Below, piece after piece: positions 1 through 64,000 of a DNA stretch of 64,000 nucleotides. A program made the translations under genes and the position numbers. The stretch's first letter is position 1. Each line of letters begins with the position of its first letter. The DNA is from an uncultured Cohaesibacter sp. Its GTDB lineage: Bacteria; Pseudomonadota; Alphaproteobacteria; Rhizobiales; Cohaesibacteraceae. The notes beneath the pieces were generated by a model that made no database searches, had not been told where the DNA came from, and saw only the letters and a list, made by a program, of their open reading frames with translations. The stretch covers positions 2,265,001 through 2,329,000 of the forward strand of contig NZ_OY781114.1 of NCBI RefSeq assembly GCF_963676485.1. The letters are read 5' to 3'.

Positions 1-2286
<2,286 letters not shown>

Positions 2287-2412
2287 TTACTCTCATTTGT
2301 CTATATTCATTCAAGACGTTCTTTGCCAAAGGCAAAAACGTCAACTAGCGTTAGGTGTATTGTTCGTAGAACAATCACCGACAGCTCAAACCAGCTTCTC
2401 TGTTTGTTATTC
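2287..2412 (+). other. 23S-5S spacer, no gene
   Basis: This is the internal transcribed spacer between the 23S and 5S genes. I see no tRNA cloverleaf in it. Confidence 0.7.
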
Positions 2413-2534
2413 GCCGGCCCGGTGGTTATGGCGAGGACACCAAACCCGATCCCATCCCGAACTCGGCCGTTAATATCCTCTGCGCCAATGGTACTCCGTC
2501 TTAAGACGTGGGAGAGTAGGTCGCTGCCGGGCCT
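2413..2534 (+). rRNA. rrf: 5S ribosomal RNA
   Basis: The segment begins with gccggcccggtggttatggcg and ends with gtcgctgccgggcctgc. These ends pair to form the terminal stem of 5S rRNA. The internal core, caaacccgatcccatcccga and ggtactccgtcttaagacg, is the typical conserved 5S sequence. Its length of about 120 nt is normal. It follows 23S after about 126 bp and is followed by a terminator. The exact ends are good to a few bases. Confidence 0.95.
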
Positions 2535-2556
2535 GCTAATAACAAACTTACTACTT

Positions 2557-2595
2557 AAAAACCCCTCGTGCCTTCTCGGCACGGGGGGTTTTTGT
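2557..2595 (+). terminator. Rho-independent terminator of the rRNA operon
   Basis: A long GC-rich hairpin (aaaacccctcgtgcc, loop ttctc, ggcacggggggtttt) is followed by a T-rich tract. It lies about 20 bp after 5S and should end the rRNA operon transcript, so the genes downstream need their own promoter. Confidence 0.93.
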
Positions 2596-2675
2596 TTGCC
2601 AAATATACGGAAATACAGGAATAAAGGGACGGGGAAGCTTCTGGTTTTGTGGTGCCCCAATTGTGAGGTCGTTGA

Positions 2676-3599
2676 ATGCTTCCTTCTTTATCATCAGAAA
2701 TGGCCTTTGAGCGATATGAAGCCGTCCGGCATCGTTTTCCAGAGCTTTCATCTTCTCAAAGCACTGAGCGCGTCATCGGTTCTATCAAGAATATCTCAGA
2801 AATTCAGGATCGGTTTGATGCCTTCGTGTTTGATGCCTTTGGTGTTTTAAATATTGGTGAAACGCCAATAGAGGGGGCGTGCCTGCGGATTGATGCGTTA
2901 AGGGTAGCAGGCAAACGTGTGTTTGTGCTTACCAATGCGGCCTCTTATTGCTTTGAACAGGTTGTTGCCAAGTTCCATCGTCTGGGCTTTGACTTTAGAG
3001 ACGACGAGTTGGTCTCATCGAGAGCTGTATGTGAAAAGCTTCTTCCCCTTTCAGAAAGTGGCTTTGTTTGGGGTGTTGCTGCGCCTTCTTCTTTTCAGAC
3101 GAAAGAACTTTCCGTTTCAGCCAAGCTTCTGTTGGATGATCTGCGACAATATGATGACGTTGACGGCTTTCTAATCCTTTCCAGCGAAAGCTGGACGTTG
3201 GAGCGGCAGGCCTTGTTGATTGAAAGTCTATCGAAGAATAATAGGCCGGTGATTGTAGCCAATCCTGACATCGTGGCGCCGCGTGAACAGGACATGTCAG
3301 TAGAGCCCGGCTTTTATGCGCATGATCTTATGGATCAGTTACCAAATTTGTCTGTGACCTTTCATGGCAAGCCTTTCGGGTCGGTTTATGATGAGATTGA
3401 AAAACGATTGGGGGCTTCAATTCCACCCCATCGTATTGCCATGATGGGGGATAGCCTGCACACAGATATTTGGGGGGCACGCGTGCGTGGCTGGGGATCG
3501 GTATTGGTAACCGAACATGGGTTTTTGAGGGGCCAAGATCCCATGAGTGCCATCAGGAAAAGCGGGATTTATCCGGATTTCATGACACCTTCCATCTGA
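2676..3599 (+). CDS. HAD-superfamily subfamily IIA hydrolase (NagD/TIGR01459-like)
   Basis: A 307-residue cytoplasmic HAD hydrolase, probably a sugar-phosphate or nucleotide phosphatase of unknown substrate. Motif I is FVFDAFGVLNIGE, with the putative nucleophile Asp at about residue 53. The usual second Asp of DxD is replaced by Phe (DAF), comparable to the DxW motif of the NagD-like 'hypothetical 4' subfamily. Motif IV is seen near the C terminus as MMGDSLHTDIWGAR. Length fits the family. The ATG at 2676 has GAGG about 8 bases upstream. The gene lies alone between the rRNA terminator and the large MoxR/VWA operon, and its stop is about 200 bp before the most likely start of the next gene. 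Family assignment is firm, substrate unknown. Confidence 0.88.
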   Translation: MLPSLSSEMAFERYEAVRHRFPELSSSQSTERVIGSIKNISEIQDRFDAFVFDAFGVLNIGETPIEGACLRIDALRVAGKRVFVLTNAASYCFEQVVAKFHRLGFDFRDDELVSSRAVCEKLLPLSESGFVWGVAAPSSFQTKELSVSAKLLLDDLRQYDDVDGFLILSSESWTLERQALLIESLSKNNRPVIVANPDIVAPREQDMSVEPGFYAHDLMDQLPNLSVTFHGKPFGSVYDEIEKRLGASIPPHRIAMMGDSLHTDIWGARVRGWGSVLVTEHGFLRGQDPMSAIRKSGIYPDFMTPSI

Positions 3600-3802
3600 A
3601 CGCACCGATCGGCCTATTGAGCCTATTTGGGCTCGCGAAAATTCACTCTATTGGCTCACATTATCGGGCTTTGTTTGGTCTTGTCGATTTGCTACCGTCT
3701 GAAGTCCGGCAATCTGATTTGCCGTATGCGTTAAATGAGCAGTTTCCTGAAGAGTGTTTTTTAGGAATTGCGGGATCGCTTCAGGCAAGGGTAGACACTG
3801 CA
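3600..3802 (+). other. Gap or N-terminal extension upstream of the MoxR/VWA operon
   Basis: This stretch stays open in the frame of the next gene, and its translation looks protein-like. It has no ATG in that frame, only TTG codons (for example 3617 and 3671) without a clear ribosome binding site. It either holds the operon promoter and leader or encodes an N-terminal extension of the following membrane protein. I cannot decide between these from sequence alone. Confidence 0.4.
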
Positions 3803-5455
3803 ATGTCAGGTCATTATGACAGTCAGCTTTCAGATGGTCTTCCTCGTGTGGGATTAATGGCGGAGGAGGTGCGTTTCACACATCGGCTTTCGCTTATCAG
3901 GCAAAATATGGCCAGCTTTGGACGTCCCGTAATTGCGGGAACCATCGCTTCATGCCTGTTTCTGGCGGGGGCTGCTTTATCGCCTTTTGCGTATCTGTGG
4001 CTGTTGGCTGTTGCAGTTGGAATGCTGGTCGCAGGTAGCCTTCTCTTTCTCTTCTCTCTTGCAAAAAGACGCAAAGCCGCAAGACTGTATCGGACTGGTG
4101 CGTTTCAAAGAGTTGCCGCTGTTTACACTATTGCCGTCTCCCAAAAGTATTTTCTGGTCGCGCAAGCCATTCTCTGGGGGGGATTTGCCTTTCTGGGCGG
4201 CTCATTGCTACTTGCCGGATTGGGGGCGACGCTATTGTCCTATATTTTGGCGGGCGGTTTGATAAGCGCTGGATGCGGACATTTCATTGGTAGTCTGAGA
4301 GCGAAAAGCTCGGTCTTTGGATTGATCTGCTGCAAGACAGAATTGCTTCCGAAAGCTTCTTTGGCTTATACGGCGCGCTATGCCCTTCAGCCTGAGGTTC
4401 GGTTGGCGATGGATATGGCCGCCGACGTTGGTGAGTTGGGGTCTTTGCTGGCTATCATTGCCCAGGAAGATGCGCGGGCTGATGGCGTTGTTTTGCGCAT
4501 ACCCGATTTTGGCGAATGGCCGGGGCTTTCATTCACACGAGAATTTAAGGTGCGAATGAAGGGGAGTTTTGCGCCTCTTGCTTTTGGGGGCATTTCAGGG
4601 CTTTTGGTGGGCATTGTCATGCTCGTTTTCTTGGGGCTTCCTTCTTATACAATTATGGATACTCAGGACCTTCTTTCTTCATCCCCCTCTTTGCAGCAAA
4701 TGGGGGCCTCCCAAAACGCAAACGATAAAGCGCTACTAGGTCTTCAAGGCAAACAGGGTAATAGCCTGATTTCTGACGCCTCTGGGGTTGAGGGGCAGGC
4801 AACAGGCCGGTATCGAGTTTTGACACAAGGGCCTTCAAGCCTTTCCACTGATGCCGAAAATGCAGTCGGAGTGTCTGCTGGAGGGGCGGAGTTGGAGGGC
4901 AATGCCGATGGCCTTCCATCGTCTCAAATGGACCAACAACCGATAGACCAGAGCGGGCAGATGCCGGATCTGAATGCTGCGGATAGTAAGGCGCAAGATA
5001 GCGCTCAGGCTGGGGATAGCCCGACAGATGGAAGCACCGTTGGAGGGGGCGGTGCGCAAGCCGCGCCACAGGGGCTGTCCAATAGCCCGGTTGCTTTTCC
5101 AGACACAAGCCTTGCAAGGGATCGGATCGAAATTGAGTCGCTTGGGCAGAATAGCCGCGCTGCAGATCGCGTCCGCGATCGCACGGGCAATGCAGGCGAT
5201 GGACAAGAATATCGCAGTCGAGCAGGGAAGTCCTCACCGGGATCAAACTCTGCTGGCGCTGGTAAAGGGGCTGCGCAGAGCTCTGCGGTTGAGGAGAAGC
5301 AGCCTTTTTCAGAGCGTGGAACAAAAGCCGTAAAGGTGGAGGAAATTCACGCAGCACAGGCGAATCGTGAGACAAATGGCGTATCCCGTCCCCATATTCC
5401 GGTGCAACAGGTGCCTCACTGGATGAGATCCCTTCTCAAGCCGCAATCACAATGA
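3803..5455 (+). CDS. Unknown multi-pass membrane protein with long low-complexity tail, first gene of MoxR/VWA operon
   Basis: About 550 residues. I do not recognise a family. The N-terminal half has around five hydrophobic segments: two near residues 38-83, two more around 125-175, and one before the motif LGLPSYTIM. A hydrophilic tail of about 230 residues follows, rich in Gly, Ser, Gln, Ala and Asp, which looks disordered. The protein ends in VPHWMRSLLKPQSQ. The frame is open upstream into the HAD gene, so the start is uncertain. I chose the first in-frame ATG after the HAD stop, and TTG starts at 3617 or 3671 would add about 62 or 44 residues. The gene stops 7 bp before the MoxR start, so the two are surely cotranscribed. 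Its position before moxR suggests a membrane partner of the ATPase system. Confidence 0.7.
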   Translation: MSGHYDSQLSDGLPRVGLMAEEVRFTHRLSLIRQNMASFGRPVIAGTIASCLFLAGAALSPFAYLWLLAVAVGMLVAGSLLFLFSLAKRRKAARLYRTGAFQRVAAVYTIAVSQKYFLVAQAILWGGFAFLGGSLLLAGLGATLLSYILAGGLISAGCGHFIGSLRAKSSVFGLICCKTELLPKASLAYTARYALQPEVRLAMDMAADVGELGSLLAIIAQEDARADGVVLRIPDFGEWPGLSFTREFKVRMKGSFAPLAFGGISGLLVGIVMLVFLGLPSYTIMDTQDLLSSSPSLQQMGASQNANDKALLGLQGKQGNSLISDASGVEGQATGRYRVLTQGPSSLSTDAENAVGVSAGGAELEGNADGLPSSQMDQQPIDQSGQMPDLNAADSKAQDSAQAGDSPTDGSTVGGGGAQAAPQGLSNSPVAFPDTSLARDRIEIESLGQNSRAADRVRDRTGNAGDGQEYRSRAGKSSPGSNSAGAGKGAAQSSAVEEKQPFSERGTKAVKVEEIHAAQANRETNGVSRPHIPVQQVPHWMRSLLKPQSQ

Positions 5456-5462
5456 GGAAGTC

Positions 5463-6680
5463 ATGAGCCAATTACCAGCCGAACAAGCAGCCCATTTCAT
5501 GCTGCAGGTCAAGCGGAGCGTGCAGCGTGACATCATTGGGCAGGATGCTGTGATCGAGGGGCTGATTGCTGCGCTGTTCACTGGTGGACATGTTTTGCTG
5601 GAAAGCAATCCCGGCCTTGGCAAGACATCGCTGGCAGTCTCTTTCGCCAAGAGCCTCAAGATGAACGATGGCGCGGGATATGGGCGCATTCAGTTCACGC
5701 CAGACCTTCTGCCCTCGGATATCACCGGCACCTTCATGCCCAATATGAGTGGCTCGGGAGACCCTTTCACTTTCCAGCCGGGGCCGATATTCAGGCAGAT
5801 GCTGCTTGCCGACGAGATCAACCGTGCCACGCCCAAAACACAGGCCGCCATGCTGGAGGCTATGGCTGAGCGCAAGGTTACGGTTTTGGGAGAAACGCGC
5901 TCTCTGGTGGAAAGCAGGGTGCTTTCGCAGAATATGCAGCAGGCCAGATTTGAAACGCCTTTCATGGTGATCGGCACACAAAACCCGATTGATCAGGAAG
6001 GCACGTATGATTTGCCGGAGGCGCAGCTGGATCGCTTCCAGCTAAAGCTCCTCATGGCTCCATCCGATAGCTCAGCTCTGGTGGAGATTGTCGAGCGGGT
6101 ATCAGGTGGCCTGAGCGCCGGTGGGGGCGACGCTCCGGCCCCGCTTGATATCGATGCCTATTCCGCCGATCAGTGCGGCTGGTTGATCGACCAGACAAAA
6201 ACCTTGCTATGCGAGACCAAGATGCCGCGCAAAATAATCGAGCATGCCGTCAATCTGGTGCAGGCAACCCATGGCGCTGCAAAAGCTGCTGAGCTGGTGG
6301 ATATCCCTGCACGGTCTGCAGAGCAGATTGTACAATTTGTCGAACGCTACTGCGAATGGCCATTAGGCCCGCGCGCGGCCATTGCCCTCATTCAGGCGAG
6401 CAAGGCGAAGGCTTTTCTGCTGTCGGCGGAAAATGCCAGCACGCAAATGCAGGCCATGGCGGCAAGAGCCCTGCTGGAGATGACGCCGGGGGCTTTGCGC
6501 CATCGTGTGAAATTTAAATATAGCTGGCAACGGATGGCGATGGAGGATTTCCCCGCCTTGCGTAGCCTTAGGGATATGGAGAAAGTGCGCGATGCGCTTT
6601 TGTTGCATCTGTTTGCCCTTTGTGCGCCTCAGGCTGCCAACTATAACGAATTCTTCAAGCCCCATCTGCTGGACCAATGA
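5463..6680 (+). CDS. MoxR-family AAA+ ATPase
   Basis: A 405-residue cytoplasmic AAA+ ATPase of the MoxR family. These proteins act as chaperone-like ATPases together with VWA-domain partners. The P-loop, SNPGLGKT, is at residues 48-55, and here Ser replaces the usual first Gly. Walker B is LLADEIN at 114-120. The MoxR signature DLLPSDITGT is at 81-90, and the sensor region carries GTQNPIDQEGTYDLPEAQLDRF, typical of MoxR proper. It is longer than the usual 320-330 residues because of extra sequence in the lid region. GAGGAAG precedes the ATG. The DUF58 gene downstream overlaps by 4 bp (ATGA), the classic moxR-DUF58-VWA order. Confidence 0.95.
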   Translation: MSQLPAEQAAHFMLQVKRSVQRDIIGQDAVIEGLIAALFTGGHVLLESNPGLGKTSLAVSFAKSLKMNDGAGYGRIQFTPDLLPSDITGTFMPNMSGSGDPFTFQPGPIFRQMLLADEINRATPKTQAAMLEAMAERKVTVLGETRSLVESRVLSQNMQQARFETPFMVIGTQNPIDQEGTYDLPEAQLDRFQLKLLMAPSDSSALVEIVERVSGGLSAGGGDAPAPLDIDAYSADQCGWLIDQTKTLLCETKMPRKIIEHAVNLVQATHGAAKAAELVDIPARSAEQIVQFVERYCEWPLGPRAAIALIQASKAKAFLLSAENASTQMQAMAARALLEMTPGALRHRVKFKYSWQRMAMEDFPALRSLRDMEKVRDALLLHLFALCAPQAANYNEFFKPHLLDQ

Positions 6681-7648
6681 TCTCTTTGCGCCCCAACCCG
6701 CTTGACCCGGCCACGCTGGAAGACATTTGCGTCAAGGCACGCAAGAGCTTTGTCACGTCCGGCAGCGGTGCTTTCTTGCGGCGCAAGTTGGGGCAGTCGC
6801 TGGAGTATCGGGAGCATCGTTCTTATGTTTTCGGTGATGATGTGCGTCATATCGATTGGCGTGCTTCGCTGCGCCATGGAAGGGCGGACGAGTTTCTCGT
6901 GCGTTCGTTCGAAGCCGAGGAACAATTCCAGCTTCTCGTGATTGTGGATGGCAGCGCCACCATGCGTGCCGGTTTGGGGGAGCTAGACCGGGTGAGCAAG
7001 CTGGAAGTCGCGCTCTGGATTTGTGAGGCCTTTGGGCATGTTGCTGCCAATGGAGCCATTGGTATCGGCTTTGCTTCGCTCGGCCATGCATCGTCAGCGG
7101 ATCGAGTGAGCTTTGCGCAAGGGGGGCAGATCGGTGAAGAGTTTGCGCATTTCTCGCAAGATCTATGGGCTTCGAACGCGCCGGAAGGCAAGGATGAAGT
7201 GCGGATCGGGGGAGAGTTGTCCCGCCTCAAGCAATCATCGGTTACCATCTTCATAACAGACTTCTACCGCACCAATGGTGCGAAGGCTGCCTTTGAGGAA
7301 GCGGTGCAACTGGCTTCGCGGGGCTATCGGCAGGCGGTGGTCTGCGAGTTGAACAGTTGGCCTACGGAGCGCTCCATTCTTGCAGAAGAGATCGTTTCGC
7401 TTGGGGCTGTCGGATCTGTTGCAGGGCGCAGTGGCGCGTTTCAGGCTTCCAACCCTGACCTGGTTGCCGCCGATGATGCCATCCAGTCGCAACGGAACGG
7501 ACATTCCGAAGCGCTTCATCGCGGCGGTGTGGTGCATTTTGCATGGGATTTTCCCGATAGACCCGAGTGGGACGTTATGGTCGAGGAGTTTCGTCTGCGC
7601 TTTCATGATTTTCTTCTTGCAAGCGAATTGTTCGGGAGGGTCGGGTAA
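6677..7648 (+). CDS. DUF58 domain protein (MoxR partner)
   Basis: A 323-residue protein of the DUF58 family, a VWA-like fold regularly encoded next to moxR. The hallmark motif, YxxGDDxRxIDWxxxxR, is at residues 50-66. It is followed by strand-forming sequence ending in LLVIVDGSATM (87-96), a degenerate MIDAS-like motif. No membrane segment is evident, unlike many DUF58 proteins with two N-terminal helices, so it is probably soluble and cytoplasmic. The start overlaps the moxR stop (ATGA), and the stop overlaps the next start (TAATG), indicating translational coupling. It is probably an adaptor for the adjacent MoxR ATPase; the target is unknown. Confidence 0.92.
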   Translation: MISLRPNPLDPATLEDICVKARKSFVTSGSGAFLRRKLGQSLEYREHRSYVFGDDVRHIDWRASLRHGRADEFLVRSFEAEEQFQLLVIVDGSATMRAGLGELDRVSKLEVALWICEAFGHVAANGAIGIGFASLGHASSADRVSFAQGGQIGEEFAHFSQDLWASNAPEGKDEVRIGGELSRLKQSSVTIFITDFYRTNGAKAAFEEAVQLASRGYRQAVVCELNSWPTERSILAEEIVSLGAVGSVAGRSGAFQASNPDLVAADDAIQSQRNGHSEALHRGGVVHFAWDFPDRPEWDVMVEEFRLRFHDFLLASELFGRVG

Positions 7649-9306
7649 TGCTCCTTGGCTTTCTCGCTGTCGGGACGGTTGGGTTCTTTGTTTTGGCGCT
7701 GTTGGTCAAATATATGCGGCGCTCGAAAGTGCGGCATGTGGAGATCTCGTCGCTGCAATTTTTGCCAGATCTTTCCAGGACGCAAAAAGCGCGCGTGCGC
7801 TGGCAACCGGGTATACCCTTGCGCAGCCCTTTATTTTGGTTGCGGTTTCTTATTCTCGTTACGCTTTTCGCTATGCTGATATTGGATGGCGTGCTGATAC
7901 CGGAAAGGAATGCACCTTCCCTCGGTGTGCTTGTTGCCGTAGACCATTCTGCCAGCATGGCAGTGGGTCGCCCCAGCCGGTTGCAATTGGCCAATGAGAT
8001 GGCCGAAGAAATCACCCGGCATGTTGCCGATTTTGGGGGCTGCTTCCGTGTGGTGTCTGTACCAAATGCGACTTCCCAGAATGTGGTGAGTGATACTGGC
8101 GTTTCTCCCATTGCGATGGTGGACGCTCTGTCGGTCGCGCTTGAAGATCAAAGCTGTGGCTGGACCCATCTGGCCGTTGTGTCTGACTTGCCAAGGCCGC
8201 CGCTCTTTGCGCTTTCTGATACACGGGCGTTGCGTAAAGGGGGGTACAGCGACAGGTTGGCCGCCGATCCCTTATGGTTTCAGGTTGGCGAGCCTGAGGC
8301 CAATAGCGCTCTGACGGGCGCCGATTTCAAGGCCGCCGGACTTGGCGGGGGCGACGCGCGCCTGTCGGTTGATGTTGCCCGTTTCGGAGATGCCGCCTCT
8401 AACATATCGCTTGTTGTCACAGGACCACAGGGTGAGCGTTTTATCCCCGATGCGTCGGTTGATCTGAACAAGGGTCACAATGCGACCGCCTCTTTTGCGA
8501 TCACCGAGCCGGGCCCCTATCTTGCTGAACTGAAGGAGGCCAGTGGCTTTACGCTCGACAATCGGCTTGCGCTCTCTGTGAATTCGATTTCTGTGTTGCC
8601 GATTAGGCTGGATGAGGCCCTACGCACCGGACCCTTGGCCGACTTGGTGCGGCACATGGCGCCTGTTGTTGAGGCCGAACGGGATGATGCTGTGCGTATC
8701 GGTCTTTATTCCGACTTCGCTGTACCAAGCGGACGCGGAATCTATCTCGTTGATGGAAAGGGACAAGCGCCGGGAGGCAATGCCCTTGGATATTTCCAGA
8801 AAGACAGTCCCTTATTGGAAGCGGTGGATCTGGATCTGTTGGAAGCCCTCGCTCCGGCAGGGATTGTTTCCTTGCCCGAAGGCTTCCGAGCGGTTGCGTC
8901 CGGTGCTGACGGACGGGTCTGGATCGCTGTGCGAGGGGGGGCGCATCCGGCGGTGCTGATGCCTGAGCCTGCGGGAGGATTGGCCAATGCCGATCTTGCA
9001 GATGAGCAGCATCTGACATGGCTGGTGGCCTTTATCAATGCCTATCGCTTCGTCAATCAGGGGCGGCAGCCCTTGCTGGATGTCTCCCATGTAGATGCGG
9101 CGGGTGCAAAGCTTGAAGGGCTGGCCTTTGAAAGCGATACGTCAAAGCCTATAAGCATCAATCCTGCGCTTGAGGATATTCAGCCTGTTGCCACAGCAGG
9201 GGATGCTCAGACACCGCTATGGCCATGGCTTGCGCTTGTTGCCATTCTTCTGTTGGTGGCTGAACGCCTTGTTGCGCTAAGGCTGAAAGGCGGGAGGACG
9301 GTATGA
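7648..9306 (+). CDS. BatA-like membrane protein with VWA domain
   Basis: 552 residues. Two N-terminal hydrophobic helices (about residues 1-25 and 57-78) flank a short basic loop, as in the BatA aerotolerance N-terminal domain. A VWA domain starts at LGVLVAVDHSASM, with MIDAS motif DHSAS near 98-102. The middle is beta-rich and unassigned. A C-terminal helix (LWPWLALVAILLLVAERLVA) is followed by a basic tail. The VWA domain should lie in the periplasm between membrane anchors. The gene overlaps both neighbours by 1-4 bases. The layout resembles Bat-type VWA proteins that work with MoxR and DUF58. Confidence 0.85.
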   Translation: MLLGFLAVGTVGFFVLALLVKYMRRSKVRHVEISSLQFLPDLSRTQKARVRWQPGIPLRSPLFWLRFLILVTLFAMLILDGVLIPERNAPSLGVLVAVDHSASMAVGRPSRLQLANEMAEEITRHVADFGGCFRVVSVPNATSQNVVSDTGVSPIAMVDALSVALEDQSCGWTHLAVVSDLPRPPLFALSDTRALRKGGYSDRLAADPLWFQVGEPEANSALTGADFKAAGLGGGDARLSVDVARFGDAASNISLVVTGPQGERFIPDASVDLNKGHNATASFAITEPGPYLAELKEASGFTLDNRLALSVNSISVLPIRLDEALRTGPLADLVRHMAPVVEAERDDAVRIGLYSDFAVPSGRGIYLVDGKGQAPGGNALGYFQKDSPLLEAVDLDLLEALAPAGIVSLPEGFRAVASGADGRVWIAVRGGAHPAVLMPEPAGGLANADLADEQHLTWLVAFINAYRFVNQGRQPLLDVSHVDAAGAKLEGLAFESDTSKPISINPALEDIQPVATAGDAQTPLWPWLALVAILLLVAERLVALRLKGGRTV

Positions 9307-11987
9307 CCGCTTGCGAGCTGATTTTTCCGCTTTTCTCGCGCTCTGGCTGGGTTGCAACCTGTCAGGAAACCGGCTGGCCTGCGTCGCTTGCAAGTTGGGG
9401 CGTTGTCGCGCTGGTCGTCGGGATCTGTTTGATCGGGGGCTATCATCTTCTAAGGCACGCCGAGATGGATCGCTCTGTGCGCTTGTGGCGTGCCGGAGCT
9501 TCGCTTTCGGCCTTGATGGCGGCGCTTCTGCTGGCCGTGGCCGCGGGGCGCCCAGCCTTTGTGCATGCTCCTTCGGAGAGGCTGCAACATTTCATTCTTC
9601 TGGTCGATCAGTCAGAAAGCACATATCGACAGCCAGCCCTGCGACATGATCGGATTTCGGCTCTTGCCAAAAAGCTTGTGATATTGGCGGCAGGCAGAAC
9701 CAATACAAGCACGCGTGTGTCTCTTATCGATTTTGCCGCCTCCGTCAGCATAAAGCTCAATCGGGGAAGTCTGGCTGATGGTCTGGCTTTGTTGGTGGAG
9801 GATAGCGGCTCAGACACTCTCTCCCGAGATGGTAGCGATATTGCCGCGGCGCTTGATGCCGCCAAGGCTCTTGCTGACCAGCAGGATGATGATGATGTCC
9901 TTTTCCTGATAAGCGATGGGAATGCAACGACGGCATCGCTTACCCAGCTGGCCTCTCGCTTCAAGGGACGGTTGAATCGGGTGTTTGTCACTTCGCTGGA
10001 TGCCGGAGCGGCCTCAGAAGGGATCATCTCTTCCTATTTACCCGCCAAAATCCGTTCTGGCAGTGAGCCGACCTTGCGGGTTGTTTTTGATCCGGGTGGA
10101 GCTGGCGTCAAAGGGACGAATGGAGAGGGATGGGCTGTTGCCCTTCGGCGAGACGGGATGCCTGTGCCTCTTGAGAATAGCAAGCTGACTTCTACCGACG
10201 CTCTTGAGGCGCTGCGTATTCCCATCCGGTTCGAAGGGCGCGGGCTGCAATTCGCCTCATTGGATGTGGCAAACGGCAAGCAGGCTTTCAGTGAACGAAT
10301 CTTCACGTTGGTGGAAGCGCCTGTTCGGGTTCTGGCGCTCGGTGATACAGGGTTTCTTTCTGCGCTGCCACAAGACAGGTTCGAACTTGACCAGCGCAGC
10401 GGTGCTGATCTTTCGGGGCTGGATGATTTCGATATCGTCGTGCTGGGCGGTATGGGGGCCTCTCAGTTTCAAATGGGCGATCTGGACCGGCTGGCTGACG
10501 CAATAAAGAGCCGCGGGCTCGGTCTGTTCCTTGTGAATGGTGCCATGGGCGATAGCACAGAAGAGCCGACCGTGGTGCAGAGCTATCAAGACACAGCGCT
10601 TGCTGCGCTGTTGCCTGTCTCGCCAGACCCGAAATATCTGTTGGCTGATCCGCCGCCGCGGGACACCATCGTGTTGGTGGATACCTCCGGCTCCATGGCG
10701 GGGGGCGGGCTTGCTGCCGCGCGGTTGGCGGTTGCCGATATTCTGGATTATTTGCGCCCTGAGGATTCTCTGGAGGTGATCACCTTTGGCGGTCTTACGA
10801 CGGGGCGACAGATGGGGGATGCTCAGGGCAAGCAGGTGATTCGAAATTTCGCCAGCCGCTTCCCGACAGGCGATAGCTCGAATGTTTCACGCGCTTTTGA
10901 TCGCGCATTGGCTGCAACGGGCAATTATACATCGGTTTTTCTGATTACGGATGGCATGGTTGATCCTTACGACTATGCGAAGGCGGGATTATCCTTTTAT
11001 TATCTTCAATATGGCAGCGGCGCGACGCCGCTCAATGAGGAGATCGCCAAAGCGGCGCGGCAATCTCAGGTCTTGCAATTTGGACAGGGGCTTTCGTTCA
11101 AGCCGGATTCCTATGATCCGGAAGAGCGGGCAGAATTCTTCACTCCGGATCTGGTACACCCGCGTGCTGTTGCGCCGATTGATGGTATCTCGGGTGGATT
11201 GGCAACCTCCGGCGTGGCTTTTACCTATGCAAAGGCCGATGCCATTCGGGCGCTTGTCAGCGATGGACTTGAAGGGGAACCCGTGCTCGCATTTCACAAA
11301 CCGGATCAGTTGAAAAGCGGCAATACGGGCGTCTTTCTTTCTGCGCTCGACGGTGCATGGACCGGCAGCGAAGCGGGACGTCGCACGATTGAGACGAGCC
11401 TCATGCAGCTGGTCAAATGGTCCGATCGCAACCGCTATAGCTTCCGGCTTCACGATTTTGGCGACGAGATTGCGCTTCGGGTGTCCGTTGCCAGTGATAA
11501 AACCGATGCACCCCTGCCTCAGACCCTTTCGGCAACCCTGTTGCTTGCGGGGCAATCCATCGGCGTGCCCATGGCTGCTGTTGAGGGCGAACGGGGCGTG
11601 TTCGAAGGGCGCTTTGCCTTGCCCGACGGGAAAGTGGCGCCTGAAGAGGCTTCTGCATCTGCCCGCAAAGGTGCGGTGGCCAAGGGGCTCCTCTATTTGC
11701 AGGAAGGTGGCGCGGGCGCACTGGTGCAGCCCCAGGCTATTCCTGTTGCGCTTCCTTATGCTGTTCCACGGCAAGGAAACCGCTCGGAAGCGGCAAGTTA
11801 CGGGACCAACCTTTCCGGGCTGACGTTGCTGGCTGAGGCAACGGGAGGGACGGTTGATCATTTGCCTTCCGTGCGCGAGCAGGTCCGACTCCTTTCTGTG
11901 CAACCGAAGCCGATGCACAGAGTGTTTCTGCTTTTCGCTACGATCTTTTTTGGCTTGTCCTTCCTGATGCGAGGCAGCCGCTTATGA
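9303..11987 (+). CDS. Large membrane-anchored protein with two VWA domains
   Basis: 894 residues. The N terminus has two hydrophobic helices (about 30-52 and 65-84). Two separate VWA-type MIDAS motifs follow: DQSES at about 102-106 in HFILLVDQSESTYR, and DTSGS at about 460-464 in DTIVLVDTSGSMAGGG. The second domain continues through VITFGG and VFLITDGMVDPYD, typical VWA strands. Beta-rich sequence follows, and a C-terminal helix (FLLFATIFFGLSFLM) ends the protein. It probably projects most of its mass into the periplasm. Its start overlaps the previous stop, and its own stop overlaps the next start. Two VWA domains in one Bat-like protein is unusual. Its molecular target is unknown. Confidence 0.85.
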   Translation: MTACELIFPLFSRSGWVATCQETGWPASLASWGVVALVVGICLIGGYHLLRHAEMDRSVRLWRAGASLSALMAALLLAVAAGRPAFVHAPSERLQHFILLVDQSESTYRQPALRHDRISALAKKLVILAAGRTNTSTRVSLIDFAASVSIKLNRGSLADGLALLVEDSGSDTLSRDGSDIAAALDAAKALADQQDDDDVLFLISDGNATTASLTQLASRFKGRLNRVFVTSLDAGAASEGIISSYLPAKIRSGSEPTLRVVFDPGGAGVKGTNGEGWAVALRRDGMPVPLENSKLTSTDALEALRIPIRFEGRGLQFASLDVANGKQAFSERIFTLVEAPVRVLALGDTGFLSALPQDRFELDQRSGADLSGLDDFDIVVLGGMGASQFQMGDLDRLADAIKSRGLGLFLVNGAMGDSTEEPTVVQSYQDTALAALLPVSPDPKYLLADPPPRDTIVLVDTSGSMAGGGLAAARLAVADILDYLRPEDSLEVITFGGLTTGRQMGDAQGKQVIRNFASRFPTGDSSNVSRAFDRALAATGNYTSVFLITDGMVDPYDYAKAGLSFYYLQYGSGATPLNEEIAKAARQSQVLQFGQGLSFKPDSYDPEERAEFFTPDLVHPRAVAPIDGISGGLATSGVAFTYAKADAIRALVSDGLEGEPVLAFHKPDQLKSGNTGVFLSALDGAWTGSEAGRRTIETSLMQLVKWSDRNRYSFRLHDFGDEIALRVSVASDKTDAPLPQTLSATLLLAGQSIGVPMAAVEGERGVFEGRFALPDGKVAPEEASASARKGAVAKGLLYLQEGGAGALVQPQAIPVALPYAVPRQGNRSEAASYGTNLSGLTLLAEATGGTVDHLPSVREQVRLLSVQPKPMHRVFLLFATIFFGLSFLMRGSRL

Positions 11988-12934
11988 TGGAAGCCCTTGG
12001 CAAAACGGGGGCCTTTTCCAATCGGTCCCAATGGTTCGCTCCACTCCGAGACAAGGCCTTCCATGCCGAGCCGGTTGTCTCGATCTTACGTGATTTGGCG
12101 CATAAGGCTGTGAGTTATCATTTCGAAGGTGGGGCGCGTCCTTTGCTAACGCGCGCGGAAGCGAAGGCTCTGCAGTCTCTGTTTGGCGGTGCTGACTGGG
12201 CCCAAAAACGCCCGCAGGCCTATCTCGGATTTCTCAATTCGGTGCTCTATTTCACAGGCAAGGACGCTGATTTTCGCTCCAACATGATGGTGTTGGCGGT
12301 TGGGGCGACGGCCCGAACGCGCTTTTGGCAGCGCTGGGCCTTGCGCAAAAGAGCAAAGGGGGCGGCTCTTGTTGGCGGTGAGGCAATGGTGCCGGTTCTT
12401 CTGGAAAGTGCGTGGAGCGATGTATCTCTGCAAATGCATCTGCTTGAGGCTATGCGCAAGAATTGGCATGCAAGAACCCTTCTTTATCCTGACGACATAG
12501 ACTGGCCAGATCGTGTATCTATTGAAGTGGTACTGATTCTTCTTTTGCTTGCGCTTTATCGGCAAGGAGACGCGGAAAGCTATTCCCGATGGGCTTTTGT
12601 CCGGTTCTTGAAAGCCTTGCAGATGCGTCCAGTGCGGCGCATGGAAGGGCTGTTGCTTGTATGGCTGGCTCCTGCATTGGCGGCCCTTGGAGATGGAGTG
12701 GATATCGAGCATCTGCTCGTTGTAGATGCCATTGCCCGGATGCCCAATGACGCTGAGTTGGAGCCGGTGAGCCGTTTTCTTGGGCGGTCCGGATTGGCCG
12801 GAATGTTCGGTTTGTGTCCTTCGCCTGAGGGGGACGCTGATGAAAATGATGGGGATGAGCAGAGCGCGCCTGTGAGCGAAGAGGAGCAGGCTGTTCTTGC
12901 GCTGGGGCAGCGACTAGCACGTGGCTTGTTATAA
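11984..12934 (+). CDS. Hypothetical protein of the MoxR/VWA operon
   Basis: 316 residues, not recognised. It lacks a signal peptide. One hydrophobic stretch (about residues 180-192, VSIEVVLILLLLALYR) is probably a buried helix. The sequence is mainly helical and rich in Ala, Leu and Arg, with an acidic segment near 285-300 (EGDADENDGDEQSAP). The start ATGATG overlaps the stop of the two-VWA gene. It closes the first half of the operon, 32 bp before the second MoxR gene. Confidence 0.75.
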   Translation: MMEALGKTGAFSNRSQWFAPLRDKAFHAEPVVSILRDLAHKAVSYHFEGGARPLLTRAEAKALQSLFGGADWAQKRPQAYLGFLNSVLYFTGKDADFRSNMMVLAVGATARTRFWQRWALRKRAKGAALVGGEAMVPVLLESAWSDVSLQMHLLEAMRKNWHARTLLYPDDIDWPDRVSIEVVLILLLLALYRQGDAESYSRWAFVRFLKALQMRPVRRMEGLLLVWLAPALAALGDGVDIEHLLVVDAIARMPNDAELEPVSRFLGRSGLAGMFGLCPSPEGDADENDGDEQSAPVSEEEQAVLALGQRLARGLL

Positions 12935-12966
12935 GCGATGTTGATGCGGTTTTATGGAGTAAGTTG

Positions 12967-14058
12967 ATGTTTTCGCAAAAAGTCATGGCTGAATTGCTGG
13001 AGCGCCATAGCGATCTGTTTTCAGATCTGGTTACCATCAAGAAAACACTCAACGACCGTTTCTACGGCTTGTCCGATCAGATCCATTGTCAGATGTTGGC
13101 TGTTGCTTCTGGGGAATCCATGCTGCTGATCGGGCCTCCGGGAACGGCCAAATCGCGGCTCATTCGGGCTTTTGCCCATATTTGTGGCCTGCTCGGGGAT
13201 GACGAATTTTCCGGCGCGGAGGATCGCACTTATGATGGCACCTTGCGCGAGTTCCAGCAGGAACCGCGCTATTTCGAGTATCTTCTGACGCCTTTTACCG
13301 AACCGGGGGAATTGTTCGGCTTTTTCGATATCGGCAAATTGTTTGACGCCCATGGGCGCAGCGTAGGGCTTGAGCGTTTGCATGAAGGCATGATGCAGCA
13401 TGCGGAAATCATCTTTCTGGATGAGGTTTTCAATGCTTCGAGCGCGATTCTCAATTCGCTGCTCACTTTCATCAACGAACGCAAATTCCATGATCGCGGC
13501 AAGTCTTACGAGGTCAAGCTTTCCTGCCTGTTTGGCGCGACCAACTTCCCACCCAAGCGACCCGAATTGCTGGCGATCTATGATCGCTTCCTGTTGCGCA
13601 GCTGGGTGGACAATGTGCCCTCGGAAGCCCATGCCATCGGCGCTCTGATGCAGACCGGTTGGCAGGAGAGCCACGCGATGGATATGGGCAGAAGCTTCCC
13701 GCATCTTCTTGAAAGGGCCAGCCAGTTTCGCGCTGATCTCAGAGCTTTGAGCCAATCGGGCGCACTTGTTGTCGATCTGCAGGATGAGCAAGTCAACGAT
13801 ATGCTGGTTCGGCTTACATGCGTGGCCGATTATGCGCGTGGGCGGCGCCTGTCCCAGCTGTCCAATCGGCGCATGGTGCGCTTTTCAAGGATCTTTCTGG
13901 TCAATGCCCTGATGCGGGCTGCCGAGCAGGGATCAGCCCAGCCGCAAATGGATATCGAGCAGGAATTGATGCTTCTGGCCCGGCATGGGCTGGATAGGTT
14001 GCCAGATCCGTTCCAGGAAAATGATCTGCAATCTTTGTTGGTCAAGGGCCAATTGTAA
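12967..14058 (+). CDS. RavA-like MoxR-family AAA+ ATPase
   Basis: 363 residues. A second MoxR-superfamily ATPase, closer to the RavA branch than the one at 5463. The P-loop GPPGTAKS is at residues 56-63. Walker B is EIIFLDEVFNASSAILNSLL, and sensor 1 is LFGATNFPPKRPELLAIYDRF, where the family commonly shows ATN. GELFGFFDIGKLF precedes Walker B. RavA proteins normally work with the VWA protein ViaA, and here the partner position is taken by a protein without a visible MIDAS motif. The ATG at 12967 has GGAG about 7 bases upstream; the TTG just before it is an unlikely start. The stop overlaps the next ATG (TAATG). Confidence 0.92.
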   Translation: MFSQKVMAELLERHSDLFSDLVTIKKTLNDRFYGLSDQIHCQMLAVASGESMLLIGPPGTAKSRLIRAFAHICGLLGDDEFSGAEDRTYDGTLREFQQEPRYFEYLLTPFTEPGELFGFFDIGKLFDAHGRSVGLERLHEGMMQHAEIIFLDEVFNASSAILNSLLTFINERKFHDRGKSYEVKLSCLFGATNFPPKRPELLAIYDRFLLRSWVDNVPSEAHAIGALMQTGWQESHAMDMGRSFPHLLERASQFRADLRALSQSGALVVDLQDEQVNDMLVRLTCVADYARGRRLSQLSNRRMVRFSRIFLVNALMRAAEQGSAQPQMDIEQELMLLARHGLDRLPDPFQENDLQSLLVKGQL

Positions 14059-15701
14059 TGCAGGTTCATCTGGTTGGGGCGGCACAGTCAGAGCATTTTC
14101 TTCACGCCAGTACAGGGCAAGGCGATCCTGCGCTGCAGGCGCAGATCCGTGCCGTGATCCGCCTGTTTCATGACAGGCATATAGGCGTGCCTCCGCATTT
14201 TGCCGGAGATGTGGCGCAAGGCTTTTCAGCGCACTATCCGGACGTGTCCAATCCGGTGCGGCTTGCTGTCTATCGCCGGCTTCTGGATGCCATGGATGCG
14301 ACCCGCAGCATGAAGCAGGATCCGCGCCAGTTTGACCATGTTTCGCGGGCGTTGTTTTACGATGTCTGCCTTTTGCCTCTCTGCGCGATGATCATGGAGG
14401 AGATGGACGAGACCTATCTCTTCAGCCTTGATCCTGAACTGGAGGCCGTTTCCGAGGCGGATTATCAGGCATTTTGCGATCAGTTTTCTGTGCTGTTTCA
14501 GGCCGTGTGTGATCCTTTGAAAGGCGCTCAAGTGGCCACTGACTCCAGGGACGTGGTGGATAAATGGAGCCTTTTCTGGGAGCGTGCCGCGCACCAGCTT
14601 TGGGGCGAATTGCAGCGCGTGCGCCATGGCGGCGGCGGGCTATCGGGAGCGGCCTTTTCAAGTGTCGTTTATGATGATGTGTTGCTCAGGCTGATATACG
14701 GGTTGGACCCCAAGCCCAAACTGAAATTTGATCCGGGGCGCGACAGCTTCGATTTGACTGACGAGCAGAATGTGCATCTGGCTCATCCCAAACAGGGGGG
14801 CGTTGTGGGCATTCATACCAGCTCCCGTGTTGAAGACATCGAGGATATGCTGCTCTCGGAAATGGTTTTGCCACCCCCGCTGCTGGCGGACAAATTGCTC
14901 AATTCCTCCTTCTTTGCGCGCCATCGTCCGCCGCCTCTGGATCAGAAGAAGCAAGTCGTGCTGATTGGGGCTAGCCTGGATGACGGGAGTGATCCGGTGA
15001 TCGCTCTGGTCAAGGCGTGCTGGCTGCAGGCTGTCTTCCGTATGGGAATCGTCTTTTACAAGAGCGATTTGCTGCAAAGCGAAATCCGTTTTGGGCAATG
15101 GCATGGACAGATGGGCCTAGTCTCGTCTCGTATGCGGGTGGGAGATTATAAGCATTTGCAGGGGCTCGATCCTCTGAGTGTGAACCGCATGCAGCTGCAC
15201 CGTTTCTTTTGCGATGCTGGCTGGCTGCCGGGTTTCCTGTCCATGATGCCCGGCGTTGAAGGGCATGAGAGCGGAGCCGGGGGCACAGTTGGGGCCATAG
15301 CCGGAGTTGGGGCACAGCGGACAACGCTCGGGCCGAAAGACTTGCAACTCTGTGACATTCTGGATGCGCTGCTGCCTGAAGCCAGCGATCTTGATAGCGA
15401 TATGGTGCCTGATTTCAGTGCTGCTCTGATGGTGGTTATCCGGCGGGCCCATGTGGCCAATGCGCCCCTTTTGCAGGGACGACGGCAGTCGGTTCTGGAA
15501 ACCTTCAATCTTGCCATCGGATGTCCGGCTCAGTTGCGTGGCGGTGAAATCTTCTCGCTCGAAGATTGTCAGAAGGCGGCTCTTTCCATTTCCGTTCCGG
15601 GAGATGAGGGGCAGCCGATCGACATTGATGCCCTTAACAAGCTGGCCGCTGATCTGGTCGTGGCGATCTTTCAATTCTATTGGGAGCAGGTGCATGGCTG
15701 A
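14058..15701 (+). CDS. Hypothetical protein in ViaA position
   Basis: 547 residues, family not recognised. It is probably cytoplasmic, with no signal peptide or membrane helix. The N-terminal 200 residues are helical. The middle has a basic stretch with HTSSRVEDIEDMLLSEMVLPPPLLADKLLNSSFF and then QKKQVVLIGASLDDGSD. The latter resembles the first strand of a VWA or Rossmann-type fold, but the MIDAS residues are not conserved (DDGSD rather than DxSxS). It is translationally coupled to the RavA-like ATPase upstream and overlaps the next gene by 8 bases. By position it may be a highly diverged VWA adaptor like ViaA; this is inference only. Confidence 0.75.
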   Translation: MQVHLVGAAQSEHFLHASTGQGDPALQAQIRAVIRLFHDRHIGVPPHFAGDVAQGFSAHYPDVSNPVRLAVYRRLLDAMDATRSMKQDPRQFDHVSRALFYDVCLLPLCAMIMEEMDETYLFSLDPELEAVSEADYQAFCDQFSVLFQAVCDPLKGAQVATDSRDVVDKWSLFWERAAHQLWGELQRVRHGGGGLSGAAFSSVVYDDVLLRLIYGLDPKPKLKFDPGRDSFDLTDEQNVHLAHPKQGGVVGIHTSSRVEDIEDMLLSEMVLPPPLLADKLLNSSFFARHRPPPLDQKKQVVLIGASLDDGSDPVIALVKACWLQAVFRMGIVFYKSDLLQSEIRFGQWHGQMGLVSSRMRVGDYKHLQGLDPLSVNRMQLHRFFCDAGWLPGFLSMMPGVEGHESGAGGTVGAIAGVGAQRTTLGPKDLQLCDILDALLPEASDLDSDMVPDFSAALMVVIRRAHVANAPLLQGRRQSVLETFNLAIGCPAQLRGGEIFSLEDCQKAALSISVPGDEGQPIDIDALNKLAADLVVAIFQFYWEQVHG

Positions 15702-17889
15702 GACTGCAATCTATACCCTGCCGCGGCTTCCGGCCCCTGTGGCCCTCGAGATATTGGCGCATCTGTTTGGCAAGACCGGGTCAGCCATGGTGGACAGGTT
15801 TGACATCAGTGCCGAGCGAGATGGATCGATCACCCTTGCCTTCCGGTCAGATCATAGAAGTCTTGGAGCCGAAGAAGACCCGCGCTGGGAAGGGATGCTC
15901 TATCAGAGCTATAATCGCCACCCTTATATTGCACAGAGGGCTGGGCGGTTGCCTGATGATCTTGGCAATGTGGCTCTGGAAGAGCGACCGGCTGGGGATA
16001 TCGCGCAACAATATGCTGGATTGATTGGTTTGGCCATTGCTGCCAGCCAAAGCCATTTCCTTGTCCAGACCGATGCCAGCAACACCGAAATAGCCACAGC
16101 GCAGGAAGAAACTGCTTATGTGCTTGGGGTAGTGGGGGAATTCACTTCCGTTGCCAAGGCCTTTGCGCGCATAGAATGGCGGGCCAATGGCATGACTCTT
16201 TCCTGCCTTGGCGTGGAGCGGGCGGTGCCGGAAAGTGCCGGTGAAATCGACGGGAATCTGGCGATTGCGAAAATCGGCATCAGCCCGGATTGGGGCGGTG
16301 CGCAGGATATTGTGGCAAGGCATCAGGAGCTGTTCGAGAGCAATGTCGATTTTCGTCTTGCCTATCCGCTCGCTGAAGGCAATCTGCTGCTGCTCAAGCC
16401 CGCGGTCCTGTTGGAAGAGAGGCTGCGCAAGGCCGCCAGCATGATCGTGGCCAGCGTCTCTCGATATCTGGAAAGCCAGACACCTTTAGGGTTGGCTCTG
16501 GACTGGCTGCGCGATGATAGCGGCTTTGCCAGTCTGGATGCACTGGAAGTGGGTTTGCCGAAGCTGGATATTTTATCCTCCGCACAAGCCTCCGTGTCTG
16601 AGCCTCTTGCCGTTTCGAGCCAGACCGACAGCGTGGCGCGCGGGCCGGTGAGCGTTGAGTTTGTCAAGCTCACCCAGCTTGATGACGCGACTATGCATTT
16701 GCGCTCGCTGCTGGAAGAGCACGCCAGTGCGTTGGGGCATCGGCTCAGCCTCCAGCGACTGCCCAACTATCAGGATAGTTCGGATCTTCTTCTGGAAATT
16801 GATCAGCAGATCGATGAACTCTCGATCCGGCGGGATCTTATTCTTGGCGAAGGGGCTGGAGATTGGCGCTTGCTACGCTTTCCTGCCGATGGGCTCAGCG
16901 CTTTTATCGACTATCTAAGGCGCTTCAGTCTGGAGATTATCGATTCAGGACATCTGCGTTATGCGTTCCGTGGCAGCCAGAAAGATGTGCGCGGTGTGCA
17001 TTTACTGCTCTATCGGCTACGCGATGTGGGCGTCGAGCCGGCCTATCCGGTCGCGCTTTGGGAAGATCGCCTCAAATCGGGCACCGTAAGTCATCGGGTT
17101 GATCCGATGTTTGCCCAGTTTGCCGTATCGCAAAAGGCCAAGAGCCTCGTTTTTACGCCGCCATCCCATGTGGTTGTGCCGAATTTTCGAGCCACGCAAA
17201 GCGATATCGATTCCTATCTCAAGCAGGGCTTCGGTGGCTTGTTTGATCAACAGACACTGGAAGAAACGAAGGCTTTCACAAGCCCGATCTATTGTTTCGG
17301 CAAGACGGAGCAGGGCTCCATACGCATGGAGATACTCGATGGTGATGCATTCCAGCCGATCAGACGTGTCATTCCATTCCTCAATGACGCTTTGCAAATC
17401 GGGCAATATGTGGATGCAGAGAGTTTCACTTCCGAGGTAACAGAGCAGAGTTGGCGACAGGAGCGCCTGCAACGGCTGGAAGCGGCCAATGCCGATCTAT
17501 CCGCCCGTCTGGCAGCAGACATCGCCACGGTGGACCGGCAGCTGGCCGCTCAAAGCGAGCAGCTGCTTGGAGCAATGGCCGAAGAGGTCAATGCGCTACG
17601 GGCCTATCTGTCCAAGATCACGGGCCTTATGGAAGATCTCAGTGATCGCTCGGTTGCGCTTGAAAAGCTCGTGGGGGAAAGCATCCGCAATGCTGCCTCC
17701 TATGAGGATATGGTCAAGAAGGTGCCGGGTAAATTCTCCGAGCTGGAACAGACAAGGCGTACCATCCAGGATGCCATCTGGACGGAGCATCAGAATTCTG
17801 ATGCCTTCATGCAATCGGCCAAGCGCAATCTCAAGGCGATCCACGATATGATCGACAGTTTGCAACAGGAGCTTGACCGTGATGACTGA
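15694..17889 (+). CDS. Hypothetical protein with C-terminal coiled coil
   Basis: 731 residues, not recognised. I chose the ATG at 15694, which overlaps the preceding stop by 8 bases and has GGGAGCAGG upstream; the frame is open further back but only inside the previous gene. The first 570 residues form an alpha/beta region without motifs I know. The last 150 residues are strongly helical with heptad spacing (from QERLQRLEAANADLSARLAA to the end at QQELDRDD), a likely coiled coil. No membrane helix is visible. It may be a scaffold or oligomerising partner for the RavA-like ATPase. Confidence 0.75.
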   Translation: MAETAIYTLPRLPAPVALEILAHLFGKTGSAMVDRFDISAERDGSITLAFRSDHRSLGAEEDPRWEGMLYQSYNRHPYIAQRAGRLPDDLGNVALEERPAGDIAQQYAGLIGLAIAASQSHFLVQTDASNTEIATAQEETAYVLGVVGEFTSVAKAFARIEWRANGMTLSCLGVERAVPESAGEIDGNLAIAKIGISPDWGGAQDIVARHQELFESNVDFRLAYPLAEGNLLLLKPAVLLEERLRKAASMIVASVSRYLESQTPLGLALDWLRDDSGFASLDALEVGLPKLDILSSAQASVSEPLAVSSQTDSVARGPVSVEFVKLTQLDDATMHLRSLLEEHASALGHRLSLQRLPNYQDSSDLLLEIDQQIDELSIRRDLILGEGAGDWRLLRFPADGLSAFIDYLRRFSLEIIDSGHLRYAFRGSQKDVRGVHLLLYRLRDVGVEPAYPVALWEDRLKSGTVSHRVDPMFAQFAVSQKAKSLVFTPPSHVVVPNFRATQSDIDSYLKQGFGGLFDQQTLEETKAFTSPIYCFGKTEQGSIRMEILDGDAFQPIRRVIPFLNDALQIGQYVDAESFTSEVTEQSWRQERLQRLEAANADLSARLAADIATVDRQLAAQSEQLLGAMAEEVNALRAYLSKITGLMEDLSDRSVALEKLVGESIRNAASYEDMVKKVPGKFSELEQTRRTIQDAIWTEHQNSDAFMQSAKRNLKAIHDMIDSLQQELDRDD

Positions 17890-18403
17890 GCCGTCTGCAC
17901 CGCGATCTCTTGGCAACTATAAACAGCTCTTGGAGCCGTTCGATCACTCTTTCGAGCAAGGGCTGGCCGAAATTCCGGATAATATCGAGCGGTCCCGAGA
18001 GACGATCACCCGCATCAAGAAAGCGTCTGAAAAGGGCAAAGAGGACATCAACGGGTTCCTCAAACAGCGCACCGGCGAGACCAAAGAGGTTCGAAAGCAA
18101 TTCAGGCGGCAGAAATGGGCATTGCGCTTTGCCAAATTGGAATATTGGTGGGCGCAGCTTGGCAGGGGGGCTGTCTATGGGCTGTTACGCCTGCGTCTGT
18201 TTTGGCATCACTATAAGCTGGTGCTTATTGCTCTTTTTGCCTTCTGCGTTCTGCTTTACGGGGTCATGGTCTATTCCCACGATGTGATCGGTTTCTTGCA
18301 AGCCCTTATGGCATCCCTTTTCGATGAAGCGGGTGGGCAGGCGGTCTTTCTTGGTGATGAACAAATCGCTGCGCTTGTTGGCTTTCGGGGAGGGCTGGGA
18401 TGA
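17882..18403 (+). CDS. Small hypothetical protein with one membrane helix
   Basis: 173 residues. The N-terminal 85 residues are charged and helical (KKASEKGKEDINGFLKQRTG). A single transmembrane helix is at about 117-137 (YKLVLIALFAFCVLLYGVMV), followed by a short tail. It overlaps the stop of the coiled-coil gene. A GTG at 17879 is an alternative start; GGAG lies at about 17867-17870. The stop overlaps the next start (ATGA). It is likely an inner-membrane accessory subunit of the cluster. Confidence 0.75.
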   Translation: MTEPSAPRSLGNYKQLLEPFDHSFEQGLAEIPDNIERSRETITRIKKASEKGKEDINGFLKQRTGETKEVRKQFRRQKWALRFAKLEYWWAQLGRGAVYGLLRLRLFWHHYKLVLIALFAFCVLLYGVMVYSHDVIGFLQALMASLFDEAGGQAVFLGDEQIAALVGFRGGLG

Positions 18404-19686
18404 TCGCGTCTCTCATGCAGCGCCTGCGCCTTTTGATCCCGAAGCGCAACAATGCGGCCTTGCGTCCCCTTGATGCACGTCGCTCAGCTTCCTTGTCGCC
18501 GCTGTTGCAGGACGGGGCGCAAAGCCCTTATGTGCAGTCACATTCCAAACGGCTCTTTTGGGTTGCTGGCGTGCTGTTGGCGCTTTGCCTGTTTGTTGCG
18601 GCAACCTTGCTGAAGCTGTGGCCTGATACGGCGCCATTTGATGGCATTTACCGCTTTCACGATGACGTCTGGTTGCCACTGAAGGGCAATCTCTGGACGG
18701 CATGGTATCCGTGGTGTCTCATCCTTTGGGTGCCGGTGGCTGCGCTTGTCGCGCTTGGCGTGGGCGTCTGGACGAGTGGTAAGGATCCGAGCCGCCCGCT
18801 GCATCGGTTGATCATTCTGTTTTTAAGCGGCTTGGTGCGCTTGCGCATTGCTGGCAAGGCTGCTCCGTCTCCGGGGCTGTTGCAAAGCATCGTGCGTTGG
18901 AGCCGGAAGCCGGGATTGCGGTCTGATTATATGGAGCTTGTTATCAGGCATGCGCTTGACCATCAGTTTGAACAAATGGAAGCGGCCGTTTTGGCTGGCC
19001 GTGAGGTGGATGTTGCCTGGCTGAGGCGGGCCGATCGACTGATGCGGGCGCGGGCTCTTTTTCCGGTGGAGGCTGCCAACGCAGATGACGAAACACAAGC
19101 GCGTTGGCTGGAAGCCTTTTTTGATCTGGCATTTCTCAGCCATGTTGACATCCATCAGGATGTCGCCGTTGCCGATTATCTTGCCGATCTGATAGAGGCG
19201 CTAGGCCCGGAAGACAAACAGAGATTTGCGTTGCTTGAAGCCTTTGTTGCGGCTCGGCCTCTTTCGAGCTGTCAGTATGCCCTCTGGCAAGCTCTTGCTG
19301 GCTTTGACCAACTTTCAGCCTCTGCCAGTGCCCAGATGGAGCAGATGCGTCGCGTGTCGCCTGAGAGTGGCCGCATTCCCGACTTCCTGGCCCCTTGTGC
19401 CTTTGCCTTTTTGGCCGTTGCTGATCGGACTTGGGCCATGGCCTCGCTGACGGCTCTTTCAAGCATTGACAGGGCTTATAATGCCTTGCGTCTCTCTGTC
19501 GATTATCAGCAGGATGCTGATGTGCTGGCCTGGTGGATTGCTCGTTCCCGGTTGGCAACTATCCGGTTGTTGCATCAAAAAAGCCATCAGACATCGCTTT
19601 CTGGCGATGATCTGGCGCTTTGGCCAGATGAGCGGCCTGTTTATCACCCCTTGACAGGCAGTCGGTTAGCGGCGGGAGGGGCGTGA
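18400..19686 (+). CDS. Hypothetical two-helix membrane protein
   Basis: 428 residues. Two transmembrane helices lie near residues 48-70 (WVAGVLLALCLFVAATLLKL) and 102-126 (CLILWVPVAALVALGVGVW), with a large helical C-terminal part that is probably cytoplasmic. I recognise no family. The start is coupled to the preceding stop (ATGA). The next gene, the giant propeller protein, starts 2 bp after its stop. It belongs to the membrane-linked part of the operon. Confidence 0.75.
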   Translation: MIASLMQRLRLLIPKRNNAALRPLDARRSASLSPLLQDGAQSPYVQSHSKRLFWVAGVLLALCLFVAATLLKLWPDTAPFDGIYRFHDDVWLPLKGNLWTAWYPWCLILWVPVAALVALGVGVWTSGKDPSRPLHRLIILFLSGLVRLRIAGKAAPSPGLLQSIVRWSRKPGLRSDYMELVIRHALDHQFEQMEAAVLAGREVDVAWLRRADRLMRARALFPVEAANADDETQARWLEAFFDLAFLSHVDIHQDVAVADYLADLIEALGPEDKQRFALLEAFVAARPLSSCQYALWQALAGFDQLSASASAQMEQMRRVSPESGRIPDFLAPCAFAFLAVADRTWAMASLTALSSIDRAYNALRLSVDYQQDADVLAWWIARSRLATIRLLHQKSHQTSLSGDDLALWPDERPVYHPLTGSRLAAGGA

Positions 19687-19687
19687 G

Positions 19688-22600
19688 ATGTTTTCCCAGT
19701 GGCGAAGCCGAACCTTGGACAGGATCGAAGCCAAGAGACGTGCGATTGAACGCATTGTGCCATTGCGCCGACGAATGGATGCGATTTTGCTGTCGCTCTT
19801 GGGCCTTTTGCTTTTTTGCGTGGTTGCGCTTGGGGTCATGCTTGCCAATGGGCATATGCGCTTTGGCTGGTTCGATCCTGATCCCATCCAGCCGCTGCCC
19901 GACGACCGGCTGGTCACCAATATACGCGATGAGACTGCGCAAAGCGCGGGTGCTTTTGTGGCGGCGTCTTATCAGGAAAGTGCAAACCGGCTTTCGATTT
20001 TAAGAGAAAAGGGGCTTCTGCATAGCGTTAACCTGAAGACTGGTGTCTGGTCTGATGATACCAGCCTTGATGAAGTTACAGGGATCAACAGCGCTTTTGT
20101 TGATCTGTCTCCGGCTTGTCCGACCCAGACATCCAAGGCGCTTTCTCATTGTGCCGACAAGACAGGCCTTTTTGCCTATTCCGCCGATGGTGGATTGGTG
20201 GTGCGCGACAAGGCTGGCTGGCGAACCGTGCTGCCGGATAGCCGTTTTATTGGCGCATCCGGTGAAGCCGTTCAGCATGATGATCTGGTAAATGTGGTCG
20301 TGTCCGCAAACAAGCGCTGGCTACTTCTGGCCACAAAGGCTGATGGCCTTGGGCTGTTTGATCTGGTTCACCGAAACTGGGTGCCCATTCCGGTTGCCAA
20401 ACAACAGGCCATTCTGGGCGATGAGACACTCAAGGCTCCTTCCCACATGGTGGCCTTTGGTGACGAGATTCTATTGGGCACGCAAAAGGGCCTGATGGCC
20501 GTGTCCTTCGAGGATGATGGGCAAGTGGGGTCCTCCGGTCTTGTGAGTGACGGGCTCGGGACCATTCTCGATATGACGGTGTTTGAAAAGGATGCGTTGA
20601 TCCTTGCCAGCAATGCATGCGAGGGCGGTGTCTGTCTGGCGCTCTATCGCTATGAAGCAAGCGGTGAATTAAAACGTCTGTTCGGGGAAACACAACTCTA
20701 TCCGGAACTGTCGCAGGCCGGGCTGTCGCGGGCGCTGGTGGCTGAAGATGGCAAGACGATCCTCATGCTGGGCGAGGCGGGCATCTATCGCTATGACCGG
20801 ATGAAGCGCAATTGGCAGCAACTGCTTGATGAGGCTGTGTCCACCTATCTTGAAGACCCTTCCGTGAACGGCATTTATTTTGCGACCGCTGGCAAGGTGG
20901 GGCTGCTTGAGAGATCTGGCAAGATCACCTTCTGGCCGCTTGCCGGGCAGAGCGTAACCTCGCTTGCGCGCAATGGGGTGGGAGTGCTGCTGGCGCAAAC
21001 GGCCAGTAACCAGACCTGGCGCATAGCGGGCGATGAGGTTGCCATGCTCAACGACGGTGCGGCAGCGAAGGAACCGCTTGCCAATATGAAGCGGGCAGTT
21101 TCAGCCTTCAATCGGCTTGTCATGATCGGGGACACCTATCTGGTTTTGCATGACATCAGGAAACGCAGCTATGTTTCCATTCCGCGCGCAAGCCTGTCTC
21201 CGGGATTGCTTTTCGGGGCGGAAACGCAGCTTTTTGGTAGTGATGAGATTTTGTGGGGGCTTTCGGGCGATGAGCTTGAGGCATGGCGCCTTGCGGGGAC
21301 TGATTCCGAGCCTTCTCTTGAGCGCCTTGCTCACACATGGCTTTCCTCCGGGCCACGGTCTGTGCACAAAGATGGCGATGGGCTATTGTTTGTTGATGCT
21401 GAGGGACGCCCATTCCGTGCGCGGGCGATTGGACATTCCATTCAGATTAAGGGGCTATTGGGTCAGGCTGATGCAGAGCGGGGGCCGGTTCGGGATGTGA
21501 TCAGCCAGGGGGATCTCACCTATCTGGCGCGGGATCGTAGGGTCAGCGTCTATTCTCTTAAGGAGCGTGGCTTTGTCGATACGCTCTCCATGCCGCTCAA
21601 TGAAGATATTCGCGAGATTGCGCGTGTGGGTGGCGCTCTCTATTTGCTTGGATCGAACGGCAGTCTTGTTGAAGAGGGGCGCGGAGAGCGCCTTACGGGC
21701 AGCAATAAGCCCTTCTCCTTTCCGTCTGCTCAGATTTTTGATGCCATGAGCAATGGCGAGGCGCTGTTTCTGGCCTCTGGAAATGGCGTGACCAGCTATT
21801 CTCCAACCAAGCGGCGCGTTACCAATTCACTTCGCTTTGATGCGTCTGGTCCCTTGCGATTTGCCGGTTTGGCTGGCTCCGTCCCCATTGTTTACGATGG
21901 GCGTAACGCCTGGTTCGGCGATGAAAGTTTGGCCATTGATGGGGCACGGGTTCTATCGGCCAGCAAGGTGGGAGAGGACATCGCGTCCGTGCAATATGAT
22001 GGCGCGGTGACCTTTCTGGTGCGCCATTCCATCAAGGACGGTGCTATTGCGTCTCCTTCCTGCTATTATCGCAATCCCGGACCGGCAGGCGAAGATATCA
22101 TTGATGTGGCTGCGGTGCCTGATGTCGGGGTCGTGTCATTGGTGGGGAACGCCTTGTGGCTGAGAGATCAGCCGCACCGCCGATTTGTTGGCTTCACTTT
22201 GTCAGCCAGCAACTTGCCACGCAACGCGCGCATATCCGTGATCGATGATTATCTGGTGGTGCATAACGAGCAGGAGGCCTGGATCGTTGCGCTTGCGCAG
22301 CTAAGGACTTCCGATAGTTGCTCACGCGTGAATGAGGATCTGACCAATGAAACGACGAGGCTGAGTGCGGATCAACTGGCCGTATCGAAATCAGGAAATC
22401 TGGTTGGACTGCTTTATGCCGATGGTGAATATCGGATCTGGAAGGGGGGCGGTCTCTCTGTTCTGATACCTGCAATAGAAGGGCCTCAACCAGTTCCGCA
22501 GGGCTTTCAGTCTGTGGCGCAGATTGGAAAAGCCCTCTATTTCGCAGATGATCGGAGCATCTGGCGGTATGATAGCATCCGTCGGGAATGGTCCAGCACC

Positions 22601-25600
22601 GTGCTGCCGACGTTTGCAGGCAGCACCGCCAATGTGGATGTCTGGGCGAAAGAGGATGGTCTGGTTGTAACCCAAAGCTATCAGGACGGGCCCACTTTGG
22701 GAGCTGTTGCCGACCCTGAGCTCTCCTCCATCCCGCTTGCAAGGCTGGATCAATGGGGCATGTCTGCCCTTCCCATCGCGCCTGAAGCCATAAAGGATGT
22801 TGTGCGCCTATCCAATGGCAATTGGCTTTATCTGACCGATAATGCTGCCGTCATCACCGAAGCACCAGACCAGCCGAATGCCCGTGTCTCTGCCCCGATT
22901 GCGTTGCCTTTTGCGGCCGGGGGACGGTCCGTTGAGGAGCAGAACGGGCAGATCGTGATTTCTGATGGGAAAGACGAGGCGGCTACCGCATCGTTGTTGA
23001 TCATCGACCCCCAGACGGCCTTTGCACACGAGGATACAGTGCCAGCGCATTTTTCCTATCAACCGGAGCGGGGGGAAACTGTAACGGTTCTTGCCGACAA
23101 GCAGTTGATCAGGAAATCGGCGAATGGCGCCGTCAGTCTTTGTCATTGGGACCAAGGGCAAACAGCTTTGTCCCGATGTGCCCCTTATGAACCGCAGCAA
23201 GGGAACGCTGGCTCACTTGAGCTACGTGAGGAGCAGGGACAGATTGTCATCAAAGCGGGATCGACTGTGGTGGCCCGCCTTGAAGGGCAGTTGGGCAGGA
23301 TAAAAGCGCCAGCGGCGGCAACGGCCTCGGTTCAGTGGGATCGTGACAAGGGCGCTTTTTCCTTTCTGGATGCGGATGGCTCCCGATTCTGGTTGCCTGC
23401 CGGAGAGGCCTTGCCTGATGGCCGGTTCGCTTTTGCCGCACCGGGACGCGCAGTCATGTTGGATGCCGCGCATTATATGGTTGCGAACCGGTATGGCGTT
23501 TGGGTTTACCAGACAGGGGCCGAGCCCTCGGTGCGCTGGAGGCGCATGACGTTGCCAGAAGATTTTCGCGCAGCTGGCAAGGGGCGGATCTATTTCGCAG
23601 ATGGGCGTTCCATCGGGCCGGATGATCCTTATCCGGTTCAGGCCAATGCCGAATATGCGGTTTCGCTTGGTGCGCTGGATGTGAAAGCAAAGGTCGGTGG
23701 CGGGATCCTCTCGGCACACTGGTCTGACGGCCTCAAGATATATAAGGCCTTTTCTGAGCATGGATTTTTCTTTGACCAGAAGCAGGATGTGGCCTTTTCC
23801 GATGGGCAGGCATGGTTCCTGACGCCCGTCGGACTGATTTCCGCTGATGACCTTGGCCGGACCATGCCTCTGCCGTCGGCACAGTCGATATTGATGACCA
23901 GCGTAGGCGACAGGCTTTTTGCGCTTGAAGGGCGCAAACAATGGCTTGTTCTGGATGTGATGGGTTGGCAGCGGGCGGATAATCCCTTTGCGGATCGTCA
24001 GATCGCCTATGATCAGGATCTTGTCTGGCTTTATCAGAATGGACGACTGATTACGCGTTCCACCACGCGCACCATGAGCGCGGAGCGGCGGCTGGGGTTG
24101 CGCTTTGAAAGCGATATCCTGTTTGACGCGGCCTTTTCAAAGCAGGGGCTCGTGGTGCGGCTGGGTGATGGCGTGCGGCAATATTCAGGCTTTGACGGGC
24201 TTTCAGCTACAGTGGATGCCAAAGCCGAGTTGCCCTCTGGCTTGCGGCTGGCTGTACGCCCCATGCGCGATGGCGAAAGGCAAGTTGTGGCCGTAACCCG
24301 GCGTGGGGCCATTAGCAGACGCTGGAACGGAGAGGCTTTTGAACGTGTTGCCTATGACGATAACCCCGACATCGAGCGTATCGCCGCGTCCATGGATTGG
24401 CTGCGCGTGCGCTTTGTGGCGGGCAAGCCATCGGTTGAGCTGAAAACAGAAATGGTCGGTTTTGAAGATGGTTGGACGTCGGTTGCATGGAACAAGGGCG
24501 AGCCAATGCCGATGGATCGCTTTTTGTCGGTCTATGGTCGCGATGGCGTTCTTTATGCCGGTTCGCCTGTTGGTTTGCAGCTTTTGAAGGTGGAGGATGG
24601 CAGGATAGCCAGCCAGCGCTTTGTCGAGCTGGGGCGCGGTTTGACTTCGCATGAAGCGGTCTTTCATATTGGTGCCTATCGCAATGGGCGTGCACCTGTT
24701 TATGCGCTGGGGTCAAAGCACTGTTTAGCGATTGATCAGGGTGTTATTCTGCCCTGTGAAGGGGGGGATGATGTCTCCATTGAGGATTTGGGGGGGAATG
24801 ACTTCTGGCACTGGGAACGGACGCAAGGGCGCATCTTGCTGGGCTATTCCGACGGGAATGAGCAGCCGCTGGGCGCGCCGTTTGTGCTGTCGCCAACAGG
24901 GCGTTTTCCGCATGATCAGCTAGATGATATTATCCGTTGCGGCGGGACGCTGGCTCAAAGCTGGCATGGCAATTTTACCGCTCTTGATGAGACTTTCGGA
25001 TTGGGGCTGGCAGATGCCCCCAAGGCGGCGGGGGACGAAAGCAAGGGCCGCAGTCTTCGCTTCCTTAAGGAGGGCACTGTTGCACTCTCCTGCCAGCCGG
25101 AAACCGTGGCCCCTTCAGCCAGCGAGCCGCAGGGCTTACCCGAGGGGCTTTATATCGAGGCAGGCGATCTCTGGCGCTGGAGCCGCGAAGGGCTGGAGCC
25201 CGCGAACGGACTTGCCGAAGCGCTTGCAGCACGCAAAGACAACCGGATTGCCTATCAAGCCGAACGAATGCGGGTGCGCAATGCCAAGAGCGGTGTGCTG
25301 TTTGACTATCGCAATGAAGATCAATGGCGGCCGCTTGCCTTTGCCGGAGGGCGGCTTGCCATCGATGAGCGGCAAGGGCTTGTGTCTGCCAAGGGGCAGA
25401 TATGGTCCTATTCGCCGGAGGGCTTTTCGCCGGTTGCGGCCACAGATGGGACAATCGATCCGGATCATTTTGTGCTTTATTCCCTTAAAGGCGTTGCGGA
25501 TGTGCCAGCCTGCCGGTTTGATCGGGCCCAGACGGCCAATGATGGCTCTTCCCATCTTATTCTTGAGGACGAGAATGGCGACGAGCCGATAACGCTGCTC

Positions 25601-26905
25601 CGTTGTCAGGATGGGCGTTTCTGGCAGGGGCAGCTGGATGGCAGAGAAACAGATACCCTCTTTACCTTGCGACAGGATCAGAGCAATCCTTTTGAGACAC
25701 GGCGCATTGTTGGTGATGCAAAGACTGGTATCTGGTTGATCGGTCGCACGGCTGGGCGCGAGGGGACATTGCAGTTCCGCTGGCATGGAGAGGATAACGG
25801 GCTTTCTGGGGGACGCTTTGCTCTGGATGCCATCCGGCAGATTGCCCAGATCGAGCCGAAGCGCATAGACATGATGACTGGCCTTGGCTGGGTGCGACAG
25901 CCCGTTGGCCGCTGGGAAGCGGAAAGCGGGATGCGTGCTGCCAATGATACCGGGCTTGCTGCGAGTATCCGTTCATTTGGGGCTGATGCCGATGTTGACC
26001 GTGTGCTGGACAGAGGGAGGGTAGCCATCCGCTCGCTTTGCCTTGAAGACGAAAATGGTCGCTTCCATCGCTGGCGGAGCAACGGACAGCTTGATCAGGT
26101 AGAGGCCTGCGATGCCTTGTTGGCTGATGACGGGGAATTTGCTTACCGCGATGGAGAAGGAGCCCTCCGCATAACGGCGGCAAGCCTGAATGGCAGCAAG
26201 ATGGTGCGCCGTCTGGTCGATGGTCACTTTAGCGATCTGGTCGCGCGTGGCCATGCTGTTTTGTCTCACTATGAGGGCGCACAGGTTATTGCCATTGGCA
26301 GTGAGAAACGGGTGAATCTGTTTGATCCGGATAGGCTGGAGTGGCTGGGCGCCTGGGCCTTGACGCGTGATCCCCAAACCCTGTTTTTGGATGAGGCTGG
26401 CGATATTGGCGCTGTTTTTGAAAAGGGACGCTCTGATATGCGTGGGCAGGCATCCTCTTTCTGTAAAGGCTTTGATGTCTTGCGGGAGCGATTGGGGCGC
26501 CAGATGGCCGGAAAGCTGCGCGGGTTCGAGGTGATGGACGGGCGCGCCTATGTCGATATTCTGGATGAGAAGGGTGCGCTTCAGACAATGGCGTTTGATT
26601 GCGAGGATGCTGGCAACGCGCTTGTGGGGGATGTTGCCGAGCTGGAAGGCCGTATACGCTATTTGAGCAATTTCGAACTGTGGGGGCGTCCTGCGGCCCT
26701 GCTGTCTCTTCTGGCTGGCCCGGAGAATATGCTTATGTCACATATCGGAGACAAGCAAGCCGCTGTTGGAGCGCTTTCTTCGCGGCCGCTTTTTATGCGG
26801 CGCATTGGCGAGCGCTTTGTTATTCTGGATTCATCGGAGATCTATCAGGCGGATCTGGATGCCCTGCTTTCCTATACCATTGAGCAAGGAGCCCGTCATG
26901 AATGA
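19688..26905 (+). CDS. Giant 2405-residue membrane-anchored protein with probable tandem beta-propeller repeats
   Basis: 2405 residues. The basic N terminus (WRSRTLDRIEAKRRAIERIVPLRRRMD) precedes one transmembrane helix at about 33-54. About 2350 residues then presumably extend into the periplasm. The rest is a monotonous series of short beta-strand-like units with turns such as GIYRYDRMKRNWQQL, GLGLFDLVHRNWVP, IWRYDSIRREWSS and VWVYQTGAEPSVRWRR. These resemble blades of WD40/PQQ-type beta-propellers, but are too diverged to count blades by eye. No catalytic motif is evident. Scattered Cys occur, consistent with a periplasmic location. It starts 2 bp after the preceding gene and overlaps the following one. 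By context it is the main structural or sensing component of the MoxR/VWA system. Confidence 0.85.
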   Translation: MFSQWRSRTLDRIEAKRRAIERIVPLRRRMDAILLSLLGLLLFCVVALGVMLANGHMRFGWFDPDPIQPLPDDRLVTNIRDETAQSAGAFVAASYQESANRLSILREKGLLHSVNLKTGVWSDDTSLDEVTGINSAFVDLSPACPTQTSKALSHCADKTGLFAYSADGGLVVRDKAGWRTVLPDSRFIGASGEAVQHDDLVNVVVSANKRWLLLATKADGLGLFDLVHRNWVPIPVAKQQAILGDETLKAPSHMVAFGDEILLGTQKGLMAVSFEDDGQVGSSGLVSDGLGTILDMTVFEKDALILASNACEGGVCLALYRYEASGELKRLFGETQLYPELSQAGLSRALVAEDGKTILMLGEAGIYRYDRMKRNWQQLLDEAVSTYLEDPSVNGIYFATAGKVGLLERSGKITFWPLAGQSVTSLARNGVGVLLAQTASNQTWRIAGDEVAMLNDGAAAKEPLANMKRAVSAFNRLVMIGDTYLVLHDIRKRSYVSIPRASLSPGLLFGAETQLFGSDEILWGLSGDELEAWRLAGTDSEPSLERLAHTWLSSGPRSVHKDGDGLLFVDAEGRPFRARAIGHSIQIKGLLGQADAERGPVRDVISQGDLTYLARDRRVSVYSLKERGFVDTLSMPLNEDIREIARVGGALYLLGSNGSLVEEGRGERLTGSNKPFSFPSAQIFDAMSNGEALFLASGNGVTSYSPTKRRVTNSLRFDASGPLRFAGLAGSVPIVYDGRNAWFGDESLAIDGARVLSASKVGEDIASVQYDGAVTFLVRHSIKDGAIASPSCYYRNPGPAGEDIIDVAAVPDVGVVSLVGNALWLRDQPHRRFVGFTLSASNLPRNARISVIDDYLVVHNEQEAWIVALAQLRTSDSCSRVNEDLTNETTRLSADQLAVSKSGNLVGLLYADGEYRIWKGGGLSVLIPAIEGPQPVPQGFQSVAQIGKALYFADDRSIWRYDSIRREWSSTVLPTFAGSTANVDVWAKEDGLVVTQSYQDGPTLGAVADPELSSIPLARLDQWGMSALPIAPEAIKDVVRLSNGNWLYLTDNAAVITEAPDQPNARVSAPIALPFAAGGRSVEEQNGQIVISDGKDEAATASLLIIDPQTAFAHEDTVPAHFSYQPERGETVTVLADKQLIRKSANGAVSLCHWDQGQTALSRCAPYEPQQGNAGSLELREEQGQIVIKAGSTVVARLEGQLGRIKAPAAATASVQWDRDKGAFSFLDADGSRFWLPAGEALPDGRFAFAAPGRAVMLDAAHYMVANRYGVWVYQTGAEPSVRWRRMTLPEDFRAAGKGRIYFADGRSIGPDDPYPVQANAEYAVSLGALDVKAKVGGGILSAHWSDGLKIYKAFSEHGFFFDQKQDVAFSDGQAWFLTPVGLISADDLGRTMPLPSAQSILMTSVGDRLFALEGRKQWLVLDVMGWQRADNPFADRQIAYDQDLVWLYQNGRLITRSTTRTMSAERRLGLRFESDILFDAAFSKQGLVVRLGDGVRQYSGFDGLSATVDAKAELPSGLRLAVRPMRDGERQVVAVTRRGAISRRWNGEAFERVAYDDNPDIERIAASMDWLRVRFVAGKPSVELKTEMVGFEDGWTSVAWNKGEPMPMDRFLSVYGRDGVLYAGSPVGLQLLKVEDGRIASQRFVELGRGLTSHEAVFHIGAYRNGRAPVYALGSKHCLAIDQGVILPCEGGDDVSIEDLGGNDFWHWERTQGRILLGYSDGNEQPLGAPFVLSPTGRFPHDQLDDIIRCGGTLAQSWHGNFTALDETFGLGLADAPKAAGDESKGRSLRFLKEGTVALSCQPETVAPSASEPQGLPEGLYIEAGDLWRWSREGLEPANGLAEALAARKDNRIAYQAERMRVRNAKSGVLFDYRNEDQWRPLAFAGGRLAIDERQGLVSAKGQIWSYSPEGFSPVAATDGTIDPDHFVLYSLKGVADVPACRFDRAQTANDGSSHLILEDENGDEPITLLRCQDGRFWQGQLDGRETDTLFTLRQDQSNPFETRRIVGDAKTGIWLIGRTAGREGTLQFRWHGEDNGLSGGRFALDAIRQIAQIEPKRIDMMTGLGWVRQPVGRWEAESGMRAANDTGLAASIRSFGADADVDRVLDRGRVAIRSLCLEDENGRFHRWRSNGQLDQVEACDALLADDGEFAYRDGEGALRITAASLNGSKMVRRLVDGHFSDLVARGHAVLSHYEGAQVIAIGSEKRVNLFDPDRLEWLGAWALTRDPQTLFLDEAGDIGAVFEKGRSDMRGQASSFCKGFDVLRERLGRQMAGKLRGFEVMDGRAYVDILDEKGALQTMAFDCEDAGNALVGDVAELEGRIRYLSNFELWGRPAALLSLLAGPENMLMSHIGDKQAAVGALSSRPLFMRRIGERFVILDSSEIYQADLDALLSYTIEQGARHE

Positions 26906-27899
26906 AGCCCCTGCTAGCACTCTGACGGTCGGCGATGCTGTCTTTTCTTTCAGCGAGACAAATCTCAAGGTCAAGGCTGGTCTGTTGCAAGGGCAGGGGA
27001 TTGACGATAGCGTACTGCTTTCGGGACGTGAAGAGCGGCTTGAATGGCTCTGGCAATGGTCCTTCTGGCTCGATAGGGAAAGGGAACCTCTGCAGTCTGT
27101 GTCCGATGCGCTTGATGCGGATAGCATCTTGCGGGATTTGTTCGATTATTCCGCAAGGCAGGAGAGCAATCAACAGGGTTGGGTGCAAGTCGAGGCCATG
27201 CCGGCGCTTTCAAGATGGGCCGCTTTTGTTGCGGGGCAGACCTGGTTGCCGCGCAGGTTTCGGGCCTCGCAAGGGAAGCATATTCACGCCCACAGGCAAA
27301 TCATGGCGCAGTGGCTTGATGGTGAGGTGGAACGCTGGGAAGGCATGCGCGCTGATGCTGCTGAGGAACAGCAAACCGAAGGCCCCTATGAGGCCTATCT
27401 GGGTCACCTGCGCCGCCAGATAGAGGCCGGACGCTTTTCCCTTGAAGTGAAAACCGCCTTTCAGGCCTTGCTTCAGCGTATTTGCCCTCTGATCGAGCTT
27501 GTCGAACTCAAGAGCGCAGATAGCGATAATCTCATCCTGATGCTGAAGATTGCCGATAAAAATGGACAATTTTCCGAGCCGCGCCATCAGCCATCCAAAG
27601 CGCTGGATCGCCTTGATCACGTGCAGGGAGATGCGGTTGCGGAGCAGCGCCTCAAAGAGGTGGGGTATCGAGTTGCAATTCTGGTCAGTGAGATGCTGCA
27701 AATTATGCATTGTCGCAGAAATCAGGTTGCCATGGCCTTCATTATGACGCACCATGGCGCGAGTAAAACTGTGTTTGCAATCACATTTAAAGCAACTCTT
27801 TTATTGACCTACCGGTCTTTTATTCTTTCCGCTATAGGCAGGCGGTTCGTCCCCGATCTGCCGATCTGTAAGACTCTTAAATTGCATGAACTCTTATAA
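26898..27899 (+). CDS. Hypothetical protein downstream of the giant propeller gene
   Basis: 333 residues, not recognised. The ATG at 26898 has AAGGAG about 6 bases upstream and overlaps the stop of the giant gene, which supports it over the longer open frame upstream. Most of the protein is helical and charged with no membrane helix. The C-terminal 60 residues, from about FIMTHHGASKTVFAITFKAT, differ in composition and are hydrophobic. They may be a frameshifted or recently extended end, so the true stop deserves a check. It overlaps the next gene by 14 bp. Confidence 0.65.
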   Translation: MNEAPASTLTVGDAVFSFSETNLKVKAGLLQGQGIDDSVLLSGREERLEWLWQWSFWLDREREPLQSVSDALDADSILRDLFDYSARQESNQQGWVQVEAMPALSRWAAFVAGQTWLPRRFRASQGKHIHAHRQIMAQWLDGEVERWEGMRADAAEEQQTEGPYEAYLGHLRRQIEAGRFSLEVKTAFQALLQRICPLIELVELKSADSDNLILMLKIADKNGQFSEPRHQPSKALDRLDHVQGDAVAEQRLKEVGYRVAILVSEMLQIMHCRRNQVAMAFIMTHHGASKTVFAITFKATLLLTYRSFILSAIGRRFVPDLPICKTLKLHELL

Positions 27900-29829
27900 T
27901 CCGTCGCGCCAGAATGATCGCGCTCCGCTTTATCCCGAAATCCGTTCATTTGTTCTCTCTGGTGCGCGGCTCTGGAGCATGATTGCGTTCCTGCTGCTGG
28001 GGCTCGCGGCCTTTCTTGCCCTATGCCTTTCGATGCTGTGGGCGCTCGATGTGGTCAAAGGAGCCGGATCGCTCTATGCGCAGTTCAGCTTTCTGATCAA
28101 TGGGGCCAACCCGATGCTGGTGTTGCCATGGCTCAGCAAGGCCGTTGATATTTTCAATCAGGCGAGGGGAAATTCCGCTTTCGATCTGGCTGCATGGCAT
28201 CTTCTCTTCTTCATTTGCCTGCTGCTTTTTGTTGCGCATATCTGCCGTTTTGAGAAGCCTTCGGGGGAGAGCCTGTTGCTCTATCCTGCGGCTCGGGGGG
28301 TGGCGGAGCGATTGCTACGGCGGGTGGGCTATTTTGTCGATATCCGCCTGCCCATCGGTAAGGGCGGTGAGGCGGGCACCGACTTTTTCGGCGAGGATCA
28401 GATTTTTTATGCGCCAAGAGGGCATCTTTCCCGCATTCTCAAAGGCAAGCGGTCCGATAGCGTGCAAGAGCGCTTGGTCTTTTTCATGGTGCATGAATGT
28501 GCGCATGCGGTGAGCAAAGACAATCTGGCGAATTCGGCATTCGTGGTGATTGTCGCTCTGTTGACCTTCATGTTCCTGATGGTTTTCGGCCCTCTGATGC
28601 TTATGGGATCCACGGTGTTATCGATGACGCCCATGGGACCATCCCTCACCCTGCCGCTTTCCATCGTCATTTTCCTCAGCTTTAGCGCCGGGGTTTATCT
28701 GTCTTTCAGAGGCATGATTGTTTCCTACATCAAGGCGCGTGAATATTTTGCCGACGCAGCCGGGTTTCACTTGGTAAAGGAGGCTGAGGCGCCCTACGGG
28801 CCTGAAGGGCTTCCTGCCAGACCGGATGCCTCCTCAGCGCTCAGAACCGAGATCTCACCTTTCGAGCGGGCCCTCCATCAACGGGGCGTGAGCCTTCATG
28901 CGCGGGATATGCTGATCTATTTCTGGGGCTTCTTTTTCAGTATCCGCACCTTGTATGTGCTGGTCGCGCCGAAGGATTTATGCTGGACGGTGCTGGGCTT
29001 TGATGTGGTGGCACTTGGCGCTTTTGCCTGCCTCTATGTCACGTTGCCCAAACGCCCTGCGAAGCCCGAGCGGCGCGGTGGTGTGGCGTGGTTTCTGACC
29101 TTTCTTGCCGTGATGGCCGTGGAGGTTTGCGGACCCGGTCTTATTGGCTCGGTGATGATGTTCTATCGTGGTATTTTCTCCAACTTCAATGCGCAATTGA
29201 TCGGGCTGCCCGGAGCTATCCTTTTTCTTGTTTTTGCCATTGGCGGTGTGGTGAAGGGCATCCGGTATCTGATCTCGGGGCAGGTGTCCTTTTCCTGGCA
29301 AAAGGGACGAAGCTTGCAGCGCCTTGGGTTGTTTTCGCTCTCGGTTCCCGGAGCTGCCGTGGGCTTCTTCATGCTTGTTGTTTGCGGGGTGGTCTTTTGC
29401 ATCATTCCGCTCAATTATTTTCTGCGCTTCGGGCTGTTTCATGCAAGGTTGATTGAAAGCGGTTTGTTGCTGTTGTTTGCCATGGGCGGATTAACGCTGC
29501 TCTTTCATCAATATTTGCTGCTGTTCGTGCGCAAGCTGCCTGTGGTCGTGGCGGTTTCGCTCATTGAGGCGGGGCTCTTTTTCCTGTTTGCCTGTACGCT
29601 CTATCTGGGGCAAGTCGATATCATGCAAGGGGTTCGCCAGGGAGTGGTTCATACCACACCGAGCCTTGATCGCTTTCCCCAGCTGTTTGCTCAGGCTCCC
29701 TGGTCTTCGGTTTTGCCCGTGGCGATCATTTCGACCGGCTTCTACCTCCTGTTGCGCTTGCTTGCATTTTGGGCACAGGATACCTTAAAGCGAATGGATA
29801 CAAGATGGGCACAGGAGAGTGGCCGATGA
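27886..29829 (+). CDS. Multi-pass membrane metalloprotease, M48-like (HtpX-type motif)
   Basis: 647 residues. Two transmembrane helices precede the zinc motif HECAH at residues 203-207 (VHECAHAVSKDNLANSAF). This is followed by two further helices and AREYFADAAGFHLV, in which Glu286 is a plausible third zinc ligand and Asp290 is in the usual position. This arrangement fits peptidase M48. Around eight more hydrophobic helices follow in the C-terminal half, far more than in HtpX. The active site should face the cytoplasm in HtpX-like topology. It overlaps its neighbours (14 bp upstream, ATGA downstream). The substrate may be a member of the same cluster or a membrane protein under quality control; this is inference. 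Confidence 0.85.
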   Translation: MNSYNPSRQNDRAPLYPEIRSFVLSGARLWSMIAFLLLGLAAFLALCLSMLWALDVVKGAGSLYAQFSFLINGANPMLVLPWLSKAVDIFNQARGNSAFDLAAWHLLFFICLLLFVAHICRFEKPSGESLLLYPAARGVAERLLRRVGYFVDIRLPIGKGGEAGTDFFGEDQIFYAPRGHLSRILKGKRSDSVQERLVFFMVHECAHAVSKDNLANSAFVVIVALLTFMFLMVFGPLMLMGSTVLSMTPMGPSLTLPLSIVIFLSFSAGVYLSFRGMIVSYIKAREYFADAAGFHLVKEAEAPYGPEGLPARPDASSALRTEISPFERALHQRGVSLHARDMLIYFWGFFFSIRTLYVLVAPKDLCWTVLGFDVVALGAFACLYVTLPKRPAKPERRGGVAWFLTFLAVMAVEVCGPGLIGSVMMFYRGIFSNFNAQLIGLPGAILFLVFAIGGVVKGIRYLISGQVSFSWQKGRSLQRLGLFSLSVPGAAVGFFMLVVCGVVFCIIPLNYFLRFGLFHARLIESGLLLLFAMGGLTLLFHQYLLLFVRKLPVVVAVSLIEAGLFFLFACTLYLGQVDIMQGVRQGVVHTTPSLDRFPQLFAQAPWSSVLPVAIISTGFYLLLRLLAFWAQDTLKRMDTRWAQESGR

Positions 29830-30188
29830 TGATTGATGCAGAGCAGCTTCGCAAGGAGCTTACCAAGGCCATGGCCGAGGCTGTCGATGAGGCCGATAGC
29901 TATGAAGATTATTTCGGCGAAGGCACAGATAGCGCAGATTACGGCGTTGCGCGCGCCGATGGTGTCATGCCTGCCGATATTCTGTTTCTATGGAACTATG
30001 CCGGTCAACTGGTCGATTATATGACCCAGTATGGCCTTGATGCGCTCGATCTGGCCGAGCGTGCAGGAAACCTCTTCCTTGCTTTTCAGGCATTGAAGGG
30101 CGTGAAAAGCGATTTTGACAATAGCGAGAAGAAAAAGATACAGAGCGCTGCTGAAGAAACGTTGCGTGATCTGGTGGATAAAAAGTAG
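29826..30188 (+). CDS. Small acidic hypothetical protein, last gene of MoxR/VWA operon
   Basis: 120 residues, acidic and helical, with no membrane helix. The N terminus is rich in Glu and Asp (EAVDEADSYEDYFGEGTDSA), and the C terminus is basic. I chose the ATG at 29826 in ATGATG, which overlaps the stop of the protease gene and has AGGAG about 8 bases upstream; the frame is open further back only inside that gene. Function unknown. It is the last gene of the coupled run; the next terminator is at 30357. Confidence 0.75.
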   Translation: MMIDAEQLRKELTKAMAEAVDEADSYEDYFGEGTDSADYGVARADGVMPADILFLWNYAGQLVDYMTQYGLDALDLAERAGNLFLAFQALKGVKSDFDNSEKKKIQSAAEETLRDLVDKK

Positions 30189-30356
30189 TCTTTTAGAGCG
30201 AACCGGTTTTTGCGTATGCTGGGTTCGCTGGTTTTCGGCTGCCATGGGGATGCGGCCAATCCGGAATGTCATGCCGGAGGGGAGGCATGATATATTGATT
30301 CAAAGCTGTCATATCTTTGCGTTCTTTCCTCCTTATGCAAGACCGGACAAATTGAC

Positions 30357-30399
30357 ATGCCAAAGCGGGGCTGAGCATTCCGCCTGCTTTGGCATTTTT
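30357..30399 (+). terminator. Rho-independent terminator after the MoxR/VWA operon
   Basis: The hairpin atgccaaagcgggg with an internal loop pairs with ccgcctgctttggcat and is followed by TTTTT. It lies 170 bp after the last operon gene and 37 bp before the TRAP genes. It should separate the two transcripts. Confidence 0.85.
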
Positions 30400-30435
30400 C
30401 AAAATTCATTTTGATCACCAAGGGAAGCTGCTCTC

Positions 30436-30960
30436 ATGTTGGCGTCATTGGAAAAGGGGCTGAATAAGGTGAATGCGCCTCTGGCGCGGCTGGGAAGCTG
30501 GATTGGCGGCGTGATGCTTGTGGTGATGACTGTCGTCGTGCTGCTGCAGGTGGTGTTTCGCTATGTGCTTGGCATGCCGCTTAGCTGGACCGACGAGCTG
30601 TCGCGCTTTCTGATGATCTATATGTGCTATCTTTGTTTGCCGCTGATCTATCTGCAGGACAAGAATATTGCGATGACCTTTCTGCTTGAGGCCCTCAAGC
30701 AACGAAGGGTGCGCCATCTATTGATGGTCATCATCCATATTCTGGCGATCCTGACATTTTGTGTGTGGATCAAGTTTGGCTATGACTTTTTTCTGCGTGG
30801 AGGCAGCCGGGCAGACAGTTTGCCGATTTCCATGCGCTTCATCTATGCCGCCCCTCCGATTTTGATGGCAATCACGCTTCTGAGCGCCTTTCAGAAGATC
30901 GTTGCGGAATTGCGTCTTTTCATTGGTGATGCACCGGGCGAACAGATGCCCGCGCTTTAA
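30436..30960 (+). CDS. TRAP transporter small permease (DctQ family)
   Basis: 174 residues with four hydrophobic helices. The N-terminal one (GGVMLVVMTVVVLLQVVFRYVLG) carries the DctQ signature, followed by PLSWTDELSRFLMIYMCYLCLPL. It is the small membrane subunit of a tripartite ATP-independent periplasmic transporter, which imports an organic acid or sugar acid with an ion gradient. It starts the operon dctQ-dctM-dctP. The solute is unknown. Confidence 0.93.
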   Translation: MLASLEKGLNKVNAPLARLGSWIGGVMLVVMTVVVLLQVVFRYVLGMPLSWTDELSRFLMIYMCYLCLPLIYLQDKNIAMTFLLEALKQRRVRHLLMVIIHILAILTFCVWIKFGYDFFLRGGSRADSLPISMRFIYAAPPILMAITLLSAFQKIVAELRLFIGDAPGEQMPAL

Positions 30961-30989
30961 GCGTAGAGAGCAGCGCAAGGACATATTTC

Positions 30990-32279
30990 ATGGTTTCGCC
31001 GATTTTTGCCTTATATTTTCTGCTGTTATTGCTGATCGGCCTGCCTGTTCTGTTCGCGCTCGGGCTTTCCCCCGTCATTGCCCTGCTTCAGGCTGACAAG
31101 CTGTTGTTTCTCAACATGCTGTATCAGCGCCTTTATGCTGGTATGGATAATTTCCTGCTGCTCGCTCTGCCTTTCTTCATGCTGGCAGGGGAATTCATGG
31201 TCAATGGCGGTATCACGACGCGCATCATCTCCTTTTCCCAGACCATGGTGCGTCATTATCGCGGCGGTCTGGGGCATGTGGTCATCCTGTCTGCAACCAT
31301 CTTCGGTGCGTTGACCGGCTCGTCGGTGGCGGCCACGTCTGCCATTGGCAATATGATGATACCAGAGATGGAGCGCTTCAAATATGACAGAACCTATGCC
31401 GCAGCCATTACGGCAGCAGCGACGGTTCTAGGAACGATTATTCCGCCAAGCGGCATCATGCTCATCTATGCCTTTGTTATGAATATCTCGGTGGCGGCGA
31501 TGTTCATTGCAGGTATCGTGCCCGGCCTGTTGCTATGCGGCGCGCTGATGCTGGTCAATCGCTGGCAGATCCAGAAATATCCTCAGGTTCAACAATTCGA
31601 GAAGGCCTTGCCTGCCGAGCGCAACGCAGCATTCAAGGCTGCAATTCTGCCGCTGTTGACGCCGGTTATCATTCTTGGCGGCATCTATGGTGGCGTCTTT
31701 ACGCCCACAGAAGCAGCGGCGGTGGCGGTCTTTTATGCCTTCGTTCTGTCGGTTTTCATCATGCGCATTTTGAAGCTCAGGGACGTGTTTCCCATGTTCG
31801 TGCGCATTGCGGTGAATGCCGGAGCCATTCTCATTATCGTGGCTGCGGCAAGCGGCTTTGCGTCGGTGGTGTCCCTTTCGGGGATTGCAGATACAATTTC
31901 GCGCTTTTTCTATTCGGTCACGGACAATCCCTATTTGCTGTTTTTCATCATGAACATCTTCCTATTCTTTGTGGGGATGTTTCTGGATGCTGGCCCGGCC
32001 ATTCTTATTTTTGCGCCCATTTTGGCGCCTATCATGACCCATGTGGGCATTGATCCGGTCCATTTTGGTGTCGTCATGGTGGTCAATCTGTCTATCGGTC
32101 TGGCAACGCCGCCGATGGGGTTGGTGCTGTTTGTCGCTTCGGCGGTTTCTGGCGTGCCGCTGCAAAAAATATCTCGTGTTATCATTCCGTTTTTGGCCAT
32201 CGAGGCTTTGGTCATTTTTGTCATTTCATTTTTCCCAACGCTTGTCATAGGGCTTCCGAAATTGTTGGGCATGATGTGA
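30990..32279 (+). CDS. TRAP transporter large permease (DctM family)
   Basis: 429 residues, about 12 hydrophobic helices, normal DctM length. The family features MLAGEFMVNGGITTRI and SVAATSAIGNMMIPEM are present, as are TVLGTIIPPSGIMLIYAF and the late LSIGLATPPMG-like glycine-proline motif. It moves the solute through the membrane with the small subunit. It begins 29 bp after dctQ with AAGGA about 10 bases upstream. Confidence 0.95.
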   Translation: MVSPIFALYFLLLLLIGLPVLFALGLSPVIALLQADKLLFLNMLYQRLYAGMDNFLLLALPFFMLAGEFMVNGGITTRIISFSQTMVRHYRGGLGHVVILSATIFGALTGSSVAATSAIGNMMIPEMERFKYDRTYAAAITAAATVLGTIIPPSGIMLIYAFVMNISVAAMFIAGIVPGLLLCGALMLVNRWQIQKYPQVQQFEKALPAERNAAFKAAILPLLTPVIILGGIYGGVFTPTEAAAVAVFYAFVLSVFIMRILKLRDVFPMFVRIAVNAGAILIIVAAASGFASVVSLSGIADTISRFFYSVTDNPYLLFFIMNIFLFFVGMFLDAGPAILIFAPILAPIMTHVGIDPVHFGVVMVVNLSIGLATPPMGLVLFVASAVSGVPLQKISRVIIPFLAIEALVIFVISFFPTLVIGLPKLLGMM

Positions 32280-32353
32280 AAGGTGAATTTCAAGGGGGCA
32301 ATCGGCTTGTGGTTGAAACAAGCTGATTGGTGTAGTTGTCACAGGAGGATTTT

Positions 32354-33406
32354 ATGAAATTGAAGACTTTGGGTTTGTCAGTGCTTTCGGCCTTGGTGAT
32401 GTCTGCAGGTGTTCACGCAGCAGACTATGAGTTGACCGTGCCGCATGTGACGAACATTGAAAGTTACAATCACCAGTCTTTGCTGGTGTTCAAGAATTTC
32501 GTCGAGAACCATTCCAACGGTGCGATCAAGGTCAATATCTATCCCAGTGGTCAGCTTTGCAGCACGGCGAGAGAATGCCTTTCCGGTGTGCAGGCAGGCA
32601 CATTCGACTATTTTCAGACAACCATTCCGGAGCTGGCCAACTACTGGGAACCGGTCGGCGCCTTCGATCTGCCCTATATGCTACGCGATGATCGGGTGGC
32701 CGAATGCGTCTATGACAATCAGGATTTTCTCGCCGATATACGCGCCAATGTGCTCGAGCAGACGGGCAATCTACGCCTGATGATGGTATCCAATTCCGGC
32801 GGCTGGCGCAATTTTGCCACCACCGACAAGCAGATCAAATCACCTGATGATATCAAGGGGCTGAAGATCCGTACCGTGCCCGCCCCGATCCAGCAGGAGC
32901 TGGTGAAGGCTCTGGGCGGTGCACCCACCCCGATTGCCTGGCCTGAGGTGTATACAGCCCTTTCAACCGGCGTTGTGGACGGCACCAAAAATGGCATTGT
33001 CGACATCACGATGATGAAATTCGAGGAGAGCCTCAAATATCTCATTCTTGATGGGCATGCCTATATGGGCGGGGTCTGGATCATGAATAATGATCGATTC
33101 AACAGCTTTCCTGATGCGTTGAAGCGCGTTGTGCTGGATGGCATCGCAGCGCAGAACCAGTTCTTGCGTGTCTATCCCAAATGGAAGGAATATGATGCCT
33201 ATGAGACTTTCAGGGCTGCAGGTGGGACGATTTATACGCCGAGTGCCGAAGAGAAAAAGGCTTTCCAGGAGGCCACTGCCCCGGTGAAGGATTATTTCAT
33301 CGAGCAGGCTGGCGAAGACGGTAAAATGTGGCTTGAGCGCTTTGAAAAGGAAATCAAAGCCTGTGAGGCTACCATTGACGCGGATTTCTCAACCGCATCC
33401 AAATAG
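32354..33406 (+). CDS. TRAP transporter substrate-binding protein (DctP family)
   Basis: 350 residues. The signal peptide ends near MSAGVHAADYE, with cleavage probably after AHA. The TTG upstream (32336) is an unlikely start, since the ATG at 32354 has AGGAGGA at 32343-32349. The DctP features FKNFVENHSNGAIKVNIYPSG and NNDRFNSFPDALKRVV are seen. It captures the solute in the periplasm and hands it to DctQM. Here the binding-protein gene follows the permeases. The residues do not let me name the ligand. It ends about 220 bp before the convergent DeoR gene. Confidence 0.93.
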   Translation: MKLKTLGLSVLSALVMSAGVHAADYELTVPHVTNIESYNHQSLLVFKNFVENHSNGAIKVNIYPSGQLCSTARECLSGVQAGTFDYFQTTIPELANYWEPVGAFDLPYMLRDDRVAECVYDNQDFLADIRANVLEQTGNLRLMMVSNSGGWRNFATTDKQIKSPDDIKGLKIRTVPAPIQQELVKALGGAPTPIAWPEVYTALSTGVVDGTKNGIVDITMMKFEESLKYLILDGHAYMGGVWIMNNDRFNSFPDALKRVVLDGIAAQNQFLRVYPKWKEYDAYETFRAAGGTIYTPSAEEKKAFQEATAPVKDYFIEQAGEDGKMWLERFEKEIKACEATIDADFSTASK

Positions 33407-33439
33407 CCAATGCTAAGGCCTTGAACGCCCGGACTATAG

Positions 33440-33475
33440 AAAAGGGACCGGCTTTTGCTTGGTCCCTTTTCTTTT
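33440..33475 (+). terminator. Rho-independent terminator after the TRAP operon
   Basis: The hairpin aaaagggacc, 11-base loop, ggtccctttt is followed by a T-rich stretch. Its near-perfect stem would also work for the convergent deoR transcript. Confidence 0.85.
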
Positions 33476-33478
33476 GTT

Positions 33479-33649
33479 TCATATGCCGGGGAGCAGATGC
33501 TTGCGCTTGAGATAGGCATGCCCGCGCATCAGCATTAGATCCTCTGGCTCCGGGCCAAGCTGGGCGCGCTGGAGAGGGCCGATGGTATGGGGGAGGAGGA
33601 AAAACGCGAGAAAGGCTCCCTTTTCAGGGAACCAGCTCGACATTGGCAT
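33479..33649 (-). CDS. Possible 56-residue ORF or gene remnant overlapping the end of deoR
   Basis: A frame of 56 codons on the minus strand runs from an ATG at 33649 to TGA at 33479-33481. It overlaps the deoR 3' end by 26 bp in another frame. The translation begins MPMSSWFPEKGAFLAFFLLP and ends RGHAYLKRKHLLPGI. It looks protein-like, but has no ribosome binding site of its own that I can see. It could be a small gene translationally coupled to deoR, or the 3' remnant of a longer gene that lost its front. No family recognised. Confidence 0.3.
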   Translation of the reverse strand: MPMSSWFPEKGAFLAFFLLPHTIGPLQRAQLGPEPEDLMLMRGHAYLKRKHLLPGI

Positions 33650-34394
33650 CCATCAATAAGGAGCGCTGTTCCATGGTGATGTCATCATCGGTCGCCAGAA
33701 AGTCAATGTCGCTTGATGGCGCAAAAGGTGCTGCCTTCACCTTGCCGATCTTGCTTGAGTCCATCACCAGAATGTTGGTGACCGCACGGCTTATCGCCAT
33801 CTGCTTGATGTGGACCTCATGAAAGTTGGAGCAACTCAGCCCATGTTGTGGGTGCAGGCCGCCTGCGGAGAGAAAAGCCTTGTTGATGCCCAGATTGGCC
33901 AGCATCTCCAGCGCTTTTTCGCTGGCAAAAGATGCCGAAGAGGGATGATATTCTCCACCCAGCAGGATGACTTTCAGATTGGTTTGCTTACAGACAATCT
34001 CGGCTATATTGACCGAATAGCAGATAACGGTCAACGGCCCCCTGTCGCCAAGGGCTTCTGCGATATAGGGCAGGGTCGTGCCGCAATCAAGAAACACGAC
34101 ATCGCCCGGCTGAATGAGGCCTATGGCCTTTTGGCAGGATGCCTTCTTGGCTTGCACATTGGTGGTATTTTCCCGATGCAGAAAATAGCCCTTGCCTGAG
34201 GGTTGATTGCCGGAAATGACAATATGCCCGCCCAGAAAGGAGAAGCGATCGTCGCTTGAAGCGATGTCGCGTCTTACCGTCATTTCAGAAACGCCGAGCA
34301 TCGAGGCTGCATCACGCAAGTGAAGCGGGTGCCCTTCGTCGAGCGTTTTTTCCAGTTTATCAAGCCTCGTTTTTCTGCGGCCTTGCATTGTCAT
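33624..34394 (-). CDS. deoR: DeoR-family transcriptional repressor of the deoxyribose operon
   Basis: 256 residues, normal length. The N-terminal helix-turn-helix, HLRDAASMLGVSEMTVRRDI, is at about 26-45. The C-terminal effector domain carries VVFLDCGTTLPYIAEAL and VILLGGEYHPSSASF, the sugar-phosphate binding and isomerase-like fold of DeoR proteins. It is transcribed away from deoC across a 228-bp intergenic region, which suggests control of both genes. The effector is probably deoxyribose-5-phosphate or a related sugar phosphate, by analogy with E. coli DeoR. The pathway follows from the neighbours, not from this sequence. Confidence 0.88.
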   Translation of the reverse strand: MTMQGRRKTRLDKLEKTLDEGHPLHLRDAASMLGVSEMTVRRDIASSDDRFSFLGGHIVISGNQPSGKGYFLHRENTTNVQAKKASCQKAIGLIQPGDVVFLDCGTTLPYIAEALGDRGPLTVICYSVNIAEIVCKQTNLKVILLGGEYHPSSASFASEKALEMLANLGINKAFLSAGGLHPQHGLSCSNFHEVHIKQMAISRAVTNILVMDSSKIGKVKAAPFAPSSDIDFLATDDDITMEQRSLLMDANVELVP

Positions 34395-34529
34395 AAGCCT
34401 TGCATTCTGCGCACTGAATCGTTTCGGATTTTTGATATGACCTTCTTATAACGAAATTCTCGTGTGACGCCATCCTGTGAGTATGAAAAAAATATAACAA
34501 CTATCTTTTACAATTTGACAGTTAGGGCG

Positions 34530-34606
34530 TCAATATGTGAACATGCTTTCAACAAATGTTAGAATAGTAACATAGATTAACAAAACCTTGTTTTCATATG
34601 TTGAAT
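34530..34606 (+). promoter_or_regulatory. Probable promoter/operator region of deoC and deoR
   Basis: The AT-rich stretch between the divergent deoR and deoC genes contains similar sequence elements. TTCAACA at 34548-34554 and TGTTGAA at 34599-34605 form an inverted pair, and caatatgtgaacatg (34531) and catatgttgaataac (34596) are partly alike. Such paired sites fit DeoR binding and looping, but I have no direct proof. Confidence 0.4.
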
Positions 34607-34622
34607 AACAGGAGCAGATTCC

Positions 34623-35294
34623 ATGACTACCCTTGCCTCCGATTTAGCTTCCGAGACCTTGGCCAAATATATTGATCACACCATCCTGGCGCCACAGGCA
34701 ACGCCTGCAGAGGTTGAGACAATCTGCAGGGAAGCCCTGGAATTCGGCTTTTGCTCGGTTTGTGTCAATCCGATCAATGTTCCCCAGGTTGCCAAGCTGT
34801 TGGCTGGTAGTGATGTGGTGACATGCTCTGTTATCGGTTTTCCGCTTGGTGCGATCCCGACATCACTTAAATGTGCGGAGGCTCGCTGGGTGGTGGCAGA
34901 AGGTGCCGGCGAGGTCGACATGGTGATCCCTGTAGGGCAGCTAAAGGCAGGGGATGTCGACTATGTGAGGAATGATATTGCCGAGGTCAAAAAGGCCTGC
35001 GGTAAGGCAAAGCTTAAGGTGATCATCGAGACCTGCCTTCTGAGCGATGAAGAGAAAAAACTGGCTTGCCAGCTTTCCAAGGAAGCGGGGGCTGATTTTG
35101 TCAAGACCTCCACCGGTTTCATGAGCGGAGGGGCCACTGCCGAGGATGTGGCTCTGATGCGCGCTGAAGTCGGGGAAGAAATGGGCGTGAAAGCGTCCGG
35201 GGGTGTTCGCACGCGTGCCGATGCCCTGAAAATGATTGAGGCGGGCGCCTCTCGGCTGGGAGCCAGCGCAAGCGTCGCAATCGTTACCGGCTGA
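34623..35294 (+). CDS. deoC: Deoxyribose-phosphate aldolase
   Basis: 223 residues. It catalyses 2-deoxy-D-ribose 5-phosphate to glyceraldehyde 3-phosphate plus acetaldehyde. Family features: [16 protein letters not shown] at the start, [29 protein letters not shown], and the Schiff-base lysine Lys161 in [11 protein letters not shown]. The ending [26 protein letters not shown] is typical. GGAG precedes the ATG. It begins the operon that continues with the ABC importer, epimerase-like enzyme and kinase. Confidence 0.97.
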
Positions 35295-35389
35295 TGCCGG
35301 GAACGGATGGTCGCGACTGTTTGGAGGAACGCGCGGCTGTTCTCTCACTTATCTGAATAGATGACATGGACAATCCAAGGGAGGATTCA

Positions 35390-36436
35390 ATGAAGTCATT
35401 GTTCTCATCAATTCTTGTAGCGGCAGCGCTTGTTGCCGCTCCGGCTCTTGCAGAAGGGCCTGTCGACACCTCGCAGGTGCGCAAGGATATTTACAAGAGC
35501 GCGACGGGGAAAGAATATTCCATCGCCACGGTCGTGAAGGTCGACGGCATTGCCTGGTTCGATCGCATGCGCGACGGGGTCAAGCAGTTTGGCGAAGAAA
35601 CCGGTCATGACACATGGATGCTTGGTCCAAGTCAGGCAGATGCGGCCGCTCAGGTGCAAATTGTTGAAAACCTGATCGCCCAAGGCGTTGATGCCATTGC
35701 CATCGTGCCATTTTCCGTGGAAGCGGTTGAGCCTGTTTTGAAGAAGGCCCGTGATCGCGGCATCGTTGTTGTGGCTCATGAAGCCTCCAATCTCAAGAAT
35801 GCTGACTATGTTCTGGAAGCGTTCGACAACCACGCCTATGGCGCCAAGCTGATGGAAGTGCTCGGCGGTTATATGGGCGGTGAAGGCAAATATGTAGCCA
35901 CCGTTGGCAGCCTCACGTCCAAATCCCAGAATGAATGGATTGACGGCGCGATTGACTACCAGAAAGCCAATTTCCCGAAAATGGAGCTGGTTACCAAGCG
36001 TCTTGAAACCTATGATGACGCCAACACCGACTATAACAAGCTGAAAGAAACGCTCACCACTTATCCTGATCTTAAAGGGATCGTCGGTGGCCCGATGCCT
36101 ACATCTGCTGGCGCTGGCCGTTTGATTGCAGAACGCGGCCTCAAGGACAAACTCTTCTTTGCCGGTACGGGCCTTGTGTCTGTGGCTGGTGAATATCTGG
36201 CCAATGATGACATCCAGTATATTCAGTTCTGGGATCCTGCCGTTGCTGGCTATGCCATGAATGTTATTGCCGTGATGGCGCTTGAGAAAAAAGACGCGGA
36301 AATCAAGGCTGGCCTCAATCTTGGTCTGCCAGGGTATACCGATCTGATTACTCCGGTGAAAGACCAGCCAAACCTGCTCTATGGCGCAGGCTGGGTCGGT
36401 GTGACCAAAGAAAACATGGACAAATATAACTTCTGA
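35390..36436 (+). CDS. Sugar ABC transporter substrate-binding protein (deoxyribose candidate)
   Basis: 348 residues. A cleavable signal peptide ends at about PALAEGPVD, and the ATG at 35390 has GGGAGGA upstream (the ATG at 35366 lies before it). It is a type I periplasmic sugar-binding fold: KVDGIAWFDRMRDGVKQFGEETG, then VENLIAQGVDAIAIVPFSVEAVEPVL. It resembles the LsrB/RhaS-type binding proteins. The ligand is inferred from the operon (deoC, a kinase, an epimerase-like enzyme): most likely 2-deoxy-D-ribose or its nucleoside. Autoinducer-2 is an alternative because of the LsrB likeness, but lsrK or lsrF are not seen. Confidence 0.9.
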   Translation: MKSLFSSILVAAALVAAPALAEGPVDTSQVRKDIYKSATGKEYSIATVVKVDGIAWFDRMRDGVKQFGEETGHDTWMLGPSQADAAAQVQIVENLIAQGVDAIAIVPFSVEAVEPVLKKARDRGIVVVAHEASNLKNADYVLEAFDNHAYGAKLMEVLGGYMGGEGKYVATVGSLTSKSQNEWIDGAIDYQKANFPKMELVTKRLETYDDANTDYNKLKETLTTYPDLKGIVGGPMPTSAGAGRLIAERGLKDKLFFAGTGLVSVAGEYLANDDIQYIQFWDPAVAGYAMNVIAVMALEKKDAEIKAGLNLGLPGYTDLITPVKDQPNLLYGAGWVGVTKENMDKYNF

Positions 36437-36450
36437 TCATGTTGCCTTCG

Positions 36451-36476
36451 GGGCAGCGCTTGGCGCTGCCCTTCTC
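36451..36476 (+). terminator. Hairpin between the binding protein and ATPase genes
   Basis: The perfect 9-bp stem gggcagcgc-ttg-gcgctgccc (36451-36471) starts 14 bases after the binding-protein stop and has no long T tract. Such hairpins behind the binding-protein gene often give partial termination or mRNA stabilisation, making more of that protein than of the membrane parts. Confidence 0.5.
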
Positions 36477-36513
36477 ACACCACATGTTAAATTCTCAAAC
36501 GCCTGGTTCGAGC

Positions 36514-38013
36514 ATGTCTGAAGCGTTTATTGAACTGCGCAGCATCGGGAAGCAATTTCTCGGTTTGCGTGCACTGGATGACGTCTCCCTAACCATCAAC
36601 AAAGGCGAAATCCATTGCCTTGCTGGTGAGAACGGGTCGGGGAAATCCACTCTTATCAAAATTATATCCGGGGTCTATCAGCCAACCGAAGGTGAGATCT
36701 TCATCGAAGGGGAGAAGGTAGAAAACCTGTCGCCGATCGAGTCGGTGAACCGAGCCATTCAGGTTATCTATCAGGACTTCTCTCTGTTCGGCAATTTGAC
36801 CGTGGCGGAAAATCTGGCTCTCAACACCGAGCTACGGGCCAAGACCAAGCTTGTCAATTGGCGCCGTGTGCGCAAGCTGGCCCGTGAAGCGCTGGAGCGC
36901 CTTGGCGTGGATATCGATCTGGATGCCGAGGTGGAGAGCCTGCCCACATCCAGCAAGCAGCTTGTGGCCATTGCCCGGGCGCTGATGTCCGATGCCAAGC
37001 TGATCATCATGGATGAGCCGACGACCGCACTGACGGGCAAGGAAGTGGAAACGCTTTTCCGTATTGTGCGCGATATTCAGAGCCGGGGCATTGCCATTCT
37101 GTTCGTCAGCCACAAAATGCGCGAAATGCTGGATATTTCCGAGCGCCTGACGGTCATTCGAAATGGTGCCAAAGTCGCCGAAGGGCCGACGAGTGAATTT
37201 GATGAAGCTTCCGTGATCCGTCACATGACGGGCCTTGATATCCAGATTGAGCCCTTCCGGCGGCCGCGCCCCGATGCAAGCGAAACGCCGCGCCTCAAGG
37301 TGCAAGGGCTTTGTCTGCCGGGAAATTATGAAGACATTGGCTTAACGCTTCATTCGGGCGAGATTGTCGGGCTCTCGGGCCTTTTGGGCTCAGGCCGCAC
37401 AGAGCTGGCGCTTAGCCTGTTTGGTATGCTGCCGCCACAAAGCGGCTCAGTCGAAGTGGATGGTAAGCCCATTGCGCTTAACAGCGTGCAGGATGCGATT
37501 GCCGAGGGCATCGCCTATGTGCCCGAAGACAGGCTCTCCGAAGGCCTGTTCATGACACAATCGATCAAGCGCAATATTATTGCCACCTCTCTGGATTCTC
37601 TGGCCAAGGGCGGGATCATTGATATTCCGCGGGTGGACCGGGTTACCGATGAGACGATTGCGTCCATGCAGATCGCCACGCCCAGCGCTGAAAAGCAGGT
37701 TGGCGAGCTGTCCGGCGGCAACGCCCAGCGCGTCGTTCTCGGGCGCTGGTTGCTGACTGATGCCAAGGTGCTCATTCTCAATGGGCCAACCGTTGGCGTC
37801 GATGTGGGGTCCAAGGCCGAGATACACAAGAAGATCCGCGAGTTGGTCGATAATCACGGCCTCGCCGTTCTGATGATATCGGATGATGTTCTGGAACTTG
37901 CCCAGAATTGCAGCCGCGTCATTCTCATGCATCGCGGGCGTTTCGTCGATGAGCTTGAAGGCGATGCCATCATCGAAGATGTGATCAGCGATCAGCTGAA
38001 GTCGTTCACGTAA
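36514..38013 (+). CDS. Sugar ABC transporter ATPase with two ATPase domains (RbsA/XylG type)
   Basis: 499 residues with two tandem ATPase domains. Domain 1: Walker A GENGSGKST, Walker B LIIMDEPTTAL, H-loop region LFVSHKMREM. Its signature is weak (LPTSSKQLVAIARAL). Domain 2: a Walker A variant SGLLGSGRTELAL, usual in these proteins, signature GELSGGNAQRVVLGRWL, and Walker B VLILNGPTVGVD, where the usual Asp-Glu-Pro is Asn-Gly-Pro. So the catalytic Glu of site 2 is missing. The ATG at 36514 (MSEAFIELRS) gives normal length; the frame is open back to 36439, but that would run across the hairpin. It powers the importer with the two permeases downstream. Confidence 0.92.
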   Translation: MSEAFIELRSIGKQFLGLRALDDVSLTINKGEIHCLAGENGSGKSTLIKIISGVYQPTEGEIFIEGEKVENLSPIESVNRAIQVIYQDFSLFGNLTVAENLALNTELRAKTKLVNWRRVRKLAREALERLGVDIDLDAEVESLPTSSKQLVAIARALMSDAKLIIMDEPTTALTGKEVETLFRIVRDIQSRGIAILFVSHKMREMLDISERLTVIRNGAKVAEGPTSEFDEASVIRHMTGLDIQIEPFRRPRPDASETPRLKVQGLCLPGNYEDIGLTLHSGEIVGLSGLLGSGRTELALSLFGMLPPQSGSVEVDGKPIALNSVQDAIAEGIAYVPEDRLSEGLFMTQSIKRNIIATSLDSLAKGGIIDIPRVDRVTDETIASMQIATPSAEKQVGELSGGNAQRVVLGRWLLTDAKVLILNGPTVGVDVGSKAEIHKKIRELVDNHGLAVLMISDDVLELAQNCSRVILMHRGRFVDELEGDAIIEDVISDQLKSFT

Positions 38014-38023
38014 GGACAAGGCC

Positions 38024-39001
38024 ATGAAACTCTTCAAAAGATCAGAATTTGTCATAGCGGCCATCCTTCTGTTTGCCATGGTCGTGATCGGCCTGATCAA
38101 CCCTGCCTTCTGGCAACTGGATAATATTTTCTCCCTGCTGCGCAGCAATGTCATCATTGGCATCATGGCGCTTGGGGTGTTGATCGTCATGATCTCGGGC
38201 GGCATCGATGTGTCCTTCCCGGCCTTTGCCGTGGCGGCGATGTATCTCACCGTCAAGGGGATGATTTATCTGGGCTATGACGGGGTGATCCTGCCCTTCA
38301 TTGCTGCGGCCACGATGGGCATGCTATTTGGCTGCCTCAACGCTTTCTTTGTTTACAAATTCCGCATGATACCGCTGATCGTGACCTTGGGCACGGGCAG
38401 CATGGTGCGTGGTTTCCTGCTGGGCATCGTGGGTACCAGCATGATCAACATCAATAAGATGCCGGATGCGCTGATTGATTTTGCCAAGACCGAAGTCATC
38501 TCCATGACCAAACCCGATGGCACCCATTTTGGGCTCACGGCCATGGTGCTGATTTATGTCGGGCTGGCAATCATCGTGCATCTGGTGCTGCGCTATACGA
38601 TGATCGGGCGTAGCGTCTATGCCCTTGGAGGCGATGAGGAAGCGGCCAAACGCGTCGGTTTTGATGTGCGCAAGACGATCTTCTTCATCTATTGCTTTGC
38701 CGGCATGCTGGCGGGCTTCGGCGGACTGCTGCATAGCGGCATGATCTGGCTGGCCAATCCGCGCGATTTCGTCGGCCTTGAGCTGGATGTGATTGCCGCC
38801 GTTGTGCTGGGCGGAGCTAGTATCTTCGGCGGGCGAGGCTCGGTGCTGGGCACCATGCTTGGCGTGTTCATGCTGGTCATGGTCAAGAATAGCCTGATCA
38901 TCATGAAGGTGGAAACGACCTGGCAGCGCGTTGTGGTCGGTATCGTCATCGTTATTGCGACAGCCATGACGGCATGGCGCGATCGCAAACGGAACGTATG
39001 A
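38024..39001 (+). CDS. Sugar ABC transporter permease 1
   Basis: 325 residues, about nine hydrophobic helices, RbsC/BPD_transp_2 family. MISGGIDVSFPAFAVAAMYL and the late GGASIFGGRGSVLGTMLGVFML are typical. AAGG precedes the ATG and the gene follows the ATPase stop by 10 bp. It forms the membrane channel with the next permease, so the importer has a heteromeric pair. Confidence 0.94.
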   Translation: MKLFKRSEFVIAAILLFAMVVIGLINPAFWQLDNIFSLLRSNVIIGIMALGVLIVMISGGIDVSFPAFAVAAMYLTVKGMIYLGYDGVILPFIAAATMGMLFGCLNAFFVYKFRMIPLIVTLGTGSMVRGFLLGIVGTSMININKMPDALIDFAKTEVISMTKPDGTHFGLTAMVLIYVGLAIIVHLVLRYTMIGRSVYALGGDEEAAKRVGFDVRKTIFFIYCFAGMLAGFGGLLHSGMIWLANPRDFVGLELDVIAAVVLGGASIFGGRGSVLGTMLGVFMLVMVKNSLIIMKVETTWQRVVVGIVIVIATAMTAWRDRKRNV

Positions 39002-39012
39002 GGAAATAGAAC

Positions 39013-40002
39013 ATGAAATTCTCCCTCGATTTTCGCAACATGGTCAATCGCGATAATAATATTCTGCAATTGATCATGATGACCGTTCTGATCTTCATCA
39101 TCATGACGGCCCTTAGCCCGGACAAGTTTCTGCGCTACTATAATTTTGAATCCATCACCTATCTGTTTCCCGAGCTGGGCCTTCTGTCCATCGCCATGAT
39201 GATTGCGATGCTCACCGGCGGGATCGACCTCTCTGTCGTCGGGATCGCCAATCTGTCCGGTATTCTCTCAGGCGTGCTGTTTCATTATCTTACCCGTGAT
39301 CTGGGCATGGAACAGAGCGTGCCGATGGTGTTGCTGGGTGTTTGCCTCTCGCTCGGGGTTGGCCTTGTAGCCGGAGCCATCAACGGGTTCCTTATAACCA
39401 AGCTCAACATCATTCCCATTCTGGCGACATTGGGCACGGGGCAGGTCTTTATCGGCTTGTGTCTGGTGTTGACCGGCGGGCCGGCTATCGTTGGCTATCC
39501 CGATGCATGGGCCTTTCTTGGCAATGGTAAGCTGTTTGGCATCGCTGTGCCCTTCCTGTTGTTCTTGCTGGTGGCCGGATGCGTCGCTTTCCTGCTGACG
39601 CGGACAACATTAGGGGTCAACCTGATGCTGATCGGTTCCAACCCGCGGGCGGCTGTCTTTGCCGGTTTGAAGAAATCGCGCATGATCCTTTACAGCTACA
39701 TGCTGTCTGGCGTGCTGGCCAGCATGGCAGGCATCATCCTTTCGGGGCGGACCAATGCGGCCAAGTCTGACTATGGCACATCCTATCTGCTGCAAGCGGT
39801 TCTGATTTCCGTGCTCGGCGGGACGAACCCTGCCGGTGGCAAGGGAACGGTTGCCGGTGTGTCGATCGCTGTGGTGGCCTTGATGCTGCTTTCCAGCGGT
39901 TTCCAGATCCTGCGATTCAGCAACCATCTGATCGACTTCATCTGGGGGGCTTTCCTGTTGCTGGTCATTGCCATCAATGCCTGGAAGAACCGCGCTCGGT
40001 AG
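39013..40002 (+). CDS. Sugar ABC transporter permease 2
   Basis: 329 residues, RbsC/BPD_transp_2 family, again with MLTGGIDLSVVGIANLSGIL and VLGGTNPAGGKGTVAGVSIAVVAL. It starts 11 bp after permease 1 with GAGGAAA upstream. The two permeases are clearly related but not identical. Confidence 0.94.
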   Translation: MKFSLDFRNMVNRDNNILQLIMMTVLIFIIMTALSPDKFLRYYNFESITYLFPELGLLSIAMMIAMLTGGIDLSVVGIANLSGILSGVLFHYLTRDLGMEQSVPMVLLGVCLSLGVGLVAGAINGFLITKLNIIPILATLGTGQVFIGLCLVLTGGPAIVGYPDAWAFLGNGKLFGIAVPFLLFLLVAGCVAFLLTRTTLGVNLMLIGSNPRAAVFAGLKKSRMILYSYMLSGVLASMAGIILSGRTNAAKSDYGTSYLLQAVLISVLGGTNPAGGKGTVAGVSIAVVALMLLSSGFQILRFSNHLIDFIWGAFLLLVIAINAWKNRAR

Positions 40003-40018
40003 AGCGTCCACTTTTTGG

Positions 40019-40053
40019 CCGCCGCCATCCCAACAAACGGGTGGTGGCGGTTT
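40019..40053 (+). terminator. Hairpin after the permease genes
   Basis: A GC-rich imperfect inverted repeat (ccgccgccatccc, loop aacaaac, gggtggtggcgg) is followed by TTTCATCTTTT. It may be a partial terminator or attenuator between permeases and enzyme genes. The T tract is broken, so I rate it low. Confidence 0.4.
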
Positions 40054-40136
40054 CATCTTTTCAAACAAGCCTGGAGCTCTTCATGCTGCTTTCAAGCCCT
40101 GGCAAGAAGACTTCGGACAAGACGGAGGAAAATACC

Positions 40137-41219
40137 ATGAAACCGGTAAAGATCACCCTTCGCAAAGTCGACTTCGCCGCCCACGAGCAGACGATAGCCA
40201 GCTGCGATGAAATGAACGCATCCACCTTTCGCTATGAGAGTGGCATAGAAGGATTGCGCATCAGCAATGCCAGAGGCCATCTGGTCATTCTGCCTTTTTA
40301 TGGACAGATGATATGGGATGCCATGTTTGACGGTGTCGACCTCACCATGAAAAACATGTTTTCCATGCCGCGGCCAGCGAGCGATATTGCGGGCACCTAT
40401 GGCTGTTTTGCCTTCCATTCGGGGCTTTTGCGCAATGGCTGCCCGTCGCCGGATGATACGCATGCGTTGCATGGTGAAATGCCCGTATCAGCGCTCGACT
40501 GTGCGGGATTGGAATTTGGCGAAGATGAAGAAGGCTTCTATATGGCGGTGACGGGCACCGCTGAGTATGTCATGGGGTTTGGGGACCATTATATCGCGCA
40601 TCCCAGAGTGGTCATGCGTCCGGGCAAGACCCTGTTTGACATGTGCATGGATGTAGAGAATGTTGGCGGAGCGCCGATGGACCTCATGTATATGTGCCAC
40701 GTCAATTTTGCCTATTGTGAAGGGGCCAAGATCATTCAGCCCGCCCCTTTCACGCCAGACAGAACCGTGGTGCGTACAGCCGTGCCGGGCCATGTGCAGA
40801 CCACACCAGACTATCTGGCCTTTATCGATTCTCTGGCCAAGGATCCAACAGGCCTTGAGGTGCTTGATGAGCCGGAGCGTTACAATCCCGAGCAAGTGCT
40901 CTATGTGCGCGGCGTTGGCTCTGATGGCGATAGCAATACCGCATCCCTGATGCGCCGCCGGGAGGGTGACGGCTTCCAGATTGCCTATAATTGCAAAGAC
41001 TTCCCCAAGACCGTGCGCTGGATATTGGTCAATGCGGATCAGCAGGTGGCCGCCTTTGCGCTGCCATCCACCTGCGAGCCGGAAGGCTATCTGGCGGAAA
41101 AGGCAAAGGGCAATGTCCGGCAGCTCGCCACCGGTGAGGCAGCCAGCTTCAAGGTCCGGTTGGGTTATGTAACAGGAGAGGAAGCCGAAGCAGCAGAAGC
41201 GCATATTCGCGCGCTCTGA
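40137..41219 (+). CDS. DUF4432 aldose-1-epimerase-like protein
   Basis: 360 residues. It has the galactose mutarotase-like beta-sandwich fold, with VILPFYGQMIWDAMFDGVDL at about 49-68 and LMYMCHVNFAYCEGAKI in the middle, where His could be catalytic. The family name is DUF4432. In this operon it may convert the anomers of the imported sugar so the kinase gets the right form. The ATG at 40137 has ACGGAGGA upstream, so earlier in-frame starts (40041, 40083) are unlikely. The enzyme role is inferred. Confidence 0.85.
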   Translation: MKPVKITLRKVDFAAHEQTIASCDEMNASTFRYESGIEGLRISNARGHLVILPFYGQMIWDAMFDGVDLTMKNMFSMPRPASDIAGTYGCFAFHSGLLRNGCPSPDDTHALHGEMPVSALDCAGLEFGEDEEGFYMAVTGTAEYVMGFGDHYIAHPRVVMRPGKTLFDMCMDVENVGGAPMDLMYMCHVNFAYCEGAKIIQPAPFTPDRTVVRTAVPGHVQTTPDYLAFIDSLAKDPTGLEVLDEPERYNPEQVLYVRGVGSDGDSNTASLMRRREGDGFQIAYNCKDFPKTVRWILVNADQQVAAFALPSTCEPEGYLAEKAKGNVRQLATGEAASFKVRLGYVTGEEAEAAEAHIRAL

Positions 41220-41267
41220 TCTCGCGTTCGGTGGCCATAACAAAAGGCAAATCAAGGGAAGAGAAGC

Positions 41268-42197
41268 ATGTCAGGAAGAGTCGCTGTTGTTGGCAGCAAT
41301 ATGGTCGATCTGATCACTTACGTTACCCGCATGCCCGGGCCGGGCGAAACACTTGAAGCGCCATCCTTCAGCCTTGGATGTGGAGGCAAAGGCGCCAATC
41401 AGGCTGTTGCAGCCGCCAAGCTGGGGGCCGATGTGATGATGGTTACGCGGGTGGGGGATGATATCTTTGCCGACAATACCATCAACAATCTTGAAACATT
41501 GGGTGTCGATACACGTCATGTGGTGCGCGTGCCGGGCACGTCTTCAGGGGTTGCGCCAATCTTCGTGGAAGAATCCGGCGAAAACAGCATCCTGATCGTG
41601 AAGGGAGCCAATGAGCATCTGACGCCAGAGGAAGTCGACAAGGCGGCAGATGAGCTCAAGCAATGCGATCTCATTGTCATGCAGCTGGAAGTGCCGCTGG
41701 AGACGATCTATCACACCATCGCCTTTGGCGCCAAGCATGGCATCCCGACCCTGCTCAACCCAGCTCCGGCGCAACCGGATCTTGATGCTTCGCGCATCAC
41801 CGATGTGACCTATCTGGTGCCCAATGAAAGCGAGCTTGAATTGCTGACGGGTATGAAGGTGAGTGATGAGGACAGCGCAGAAGCTGCCGCACGTAGCCTG
41901 ATGGCCAAAGGGATCAAGACGGTGATTGTGACGCTTGGTTCGAAGGGCGCCCTGCTGGTGACCGTAGAGGGGCGTAAGCATTTTGCTCCCATCTCCGTGA
42001 CACCAAAGGATACGACCGGAGCGGGCGACGCCTTTATCGGCTGCTTTGCTCACTTCTATACCCAGGACGATGACCTTGAAGCGGCCTTGTCTATGGCTGT
42101 GCGCTATGCTGCGGATTCCATCACGCGGCAGGGGACGCAAAAATCCTATGCAACGGGTGCGGAATTTAAAGCCTTTTGTGCGTCGCTTGAAAAATAG
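41268..42197 (+). CDS. deoK: PfkB-family sugar kinase (ribokinase or deoxyribokinase)
   Basis: 309 residues. Substrate-binding N-terminal motif GCGGKGANQAVAAAKLGADV near 37-56, and C-terminal ATP and anion-hole motif DTTGAGDAFIGCFAHF, whose Asp is the catalytic base. Ribokinase and deoxyribokinase cannot be told apart by eye. Because deoC is in the same operon, deoxyribokinase is the better guess, making deoxyribose-5-phosphate for DeoC. GGGAAGAG precedes the ATG. It is the last gene before a strong terminator. Confidence 0.85.
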   Translation: MSGRVAVVGSNMVDLITYVTRMPGPGETLEAPSFSLGCGGKGANQAVAAAKLGADVMMVTRVGDDIFADNTINNLETLGVDTRHVVRVPGTSSGVAPIFVEESGENSILIVKGANEHLTPEEVDKAADELKQCDLIVMQLEVPLETIYHTIAFGAKHGIPTLLNPAPAQPDLDASRITDVTYLVPNESELELLTGMKVSDEDSAEAAARSLMAKGIKTVIVTLGSKGALLVTVEGRKHFAPISVTPKDTTGAGDAFIGCFAHFYTQDDDLEAALSMAVRYAADSITRQGTQKSYATGAEFKAFCASLEK

Positions 42198-42223
42198 ATG
42201 CAAAGCCTTTGAGCAAATTCTTC

Positions 42224-42258
42224 AAAGTCGGGATGGCTTGCTATCCCGACTTTTCTTT
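42224..42258 (+). terminator. Rho-independent terminator after the deoxyribose operon
   Basis: The hairpin aaagtcgggat, short loop, atcccgacttt is followed by TTCTTTT. It lies between the kinase stop and the convergent CbiQ/NikQ gene, and could act on both transcripts. Confidence 0.9.
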
Positions 42259-42297
42259 TGGGGTGCAGCATCCAGAGCGATGATGCAAGCTGTTGGT

Positions 42298-43026
42298 CTA
42301 AAAAGGGAACGTGTCAATAGCCAGGATGCCGAGCGCTCCTGTCAGCAGGATGGCGCCGGTCAGCCAATCCCTTCGTTTGGGGCGGCTCAACTCGGTATAG
42401 GGGTAGCGGCCGCTATAGCACCGACACAACATGGCATTTTCCACTCTGTGTGCCCGATCCAGAGAGCGGACCAGAAGCATGCCGATCAGGTTGCCATAGC
42501 TGGTGTATGTGTGTCGGTTCGTTTTCGGCTGGAATGCCCGTGCCTTCATGGCCTTGTGCAAGCGGGCTGCCTCCATGCGGATGACAGACACATAGCGCAC
42601 AGTCATGACAAATAGGCGCACCAAGCTTTCGGGCACCTTCAATGCATAGAGCGCAGCGCCCAATCGGATTGGTTCTATGGTGCCCAGAAAGATCATCAAA
42701 AGCAACACCGAGGCTGAGACCTTGCAGCCGATCAGTGCGGCGCGCTCAAGCCCTTCCAGAGAGGCATGCAAGGGGCCGATACTGAATAGGGATGCTCCGG
42801 GCATCAGGAAGGGCATGGTGATGAAAATCAGCAGCACGAAGCCTTCAACATGCAACAACCGCCGCCAAAGGCTTCGGTCAATCTTCTCGGCGGCACCAAG
42901 CATGAAGCAGCCGATACAGGCCAGAAAGGCAGCCTCAAGGCTCTTTAGTTGGGAAAAGATGCAAACTGCCAAAAAAGCGACAACCAGCCGTATTCGCAGG
43001 TCTTTGGGCAGCAGGTCCGGATTCAT
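42298..43026 (-). CDS. nikQ: Nickel/cobalt ECF transporter permease T-component (CbiQ/NikQ)
   Basis: 242 residues with five or so hydrophobic helices and the T-component pattern: MEAARLHKAMKARAFQPK is the conserved coupling-helix region. The ATG at 43026 overlaps the upstream stop (ATGA), so I prefer it to the GTG at 43044. It normally couples the substrate-specific CbiM/NikM to an ATPase (CbiO/NikO). No ATPase gene follows: the next gene is the convergent kinase. Confidence 0.92.
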   Translation of the reverse strand: MNPDLLPKDLRIRLVVAFLAVCIFSQLKSLEAAFLACIGCFMLGAAEKIDRSLWRRLLHVEGFVLLIFITMPFLMPGASLFSIGPLHASLEGLERAALIGCKVSASVLLLMIFLGTIEPIRLGAALYALKVPESLVRLFVMTVRYVSVIRMEAARLHKAMKARAFQPKTNRHTYTSYGNLIGMLLVRSLDRAHRVENAMLCRCYSGRYPYTELSRPKRRDWLTGAILLTGALGILAIDTFPF

Positions 43027-43616
43027 CGACGAGATCGCGCCCACAATCCGATGCCAGCAAGGCCGATGATGAGAAAGATGCCCGAAATGATGTCGGTAAA
43101 GCGCATATGGCTGTCCATCTGCTCAATGCGCTCGAGAAGCGGTTCTACCTGTCGCTGCACGGCCGCTTCGATCATCGGGTCGAGCTCTGATGCAGGAAGG
43201 GCCCTGGGGGATGATGATCGTGATTGGCGGGTGGGGGACGTTTGCAGCGCGTTGACTTGCAGGCTTGCCTGAGTAGTGTGCTTGAAGCTCGTACCACCCA
43301 TCCGTGCGGCAGGAATAAGGGCAGATGCTATATGGCCTTCCTGCGTGTTGACCGTGATGATGATGTCCGACTGAACAGGTTGAGGTGGGGCAAAGTCGTA
43401 AGCGCCCTTTTTGTCCGTGGTGCCTTTGGCCAGAACCGTGCCAGAGGCATCCTTGGCTATCCAAGGGGTGTCTTGTGCGCGTCCTCCACCAATGAAAAAG
43501 GCATATCCGGTAATATGATCTCCCTTGACGGTAGCAAAGACTTTCAGCTTGTGCGCGTTTGCCGGGCTTGCGAATAATGCAAGGGATGCCAGTGCAATCA
43601 ATAGGAACCGTATCAT
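43023..43616 (-). CDS. nikL: NikL-like accessory component of the nickel/cobalt importer
   Basis: 197 residues. A signal peptide (FLLIALASLALFASPANA) is followed by a beta-rich domain of the carboxypeptidase-regulatory type with a Ser/Arg-rich linker. A C-terminal helix (DIISGIFLIIGLAGIGLWARSRR) anchors it. This matches the NikL accessory subunit found between NikM and NikQ in Ni importers. It overlaps both neighbours by 4 bases. Confidence 0.82.
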   Translation of the reverse strand: MIRFLLIALASLALFASPANAHKLKVFATVKGDHITGYAFFIGGGRAQDTPWIAKDASGTVLAKGTTDKKGAYDFAPPQPVQSDIIITVNTQEGHIASALIPAARMGGTSFKHTTQASLQVNALQTSPTRQSRSSSPRALPASELDPMIEAAVQRQVEPLLERIEQMDSHMRFTDIISGIFLIIGLAGIGLWARSRR

Positions 43617-44239
43617 GAGGCAGCTGCTCCGCTTGCAAGTCTCAATGCATCGGGCTGTACCCGCGAGAGGAAGCCAACCACAGCCGCTGTGATAAAAGCT
43701 TCAGCCAGGGCCAATGGCAGATAAGTGGCCAACAAGACGCTGGCGACAGGGGTATATTCCGGTGCCGAGAGGGCCAGCGAGAGAGCCACCAGTCCACCGG
43801 TGCCCAGCACGGACAGGCCTCCAACCAGGGCAGACAGGCCCGCTCGTATCGCGCTGGAGTGGGATGAGCGGATAATCGGGCCGATTACCATGGCAAGGAC
43901 AAAGCCGGGCAGGGCGATATTGACCGTGTTGACGCCCAGCGTCGTCAGGCCACCAAAGCCAAAAAGCAGCGCTTGCAAGATGAGCGCGACACCGACGGCG
44001 GGGAATATGGCAACGCCAATCATGATGCCCATCAACCCTGACAGCAACAAATGCACACTTGAGGGACCAACCGGCACGGAAATCAGCGACGCTGTGAAAA
44101 ACGCGGCTGACAGGATGGCGGTGCGCGGAATGGCCCGATCATTTAAACTGCGCAAACCCAGCGTCACACCAGCAAGGGTGACGGCGGCCCCGCCAATCAG
44201 AACCGGTGCACTGAGTATACCGTCAGGGATATGTGCCAT
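43613..44239 (-). CDS. nikM: Substrate-specific S-component CbiM/NikM
   Basis: 208 residues, about seven hydrophobic helices. It starts MAHIPDGILS, where the N-terminal amine and His3 (MxH) belong to the metal site. Other conserved parts are PVGPSSVHLLLSGLMGIMIG and NTVNIALPG. It recognises Ni2+ or Co2+ and moves it with NikQ. The ATG at 44239 was chosen because MAHIPDG must be at the mature N terminus; the longer frame would bury it. Confidence 0.93.
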   Translation of the reverse strand: MAHIPDGILSAPVLIGGAAVTLAGVTLGLRSLNDRAIPRTAILSAAFFTASLISVPVGPSSVHLLLSGLMGIMIGVAIFPAVGVALILQALLFGFGGLTTLGVNTVNIALPGFVLAMVIGPIIRSSHSSAIRAGLSALVGGLSVLGTGGLVALSLALSAPEYTPVASVLLATYLPLALAEAFITAAVVGFLSRVQPDALRLASGAAAS

Positions 44240-44244
44240 GGCGC

Positions 44245-45018
44245 TTATTTCCCGCTCATATCTGTCGTTTTTACCCACATCAGGGCGCCGAGTTCTACCG
44301 GCACTTTCTTGCCTTCTGGGGAGGTCATCGGTTCATCGCCTTCCACCAGCGCGGCAAAGCCCCACCAGCCTCTATGTGGCATGGCATAGGTGAAGGTGCC
44401 GTTGGCGTCAGCTTTGATCACTTGCGTAATGAAGGCATCGTTGGGTGCCGTTATAGAGGCGTCGTTGATAAACTCAACCTCGATTTCGGCAAACGGGACG
44501 GGGGAGCCGTCTTTGAGCACCATGCCGGAGAAGACATTGCCAGTCCAAAGGCCGGTCGGGCGGGTGAGAGGCTGGATTTCAACCGGCAAGCCGACAAGAT
44601 CATCCCAGCCTTCGCCCGAAGCATAATTATCGACGACCACCTTGGCATAATGAATGATATATTTGCCTTCGGCTGGTTCCCAGTAGGGCTGCGGTTCGAC
44701 ATAGAAAATGGACGCGCCCGGTTCGCCGAGTTGGGCATCAAGGCTCCAGGTGGTTTTGCCATCAATTTGGGTCTGCTTGAGCTCAGGGAGCAAGTCGGTC
44801 TTCGTTCCGGCTTTATAGACGCCCATTTCTTCCGGCTTTTTCATTTCCATCACCGGCCCGCCTTCGAACGGATGGGTGAAGACCATGTCGATGGTTACGT
44901 CTCCACCATTGGGCAACACATCCGCGGACGGGATGATTTCCTGAAAATGGGCCGAAGCCGGGGTCGCGAGAAGGGCAAGGCAAGCAACTGCCGGGAAAGA
45001 AGAAAGAAAAGAGCGCAT
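44245..45018 (-). CDS. nikK: NikK-like periplasmic component (DUF4198)
   Basis: 257 residues. The signal peptide (SSFPAVACLALLATPASA) is followed at once by the mature N terminus HFQEIIPS, with His first, which suits metal binding in DUF4198 proteins. Then comes a beta-rich domain ending in HRGWWGFAALVEGDEP. It is the first gene of the nikKMLQ operon and lies 15 bp from a perfect NikR operator. Confidence 0.88.
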   Translation of the reverse strand: MRSFLSSFPAVACLALLATPASAHFQEIIPSADVLPNGGDVTIDMVFTHPFEGGPVMEMKKPEEMGVYKAGTKTDLLPELKQTQIDGKTTWSLDAQLGEPGASIFYVEPQPYWEPAEGKYIIHYAKVVVDNYASGEGWDDLVGLPVEIQPLTRPTGLWTGNVFSGMVLKDGSPVPFAEIEVEFINDASITAPNDAFITQVIKADANGTFTYAMPHRGWWGFAALVEGDEPMTSPEGKKVPVELGALMWVKTTDMSGK

Positions 45019-45032
45019 GGGAAAACCTGTCA

Positions 45033-45060
45033 GTATGAAATTTAGAGTAACTGATCATAC
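45033..45060 (-). promoter_or_regulatory. NikR operator upstream of nikK
   Basis: GTATGA at 45033-45038, exactly 16 bases, and TCATAC at 45055-45060 form the NikR consensus GTATGA-N16-TCATAC without a mismatch. It sits just upstream of nikK and within the promoter-proximal region, so NikR binding should block transcription. The divergent nikR starts 205 bp away, so autoregulation is possible. Confidence 0.93.
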
Positions 45061-45264
45061 TGTCGGCGTTTGTTCAAGCGCTTCCTCTTGCTTTTGGACA
45101 AGGGAAATAGAAATGTCCGGGTGGGAGGGCTGTCGCCTCATCATCGGATCTTCTAGATCCAATAGCGGTTTTACAAACGGGGCCGAATGTGCATTTATTT
45201 AGTCGTTACAGCCCTGCTTGAAGCGCTTTTTGAACCACGAGTGACAAGAAGAATCGAGACTTTC

Positions 45265-45747
45265 ATGAACAGCATGACGCGGACGACTATAACTCTGGAC
45301 GCAGAATTGACCGAGGTTCTGGATCGTTTCATTGCGCGCTCGGGTGCCTCAAACCGCTCCGAGGCCATAAGAGACCTGATCCGTCGGGGGCTTGCAGCCA
45401 TGCCGGCTGAAGAGAAGACCGCCAATTGCATTGCCGTTGTTTCCTGCACCGTGGATCATTCCGTTGTTGGCCTGGAAAAGAAGCTGCAACGGGGACGGCA
45501 TGATAGGCACGGGCAGGTGCTCTACTCCACGAGCCTGCCCATCGACCATGATCACGCCTTCGATGTAACCGTTTTGCGCGGCTCTGTTGAGCAAGTGAAT
45601 GATTATGCGCAAGCGCTGTTTCTGGAACGGGGCATCAAACATGGGGCTGCTTCTCTCACGCCGGTGGATGAAGATATGCAGCAGCATGCCCATGCTGAAT
45701 CAGGCCCCAAGGAGCATGTGCATTTCAAGGTGCGCGAGAGCTTCTGA
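45265..45747 (+). CDS. nikR: NikR-like nickel-responsive regulator with altered metal site
   Basis: 160 residues. An N-terminal ribbon-helix-helix (MTRTTITLDAELTEVLDRFI; SNRSEAIRDLIRRGL) matches NikR. The C-terminal ACT-like domain has AVVSCTVDHS, VLRGSVEQVNDYAQALFLERGIKHG. Gap-free alignment by eye with E. coli NikR keeps His76 but gives Ser for His87, Pro for His89 and Ala for Cys95. A His pair (DHDH) sits next to the lost site. A His-rich tail (QQHAHAESGPKEHVHF) is added at the end. The ATG at 45265 is chosen; ATG 45274 fits the E. coli length equally. Binding of the operator is supported by the perfect box. Confidence 0.85.
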   Translation: MNSMTRTTITLDAELTEVLDRFIARSGASNRSEAIRDLIRRGLAAMPAEEKTANCIAVVSCTVDHSVVGLEKKLQRGRHDRHGQVLYSTSLPIDHDHAFDVTVLRGSVEQVNDYAQALFLERGIKHGAASLTPVDEDMQQHAHAESGPKEHVHFKVRESF

Positions 45748-45783
45748 GTAGGTCTTTTCGTTTTTCCGATTGATTTTGTCGTG

Positions 45784-45813
45784 GCCTGACGCGGTCTCCA
45801 GCGCAGGCTTTTT
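45784..45813 (+). terminator. Rho-independent terminator after nikR
   Basis: The stem gcctg/caggc extended by cgc/gcg (one bulged base) is followed directly by TTTTT, 36 bp after the nikR stop. Confidence 0.75.
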
Positions 45814-45965
45814 GCGTTCGTATTTCTGCTTGATCGTGATGAAAAAGAAATATGTTTCCAGAGTCTGTGGATATGGACTGATTTGTATATATGTTCTTTT
45901 AGCTATTTGATGGAATAGTTTGTAGAGAAACAAAAAAATAAAATAACAATATTGAGGCTGAGCGC

Positions 45966-47750
45966 ATGAAATGTCTGAATATACTATATAGAAGTAGTGA
46001 AGATTTGGACGTTTTACTACAAATGGTTGCAAATGTGCCTCGCGACCAGATTCTAATTCAGGTTTATGCCGGTGGATGCGGGCGCGATTCTCTTAAAAGC
46101 CTTCAGTCTGTCCTGATGGATGCCTTTCCCGGCGTAGCCATTCTGGGGGCCACGACCGAAGGAGAGATATTGGGAACAACAATCTCTCAAGACACGATTG
46201 TTCTGAGCCTGTCTGTATTCGATGATACCAAGGTCAAGACCCTTTACGCCGATGATAGCCATCCGGATGCGCTTTACACCTTTGCAAGGGATATTCACGC
46301 TGAGAGCGCAAAGGCTGCCATTTTGTTTCGCTGTGGCGCCAAGGATGGCCACTTGCAGCGCAGCCTTGACTATATTCAGGCCATCGGGGCTGAGAATCCC
46401 GGTCTTGTCCTCGCCGGAGGGCAAGCTGGTGTCGGGGCCCAATATAAGGATACCTTTGTCTTTACCGAGCATTTTCTCTCCAACAGGGGAGCCGTGGTTG
46501 CGACCCTTAAAGGTCCGAACCTGCATGCAGAAAGCCTGCGCATTGATGGCTGGGAGCAGATAGGTAGGGAAATGCAGATCACGAAGGCGGTAGGGGAGCG
46601 GGTTTATGAGATCGACGAGCGCAGTGTCATCGATACTTATAAACACTATCTCGGTGTTGATATCGATCTGGTCAAATTGCAGAATCCGACGCTGGAATTT
46701 CCCCTGACCTGCGTTCGAGACGGCATTTTGATGAAAAATGTTCCGATCACCTATCATCCAGATGGTGCCGTCGAGTTTCTGTTTCCTTTCAGGGTAGACG
46801 AGAAAATCAAGTTCAGTTTTTGCGACATATCCAGACTGCATCAGGATCTCAAGCAGATGCAGAGCCGGGTCGCAACCTTGAAGCCGGATGGGATTTTCTT
46901 CTTTTCCTGTTCTGGTCGAAAGATGATCCTTGGCAACAAAATTTCCGGTGAGACGCATGGCTTTAGCCATCTCTGCGATAGTGCGGGCTTTTTTACCTCT
47001 TCGGAATTCTATTCCGGTGGCGGCCATTGCAGTGTTTCGCTGATCCAGAATATGACCATGCTGGTCTTGTCGGAAGGCAGCAAGCGGGAAAAGCCGGTGC
47101 AATGGGGCGCGCCCATCCCGCAGCATACTGAAGAAGAGTTGCGCTCTATCAAGATGCTCAAGATTCTGACCAATCTGATCTCGGCCACATCGCGCGAGCT
47201 GGAGGAATCCAATCGGGCCTTGTATGAAATGGCGGTTCTGGACAGTATGACCGGGCTGCTCAATCGCCGCTCTTTTGATGTGATGATGAAGAGCGAGTTA
47301 AAGCGTCATGTGCGTTCTTTGCAACCCATGTCCTTGCTCCTGATCGATATCGATTATTTCAAGCAGTATAATGATCATTATGGGCATGTCGCAGGCGATG
47401 ATTGCCTTGAAAAGGTCGGTGCCGTTGTCAGGGAAACGCTGCTACGGGCCTCTGACATGGCTTTTCGTTATGGCGGAGAAGAAATGTGCTGTCTGCTGCC
47501 AGCCACAGACTTTGCTGCTGCAAGCCATCTGGCTGATCGATTGCAGCAAAATGTGAGAGAGGCCGGTATCGATCATGAACAGTCTTCCATCTCTTCCCTG
47601 CTGACCGTTAGCATCGGCTTCATGACCTATCATTTCGCCGGCAAGAGTCAGCCCAACGAGGACACGATCATCAAGGCTTGCGACAAGATGCTGTATGCCG
47701 CCAAGCAAGGTGGCAGAAACAAGTCGGTTGGCGGGGAACTGACACTTTGA
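45966..47750 (+). CDS. FIST sensor and GGDEF diguanylate cyclase fusion
   Basis: 594 residues, probably cytoplasmic. Residues about 1-380 form FIST_N and FIST_C domains (AGGCGRDSLKSLQSVL; GATTEGEILGT; SCSGRKMILGN; SEFYSGGGHCSVSLIQNMTMLVL), which may sense small molecules such as amino acids. A helical linker with EELRSIKMLKILTNLISATSRELEESNRAL follows. The GGDEF domain begins at DSMTGLLNRRSFD and carries GGEEM at residues 503-507 (usually GGDEF or GGEEF) and an upstream RASD inhibitory site. It should make cyclic di-GMP from two GTP. GAGG precedes the ATG. It stands alone. Confidence 0.9.
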   Translation: MKCLNILYRSSEDLDVLLQMVANVPRDQILIQVYAGGCGRDSLKSLQSVLMDAFPGVAILGATTEGEILGTTISQDTIVLSLSVFDDTKVKTLYADDSHPDALYTFARDIHAESAKAAILFRCGAKDGHLQRSLDYIQAIGAENPGLVLAGGQAGVGAQYKDTFVFTEHFLSNRGAVVATLKGPNLHAESLRIDGWEQIGREMQITKAVGERVYEIDERSVIDTYKHYLGVDIDLVKLQNPTLEFPLTCVRDGILMKNVPITYHPDGAVEFLFPFRVDEKIKFSFCDISRLHQDLKQMQSRVATLKPDGIFFFSCSGRKMILGNKISGETHGFSHLCDSAGFFTSSEFYSGGGHCSVSLIQNMTMLVLSEGSKREKPVQWGAPIPQHTEEELRSIKMLKILTNLISATSRELEESNRALYEMAVLDSMTGLLNRRSFDVMMKSELKRHVRSLQPMSLLLIDIDYFKQYNDHYGHVAGDDCLEKVGAVVRETLLRASDMAFRYGGEEMCCLLPATDFAAASHLADRLQQNVREAGIDHEQSSISSLLTVSIGFMTYHFAGKSQPNEDTIIKACDKMLYAAKQGGRNKSVGGELTL

Positions 47751-47898
47751 TCAGAAGCCGCGAAGGCTTGTCTTTGCCACTTTCAAGATTGCTTTGAAGG
47801 ATTTCGGCCGAAACCGTCCTTGGTGCGGTACGGTGCTTGGGAAACCTTGAATTTTCCGCACGGATCAAAGCCGGATAACCGCTGAGCCGCAGGGAGTG

Positions 47899-48930
47899 CT
47901 ATTGGCCTTGACCCTTTATTTCCGAGATGCTGCCGGGGAGTGCCATAGACGGACCGGTCGCTGAAGGCATGGCCGTTTGCATTGCCTTGACGAATTTGAA
48001 CAGGTCACTGTCCGTTGATAGAACGAGGGTTGTGTCTCCGGAAATAATGTCCTTATAGGCCTGCAGCGTGCGGGTGAATTCATAAAATTCAACGGTCTGG
48101 TGATCGGTATTGTAGGCCTTCGCATAGATGTTGGCAGCAGTCGCATCTGCGACGCCCCGGATCTCCTCAACCGCCCGATAGGCCTCAGACTGGATCTTGT
48201 TCAGATCTCTTACGCGATTGCCTCGGATACGCGCCGCTTCGCCATTGCCTTCGGACAGGAAGCGTTCGGCAATCTGGCGCCGCTCTGAAATCATGCGGTC
48301 ATAGATCTTTGGCCGAACGCTTTCGTTATAATTGATGCGCTTAAAGCGGATATCGAGAAGCTCAATACCGAAGACACCAACTTTCTGCGCCGCAGCTTCA
48401 AATATCTGTCGTTCCACAAGGGCGCGGCCCTTGGTGATGGGCACCAGTGCGCCGATATCCTGAGCGCGTTCTTCGTCGGTCAGGAGCGTGTCGCGCAAAG
48501 GGGTCCGATCCTTGGTCGTTCGAATAATCTCGATAAGCTCATGCTTGGCAACCGCATTGCGGGTCTCACTGCCAAGAATGTCATCAAGGCGAGACTGAGC
48601 GCTGCGCTCGTCACGCAAGCGCAGGAAATACTGCAGTGGTTTGACAATCCGCCAGCGCGCAAAGAGATCTACCGAGATATAGAGCTTGTCCTTTGTCGGC
48701 ATGTCAGAAGGACTGCCATCCCATTCCAGAACACGCCGGTCGATGGGATGAACTTCCTGAATGAAGGGGATTTTCATCTTCAATCCGGCTGTGACAATCG
48801 GCTTGCCCACGGGCTTGCCAAACTGGGTAACGATGGCCTGTTCCACTTCGCTGACGGTGTATAAAGACCCACTGACAGCATAGATCGAAGCGACGATGAC
48901 CAGTCCTAAAAGGGCAGATGTGATTTTCAT
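47899..48930 (-). CDS. hflC: HflC, membrane protease modulator
   Basis: 343 residues. An N-terminal membrane helix (ALLGLVIVASIYAVSGSLYTV) precedes a SPFH/band-7 domain (TVSEVEQAIVTQFGKPVGKP; EVHPIDRRVLEWDGSP). The C-terminal FEFTRTLQAYKDI-like region and the ending are as in HflC. It forms the periplasmic HflKC complex that regulates FtsH. The start overlaps the hflK stop by 4 bp (ATGA). Confidence 0.95.
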   Translation of the reverse strand: MKITSALLGLVIVASIYAVSGSLYTVSEVEQAIVTQFGKPVGKPIVTAGLKMKIPFIQEVHPIDRRVLEWDGSPSDMPTKDKLYISVDLFARWRIVKPLQYFLRLRDERSAQSRLDDILGSETRNAVAKHELIEIIRTTKDRTPLRDTLLTDEERAQDIGALVPITKGRALVERQIFEAAAQKVGVFGIELLDIRFKRINYNESVRPKIYDRMISERRQIAERFLSEGNGEAARIRGNRVRDLNKIQSEAYRAVEEIRGVADATAANIYAKAYNTDHQTVEFYEFTRTLQAYKDIISGDTTLVLSTDSDLFKFVKAMQTAMPSATGPSMALPGSISEIKGQGQ

Positions 48931-49994
48931 GGCTGGCTTCCTTGCTGTCCACCGAGATTAAGGAGCGGCAGAATGCTGCCTGTCGACTGGTCAACGACGA
49001 CCTTGGACTTGATCCCCGGAAGAACAGACTGCATGGTTTCTATGTAGATCCGGCGGCGGGTGACTTCGGGAGCCTTCTTATATTCCGAATAGAGCGCAGT
49101 GAACCGGGCGGCGTCTCCCTCGGCTTCGTTGACGCGCTTCAGCCGATATCCATCTGCTTCACGAATCCGCTGATCCTTCTCGCCTTCAGCAAGAGGAATG
49201 ACCTTGTTATATTCGCGTCGTGCCTCGTTTATGAGCCGCTCTTTTTCCTGTTGAGCCTGATTCACCTCGTTAAAAGAAGACTGAACCGGTTCAGGAGGAT
49301 TGATATTCTTGAGCTGGACCTGATCGATGCTGATGCCCATCGCGTATTTTGATGAGAGCGCCTGCATCTTCAAAAGGGCTTCGCTTTCGATTTCTTGTCG
49401 CCCGATGGTGATGACTTCATCGACCGTGCGATCTCCAACCACTTCGCGCATGACGGATTCAGACACATAGCGCAGCGTTGCCCGGGGCTTTCTCACTTCA
49501 AACAAGAATTTGACCGGATCCGAAATCCGGTATTGCAGAACCCATTCCACCAGAGCCGCGTTCAGATCTCCGGTGACCATCTCTGTTTCCAGGCGACCGT
49601 CCGTCGGGGTCTGATAGGCATCGTTGGCGCCCGGTGTGGTGAAGCCGAATTCCTGTTTCAACTGCCGCTTGATCGGGACGATCGTTGCGATGTCGATCCC
49701 GAAGGGGAGCTTGAAATGGAGACCAGAGGGGACTTCGGAAGAATATTTCCCAAACCGCTGCACAACAGCAATCGAGTCGCTTGGAACCGTGAAGTATGAT
49801 GACCAAGCAAACAGCGCCGCCAGAATTGCGGCACCAGCGATAATCACAGTGCGCATAGGCGGCGGCCCGTTGGGGAATATGCCTCCGAATGGTGAGCGCC
49901 CCTGCCTGAAGAGAGTGTTCAAATTGTTTGGGTTGGAACGGCCCTTGGGGCTCCATGGCCCTTCATCGTTGGATCCGTTGCTTTGATCTGGCAT
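48927..49994 (-). CDS. hflK: HflK, membrane protease modulator
   Basis: 355 residues. The Gly/Asn/Pro-rich N terminus (cytoplasmic) is followed by a membrane helix at about 48-65 (RTVIIAGAAILAALFAWSSYF) and a SPFH domain with VPSDSIAVVQRFGKYS, VPIKRQLKQEFGFTT and VQLKNINPPEPVQSSFNEVNQAQQEKER, the HflK hallmark. I chose ATG 49994, with AAGGAAA just upstream; the longer frame to 50084 lacks a site. It is the first gene of hflKC. Confidence 0.95.
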   Translation of the reverse strand: MPDQSNGSNDEGPWSPKGRSNPNNLNTLFRQGRSPFGGIFPNGPPPMRTVIIAGAAILAALFAWSSYFTVPSDSIAVVQRFGKYSSEVPSGLHFKLPFGIDIATIVPIKRQLKQEFGFTTPGANDAYQTPTDGRLETEMVTGDLNAALVEWVLQYRISDPVKFLFEVRKPRATLRYVSESVMREVVGDRTVDEVITIGRQEIESEALLKMQALSSKYAMGISIDQVQLKNINPPEPVQSSFNEVNQAQQEKERLINEARREYNKVIPLAEGEKDQRIREADGYRLKRVNEAEGDAARFTALYSEYKKAPEVTRRRIYIETMQSVLPGIKSKVVVDQSTGSILPLLNLGGQQGSQP

Positions 49995-50111
49995 GCGCTT
50001 TCCTTGATAGTCGTTACACGGAACATCTATGAACAATGGCATTGGCCAGAGAAGTTTTTGCCTTTGAAATGATGCGCTCGTCATCTGCGCGCATCACCTC
50101 GAGATGAGCGC

Positions 50112-50264
50112 TCAGCCTTTGGGCTTTTGCTGCTTCTGGGCGGCTTTTTGAGGCGCGATATTGATTGGCGTGACTTTTGAGTCCTTTTTTATCGCATCTG
50201 TTTTTTTGGTCTTTTCAGCCTCTGCGGCCCGGGTTGTCAGATCTTTGAAAGACATCATATTCAT
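50112..50264 (-). CDS. Small lysine-rich hypothetical protein
   Basis: About 50 residues, strongly basic (SFKDLTTRAAEAEKTKKTDA, ending KQQKPKG). An AAAGG sequence lies a few bases upstream. Starts at 50264 or 50258 are equally possible. No family recognised. Small basic proteins like this may bind nucleic acid, but nothing shows it. It lies upstream of hflK on the same strand. Confidence 0.5.
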   Translation of the reverse strand: MNMMSFKDLTTRAAEAEKTKKTDAIKKDSKVTPINIAPQKAAQKQQKPKG

Positions 50265-50341
50265 CCTTTTGTTTGTCAATTTATTTTGGAATTCATCTTG
50301 ATTGGTCTTCAATTCCGGCCTTGAAAGCGAATTTTCATATT

Positions 50342-51154
50342 CTATTTTTCGTGGATTTCATTGGCCCAGACACTGAAATTCATCAGGGTGTTTTTGCCAA
50401 ATGTCTGTGTCAGAGGAACGTCTGCTGCGTCGCGTCCACGTGCGACCAGAATGCGCCCGATGCGTCGCGTATTGTTGCGTGGATCGAAAATCCACCAGTG
50501 GCCAGAGAGATAGACTTCCATCCATGCGGCAAAATCACCGGGGGGATAGGGGCCTTGCTCTCCAACATCACTGAGATAGCCGGTGCAATAGCGTGCAGGT
50601 ATGTTGAGGCAGCGGCAAAGGGTGATGGCAAGATGAGTAAAGTCGCGACAGACACCTTTGCGTTCCGTCATTGTTTCAGATGCGGTACGGGTCGCCCGTG
50701 CATGTTCATATCCGAAAGAGACATGGCCGTGAACAAAGTCACATATGGCCTGAACACGAGCCCAGCCGGGCGCTGTTTTTTCAAAAAGCTGCCAAGCTTC
50801 TTCAGACAGAAGATCTGTTTCGCAATATCGGCTCCCCAATAGATAGACGAGCGTATCGGCAGGCAAATGCTGAACTTCGAATTGCACCGCATCAGGTGCC
50901 TCTGGATCGGGTTCGCCTTTATCACGGAATATGCCGTCCGTTGTCAGTTCGAAGTTCCCACCCGGAGCAATCAATCTGGTACACCAGTTTCCAAAGCCGT
51001 CCCGATAGCTTTCCAAGGGTACGCTTGGCGAGGAAATCATAAAATCAGGACGTTCCAAGTCGCCAAAATGTGAATAATGGACGTTCAGAACAGCAACCAT
51101 TGGTGTGTCTTGCGGAAAGCTGAAATGAAGCCGGCAGCCAAGATTGATGCGCAT
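50342..51154 (-). CDS. Transglutaminase-like protein lacking the canonical His
   Basis: 270 residues, family of bacterial transglutaminase-like cysteine proteases. The N-terminal beta domain is followed by the core GVCRDFTHLAITLCRCLNIPARY, with the catalytic Cys. In most members DFHAW carries the catalytic His. Here the text reads GDFAAWMEVYL, with Ala instead; some relatives may share this. The Asp is kept in WWIFDPRNN. GGAGG lies 6 bases before the ATG at 51154. Enzyme activity is uncertain. Confidence 0.82.
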   Translation of the reverse strand: MRINLGCRLHFSFPQDTPMVAVLNVHYSHFGDLERPDFMISSPSVPLESYRDGFGNWCTRLIAPGGNFELTTDGIFRDKGEPDPEAPDAVQFEVQHLPADTLVYLLGSRYCETDLLSEEAWQLFEKTAPGWARVQAICDFVHGHVSFGYEHARATRTASETMTERKGVCRDFTHLAITLCRCLNIPARYCTGYLSDVGEQGPYPPGDFAAWMEVYLSGHWWIFDPRNNTRRIGRILVARGRDAADVPLTQTFGKNTLMNFSVWANEIHEK

Positions 51155-51408
51155 ATAGTGCCTCCAAGGCATTTGTCTCTTTGGCTCGTTTCTCAAGGAA
51201 AGCGGCCTAAAAGCGCGAGACTTCGGATCTAACTCCTTTGGCTTTGAGGTAGATGCTTTTTAAGGCAAAATTGAAAAAGCGATGACGCCTGCAAGCAAAG
51301 CATCAGGCGACTTTTGCGATCCGGATGTCTTCAGAATGGTCGGGCATAGCCGAGTATAATATCTGGGCGCCCCGGATCGAGATGAATGGCAATCAGTGTC
51401 TGAAAGGG

Positions 51409-51759
51409 CTATTTGTCGATCTTAAGCGCAATGAGGCAAGCTTGAGCCAAATCGCGGTTCGGCTTTTCTGCTCCCGGAACAGTCGCCCAGCCACTTTCCA
51501 TAACAACGTCGCGTCGTTTGTAGCTCGATGCGTCCTTGATTTTGGTGAGGGTTTCCTGACGATTCAGGTCTTTGTTGGACTGATCGACACAGACAGGAAC
51601 AAGGGCTGCGATCACATCGTCATGAGCCATGGACATTGCCATTTTGTTGGAGCCAGACGCTGTCATCCAGCCGCCCCACGCAAATCCGACAACACCAACG
51701 CATACCGCGCCGATCACTGCTCCATATAGTCCAGGTTTTAGCCATTCAGGGGTTTTCAT
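51409..51759 (-). CDS. Conserved hypothetical membrane protein
   Basis: 116 residues. One N-terminal helix (GLYGAVIGAVCVGVVGFAWGGWM) is followed by a periplasmic-looking part with Cys in VPVCVDQ and ACLIALK, which could form a disulfide. I do not know the family name but proteins of this kind occur in related bacteria. A hairpin near 51286-51309 on its downstream side may terminate it. Confidence 0.7.
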   Translation of the reverse strand: MKTPEWLKPGLYGAVIGAVCVGVVGFAWGGWMTASGSNKMAMSMAHDDVIAALVPVCVDQSNKDLNRQETLTKIKDASSYKRRDVVMESGWATVPGAEKPNRDLAQACLIALKIDK

Positions 51760-51935
51760 ATCATATTCTCCTACGGCAAAAGCACCGCTTTTCTATGGGC
51801 AGGTTACTTCGCCTTCGCAGAACAGGTACTGATCAAGGTTAGCCTCTCAAGACTATTTTCAGCTCGGGCGAGAGCTCTTGTCAGCTGGAACCTCGCCCCC
51901 CTGTCGAGCATCAATGCGCAAGAGCCGACATGGGG

Positions 51936-52202
51936 CTAGTAGTTCGAATCTGGGTCTAATCGGTAGAAAGATTTTCTGGTCCTGCTATAGGCGCGCATCG
52001 CGGCATTCTGAATGCGAGATCTCAGATTTTCAAAGGCTTGCCTATAGGGTTGGCGCTCTTCATCATAGGTCTTCATGAGATGATCAAGCGTTTCAAACGT
52101 CATGGAAAATCGGATTTCCATGAGGCCATCATATCCGGAAAATCGTATGATTGCTGCATCCTCGTCGATATTGCAGGTCTGGTTTGGAAAGACTAGGCCC
52201 AT
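51936..52202 (-). CDS. DUF1488 family protein
   Basis: 88 residues. The pattern LVFPNQTCNIDEDAAIIRFSGYDGLMEIRFSM matches DUF1488 (YrdB-like) proteins, small cytoplasmic proteins of unknown role. The gene overlaps the next upstream one by 10 bp on the same strand. Confidence 0.8.
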   Translation of the reverse strand: MGLVFPNQTCNIDEDAAIIRFSGYDGLMEIRFSMTFETLDHLMKTYDEERQPYRQAFENLRSRIQNAAMRAYSRTRKSFYRLDPDSNY

Positions 52203-52450
52203 GACGAGCTGCGGCTAAAAAAGCCTCTCTCTTCACTGGGGTTTGTAAGGGGCCGGTCTGAGGTTTCTTTCGGCGATCCTTCTTCCGATCTGTCCACCTC
52301 TTGGGCAACCGCAAAGCTCGTACTGTGCTCCCTTCCCATCTCTTTGTCTTTTTCTAAGGCAGGCTTGCCGTCGGAGCTTCCTTCGCCATCCAAATGGTTC
52401 GAAGCCATCTGATTTTGGTCTCTTCGTATTTTATCGATTATTTCTCTCAT
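52193..52450 (-). CDS. Small hydrophilic hypothetical protein
   Basis: 85 residues from the ATG at 52450, which has AAAGGTG at about 8 bases. The upstream frame to 52510 is open but less likely. The sequence is highly charged and Ser/Glu-rich, ending FFSRSSSWA, and probably disordered. It overlaps the DUF1488 start by 10 bp, so translation may be coupled. No family recognised. Confidence 0.5.
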   Translation of the reverse strand: MREIIDKIRRDQNQMASNHLDGEGSSDGKPALEKDKEMGREHSTSFAVAQEVDRSEEGSPKETSDRPLTNPSEERGFFSRSSSWA

Positions 52451-52548
52451 AGATTTCACCTTTGTTTTAAATTCATGCTTGAGATGCAGACTGATCCGAA
52501 TGGTTTCCATATCGATGAAAGGATCTCATCGCATACCACTTTCGCCAA

Positions 52549-52785
52549 CTATCGGTGGCGAACCGAATTCCCTCCGGCAATGATCTTGTTGATCAAATCG
52601 GAGATCTGGCGGTGCGTTTCGGGATCCGGCGCGCTCTTGGCCACATTTTCATGCGCAGCCGATGCGTCTTCCAGAACCCCGAGAATTTGAGCTTCCGTCA
52701 GGATTTTTTGATCATTTAGCGCCAAAAGAAGCGACTCGCAGATTGAAAGCGCAGCAATCCCCGCAATGAGTTGTGTCTCGCTCAA
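52549..52785 (-). CDS. Small conserved hypothetical protein with TTG start
   Basis: 78 residues, helical (IAALSICESLLLALNDQKIL; EAQILGVLEDASAAHENV). It begins at TTG 52785, supported by AAGGAAT 8 or so bases upstream and no ATG nearby. It may be a cytoplasmic adaptor; function unknown. Confidence 0.6.
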   Translation of the reverse strand: MSETQLIAGIAALSICESLLLALNDQKILTEAQILGVLEDASAAHENVAKSAPDPETHRQISDLINKIIAGGNSVRHR

Positions 52786-52922
52786 GTTGTAATTCCTTCA
52801 AAAATGCGCAAAGAATTGGCGACTATTTATTTCCCTATCTTCCCAAACATTCGGATATGATGGACTGATCAAGATCAGCATCTTGAGTGTTTCTCCCAGA
52901 TGCCAAAAGGCGTGGTACTGCT

Positions 52923-53657
52923 ATGAAGACGATACTGAACACGCCAATCGCACTGAAACTAAGCACCTGCATCGGGTTGTCCGAACATGAGCTCGAGATT
53001 CTGGGGCAGCTTCTCAAACAGAGCCGAAAGATTCGAGTTGGGCAGGATCTGGTGCAACAGGGGCAGTCAAATCAGGCGGCCTTCATCTTGATGAGCGGCT
53101 GGGTCTGCTCCTACAAAATTCAGGCTGACGGAACCCGACAAATCGTTGATTTCCAGATACCTGGCGATTTTTTGGGGGTAAGAAGTGTTTTGTTTCACAC
53201 GTCTGATCACAACATCGAACCCATAACAGAAGTTGAAGTGTGTGAAATCTTGATACCCGGGCTTCTCGATACCTTTGCTCAACACCCACGGCTTGCCATG
53301 GCTTTGCTTTGGGCATTGTCCAGGGATGAGGCCATGGTGGTCGAGCATCTGGTCAATATTGGACGTCGCAATTCTGCAGAACGCATGGCCCATTTTCTTC
53401 TTGAGCTGGGTGCCCGCCTTTCCCTTATAGGCGCTGGCAGCAAAGCTGGCTTTACCTGCCCGCTCACTCAGCCCCTCCTAGCCGATGCGCTGGGCCTGAG
53501 TGCCGTGCATGTCAATCGGGTCTTGAGACTGTTGCGAGAAGCCGGAATGGCTACTTTTCGCGACGGGGAGGTGGTCTTTGACAATTATGACCGCCTTGTC
53601 GAATTTGCAGATTTTGACTCTTCTTACCTCGATCAGGCCGGTCCCCTTTTGAAATAG
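52923..53657 (+). CDS. Crp/Fnr-family transcriptional regulator
   Basis: 244 residues. The N-terminal cyclic-nucleotide-binding fold (GQDLVQQGQSNQAAFILMSGWV; IVDFQIPGDFLGVRSVLF) is followed by a C-terminal HTH_Crp domain with LTQPLLADALGLSAVHVNRVLRLLREAGM. No Fnr-type N-terminal Cys cluster is evident, so it is not an obvious oxygen-sensing iron-sulfur member. Members of this subtype often respond to stress in alphaproteobacteria. It is divergent from the small gene at 52549-52785. Confidence 0.9.
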   Translation: MKTILNTPIALKLSTCIGLSEHELEILGQLLKQSRKIRVGQDLVQQGQSNQAAFILMSGWVCSYKIQADGTRQIVDFQIPGDFLGVRSVLFHTSDHNIEPITEVEVCEILIPGLLDTFAQHPRLAMALLWALSRDEAMVVEHLVNIGRRNSAERMAHFLLELGARLSLIGAGSKAGFTCPLTQPLLADALGLSAVHVNRVLRLLREAGMATFRDGEVVFDNYDRLVEFADFDSSYLDQAGPLLK

Positions 53658-53740
53658 ACCAATGAGGCAACGCAGTCTCATGTACGGGCTTGTGCTGCGG
53701 CAATCAGATGCATACCGGGCTTTTGATAGACTGAGCGGGT

Positions 53741-54556
53741 TTAATCATTGCCGCGGAGCTTTGCCACAACGCGCAGACGCTCGTTGCGCAGTAAACGACG
53801 ATGACGTTCCTGACTGCCCTTTAGATGGTCGCGCATGGCTTCGCGCGCATCATTTTCATCCCCGTTGGAAATGGCCATCACGATCCGCTCATGCTGCTTG
53901 ATCAGCAGGTTGCGATAGGCAATCTCGTCCTCGTCTTGAAGCTGTTTTTCCTTGCCGGTTTGCGGAATGGCAGCGTTACCCTGCATCTCTAAAAAGGTGG
54001 CGAATAGGGGATTGTTGGTTGCCTTGGCGATGGCAATGTGCAGGGCGATATCCGCTTCGCTCCAATGCTTGCCATCATGGACGCAACTGATTAGGGCCGC
54101 ATGCTTTGCAAAGATTTCTTCTTCCTGAGCTGGAGACCGGCGTAGGGCAGCAAGGCCCGCTGCCTCAATCTCTAGCGGGGTGCGGGCTTCCAATATTTCT
54201 AAAGACGAGAAAAGGCGCTCCTTGTCCACATTCATGCGATTGCGCTGGAATGTGAAATTGATCGGGTCTAGCACGAAGACCCCAGCTCCTTGCCGAGCTT
54301 CCACCAGACCATCAGAGCGCAGGGCGGCAATTGCCTCGCGAATGACCGTGCGGGAGACACTGAAGGCTCGGGTTAATTGGGCTTCACTTGGCAATTTGTC
54401 TCCGAGGGAGTAACTGCCCTGCAGGATATCATTGCGAATAGCATTGCTCACACGCAAGACAAGGGTTCCTTTGTCTCGCGTCGGGCTAGCAATTGTCTCT
54501 GCCGGGGTCATGTCGTTGGTCATCGGAGTTGTCTGCTCAGTTGTTTTGCAAAGCAT
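53741..54556 (-). CDS. GntR/FadR-family regulator of the polysaccharide locus
   Basis: 271 residues. The winged helix has RNDILQGSYSLGDKLPSEAQLTRAFSVSRTVIREAIAALRSDGLVEARQGAG at about 40-93. The FCD domain follows, with EILEARTPLEIEAAGLAA and DIALHIAIAKATNNPLF. FadR-type FCD regulators often bind uronates or their breakdown products. The first ATG (54556) has no clear ribosome binding site; ATG at 54520 or 54508 may be used. A perfect palindrome lies 27 bp upstream and may be its own site. Confidence 0.88.
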   Translation of the reverse strand: MLCKTTEQTTPMTNDMTPAETIASPTRDKGTLVLRVSNAIRNDILQGSYSLGDKLPSEAQLTRAFSVSRTVIREAIAALRSDGLVEARQGAGVFVLDPINFTFQRNRMNVDKERLFSSLEILEARTPLEIEAAGLAALRRSPAQEEEIFAKHAALISCVHDGKHWSEADIALHIAIAKATNNPLFATFLEMQGNAAIPQTGKEKQLQDEDEIAYRNLLIKQHERIVMAISNGDENDAREAMRDHLKGSQERHRRLLRNERLRVVAKLRGND

Positions 54557-54582
54557 GTGTTTTTAGTCCGTGTTTCTTATCA

Positions 54583-54595
54583 CTTGTATGACAAG
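54583..54595 (+). promoter_or_regulatory. Putative GntR operator (CTTGT-ATG-ACAAG)
   Basis: This is a 5-bp perfect inverted repeat with a 3-bp spacer, similar to TTGTCATACAA-type FadR-subfamily operators. It lies 27 bp upstream of the regulator start. A similar left half (CACTTGTAT) recurs at 57383-57391 in front of the ABC importer. Confidence 0.6.
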
Positions 54596-54644
54596 ATAGA
54601 AATAAATGCAACAACTGAATATATGCCCGTGGCTGCTGCTTCTC

Positions 54645-55439
54645 TTAGCTGCTGACCTCGCATCCCCAAACTTCCAATTGAGAGAGGGCAGGGAAGGGAG
54701 AAGGATCATCCGCCTTGATCAGCTGATCGAACTGCAAAGACTTTGTCAAACGTGGTTCCAGCTCAATGACTTGGCCTTCGGCGGATTTTGTCAGGGGCGC
54801 GATTGTCGACCATCCGTCGCTCATCGTGAGACGGGCTGATTGCCACCAGGCATCGTGGGGGAAGTCGGCACGCAGGAAAATCACGATTTGGCTCACCAGA
54901 ATAGTTCGACCGAAATGCAAGGTAAGTGATGCTTCGGGATCCTGATTGATCCCCCAACTTGTATAGGGCCAGAAGCCATGGTTGGAGTTGGCAATCTCGC
55001 CGTCTATGGCATTTCTAGCGGCAAAAGCGGCTTCGCCACGGGTCACAACATTGGCCGATGCATGCGGAAAGACCGAGTTGTTGTTTTCGTGATCATAGGG
55101 ATTCTGGCTCAAATTACGGATGTTTCCCGCCGTGGCTGCAGGGACTGTTCTGGCCATGAGGCGGTGGCTTTTCCCCTTGAAAGCTGCGGGCGAATAGGTC
55201 GTGCTCTTGTCGCCCCAGGGGATTGGGAAAAGCAGGCTGTTTTCCTTGAAGAAAAGGGTTGCGGGAGGCAAGCTATCGTCAAGAGAAAGGTTGAGAAAAG
55301 CCCCTGCCTCGTCTGTTTCCACCTTTAGAAGGTCACCCTCCTGATAGGCCTGTTCATATAGGAGACAGGCGCTGCACAGACCGGTTGCCCGGGCCTTTTC
55401 GTTGCCGTTCTTGTCCAGCACGGATAGAGTAATAGTCAA
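54645..55439 (-). CDS. Hypothetical protein with F5/8-type C-like domain
   Basis: 264 residues, no signal peptide. The C-terminal half looks like an F5/8-type C (discoidin) jelly roll: ARNAIDGEIANSNHGFWPYTSWGINQDPEASLTLHFGR and IVIFLRADFPHDAWWQS. The N-terminal half resembles a small beta domain. It is 17 bp from the heparinase gene, on the same strand downstream. It may bind carbohydrate, but as a cytoplasmic protein its role is unclear. Confidence 0.7.
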   Translation of the reverse strand: MTITLSVLDKNGNEKARATGLCSACLLYEQAYQEGDLLKVETDEAGAFLNLSLDDSLPPATLFFKENSLLFPIPWGDKSTTYSPAAFKGKSHRLMARTVPAATAGNIRNLSQNPYDHENNNSVFPHASANVVTRGEAAFAARNAIDGEIANSNHGFWPYTSWGINQDPEASLTLHFGRTILVSQIVIFLRADFPHDAWWQSARLTMSDGWSTIAPLTKSAEGQVIELEPRLTKSLQFDQLIKADDPSPFPALSQLEVWGCEVSS

Positions 55440-55456
55440 AGGTCTTCCCCCCTTGT

Positions 55457-57247
55457 TTATTCGATGGTGAGACGTAAGGTTGCGCTGTTTAGAGGCAAAA
55501 GCAGCCTGTAAACGGCAGCTGGCCAGGCGGCGCGTAACCGTGGGTCCTTGATTGCAATTGTTTCCAGAACGGCCCTGTCTGCGCCTTCGATGAGGATGCT
55601 TCCCAATCCCGGGATTGTTATCAGCTGGTCGGCAATGTCCGGCTCGGATGCCAACATCAGGGTCAGGGTGGCAGCTTTGAGGCCTTCGTGGTGATCGATG
55701 ATCGTGATGGGGCCGCCTTTCGCGAAATGAACCTGACGACGATATTGCTTGAGCCCTGCCTTTTCAGGGTAGGCGCCTGCCAGCTCCATGGTGATCATGG
55801 CATGGGCCTGGGTGAACGCGACACTCACATCGCGCGCGGCGAAGCTTTCGCCAGCCTGCTGGTCCACGCCTTCAAAAGAGGGCAAATTGTGATAACCGGA
55901 CTGCATGGTCCAGATTTCATAGCGGCGCGCTGAAAAGGTCTTGGCCGTATAGCTTTCTACCCCCAGATCGATGAGAAAGGGGAGTCCATTCTTGTAGAGA
56001 ATGAGGCTGCCGACATCATTGTGGTTGTGACTGTCGGCATTGTCCCCGGCCTTGACGGCCAGCGCAAAGCGCTCGTCTCTTGCCGTGAGCAGGCCGATGC
56101 TTGGATAGAAATGGTCCGGGATGTCCGGTTTCTCCGCTGTGATGCCTTTAAGACTCGCCAATGTGCAGGCAGTCTGGAAGCGGTAGAAAAGGTTGATCTC
56201 CTCGGGCAGATCTGGCTGCGGGTCCTGCTGCCAATCATGCAGAGCGAAGCTGGCAAGCGCATCGGATTTGACCGCTTTGCCGAACAGATAGTCCCGCGCA
56301 CCGCAATGTTCGGCCTTGGCCGAGGAGTCGGCGAAATTGAAATATCGGTCGCCGGTTACATGCATATGCATGGCGAATTCGGCAATGTTGCGGATCTTTT
56401 CTTCCTGCCAGAGCGGGGTGAAGCAATCAGGCGCGACCTGACACAGCAGGTGCAGTGCGTTGAACAGGCACAAGCCTGCGTGGCGATAATAGAGGATGCC
56501 TTCCTCGCAGGCGCCATCCTGACCATAATCCTTGAGGAAGCAGTCGAGGCTGTAAGCGGCCTTCTTCACAATCGCTTGACGCATGTCCTGACTGAGGGGC
56601 AGCAAAAAGGCTGTGATGAGCACATTCTGGGTGCACCATGCGGTCCAGTTACACATGGGCTCATCGCCGTTTCCCATCCACCAGAAATGCTCTGACAGAT
56701 AGGGCGCAATGATGCGTTTGTTCAGTTCTGCCGTGATGCGCTCATTCAATTGCGGGCTTACGTCACTGAATTTTCTACCCAATAGATGGAGAAGCAATGC
56801 CAGCAATGCGCCAGTTTCCGCGGCAAACAGATCAATAACGGGACGGTTGGGATCTGGCAGCGGCAGGCAGGCTGTGTCGCGCACATAGGTGTTGTGAGCA
56901 GGCAGTTGCCAGCCGCTTTCCTCACATAACAACAGCACGCCATCAACAATATGATCCAGATATTCATCAGTGCCACTGGCGAGATCGGCCATGGCGAATG
57001 TACAGATCATGCGGCGGCGCTGCATATAGCCCGCTTCAAAGCGGGTTCTGTTGCCGTTGCGGGTGAAATCCATATAGTGGCTGGCCGTCAAGACAGGCCA
57101 ATTCACAAGATGGTCCTTGGCACGCCGGGTAAGCCTTTGCCGGTATTCATGAGGGAGATCCTGAATCCTGTCCGCGCCCGAAAGGGGCCATGCAGGATTG
57201 AAGGCCTGAAATGTTTCAGGCAGCGTTTTCAGGCATTCGCTAAACAT
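55457..57247 (-). CDS. Heparinase II/III-like polysaccharide lyase
   Basis: 596 residues. The N-terminal part is an alpha toroid (helices with SGWQLPAHNTYVRD; EHFWWMGNGDEPMCNWTAW). The heparinase II/III domain follows, with AGDNADSHNHNDVGSLILYKNGLPFLIDLGV, where the HNHND segment is the typical catalytic and binding block. Such lyases cut uronate-containing polysaccharides by beta-elimination and leave unsaturated uronyl ends, which GH88 enzymes remove. No signal peptide is visible, so it probably acts on imported oligosaccharides. Confidence 0.9.
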   Translation of the reverse strand: MFSECLKTLPETFQAFNPAWPLSGADRIQDLPHEYRQRLTRRAKDHLVNWPVLTASHYMDFTRNGNRTRFEAGYMQRRRMICTFAMADLASGTDEYLDHIVDGVLLLCEESGWQLPAHNTYVRDTACLPLPDPNRPVIDLFAAETGALLALLLHLLGRKFSDVSPQLNERITAELNKRIIAPYLSEHFWWMGNGDEPMCNWTAWCTQNVLITAFLLPLSQDMRQAIVKKAAYSLDCFLKDYGQDGACEEGILYYRHAGLCLFNALHLLCQVAPDCFTPLWQEEKIRNIAEFAMHMHVTGDRYFNFADSSAKAEHCGARDYLFGKAVKSDALASFALHDWQQDPQPDLPEEINLFYRFQTACTLASLKGITAEKPDIPDHFYPSIGLLTARDERFALAVKAGDNADSHNHNDVGSLILYKNGLPFLIDLGVESYTAKTFSARRYEIWTMQSGYHNLPSFEGVDQQAGESFAARDVSVAFTQAHAMITMELAGAYPEKAGLKQYRRQVHFAKGGPITIIDHHEGLKAATLTLMLASEPDIADQLITIPGLGSILIEGADRAVLETIAIKDPRLRAAWPAAVYRLLLPLNSATLRLTIE

Positions 57248-57506
57248 CGGTTCCTCCGCGTCGAGACGGTTCTGGGCTGAAATGGGCCTTCCGAGGGGCG
57301 CCTCTTCGCAGAAATCATCATCGATTGGCTAACTTATACTATATGTTAGGACGATTTGGAAGGAAATTTGCTGAAATATTTTCACTTGTATTATGACTTT
57401 TTTGGGCTTAGGATGATCGCAAAGGGAGTGTGCTGGCGCAGGGTGTCTTTGCGCTGCCAAAGAAGAATAGTGAGGGATCCTTGGCGATCTCACTTAGGAG
57501 GAATAA
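57248..57506 (+). promoter_or_regulatory. Divergent promoter region of the polysaccharide locus
   Basis: 259 bp between the lyase gene and the ABC genes. It holds an imperfect 21-bp palindrome ctaacttatactatatgttag (57329-57349) and a CACTTGTAT half-site (57383-57391) that matches the palindrome in front of the GntR gene. Both are candidate regulator sites. I found no gene in this gap. Confidence 0.5.
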
Positions 57507-58448
57507 GTGGCGGTTAGCGACTTGAAGCTCGATGGGGCGTCAGGACGTAAGAAGCGGCGGGTTTTGAGCAAGAAGCAGCAAAAAATCCGGTCCTATCTTG
57601 TGGCCTATTCATTCATTGCACCCAACTTTCTTGGCTTTGCAATTTTTACGCTGGGGCCGATTCTGTTTGCGTTTGCGCTGGCCTTTATGCATTGGGACGG
57701 ATCGAACCCGATCGAATTCGCCGGACTGGATAATTTCTTCAAGCTTTTCGGTGACCGGGCTTTTATTGCCGCTTTCTGGAATACGATCATTTATACGGCC
57801 TTTTCAGTGCCCTTGACGATGGCTTGCTCGCTCGGTCTGGCGCTGCTGCTCAACAAAAAGATTTTCGGACGGGATTTTTTCCGTGCTGCCATGTTCTTCC
57901 CCTATGTTGCTTCGCTGGTTGCAACGGCGGTGATCTGGAACATGTTGTTCAACCCGGAAATGGGGCCGGTCAATATGCTGCTCTATCTGATGGGGGTTGA
58001 TCCATCCCATCTTCCTGGTTGGGCTGCGGATAAAGATTGGGCCATGGTGACGGTGATCCTGTTCGGTATCTGGAAGCAGGCCGGCTATTTCATGGTGATT
58101 TATCTGGCGGGTTTGCAGGGTGTTAATCGGGAGCTTTATGAGGCTGCGGATCTGGATGGAGCCAATAGCTGGCAGAAATTCTGGAATGTGACCCTGCCTC
58201 AGTTGATGCCAACCACCTTCTTTGTGTCCGTGATGCTGACGATCAATTCGTTCAAGGTGTTTGATCAGGTTTACATGATCACCCAAGGGGGGCCGGGAAC
58301 GTCGACACTGGTGCTGGTTTATCACATCTATAACGAAGCCTTCATTTCGTGGGATCTTGGTTACTCCAGCATGGTGGCTCTGGTTCTGTTTGCTCTGGTC
58401 CTTCTGGTGACGCTGGTCCAGTTCCGTTACTCGAGAAATATGGATTAG
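57507..58448 (+). CDS. Carbohydrate ABC transporter permease (MalF/UgpA type)
   Basis: 313 residues with six hydrophobic helices. The binding-protein-dependent transport motif is YEAADLDGANSWQKFWNVTLPQLMP (EAA-loop). The start is GTG at 57507, with AGGAGG five bases upstream. It imports an oligosaccharide with the next permease. Confidence 0.94.
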   Translation: MAVSDLKLDGASGRKKRRVLSKKQQKIRSYLVAYSFIAPNFLGFAIFTLGPILFAFALAFMHWDGSNPIEFAGLDNFFKLFGDRAFIAAFWNTIIYTAFSVPLTMACSLGLALLLNKKIFGRDFFRAAMFFPYVASLVATAVIWNMLFNPEMGPVNMLLYLMGVDPSHLPGWAADKDWAMVTVILFGIWKQAGYFMVIYLAGLQGVNRELYEAADLDGANSWQKFWNVTLPQLMPTTFFVSVMLTINSFKVFDQVYMITQGGPGTSTLVLVYHIYNEAFISWDLGYSSMVALVLFALVLLVTLVQFRYSRNMD

Positions 58449-58460
58449 GAGAACGGCGTC

Positions 58461-59297
58461 ATGAGAGTCTTCGGAAAGAAAGTTAAACTCAATACGATCC
58501 TGATCTATGTGCTTGTAATCGGTGTTACGATATTGATGCTGCTGCCGTTTGTCTGGATGTTGTCTGCGTCCCTGAAGTTGAACCGTGAGGTGTTCGAGTT
58601 TCCGATCCACTGGATCCCGCCGCACCCGCGTTGGCAGAACTATGTGGACATCTGGACCAAAATTCCGATGCTGACATTTGTCTTCAATACGGCAAAAATC
58701 ACCACCATCGTGACCGTGCTGCAGCTCTTCACGTCCAGTTTTGCGGCCTATGCCTTTGCAAAGCTGAGATTTCCTTACCGGGATTTGCTGTTTCTTGGCT
58801 ATATCGCAACCATCGCCATGCCTTGGCAGGTCTATATGGTGCCACAGTTCCTGTTTATGCGCGAGATCGGGTTGTATAATTCCCACTGGGCGCTGATCTG
58901 TCTGCAAGCCTTTACCGCCTTTGGTGTGTTTCTCATGCGGCAGTTCTATCTGTCTGTGCCTGATGAGCTATGTGAGGCGGCGCGTGTTGATGGGATGAGC
59001 GAATATCAGATCTGGTGGTCCATCATGTTGCCACTTTCCAAGCCGGCGCTGTCGACCCTGACGATCTTCACCTTCGTGTTTGCCTGGAACGACTTCCTCG
59101 GCCCCATGATCTATCTGACCAAGACCGAACTCAAGACGATCCAGATCGGTCTTAGAATGTTCATTTCGCAATATTCTGCGGAATATGGACTGATCATGGC
59201 CGCTTCGGTGGTGTCTATTATTCCGGTTCTTCTGGTCTTTCTGGCCCTGCAGCGGTTCTTTGTTGAAGGCGTTGCGAGCTCCGGATTGAAAGGGTGA
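58461..59297 (+). CDS. Carbohydrate ABC transporter permease (MalG/UgpE type)
   Basis: 278 residues. EAA-loop: CEAARVDGMSEYQIWWSIMLPLSKPA, and the helices fit the MalG family. AGGAGA precedes the ATG. Only 12 bp separate it from the previous gene. Confidence 0.94.
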   Translation: MRVFGKKVKLNTILIYVLVIGVTILMLLPFVWMLSASLKLNREVFEFPIHWIPPHPRWQNYVDIWTKIPMLTFVFNTAKITTIVTVLQLFTSSFAAYAFAKLRFPYRDLLFLGYIATIAMPWQVYMVPQFLFMREIGLYNSHWALICLQAFTAFGVFLMRQFYLSVPDELCEAARVDGMSEYQIWWSIMLPLSKPALSTLTIFTFVFAWNDFLGPMIYLTKTELKTIQIGLRMFISQYSAEYGLIMAASVVSIIPVLLVFLALQRFFVEGVASSGLKG

Positions 59298-59301
59298 CGC
59301 T

Positions 59302-60477
59302 ATGGCTGACTTCAAACAGGATTTTGACGTCGCGCCCATTAGCGACGCTGATGTGAAGGCTGCAGGCGATGCCGCGGTTGCGCAGGTCTTGCGCAACCTG
59401 CCAGACTATACCTATGCCATGCAGAACCATTCCAGTGTCGATGGCTTTTACCCCTCTTGCGAGAATAAGCAATGGACCTGTGGTTTCTGGCCTGGAGAGG
59501 TTTGGCTCGCCTATGAATGGTCCGGCAATGATGTTTTCCGGCAAGCGGCCCAAATCCACGTGCAGAGCTTTCTGCATCGTATCGAGAATAAGATCGAGGT
59601 TGACCACCATGATATGGGGTTCCTCTATAGCCCAACTTGTGTTGCGGCCTGGAAACTTGTTGGTGATGAAGATGGCCGGAAAGCTGCCCTTCTCGCAGCG
59701 GATCAGCTCATCTCCCGCTACCATCCTGTTGGCCGGTTCATTCAGGCTTGGGGGCAAATGGGCGCGGCCGAGAATTATCGCTACATCATTGACTGTCTTT
59801 TGAACCTGCCTTTGCTCTATTGGGCAAGCGCGGAAACCGGAGACAGAAAATATGCCGATATTGCCCGCACCCATGCAGCCACAACTTTGGCCAATTCGGT
59901 GCGTCCTGACTATTCAACCTATCACACCTTTTTCATGGATCCCGAAACAGGGGAGCCAGTAAGAGGGGAAACCTGTCAGGGCTACAAGGATGATAGTGAT
60001 TGGGCGCGCGGGCAGGCTTGGGGCATCTATGGCATGGCTCTTTCCTACCGGTATGACAGGAGAGAAGACTATCGGGAGACGTTCGATCATCTTCTGGGAT
60101 TCTTTCTGAACCGGTTGCCGTCTGACATGGTTCCCTATTGGGACATGATATTCACGGATGGTGCTGACGAACCGCGCGATTCCTCCTCTGCCGCGATTGT
60201 GGCCTGCGGGCTTTTGGAGATGGCCGACCTTGTTGGTGGTTCCCAAGCCCAAGCTTATCGATTGCTGGCGCGCCGGTTCGTCGGCAGCCTGTATCAGACT
60301 TACGCAGTCAAGGATCCGTCCGTTTCCAACGGTCTGGTGCTGCATGGCACCTACTCGAAGAAATCTCCTTACAACACATGCACGCCCGAAGGTGTCGATG
60401 AGTGTGTCTCATGGGGTGACTATTACTATCTCGAAGCGTTGACCCGCTTGTCCCGAAATTGGTCTTCCTACTGGTAA
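59302..60477 (+). CDS. GH88 unsaturated uronyl hydrolase
   Basis: 391 residues, alpha/alpha-barrel of glycoside hydrolase family 88. These enzymes hydrolyse the unsaturated uronyl group left by polysaccharide lyases. The probable catalytic aspartates are Asp104 in DHHDMGFLYSPT and Asp164 in YIIDCLLNLPLLYWAS. NHSSVDGFYPSCENKQWTCGFWPGE is a family feature. No signal peptide. It sits between permease and ATPase genes of the importer, and complements the lyase at 55457. Confidence 0.93.
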   Translation: MADFKQDFDVAPISDADVKAAGDAAVAQVLRNLPDYTYAMQNHSSVDGFYPSCENKQWTCGFWPGEVWLAYEWSGNDVFRQAAQIHVQSFLHRIENKIEVDHHDMGFLYSPTCVAAWKLVGDEDGRKAALLAADQLISRYHPVGRFIQAWGQMGAAENYRYIIDCLLNLPLLYWASAETGDRKYADIARTHAATTLANSVRPDYSTYHTFFMDPETGEPVRGETCQGYKDDSDWARGQAWGIYGMALSYRYDRREDYRETFDHLLGFFLNRLPSDMVPYWDMIFTDGADEPRDSSSAAIVACGLLEMADLVGGSQAQAYRLLARRFVGSLYQTYAVKDPSVSNGLVLHGTYSKKSPYNTCTPEGVDECVSWGDYYYLEALTRLSRNWSSYW

Positions 60478-60508
60478 GCGGAAGACGACAAGAGTTGGAG
60501 TTATGTGA

Positions 60509-61618
60509 ATGTCCGGCATTTCGCTCAGAAAGCTCAATAAAACCTACGGTCAGTTGACCGTTGTCCATGACATCGATCTGGAGATTGCCGACAAGGAATT
60601 CATCATTCTGGTTGGACCTTCGGGATGTGGTAAGTCGACAACTTTGCGTATGATTGCGGGACTGGAGGAGATCTCTTCAGGCGAGCTTTATATCGGCGAG
60701 GATCTGGTCAACGATGTTCCGTCCAAGGATCGCGATATTGCAATGGTTTTCCAGAATTATGCGCTTTATCCGCATATGACGGTCTACAAGAATATGGCGT
60801 TCGGATTGCAGCTTCGCAAAGCACCGGAAGCCGAGATCGATGCCAAGGTGCGCGAAACGGCAAAGATTCTGGATATCGAGCATCTGTTGAACCGTAAGCC
60901 AAAGGCGCTTTCCGGTGGCCAGCGTCAGCGCGTGGCTCTTGGCCGTGCCATGGTACGCAATCCGGAGGTGTTCCTGCTTGACGAACCGCTCTCGAACCTT
61001 GATGCCAAGTTGCGTGGGTCCATGCGTTCAGCGATCACCAAGCTGCACCGTCAGTTGGATAGCACCTTTATTTATGTGACCCATGATCAGGTTGAAGCCA
61101 TGACCATGGCAGATCGCATCGTTGTGATGAAAGATGGCTATATCCAACAGGTTGATACACCACAGGTTCTCTATGATCATCCGATCAATATGTTTGTGGC
61201 TGGCTTCATTGGCGCACCACAAATGAACATGTTTGATGTGGTTGTCGAGAAGAAGGGCGAGGACTTTGTCGGGATATTCCACGATACAGCCTTTCCGTTG
61301 TTCCTTGGTGAAAAGAAAGAGCGGCTGGAACCATATGTCGGCAAGACCGTCGCTTTGGGTATTCGGCCTGAGAATTTTCATGAATCCCAACCCCATGACG
61401 TCGATCCGGCCAAAACTTGCTCATTTTCCGGGTATATCGAGCTGGCCGAGCCAATGGGGGCGGAGATCCATCTCAATCTCGTGGCCAACGGGATCGAGCT
61501 GATCGCGCGCGTTTCACCCCGCTGTGAAGCCCGTGATGGTGAGGATGTGACGCTCGTAGCCGATCTGGTTAATCCTCATCTGTTCGACAAGGAAACAGAA
61601 CAGTCGATTCTTTTCTAG
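60509..61618 (+). CDS. ABC transporter ATPase (UgpC/MsmK/MalK type)
   Basis: 369 residues. Walker A GPSGCGKST, signature LSGGQRQRVALGRAMVRNPEVFLLDEPLSNLDAKLR and H-loop FIYVTHDQVEAMTMADRIVVMK are intact. The C-terminal regulatory OB-like domain follows (PYVGKTVALGIRPENFHES). It energises the two permeases upstream. Confidence 0.96.
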   Translation: MSGISLRKLNKTYGQLTVVHDIDLEIADKEFIILVGPSGCGKSTTLRMIAGLEEISSGELYIGEDLVNDVPSKDRDIAMVFQNYALYPHMTVYKNMAFGLQLRKAPEAEIDAKVRETAKILDIEHLLNRKPKALSGGQRQRVALGRAMVRNPEVFLLDEPLSNLDAKLRGSMRSAITKLHRQLDSTFIYVTHDQVEAMTMADRIVVMKDGYIQQVDTPQVLYDHPINMFVAGFIGAPQMNMFDVVVEKKGEDFVGIFHDTAFPLFLGEKKERLEPYVGKTVALGIRPENFHESQPHDVDPAKTCSFSGYIELAEPMGAEIHLNLVANGIELIARVSPRCEARDGEDVTLVADLVNPHLFDKETEQSILF

Positions 61619-61642
61619 GCCACTGGGCCGGAGGTATTTGCC

Positions 61643-62368
61643 ATGCAATGGCTGACCAGCTGGATGATGAAGGAGGGCAAAGGCATCCGCAAGGATGAGC
61701 CGAAGAAGACCGGCTTGGCGCTTTTCTTCAGCATTCTGTTGCGCGAGCCTTGGGAGCTTTTCAAGCTCAATCTTCTGATGCTGGTCCTCTCGATCCCGCT
61801 TGTTACGATCCCTGCCAATTTTGCAGCGGCAAGTAGGATTTGTAATTTGATGATCGCGGACGAGATTGTCTTTCTGTGGCGTGATTACTGGCGCGCATTT
61901 GCGCGTATGGCGTTGAAGGCCACAGGGTGGGGCATTCTCATTTGTATGTGTCTGGCGGTTTGCGGCTACTCGGCCTTCATTTATGCGCAGCTTGCATTCC
62001 ATGATGTGGCCTATGTGGCACCGGCAGTGCTGACCTTTGCTGTTACCCTGTTTGTGGCGATGGTGGGCGTGTGTCTGTTTGCGCTCATGAGCAAGCAAGA
62101 TCTGTCAGCAGGACGTCTGCTAAAGGCTGCTTTTTATTCCGCGCTTGCGCGCCCCTTTTCCATTGTGGCCGGGATCGGCTTTGCGATGACCTTGTGGCTG
62201 CTCCATGTGTTTTTCTATCCGGCATCGATTTTTCTGCCGGTCGTTCTCAATTTTTCCCTTGGTACGCTTGCCATGATGTTTGGAGCGTATAGGGCCACTG
62301 ATTTCGCACTTGAGCTGCAGAAATCTGCCAGCTCCAGAAAGAGTGCGGAGAAGTCTGCATCATTGTGA
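61643..62368 (+). CDS. YesL/DUF624 family membrane protein
   Basis: 241 residues with four to five hydrophobic helices. LREPWELFKLNLLMLVLSIPLVTIPA near the N terminus is typical of DUF624 (YesL). YesL genes often lie in polysaccharide utilisation loci of Bacillus and marine bacteria; their role is not known. It lies between the ATPase and binding protein. Confidence 0.85.
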   Translation: MQWLTSWMMKEGKGIRKDEPKKTGLALFFSILLREPWELFKLNLLMLVLSIPLVTIPANFAAASRICNLMIADEIVFLWRDYWRAFARMALKATGWGILICMCLAVCGYSAFIYAQLAFHDVAYVAPAVLTFAVTLFVAMVGVCLFALMSKQDLSAGRLLKAAFYSALARPFSIVAGIGFAMTLWLLHVFFYPASIFLPVVLNFSLGTLAMMFGAYRATDFALELQKSASSRKSAEKSASL

Positions 62369-62393
62369 TGCGCGTTTGATTGGAGGAACAAAC

Positions 62394-63659
62394 ATGAATA
62401 GAATTGCCAAAGCTGCACTTATGATTACAGCTGGCCTGATGCCATTTGCCGCGACGATTGCCAGCGCAGAAACCATTAACTGGGCCTTGTGGGATTGGGA
62501 CAAGACCGCCTATTACAAACCGCTTATCAAGGCTTTCGAAGCCAAATATCCGGATATTAAAGTCACCTATACCGATCTTGGTTCCGCTGACTATAACACC
62601 ATGTTGATGACGCAGCTGTCCGGTGGCGGCTCGGACCTTGACGTTGTTCAGGTCAAGGATATTCCCGGATACGCCATCCTGATGAAATCCAATGCGATCA
62701 TCAGCTTGAATGACGATATCAAAAAAGCCGGAATCGATGCGTCTGCTTATGGTGGTCTCATTGAGGAGCTGACCGTTGAGGGCAATACCTATGCCCTGCC
62801 TTTCCGGTCTGACAGCTGGATCCTTTATTACAACAAGGATCTGTTTGACAAAGCCGGAATTGCCTATCCTTCCAACGACATGACATGGGATCAGTTTGCT
62901 GATACGGCCCGCAAGGTGACCAGTGGGTTTGGTGCCAACAAAAATTATGGTGCCCTGTTCCACACCTGGCGATCAACCGTTGAGCTGCCTTGCATCTTGG
63001 ATGGCAAGCATTCCCTGGATGGCGGCCACTATGCTTTCCTGAAACCGTGTTATGAGCGCGTTCTTAAACTGCAGGAAGAAAAAGTTGTTCCGTCCTATGC
63101 CTCATTGAAAACTTCCGGCACCCATTACTCCGGCCCGTTCTTTAATGGTCAGGTTGCCATGTTGCCTATGGGCAGTTGGTTCATTGGTACCCAGATCGCC
63201 AAGGTTGCTTCTGGTGAATCTCTTTCCAAGAATTGGGGGCTTGCCAAATATCCGCATCCAGAAGGCGTGAAAGCTGGCACAACGGCTGCTACCATCACCT
63301 CTCTGGCTGTTAGCGCCAACTCCAAGCATCAGGATGCTGCTTTGAAGTTCGTCAACTTCGTCGCAGGGTCTGAAGGCGCAAAAATCATCGCTGGCACAGG
63401 CACCCTGCCTGCCATCAGGGACGATGAAGTGCTTGGCGTGATCACTTCAAAGGAAGGCTATCCGCAGGACGAAAATTCCAAGAAAGCCCTGCAGACGGTC
63501 AAAGGGTATCTTGAAATGCCGGTCAACCTGTTGGCGGCAAAGATGGAAGTTGTTTTGAACCGGGCGCATGATTCCATCATGACAGACAATATCTCCATCG
63601 ATGAAGGCCTCAAAGAAATGGATGAAGGCGTTCAGCAGATCATCAAAGAAAATCAATAA
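62394..63659 (+). CDS. Carbohydrate ABC transporter substrate-binding protein
   Basis: 421 residues. The signal peptide ends at about FAATIASAETIN. The type II sugar-binding fold has AFEAKYPDIKVTYTDLGSADYNTML, DLDVVQVKDIPGYAIL and YYNKDLFDKAGIAYPSNDMTWDQFADTARK. The ATG at 62394 has TGGAGGA upstream, while the frame stays open back to 62280 without a site. Its ligand is probably an oligosaccharide with a unsaturated uronyl end, inferred from the locus. Confidence 0.95.
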   Translation: MNRIAKAALMITAGLMPFAATIASAETINWALWDWDKTAYYKPLIKAFEAKYPDIKVTYTDLGSADYNTMLMTQLSGGGSDLDVVQVKDIPGYAILMKSNAIISLNDDIKKAGIDASAYGGLIEELTVEGNTYALPFRSDSWILYYNKDLFDKAGIAYPSNDMTWDQFADTARKVTSGFGANKNYGALFHTWRSTVELPCILDGKHSLDGGHYAFLKPCYERVLKLQEEKVVPSYASLKTSGTHYSGPFFNGQVAMLPMGSWFIGTQIAKVASGESLSKNWGLAKYPHPEGVKAGTTAATITSLAVSANSKHQDAALKFVNFVAGSEGAKIIAGTGTLPAIRDDEVLGVITSKEGYPQDENSKKALQTVKGYLEMPVNLLAAKMEVVLNRAHDSIMTDNISIDEGLKEMDEGVQQIIKENQ

Positions 63660-63666
63660 AATAAGC

Positions 63667-63703
63667 TAGGCTTTGCCCGGACAGTCTTTCCGGGCAAAGC
63701 CTA
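63667..63703 (+). terminator. Hairpin after the binding protein gene
   Basis: A perfect 14-bp stem (taggctttgcccgg / ccgggcaaagccta) with a loop of about nine bases but without a T tract. It probably protects the mRNA end or gives partial termination. 145 bp of gene-free sequence follow it. Confidence 0.6.
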
Positions 63704-63848
63704 CCCCACGAAACTCTCACGGTCGCCTTGGTTCTGGGCGGCCGCTTTCCTTGTGCAGGTTTGGTCTGCTTCTTCCTTATCCGAAAGATCCTTGCAAAGA
63801 GCGGCGCTCTTTTGCGTGAGGAAGGTTCCATTCGAAAGGGTTCACCCC

Positions 63849-64000
63849 ATGACAGTTCAACCTGATATTGCTTGGTTGTCCGACCCGCAAACGTTCGCAA
63901 TCAACCGACTTGATGCCTATTCCGATCATGTTGCCTATCCGGATCTGGAGAGTGTGCAGGAGGCCAAAGGGAATGCCTTTCGGCAAAGTCTGAATGGCTC
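63849..64000 (+). CDS. Beta-galactosidase-like GH2 protein, 5' end only
   Basis: Fifty codons from the ATG at 63849, cut by the window end. The start MTVQPDIAWLSDPQTFAINR and the following SDHVAYPDL, FRQSLNGS look like the N-terminal sugar-binding domain of glycoside hydrolase family 2 beta-galactosidases. AAAGG lies about 10 bases upstream. It fits the polysaccharide locus. The rest is outside. Confidence 0.75.
   Translation, partial: MTVQPDIAWLSDPQTFAINRLDAYSDHVAYPDLESVQEAKGNAFRQSLNG

Follow-up and report, generated by a model that had tools for sequence, protein, structure and literature searches.

MoxR-DUF58-Bat and bpMoxR/RavA genes are found apart in other genomes, and MoxR-DUF58-Bat and M48 proteins are associated with envelope stress and quality control. 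MoxR–vWA conflict systems are known mostly through genome predictions. Among them are the MoxR–vWA–beta-propeller ternary systems of Kaur, Burroughs, Iyer and Aravind (2020; PMC7159879, subsystem 4). In the sections of that paper concerned with these systems, the vWA protein, strictly defined, carries a propeller of some four blades at its C-terminus, the third component comprises a variable N-terminal part, a transmembrane (TM) segment, TPR and a propeller, and a GxxxTAKS variant of the P-loop is common (section 22). In a canonical Hymenobacter system a profile scan assigns five genes to bpX4, bpMoxR, bpX2, bpX0 with bpX1, and bpX3; bpX names are those of Pfam, and the term is absent from the main text of PMC7159879. 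Further comparisons are offered by MoxR-DUF58-Bat operons of the aerotolerance type, by RavA–ViaA, and by Shango (SngABC), given in PMC10250203 as an experimentally tested anti-phage system.

The window, meaning the whole 64,000-nucleotide stretch of Cohaesibacter DNA analysed here, contains 15 co-directional open reading frames between positions 3803 and 30188 of the + strand, all present where a preliminary description had placed them. That description had the genes overlapping or almost touching: 11 of the 14 junctions within the block do overlap, by 1–14 bases, and the remaining three leave 1, 7 and 32 bases between the genes. Outside the block, 203 and 247 bases separate it from its neighbours. 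The start of gene 1 at 3803 also agrees, and four of eight relatives align from the first residue. Promoter and terminator scans at both block ends gave scores no more than one standard deviation from shuffles. In Cohaesibacter the block adjoins an rRNA operon.

All 15 genes occur in the same order in each of the eight Cohaesibacter relatives that carry the giant gene 12 (gene 1 is partial in G004). Between the window and genome G010, third codon positions diverge more than first and second positions in 15/15 genes. Because of this pattern and the shared order, the block is taken to be beyond chance. A core of 11–14 genes, with order kept, recurs in four alphaproteobacterial lineages, both on plasmids and at chromosomal sites that differ between them, and the part that stays together in the four is put at 11–12 genes; outside Cohaesibacter it lies in another family, in another genome of the class and on two Paracoccus conjugative megaplasmids. 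This recurrence, with the order kept in the eight relatives, upholds the earlier view of a real unit. Conservation of the gene order across Hyphomicrobiales, which the description had suggested checking, was not borne out: of 122 genera sampled from that order, 2 have it. The block is patchy and rare, and 9 of 18 Cohaesibacter genomes searched gave no match. Its position is similar in most Cohaesibacter that bear it, and it looks vertically inherited within one subclade. The genome count excludes G718 despite clear giant matches (E 1e-60 and 4e-26), since its contigs of 3.5 and 4.6 kb cannot reveal neighbours, and G792, in which a match spans about 124 of 2661 positions. No homologue was found when viral contigs were scanned with two peptide patterns.

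The first module of the block, followed by gene 6, is laid out as follows, with topology here and throughout the block assigned by hydropathy:

5463–6680, + strand: gene 2 (405 aa), the first of two MoxR ATPases, of AAA_3 type (168.8 bits)
6677–7648, + strand: gene 3 (323 aa), DUF58 (53.1 bits), soluble vWA-type MoxR partner without a TM segment
7648–9306, + strand: gene 4 (552 aa), weakly BatA-like, with two N-terminal TM segments, DxSxS at residue 99 and a C-terminal TM segment
9303–11987, + strand: gene 5 (894 aa), two vWA domains flanked by two N-terminal TM segments and one C-terminal TM segment
11984–12934, + strand: gene 6 (316 aa), with a Paracoccus counterpart found weakly (E 0.008–0.009)

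Genes 2–5 share with MoxR-DUF58-Bat operons an AAA_3 MoxR, a DUF58 protein, a BatA-like protein and a two-vWA membrane protein, and the MoxR and DUF58 matches, both anticipated in the preliminary description, exceed their Pfam cut-offs. The first glycine of the gene 2 P-loop is substituted in 10 of 12 homologues. Of the two Bat-like vWA proteins proposed earlier, gene 5 has two vWA stretches in Pfam, and its DxSxS motifs at residues 102 and 460 are both retained in 12/12 homologues. The case for gene 4 is weaker, as its BatA N-terminal domain reaches 16.3 bits, below the Pfam cut-off of 25.9. Neither gene 4 nor gene 5 has a propeller match in the Pfam scan. The module differs from MoxR-DUF58-Bat operons in this sub-threshold BatA match and in being joined to bpMoxR and the giant propeller.

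The second ATPase and the genes that follow it are:

12967–14058, + strand: gene 7 (363 aa), bpMoxR/RavA-like ATPase (PF20030, 158 bits, cut-off 27)
13132–13155, + strand: gene 7 P-loop GPPGTAKS, kept in 12/12 homologues
14058–15701, + strand: gene 8 (547 aa), helical N-terminal part and vWA-like C-terminal part lacking DxSxS; gene 7 is its predicted partner
14955–15698, + strand: gene 8 vWA-like part (residues 300–547), from a low-confidence model and a fold search
15694–17889, + strand: gene 9 (731 aa), locus-specific, its C-terminal part coiled-coil-like (weak coiled-coil matches)
17882–18403, + strand: gene 10 (173 aa), single-TM, fast-changing
18400–19686, + strand: gene 11 (428 aa), two-TM protein

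Gene 7 bears out the claim of a second MoxR-type ATPase. It is RavA-like, but at 117 bits lies far under the NCBIfam RavA equivalog cut-off of 681. In the model of gene 8 a helical N-terminal part is followed by an alpha/beta C-terminal part, a layout which we take to be that of ViaA. The fold search gave no significant match, yet 7 of the 50 listed titles mention a vWA domain, and several further proteins among those 50 are presumably vWA proteins. The approximately 45 residues preceding the first vWA strand resemble the canonical Hymenobacter vWA protein, with one of 3000 shuffles equalling the score, while hhalign gives the pair a probability of 5%. Searches of solved-structure sequences with genes 8 and 12 found no match at E ≤ 1. 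From the model, the fold search and the Hymenobacter resemblance, gene 8 seems to be a degenerate vWA protein that partners gene 7.

The largest protein of the block is encoded by gene 12:

19688–26905, + strand: gene 12 (2405 aa), propeller-like giant whose one strong TM segment is N-terminal
19784–19840, + strand: gene 12 N-terminal TM segment (residues 33–51, by hydropathy), preceded by five K/R
19955–23191, + strand: gene 12 N-lobe (residues 90–1168), all-beta propeller-like model
23192–26902, + strand: gene 12 C-lobe (residues 1169–2405)

The N-lobe model matches propeller proteins, the best at 2e-19 among 1523 PDB chains with E ≤ 0.001. Confidence in the structure models is low to moderate (pTM 0.48 and 0.41). 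In Pfam the protein has no match at E ≤ 0.1, TPR included. The earlier designation of the 2405-residue protein as propeller-like is thus supported for the first 1168 residues, by the all-beta model, but finds no counterpart in Pfam. Across eight sequences, down to 23% identity, 17 of 19 cysteines are invariant, compared with 239 of 2405 residues overall, and nine cysteine pairs are conserved. From this invariance and the five K/R ahead of the TM segment, gene 12 is predicted to be periplasmic, with disulphides.

Gene 1 ends in a conserved peptide:

3803–5455, + strand: gene 1 (550 aa), with roughly five TM helices ahead of a 273-residue tail that is low in complexity, fast-changing and tipped by a conserved peptide
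5405–5437, + strand: gene 1 C-terminal motif QQVPHWMRSLL, pattern PxW[IMLV]xxL[ILVM]

The pattern, which was composed after inspecting the sequences, lies close to the C-terminus in 13/13 homologues, nine of them from one genus; the preceding Q was judged by eye. Five homologues have four TM helices by hydropathy, not five.

At its 3′ end the block carries:

26898–27899, + strand: gene 13 (333 aa), occurring in Cohaesibacter and G162
27886–29829, + strand: gene 14 (647 aa), multi-TM M48 metalloprotease
28492–28506, + strand: gene 14 HExxH zinc site HECAH, with the third ligand motif EYFAD at 28741–28755
29826–30188, + strand: gene 15 (120 aa), small protein present in 8/8 block-bearing relatives

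The expected M48-like protease is found in gene 14 (25.1 bits against a Pfam cut-off of 20.3), and HExxH with a downstream ExxAD is present in 10/10 homologues. Gene 15, not found in G162, Paracoccus or G956, was considered as TerB-like on the strength of 'ARADGVM'; comparison to a single TerB sequence gave no support. Homology of gene 13 to the same-position genes of G956 and Paracoccus was not supported (hhalign probabilities below 1%), despite a similar-looking motif. The 3′ end varies by lineage: Cohaesibacter has M48 together with genes 13 and 15, G162 has M48 and gene 13, Paracoccus carries Shango, and G956 has one other gene. On both Paracoccus plasmids SngA, SngB and SngC lie immediately downstream of the core, at the position of M48 in Cohaesibacter, and on p_IV the core and Shango frames nearly touch; the two plasmids share one replicon cluster, so that the link amounts to about one lineage. 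Shango adjoins the core only in these two relatives. The window is without Shango and its genome without sngB, which in the other Cohaesibacter genomes searched is located elsewhere or absent. The suggestion that the block travels with phage defence therefore holds for two related plasmids but not for Cohaesibacter.

Since a distant plasmid copy runs into Shango, the block may be an elaborate defence or stress sensor, and a defence role is plausible. The reading preferred here, at somewhat under an even chance, is an envelope sensor-chaperone with an exchangeable output, most likely serving defence against phage or invading DNA. In its favour are the conserved gene order and content, the bpMoxR match and its P-loop, the vWA signs in gene 8, the propeller model and cysteines of gene 12, the gene 1 peptide, the Shango genes behind the plasmid cores and the patchy distribution. 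Against it weigh the near-single lineage of the Shango link, the rRNA-operon site, vertical look and sngB results in Cohaesibacter, the negative scan of viral contigs, the lack of a bpX match, and the low confidence of the models and of the gene 8 alignment.

Somewhat less probable is a housekeeping envelope machine with no conflict role, in which two MoxR–vWA couples would build or mend complexes of the membrane and periplasm, the propeller would be a scaffold and M48 would remove misfolded membrane proteins. The general link of MoxR-DUF58-Bat and M48 to envelope stress fits such a role, as do the similar position of the block in most Cohaesibacter that bear it and its vertical look in one subclade. 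MoxR–vWA couples also assemble complexes, according to section 8 of PMC7159879. Against it stand the nine Cohaesibacter genomes without a match, the rarity of the block outside the genus and the copies on conjugative plasmids adjoining Shango.

That the block is an ordinary, though large, ternary system in the sense of Kaur et al. is rather improbable. It shares with these systems, as portrayed in the sections of PMC7159879 noted above, a bpMoxR with GxxxTAKS, a vWA-like partner lacking DxSxS, propellers and a membrane-anchored component, and gene 8 is weakly similar to the canonical vWA protein. It differs from the same account in having a separate 2405-residue propeller protein, predicted to be periplasmic with disulphides, in place of any visible vWA–propeller fusion: no C-terminal propeller follows the vWA-like domain of gene 8, which in the low-confidence model is the protein's end. 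Set beside the third component, gene 12 shows a TM segment and, in the N-lobe, propeller-like repeats, and no TPR match at E ≤ 0.1. Pfam gave no bpX domain at E ≤ 0.1 among the 15 proteins, nor in genes 1, 6, 11, 13 and 15 rescanned at E ≤ 10, in contrast to bpX0–bpX4 in Hymenobacter, and genes 9–12 show no similarity to the Hymenobacter proteins at E ≤ 0.05. A bpX2 search of 200 genomes matched nothing, controls included, and is hence uninformative. The preliminary assignment to the ternary conflict family is accordingly retained for the bpMoxR, its P-loop and the propeller-like giant, but not for bpX; the block is, as had been proposed, larger and more composite than simple versions, with its second MoxR, DUF58, Bat-like vWA proteins and M48 protease. 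Finally, two or three unrelated operons adjacent by coincidence are very improbable, for although MoxR-DUF58-Bat and bpMoxR/RavA genes are separate elsewhere, with RavA listed in E. coli records, the identical order of 11–14 genes across four lineages, in varied chromosomal places and on plasmids, leads us to reject this explanation.

As an envelope sensor-chaperone, the block is predicted from its sequences to be a single machine that crosses the inner membrane. Within it, gene 7 would form a cytoplasmic bpMoxR ring acting on gene 9 and on gene 8, its vWA partner. Gene 2, the second MoxR, would work together with the DUF58 protein of gene 3 on the Bat-like genes 4 and 5, whose vWA domains would be periplasmic. 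Genes 10 and 11 may provide the membrane links. Gene 12 would form a beta-propeller stack in the periplasm, anchored by its one TM segment. The propellers and vWA domains might sense an envelope event, such as phage or plasmid entry or damage, and the gene 1 terminal peptide, on a flexible periplasmic tail, could be a ligand or clamp gripped by the vWA domains. Using ATP, the two MoxR rings would remodel their partners, setting a threshold and then freeing the output encoded at the 3′ end, which would be M48 with genes 13 and 15, gene 13 with M48, SngABC or the G956 gene. A fully specified two-motor version is a good deal more doubtful: a periplasmic propeller receptor and vWA domains would hold the gene 1 peptide, and two MoxR rings would answer a signal from the periplasm by releasing an interchangeable effector, cytoplasmic or in the membrane (M48 or Shango), gating an anti-phage system from outside the inner membrane.

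Word searches of an open-licence library, which lacks bioRxiv and has few subscription papers, found no paper joining Shango with MoxR, MoxR with TerB and von Willebrand, MoxR with DUF58 and 'phage defen', Cohaesibacter with MoxR, or MoxR with vWA and M48. New here are the core running into Shango on both plasmids and the PxW terminal peptide of gene 1. The locus offers several handles: a receptor-like giant with conserved cysteine pairs, a terminal peptide found in 13/13 homologues, a 3′ module that is swapped between lineages and, in nature, a coupling to Shango. If the proposed reading is true, envelope surveillance would be connected to intracellular defence.

The block comprises fifteen co-directional, tightly coupled genes (genes 1–15, window 3803–30188), all lying on the forward strand where the preliminary description had placed them. 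Eleven of the 14 internal junctions in the window are overlaps of 1 to 14 bases, and the remaining three are gaps of 1, 7 and 32 bases. The block is preceded by a 23S–5S rRNA operon and a HAD-like gene, the latter 203 bases away; a TRAP transporter lies 247 bases downstream. The 5'-truncated 23S and the 5S rRNA occupy window positions 1–2532, upstream of the HAD gene. A 152-aa frame on the reverse strand (1700–2158) runs antisense to the 23S rRNA and surely is no gene; its identity is 97–100% in four relatives, to which two more can be added. Further downstream, window positions 45966–47750 encode a GGDEF diguanylate cyclase fused to a FIST sensor domain, and an ARAGORN tRNA-Arg call (49482–49560), which lies inside a same-strand Band_7/SPFH gene (48927–50084), is likely to be false.

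Pfam matches of the block proteins (all genes on the forward strand)
Gene 2 (5463–6680): AAA_3 MoxR ATPase
Gene 3: DUF58
Gene 4: BatA, below the cut-off
Gene 5: two vWA stretches
Gene 7: bpMoxR ATPase
Gene 14: M48 protease

Genes 1, 6, 8–13 and 15 have no Pfam match above the cut-off. In NCBIfam, gene 7 matches RavA below threshold, and no block protein has a match above that database's cut-offs.

Hydropathy and charge give the proteins of genes 4 and 5 two N-terminal transmembrane (TM) helices, another at the C-terminus, and vWA domains that lie on the outside. In gene 5 both DxSxS sites are intact in all 12 sequences; the strict pattern is lost from gene 4 in three of 12 and from gene 3 in four of 12. 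Ten of the 12 gene 2 homologues have another residue in place of the first P-loop glycine, which those from Paracoccus retain. Gene 1 changes fastest relative to the nearest relatives (48–51% identity, against 91–92% for gene 2). It encodes about five TM helices—the same method gives four in five homologues and one in a shortened copy from the Cohaesibacter genome G004—followed by a tail of 257–433 residues, many of them small and polar. In all 13 homologues the tail ends in the motif PxW[IMLV]xxL[ILVM], beginning 9 to 17 residues from the end; the pattern was composed after the sequences had been viewed, and nine of the 13 are from Cohaesibacter, so that four lineages are represented. Alignment by eye places a glutamine three or four residues ahead of the motif's proline. 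Five TM helices, with charges following the positive-inside rule, would put the tail in the periplasm, next to the vWA domains. As section 8 of PMC7159879 describes the capture of extended peptides by vWA domains, the terminal peptide of gene 1 is proposed as their predicted ligand.

The block had been suggested to be a large variant of the MoxR–vWA–beta-propeller ternary systems. The P-loop of gene 7, GPPGTAKS in 12 of 12 homologues, is a variant that section 22 of PMC7159879 attributes to the propeller and FtsH ternary systems. The product of gene 8, its predicted vWA-like partner, is modelled (mean pLDDT 65, pTM 0.48) with a helical N-terminal part and an alpha/beta C-terminal part whose succession of elements is compatible with a vWA fold. 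A Foldseek search with this model returns nothing at E <= 0.001. A vWA domain is named in 7 of the 50 titles listed; Sec24, SpaC, factor B, Ku, integrin, Rpn10, TRAP and INTS13/14, from the same list, are vWA proteins as well. DxSxS is absent from gene 8 in all 12 homologues, and section 8 of PMC7159879 describes some vWA domains of these systems as being without the aspartates. For comparison with a canonical system, a Hymenobacter plasmid was used on which the bpX4, bpMoxR, bpX2, bpX0–bpX1 and bpX3 proteins are consecutive. The gene 8 profile matches about 45 residues of the bpX0–bpX1 protein, in the stretch leading into the first vWA strand; as high a score occurs in 1 of 3000 shuffles, and the hhalign probability is only 5%. 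Genes 9–12 show no such similarity to the Hymenobacter proteins. The block shares with the propeller ternary systems a homologous bpMoxR and perhaps a homologous vWA partner, but a search for bpX domains returned none and no vWA–propeller fusion is seen, so it is not filed as a member of these systems.

Gene 12 encodes a giant protein of 2405 residues with an N-lobe and a C-lobe. It has one strong N-terminal TM helix with five K/R ahead of it. Across eight sequences, with identity down to 23%, 17 of its 19 cysteines are invariant, compared with 239 of 2405 residues overall (hypergeometric p 8e-16, a value that ignores relatedness). The cysteine at residue 792 is kept in six of the eight and in 12 of 12 sequences of a separate N-lobe alignment; together with the 17 it makes up nine near pairs, which are read here as probable periplasmic disulphides. 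An AlphaFold2 model of residues 1–1168, built from ten sequences (mean pLDDT 73.6, pTM 0.41), consists of one long N-terminal helix followed almost entirely by short strands. Foldseek matches it to 1523 PDB chains at E <= 0.001 (best 2e-19), headed by Trm734, megalin, ROS1 and DDB1, which are multi-propeller proteins; global TM-scores are low, so any packing of the blades is tentative. The two lobes abut at residues 1168–1169 (window 23189–23194), as they do in the relative G010, and six of the remaining aligned relatives carry about 100 to 360 additional residues at this junction.

The giant protein occurs in 9 of 18 Cohaesibacter genomes, the window's own included, and in none of the 23 other genomes in the same search. 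All eight block-bearing relatives have the fifteen genes in the window's order, gene 1 being partial in G004. The genes are packed as closely as in the window with three exceptions: in G012 and G014 a late gene 12 start was picked by the script, and in G001 the frame changes near the end of gene 7. Gene 1 of G004 is seemingly cut to 301 aa (L017:5510-6415), and in G001 (L020) the final residues of gene 7 are encoded in a different frame; either could be decay or assembly error. In every one of the 15 genes the window and G010 diverge more at third codon positions than at the other two, which suits genes maintained by selection.

Flanking genes are largely kept in the block-bearing relatives (HAD 6/8, DctQ 7/8, DctP 7/8, DctM 4/8). 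The HAD region was also fetched for eight Cohaesibacter without the block, and the genes that follow were judged by eye: an SbcCD-like pair (G008, G013), urease genes (G006, G015, G016), or regulators and others (G009, G011, G017). Identity to the window's HAD gene is 66–81% in the six relatives that have both this gene and the block (in G004 and G012 it falls outside the stretch fetched) and 53–62% in nine Cohaesibacter without the block. This pattern suits a single gain in a subclade followed by inheritance.

Outside the genus the block is rare. Of 297 genomes in an order-level sample, seven match the profile of gene 9, a locus-specific protein; six are Cohaesibacter and the seventh, G162, comes from a different family. 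G162 carries genes 1–14 in order with different flanks; gene 15 was not found there among frames of at least 80 residues. The block is not conserved across Hyphomicrobiales, with matches in 2 of the 122 genera sampled. In a class-level sample of 385 genomes the gene 12 profile matches four: the window's own, G956, G718 and G792. G956 has a full-length copy and genes 1–12 in order; its gene 1 is picked up only with a model already containing a Paracoccus sequence. G718 has fragments on contigs too short to show neighbours. The G792 match, left out of the count, is a 780-aa frame (L054:4757-7096) covering a short part of the giant's profile at E 1e-4, perhaps merely a common propeller repeat. 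Among 398 genomes sampled across the phylum, the window's own alone matches the gene 8 (Cohaesibacter-only) and gene 12 profiles. A non-exhaustive scan of named genomes with two gene 9 peptide patterns finds two Cohaesibacter only, C. marisflavi and C. haloalkalitolerans, and the same kind of scan finds no match in viral contigs.

A search of 72,556 plasmid records with the gene 9 protein gives two matches, pBEN (Paracoccus versutus) and p_IV (P. aminovorans), both conjugative megaplasmids, the alignments covering between a third and half of the query at 23–25% identity. By profile, both carry genes 2–12 in order (gene 6 weakly, E 0.008–0.009), while genes 13–15 were not found. A gene-1-like frame, assigned by position, TM helices and terminal motif, heads both blocks; in P. 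versutus a staphylococcal-nuclease-like protein with an Excalibur domain (L040:5963-7024) lies directly before it. Downstream of the giant gene, p_IV encodes first a protein of 617 residues that partially matches TerB_N and then, in this order, a TerB_N/TerB/TerB_C protein, an ATPase of the BrxC/D type and a DEAD helicase. PADLOC calls the last three SngA, SngB and SngC, at 294, 567 and 864 bits, and finds the same three on pBEN at 285, 573 and 849 bits. On p_IV the start of the 617-residue frame falls within the final bases of the giant gene, and that of SngB at the SngA stop; small gaps separate the genes at the other two junctions when the first ATG is taken as the start. SngABC constitutes Shango, which according to PMC10250203 protected modestly, 10-100-fold, against numerous Pseudomonas phages in plate tests. 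A serine recombinase (L041:38896-40710) and an integrase-core transposase (L041:5645-6637) flank the p_IV block and Shango.

The two plasmids fall in one replicon cluster, with 81% identity between their giant proteins, so the Shango link counts as one lineage. A search for sngB in 18 genomes gives matches in six: four strong ones, all in Cohaesibacter (G003 and G012, which carry the block, and G013 and G016, which lack it), and weak ones in G006 and G008. The strong matches lie far from the block's place where the genome has one, and the search finds no sngB in the window's genome, in G162 or in G956. Shango is therefore dispensable to the block, and the idea that the block travels with phage defence holds for the two related plasmids but not for the block-bearing Cohaesibacter searched, where sngB is absent or distant.

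The 3' end varies with lineage. Gene 14 encodes a multi-TM M48 protein, and all 10 homologues, among them that of G162, retain its HExxH and the glutamate motif further along. Shango takes this place on the plasmids, and G956 has instead a single 380-residue gene with no Pfam or PADLOC match. From their position, the M48, Shango and unassigned genes may be the outputs of the block. That the block is one conserved multi-component system is almost certain, and its anatomy makes it likely to work as an envelope sensor-chaperone. Patchy distribution, carriage on plasmids and the single Shango linkage speak for defence as its purpose, which, weighed against a housekeeping role, has about an even chance of being correct.
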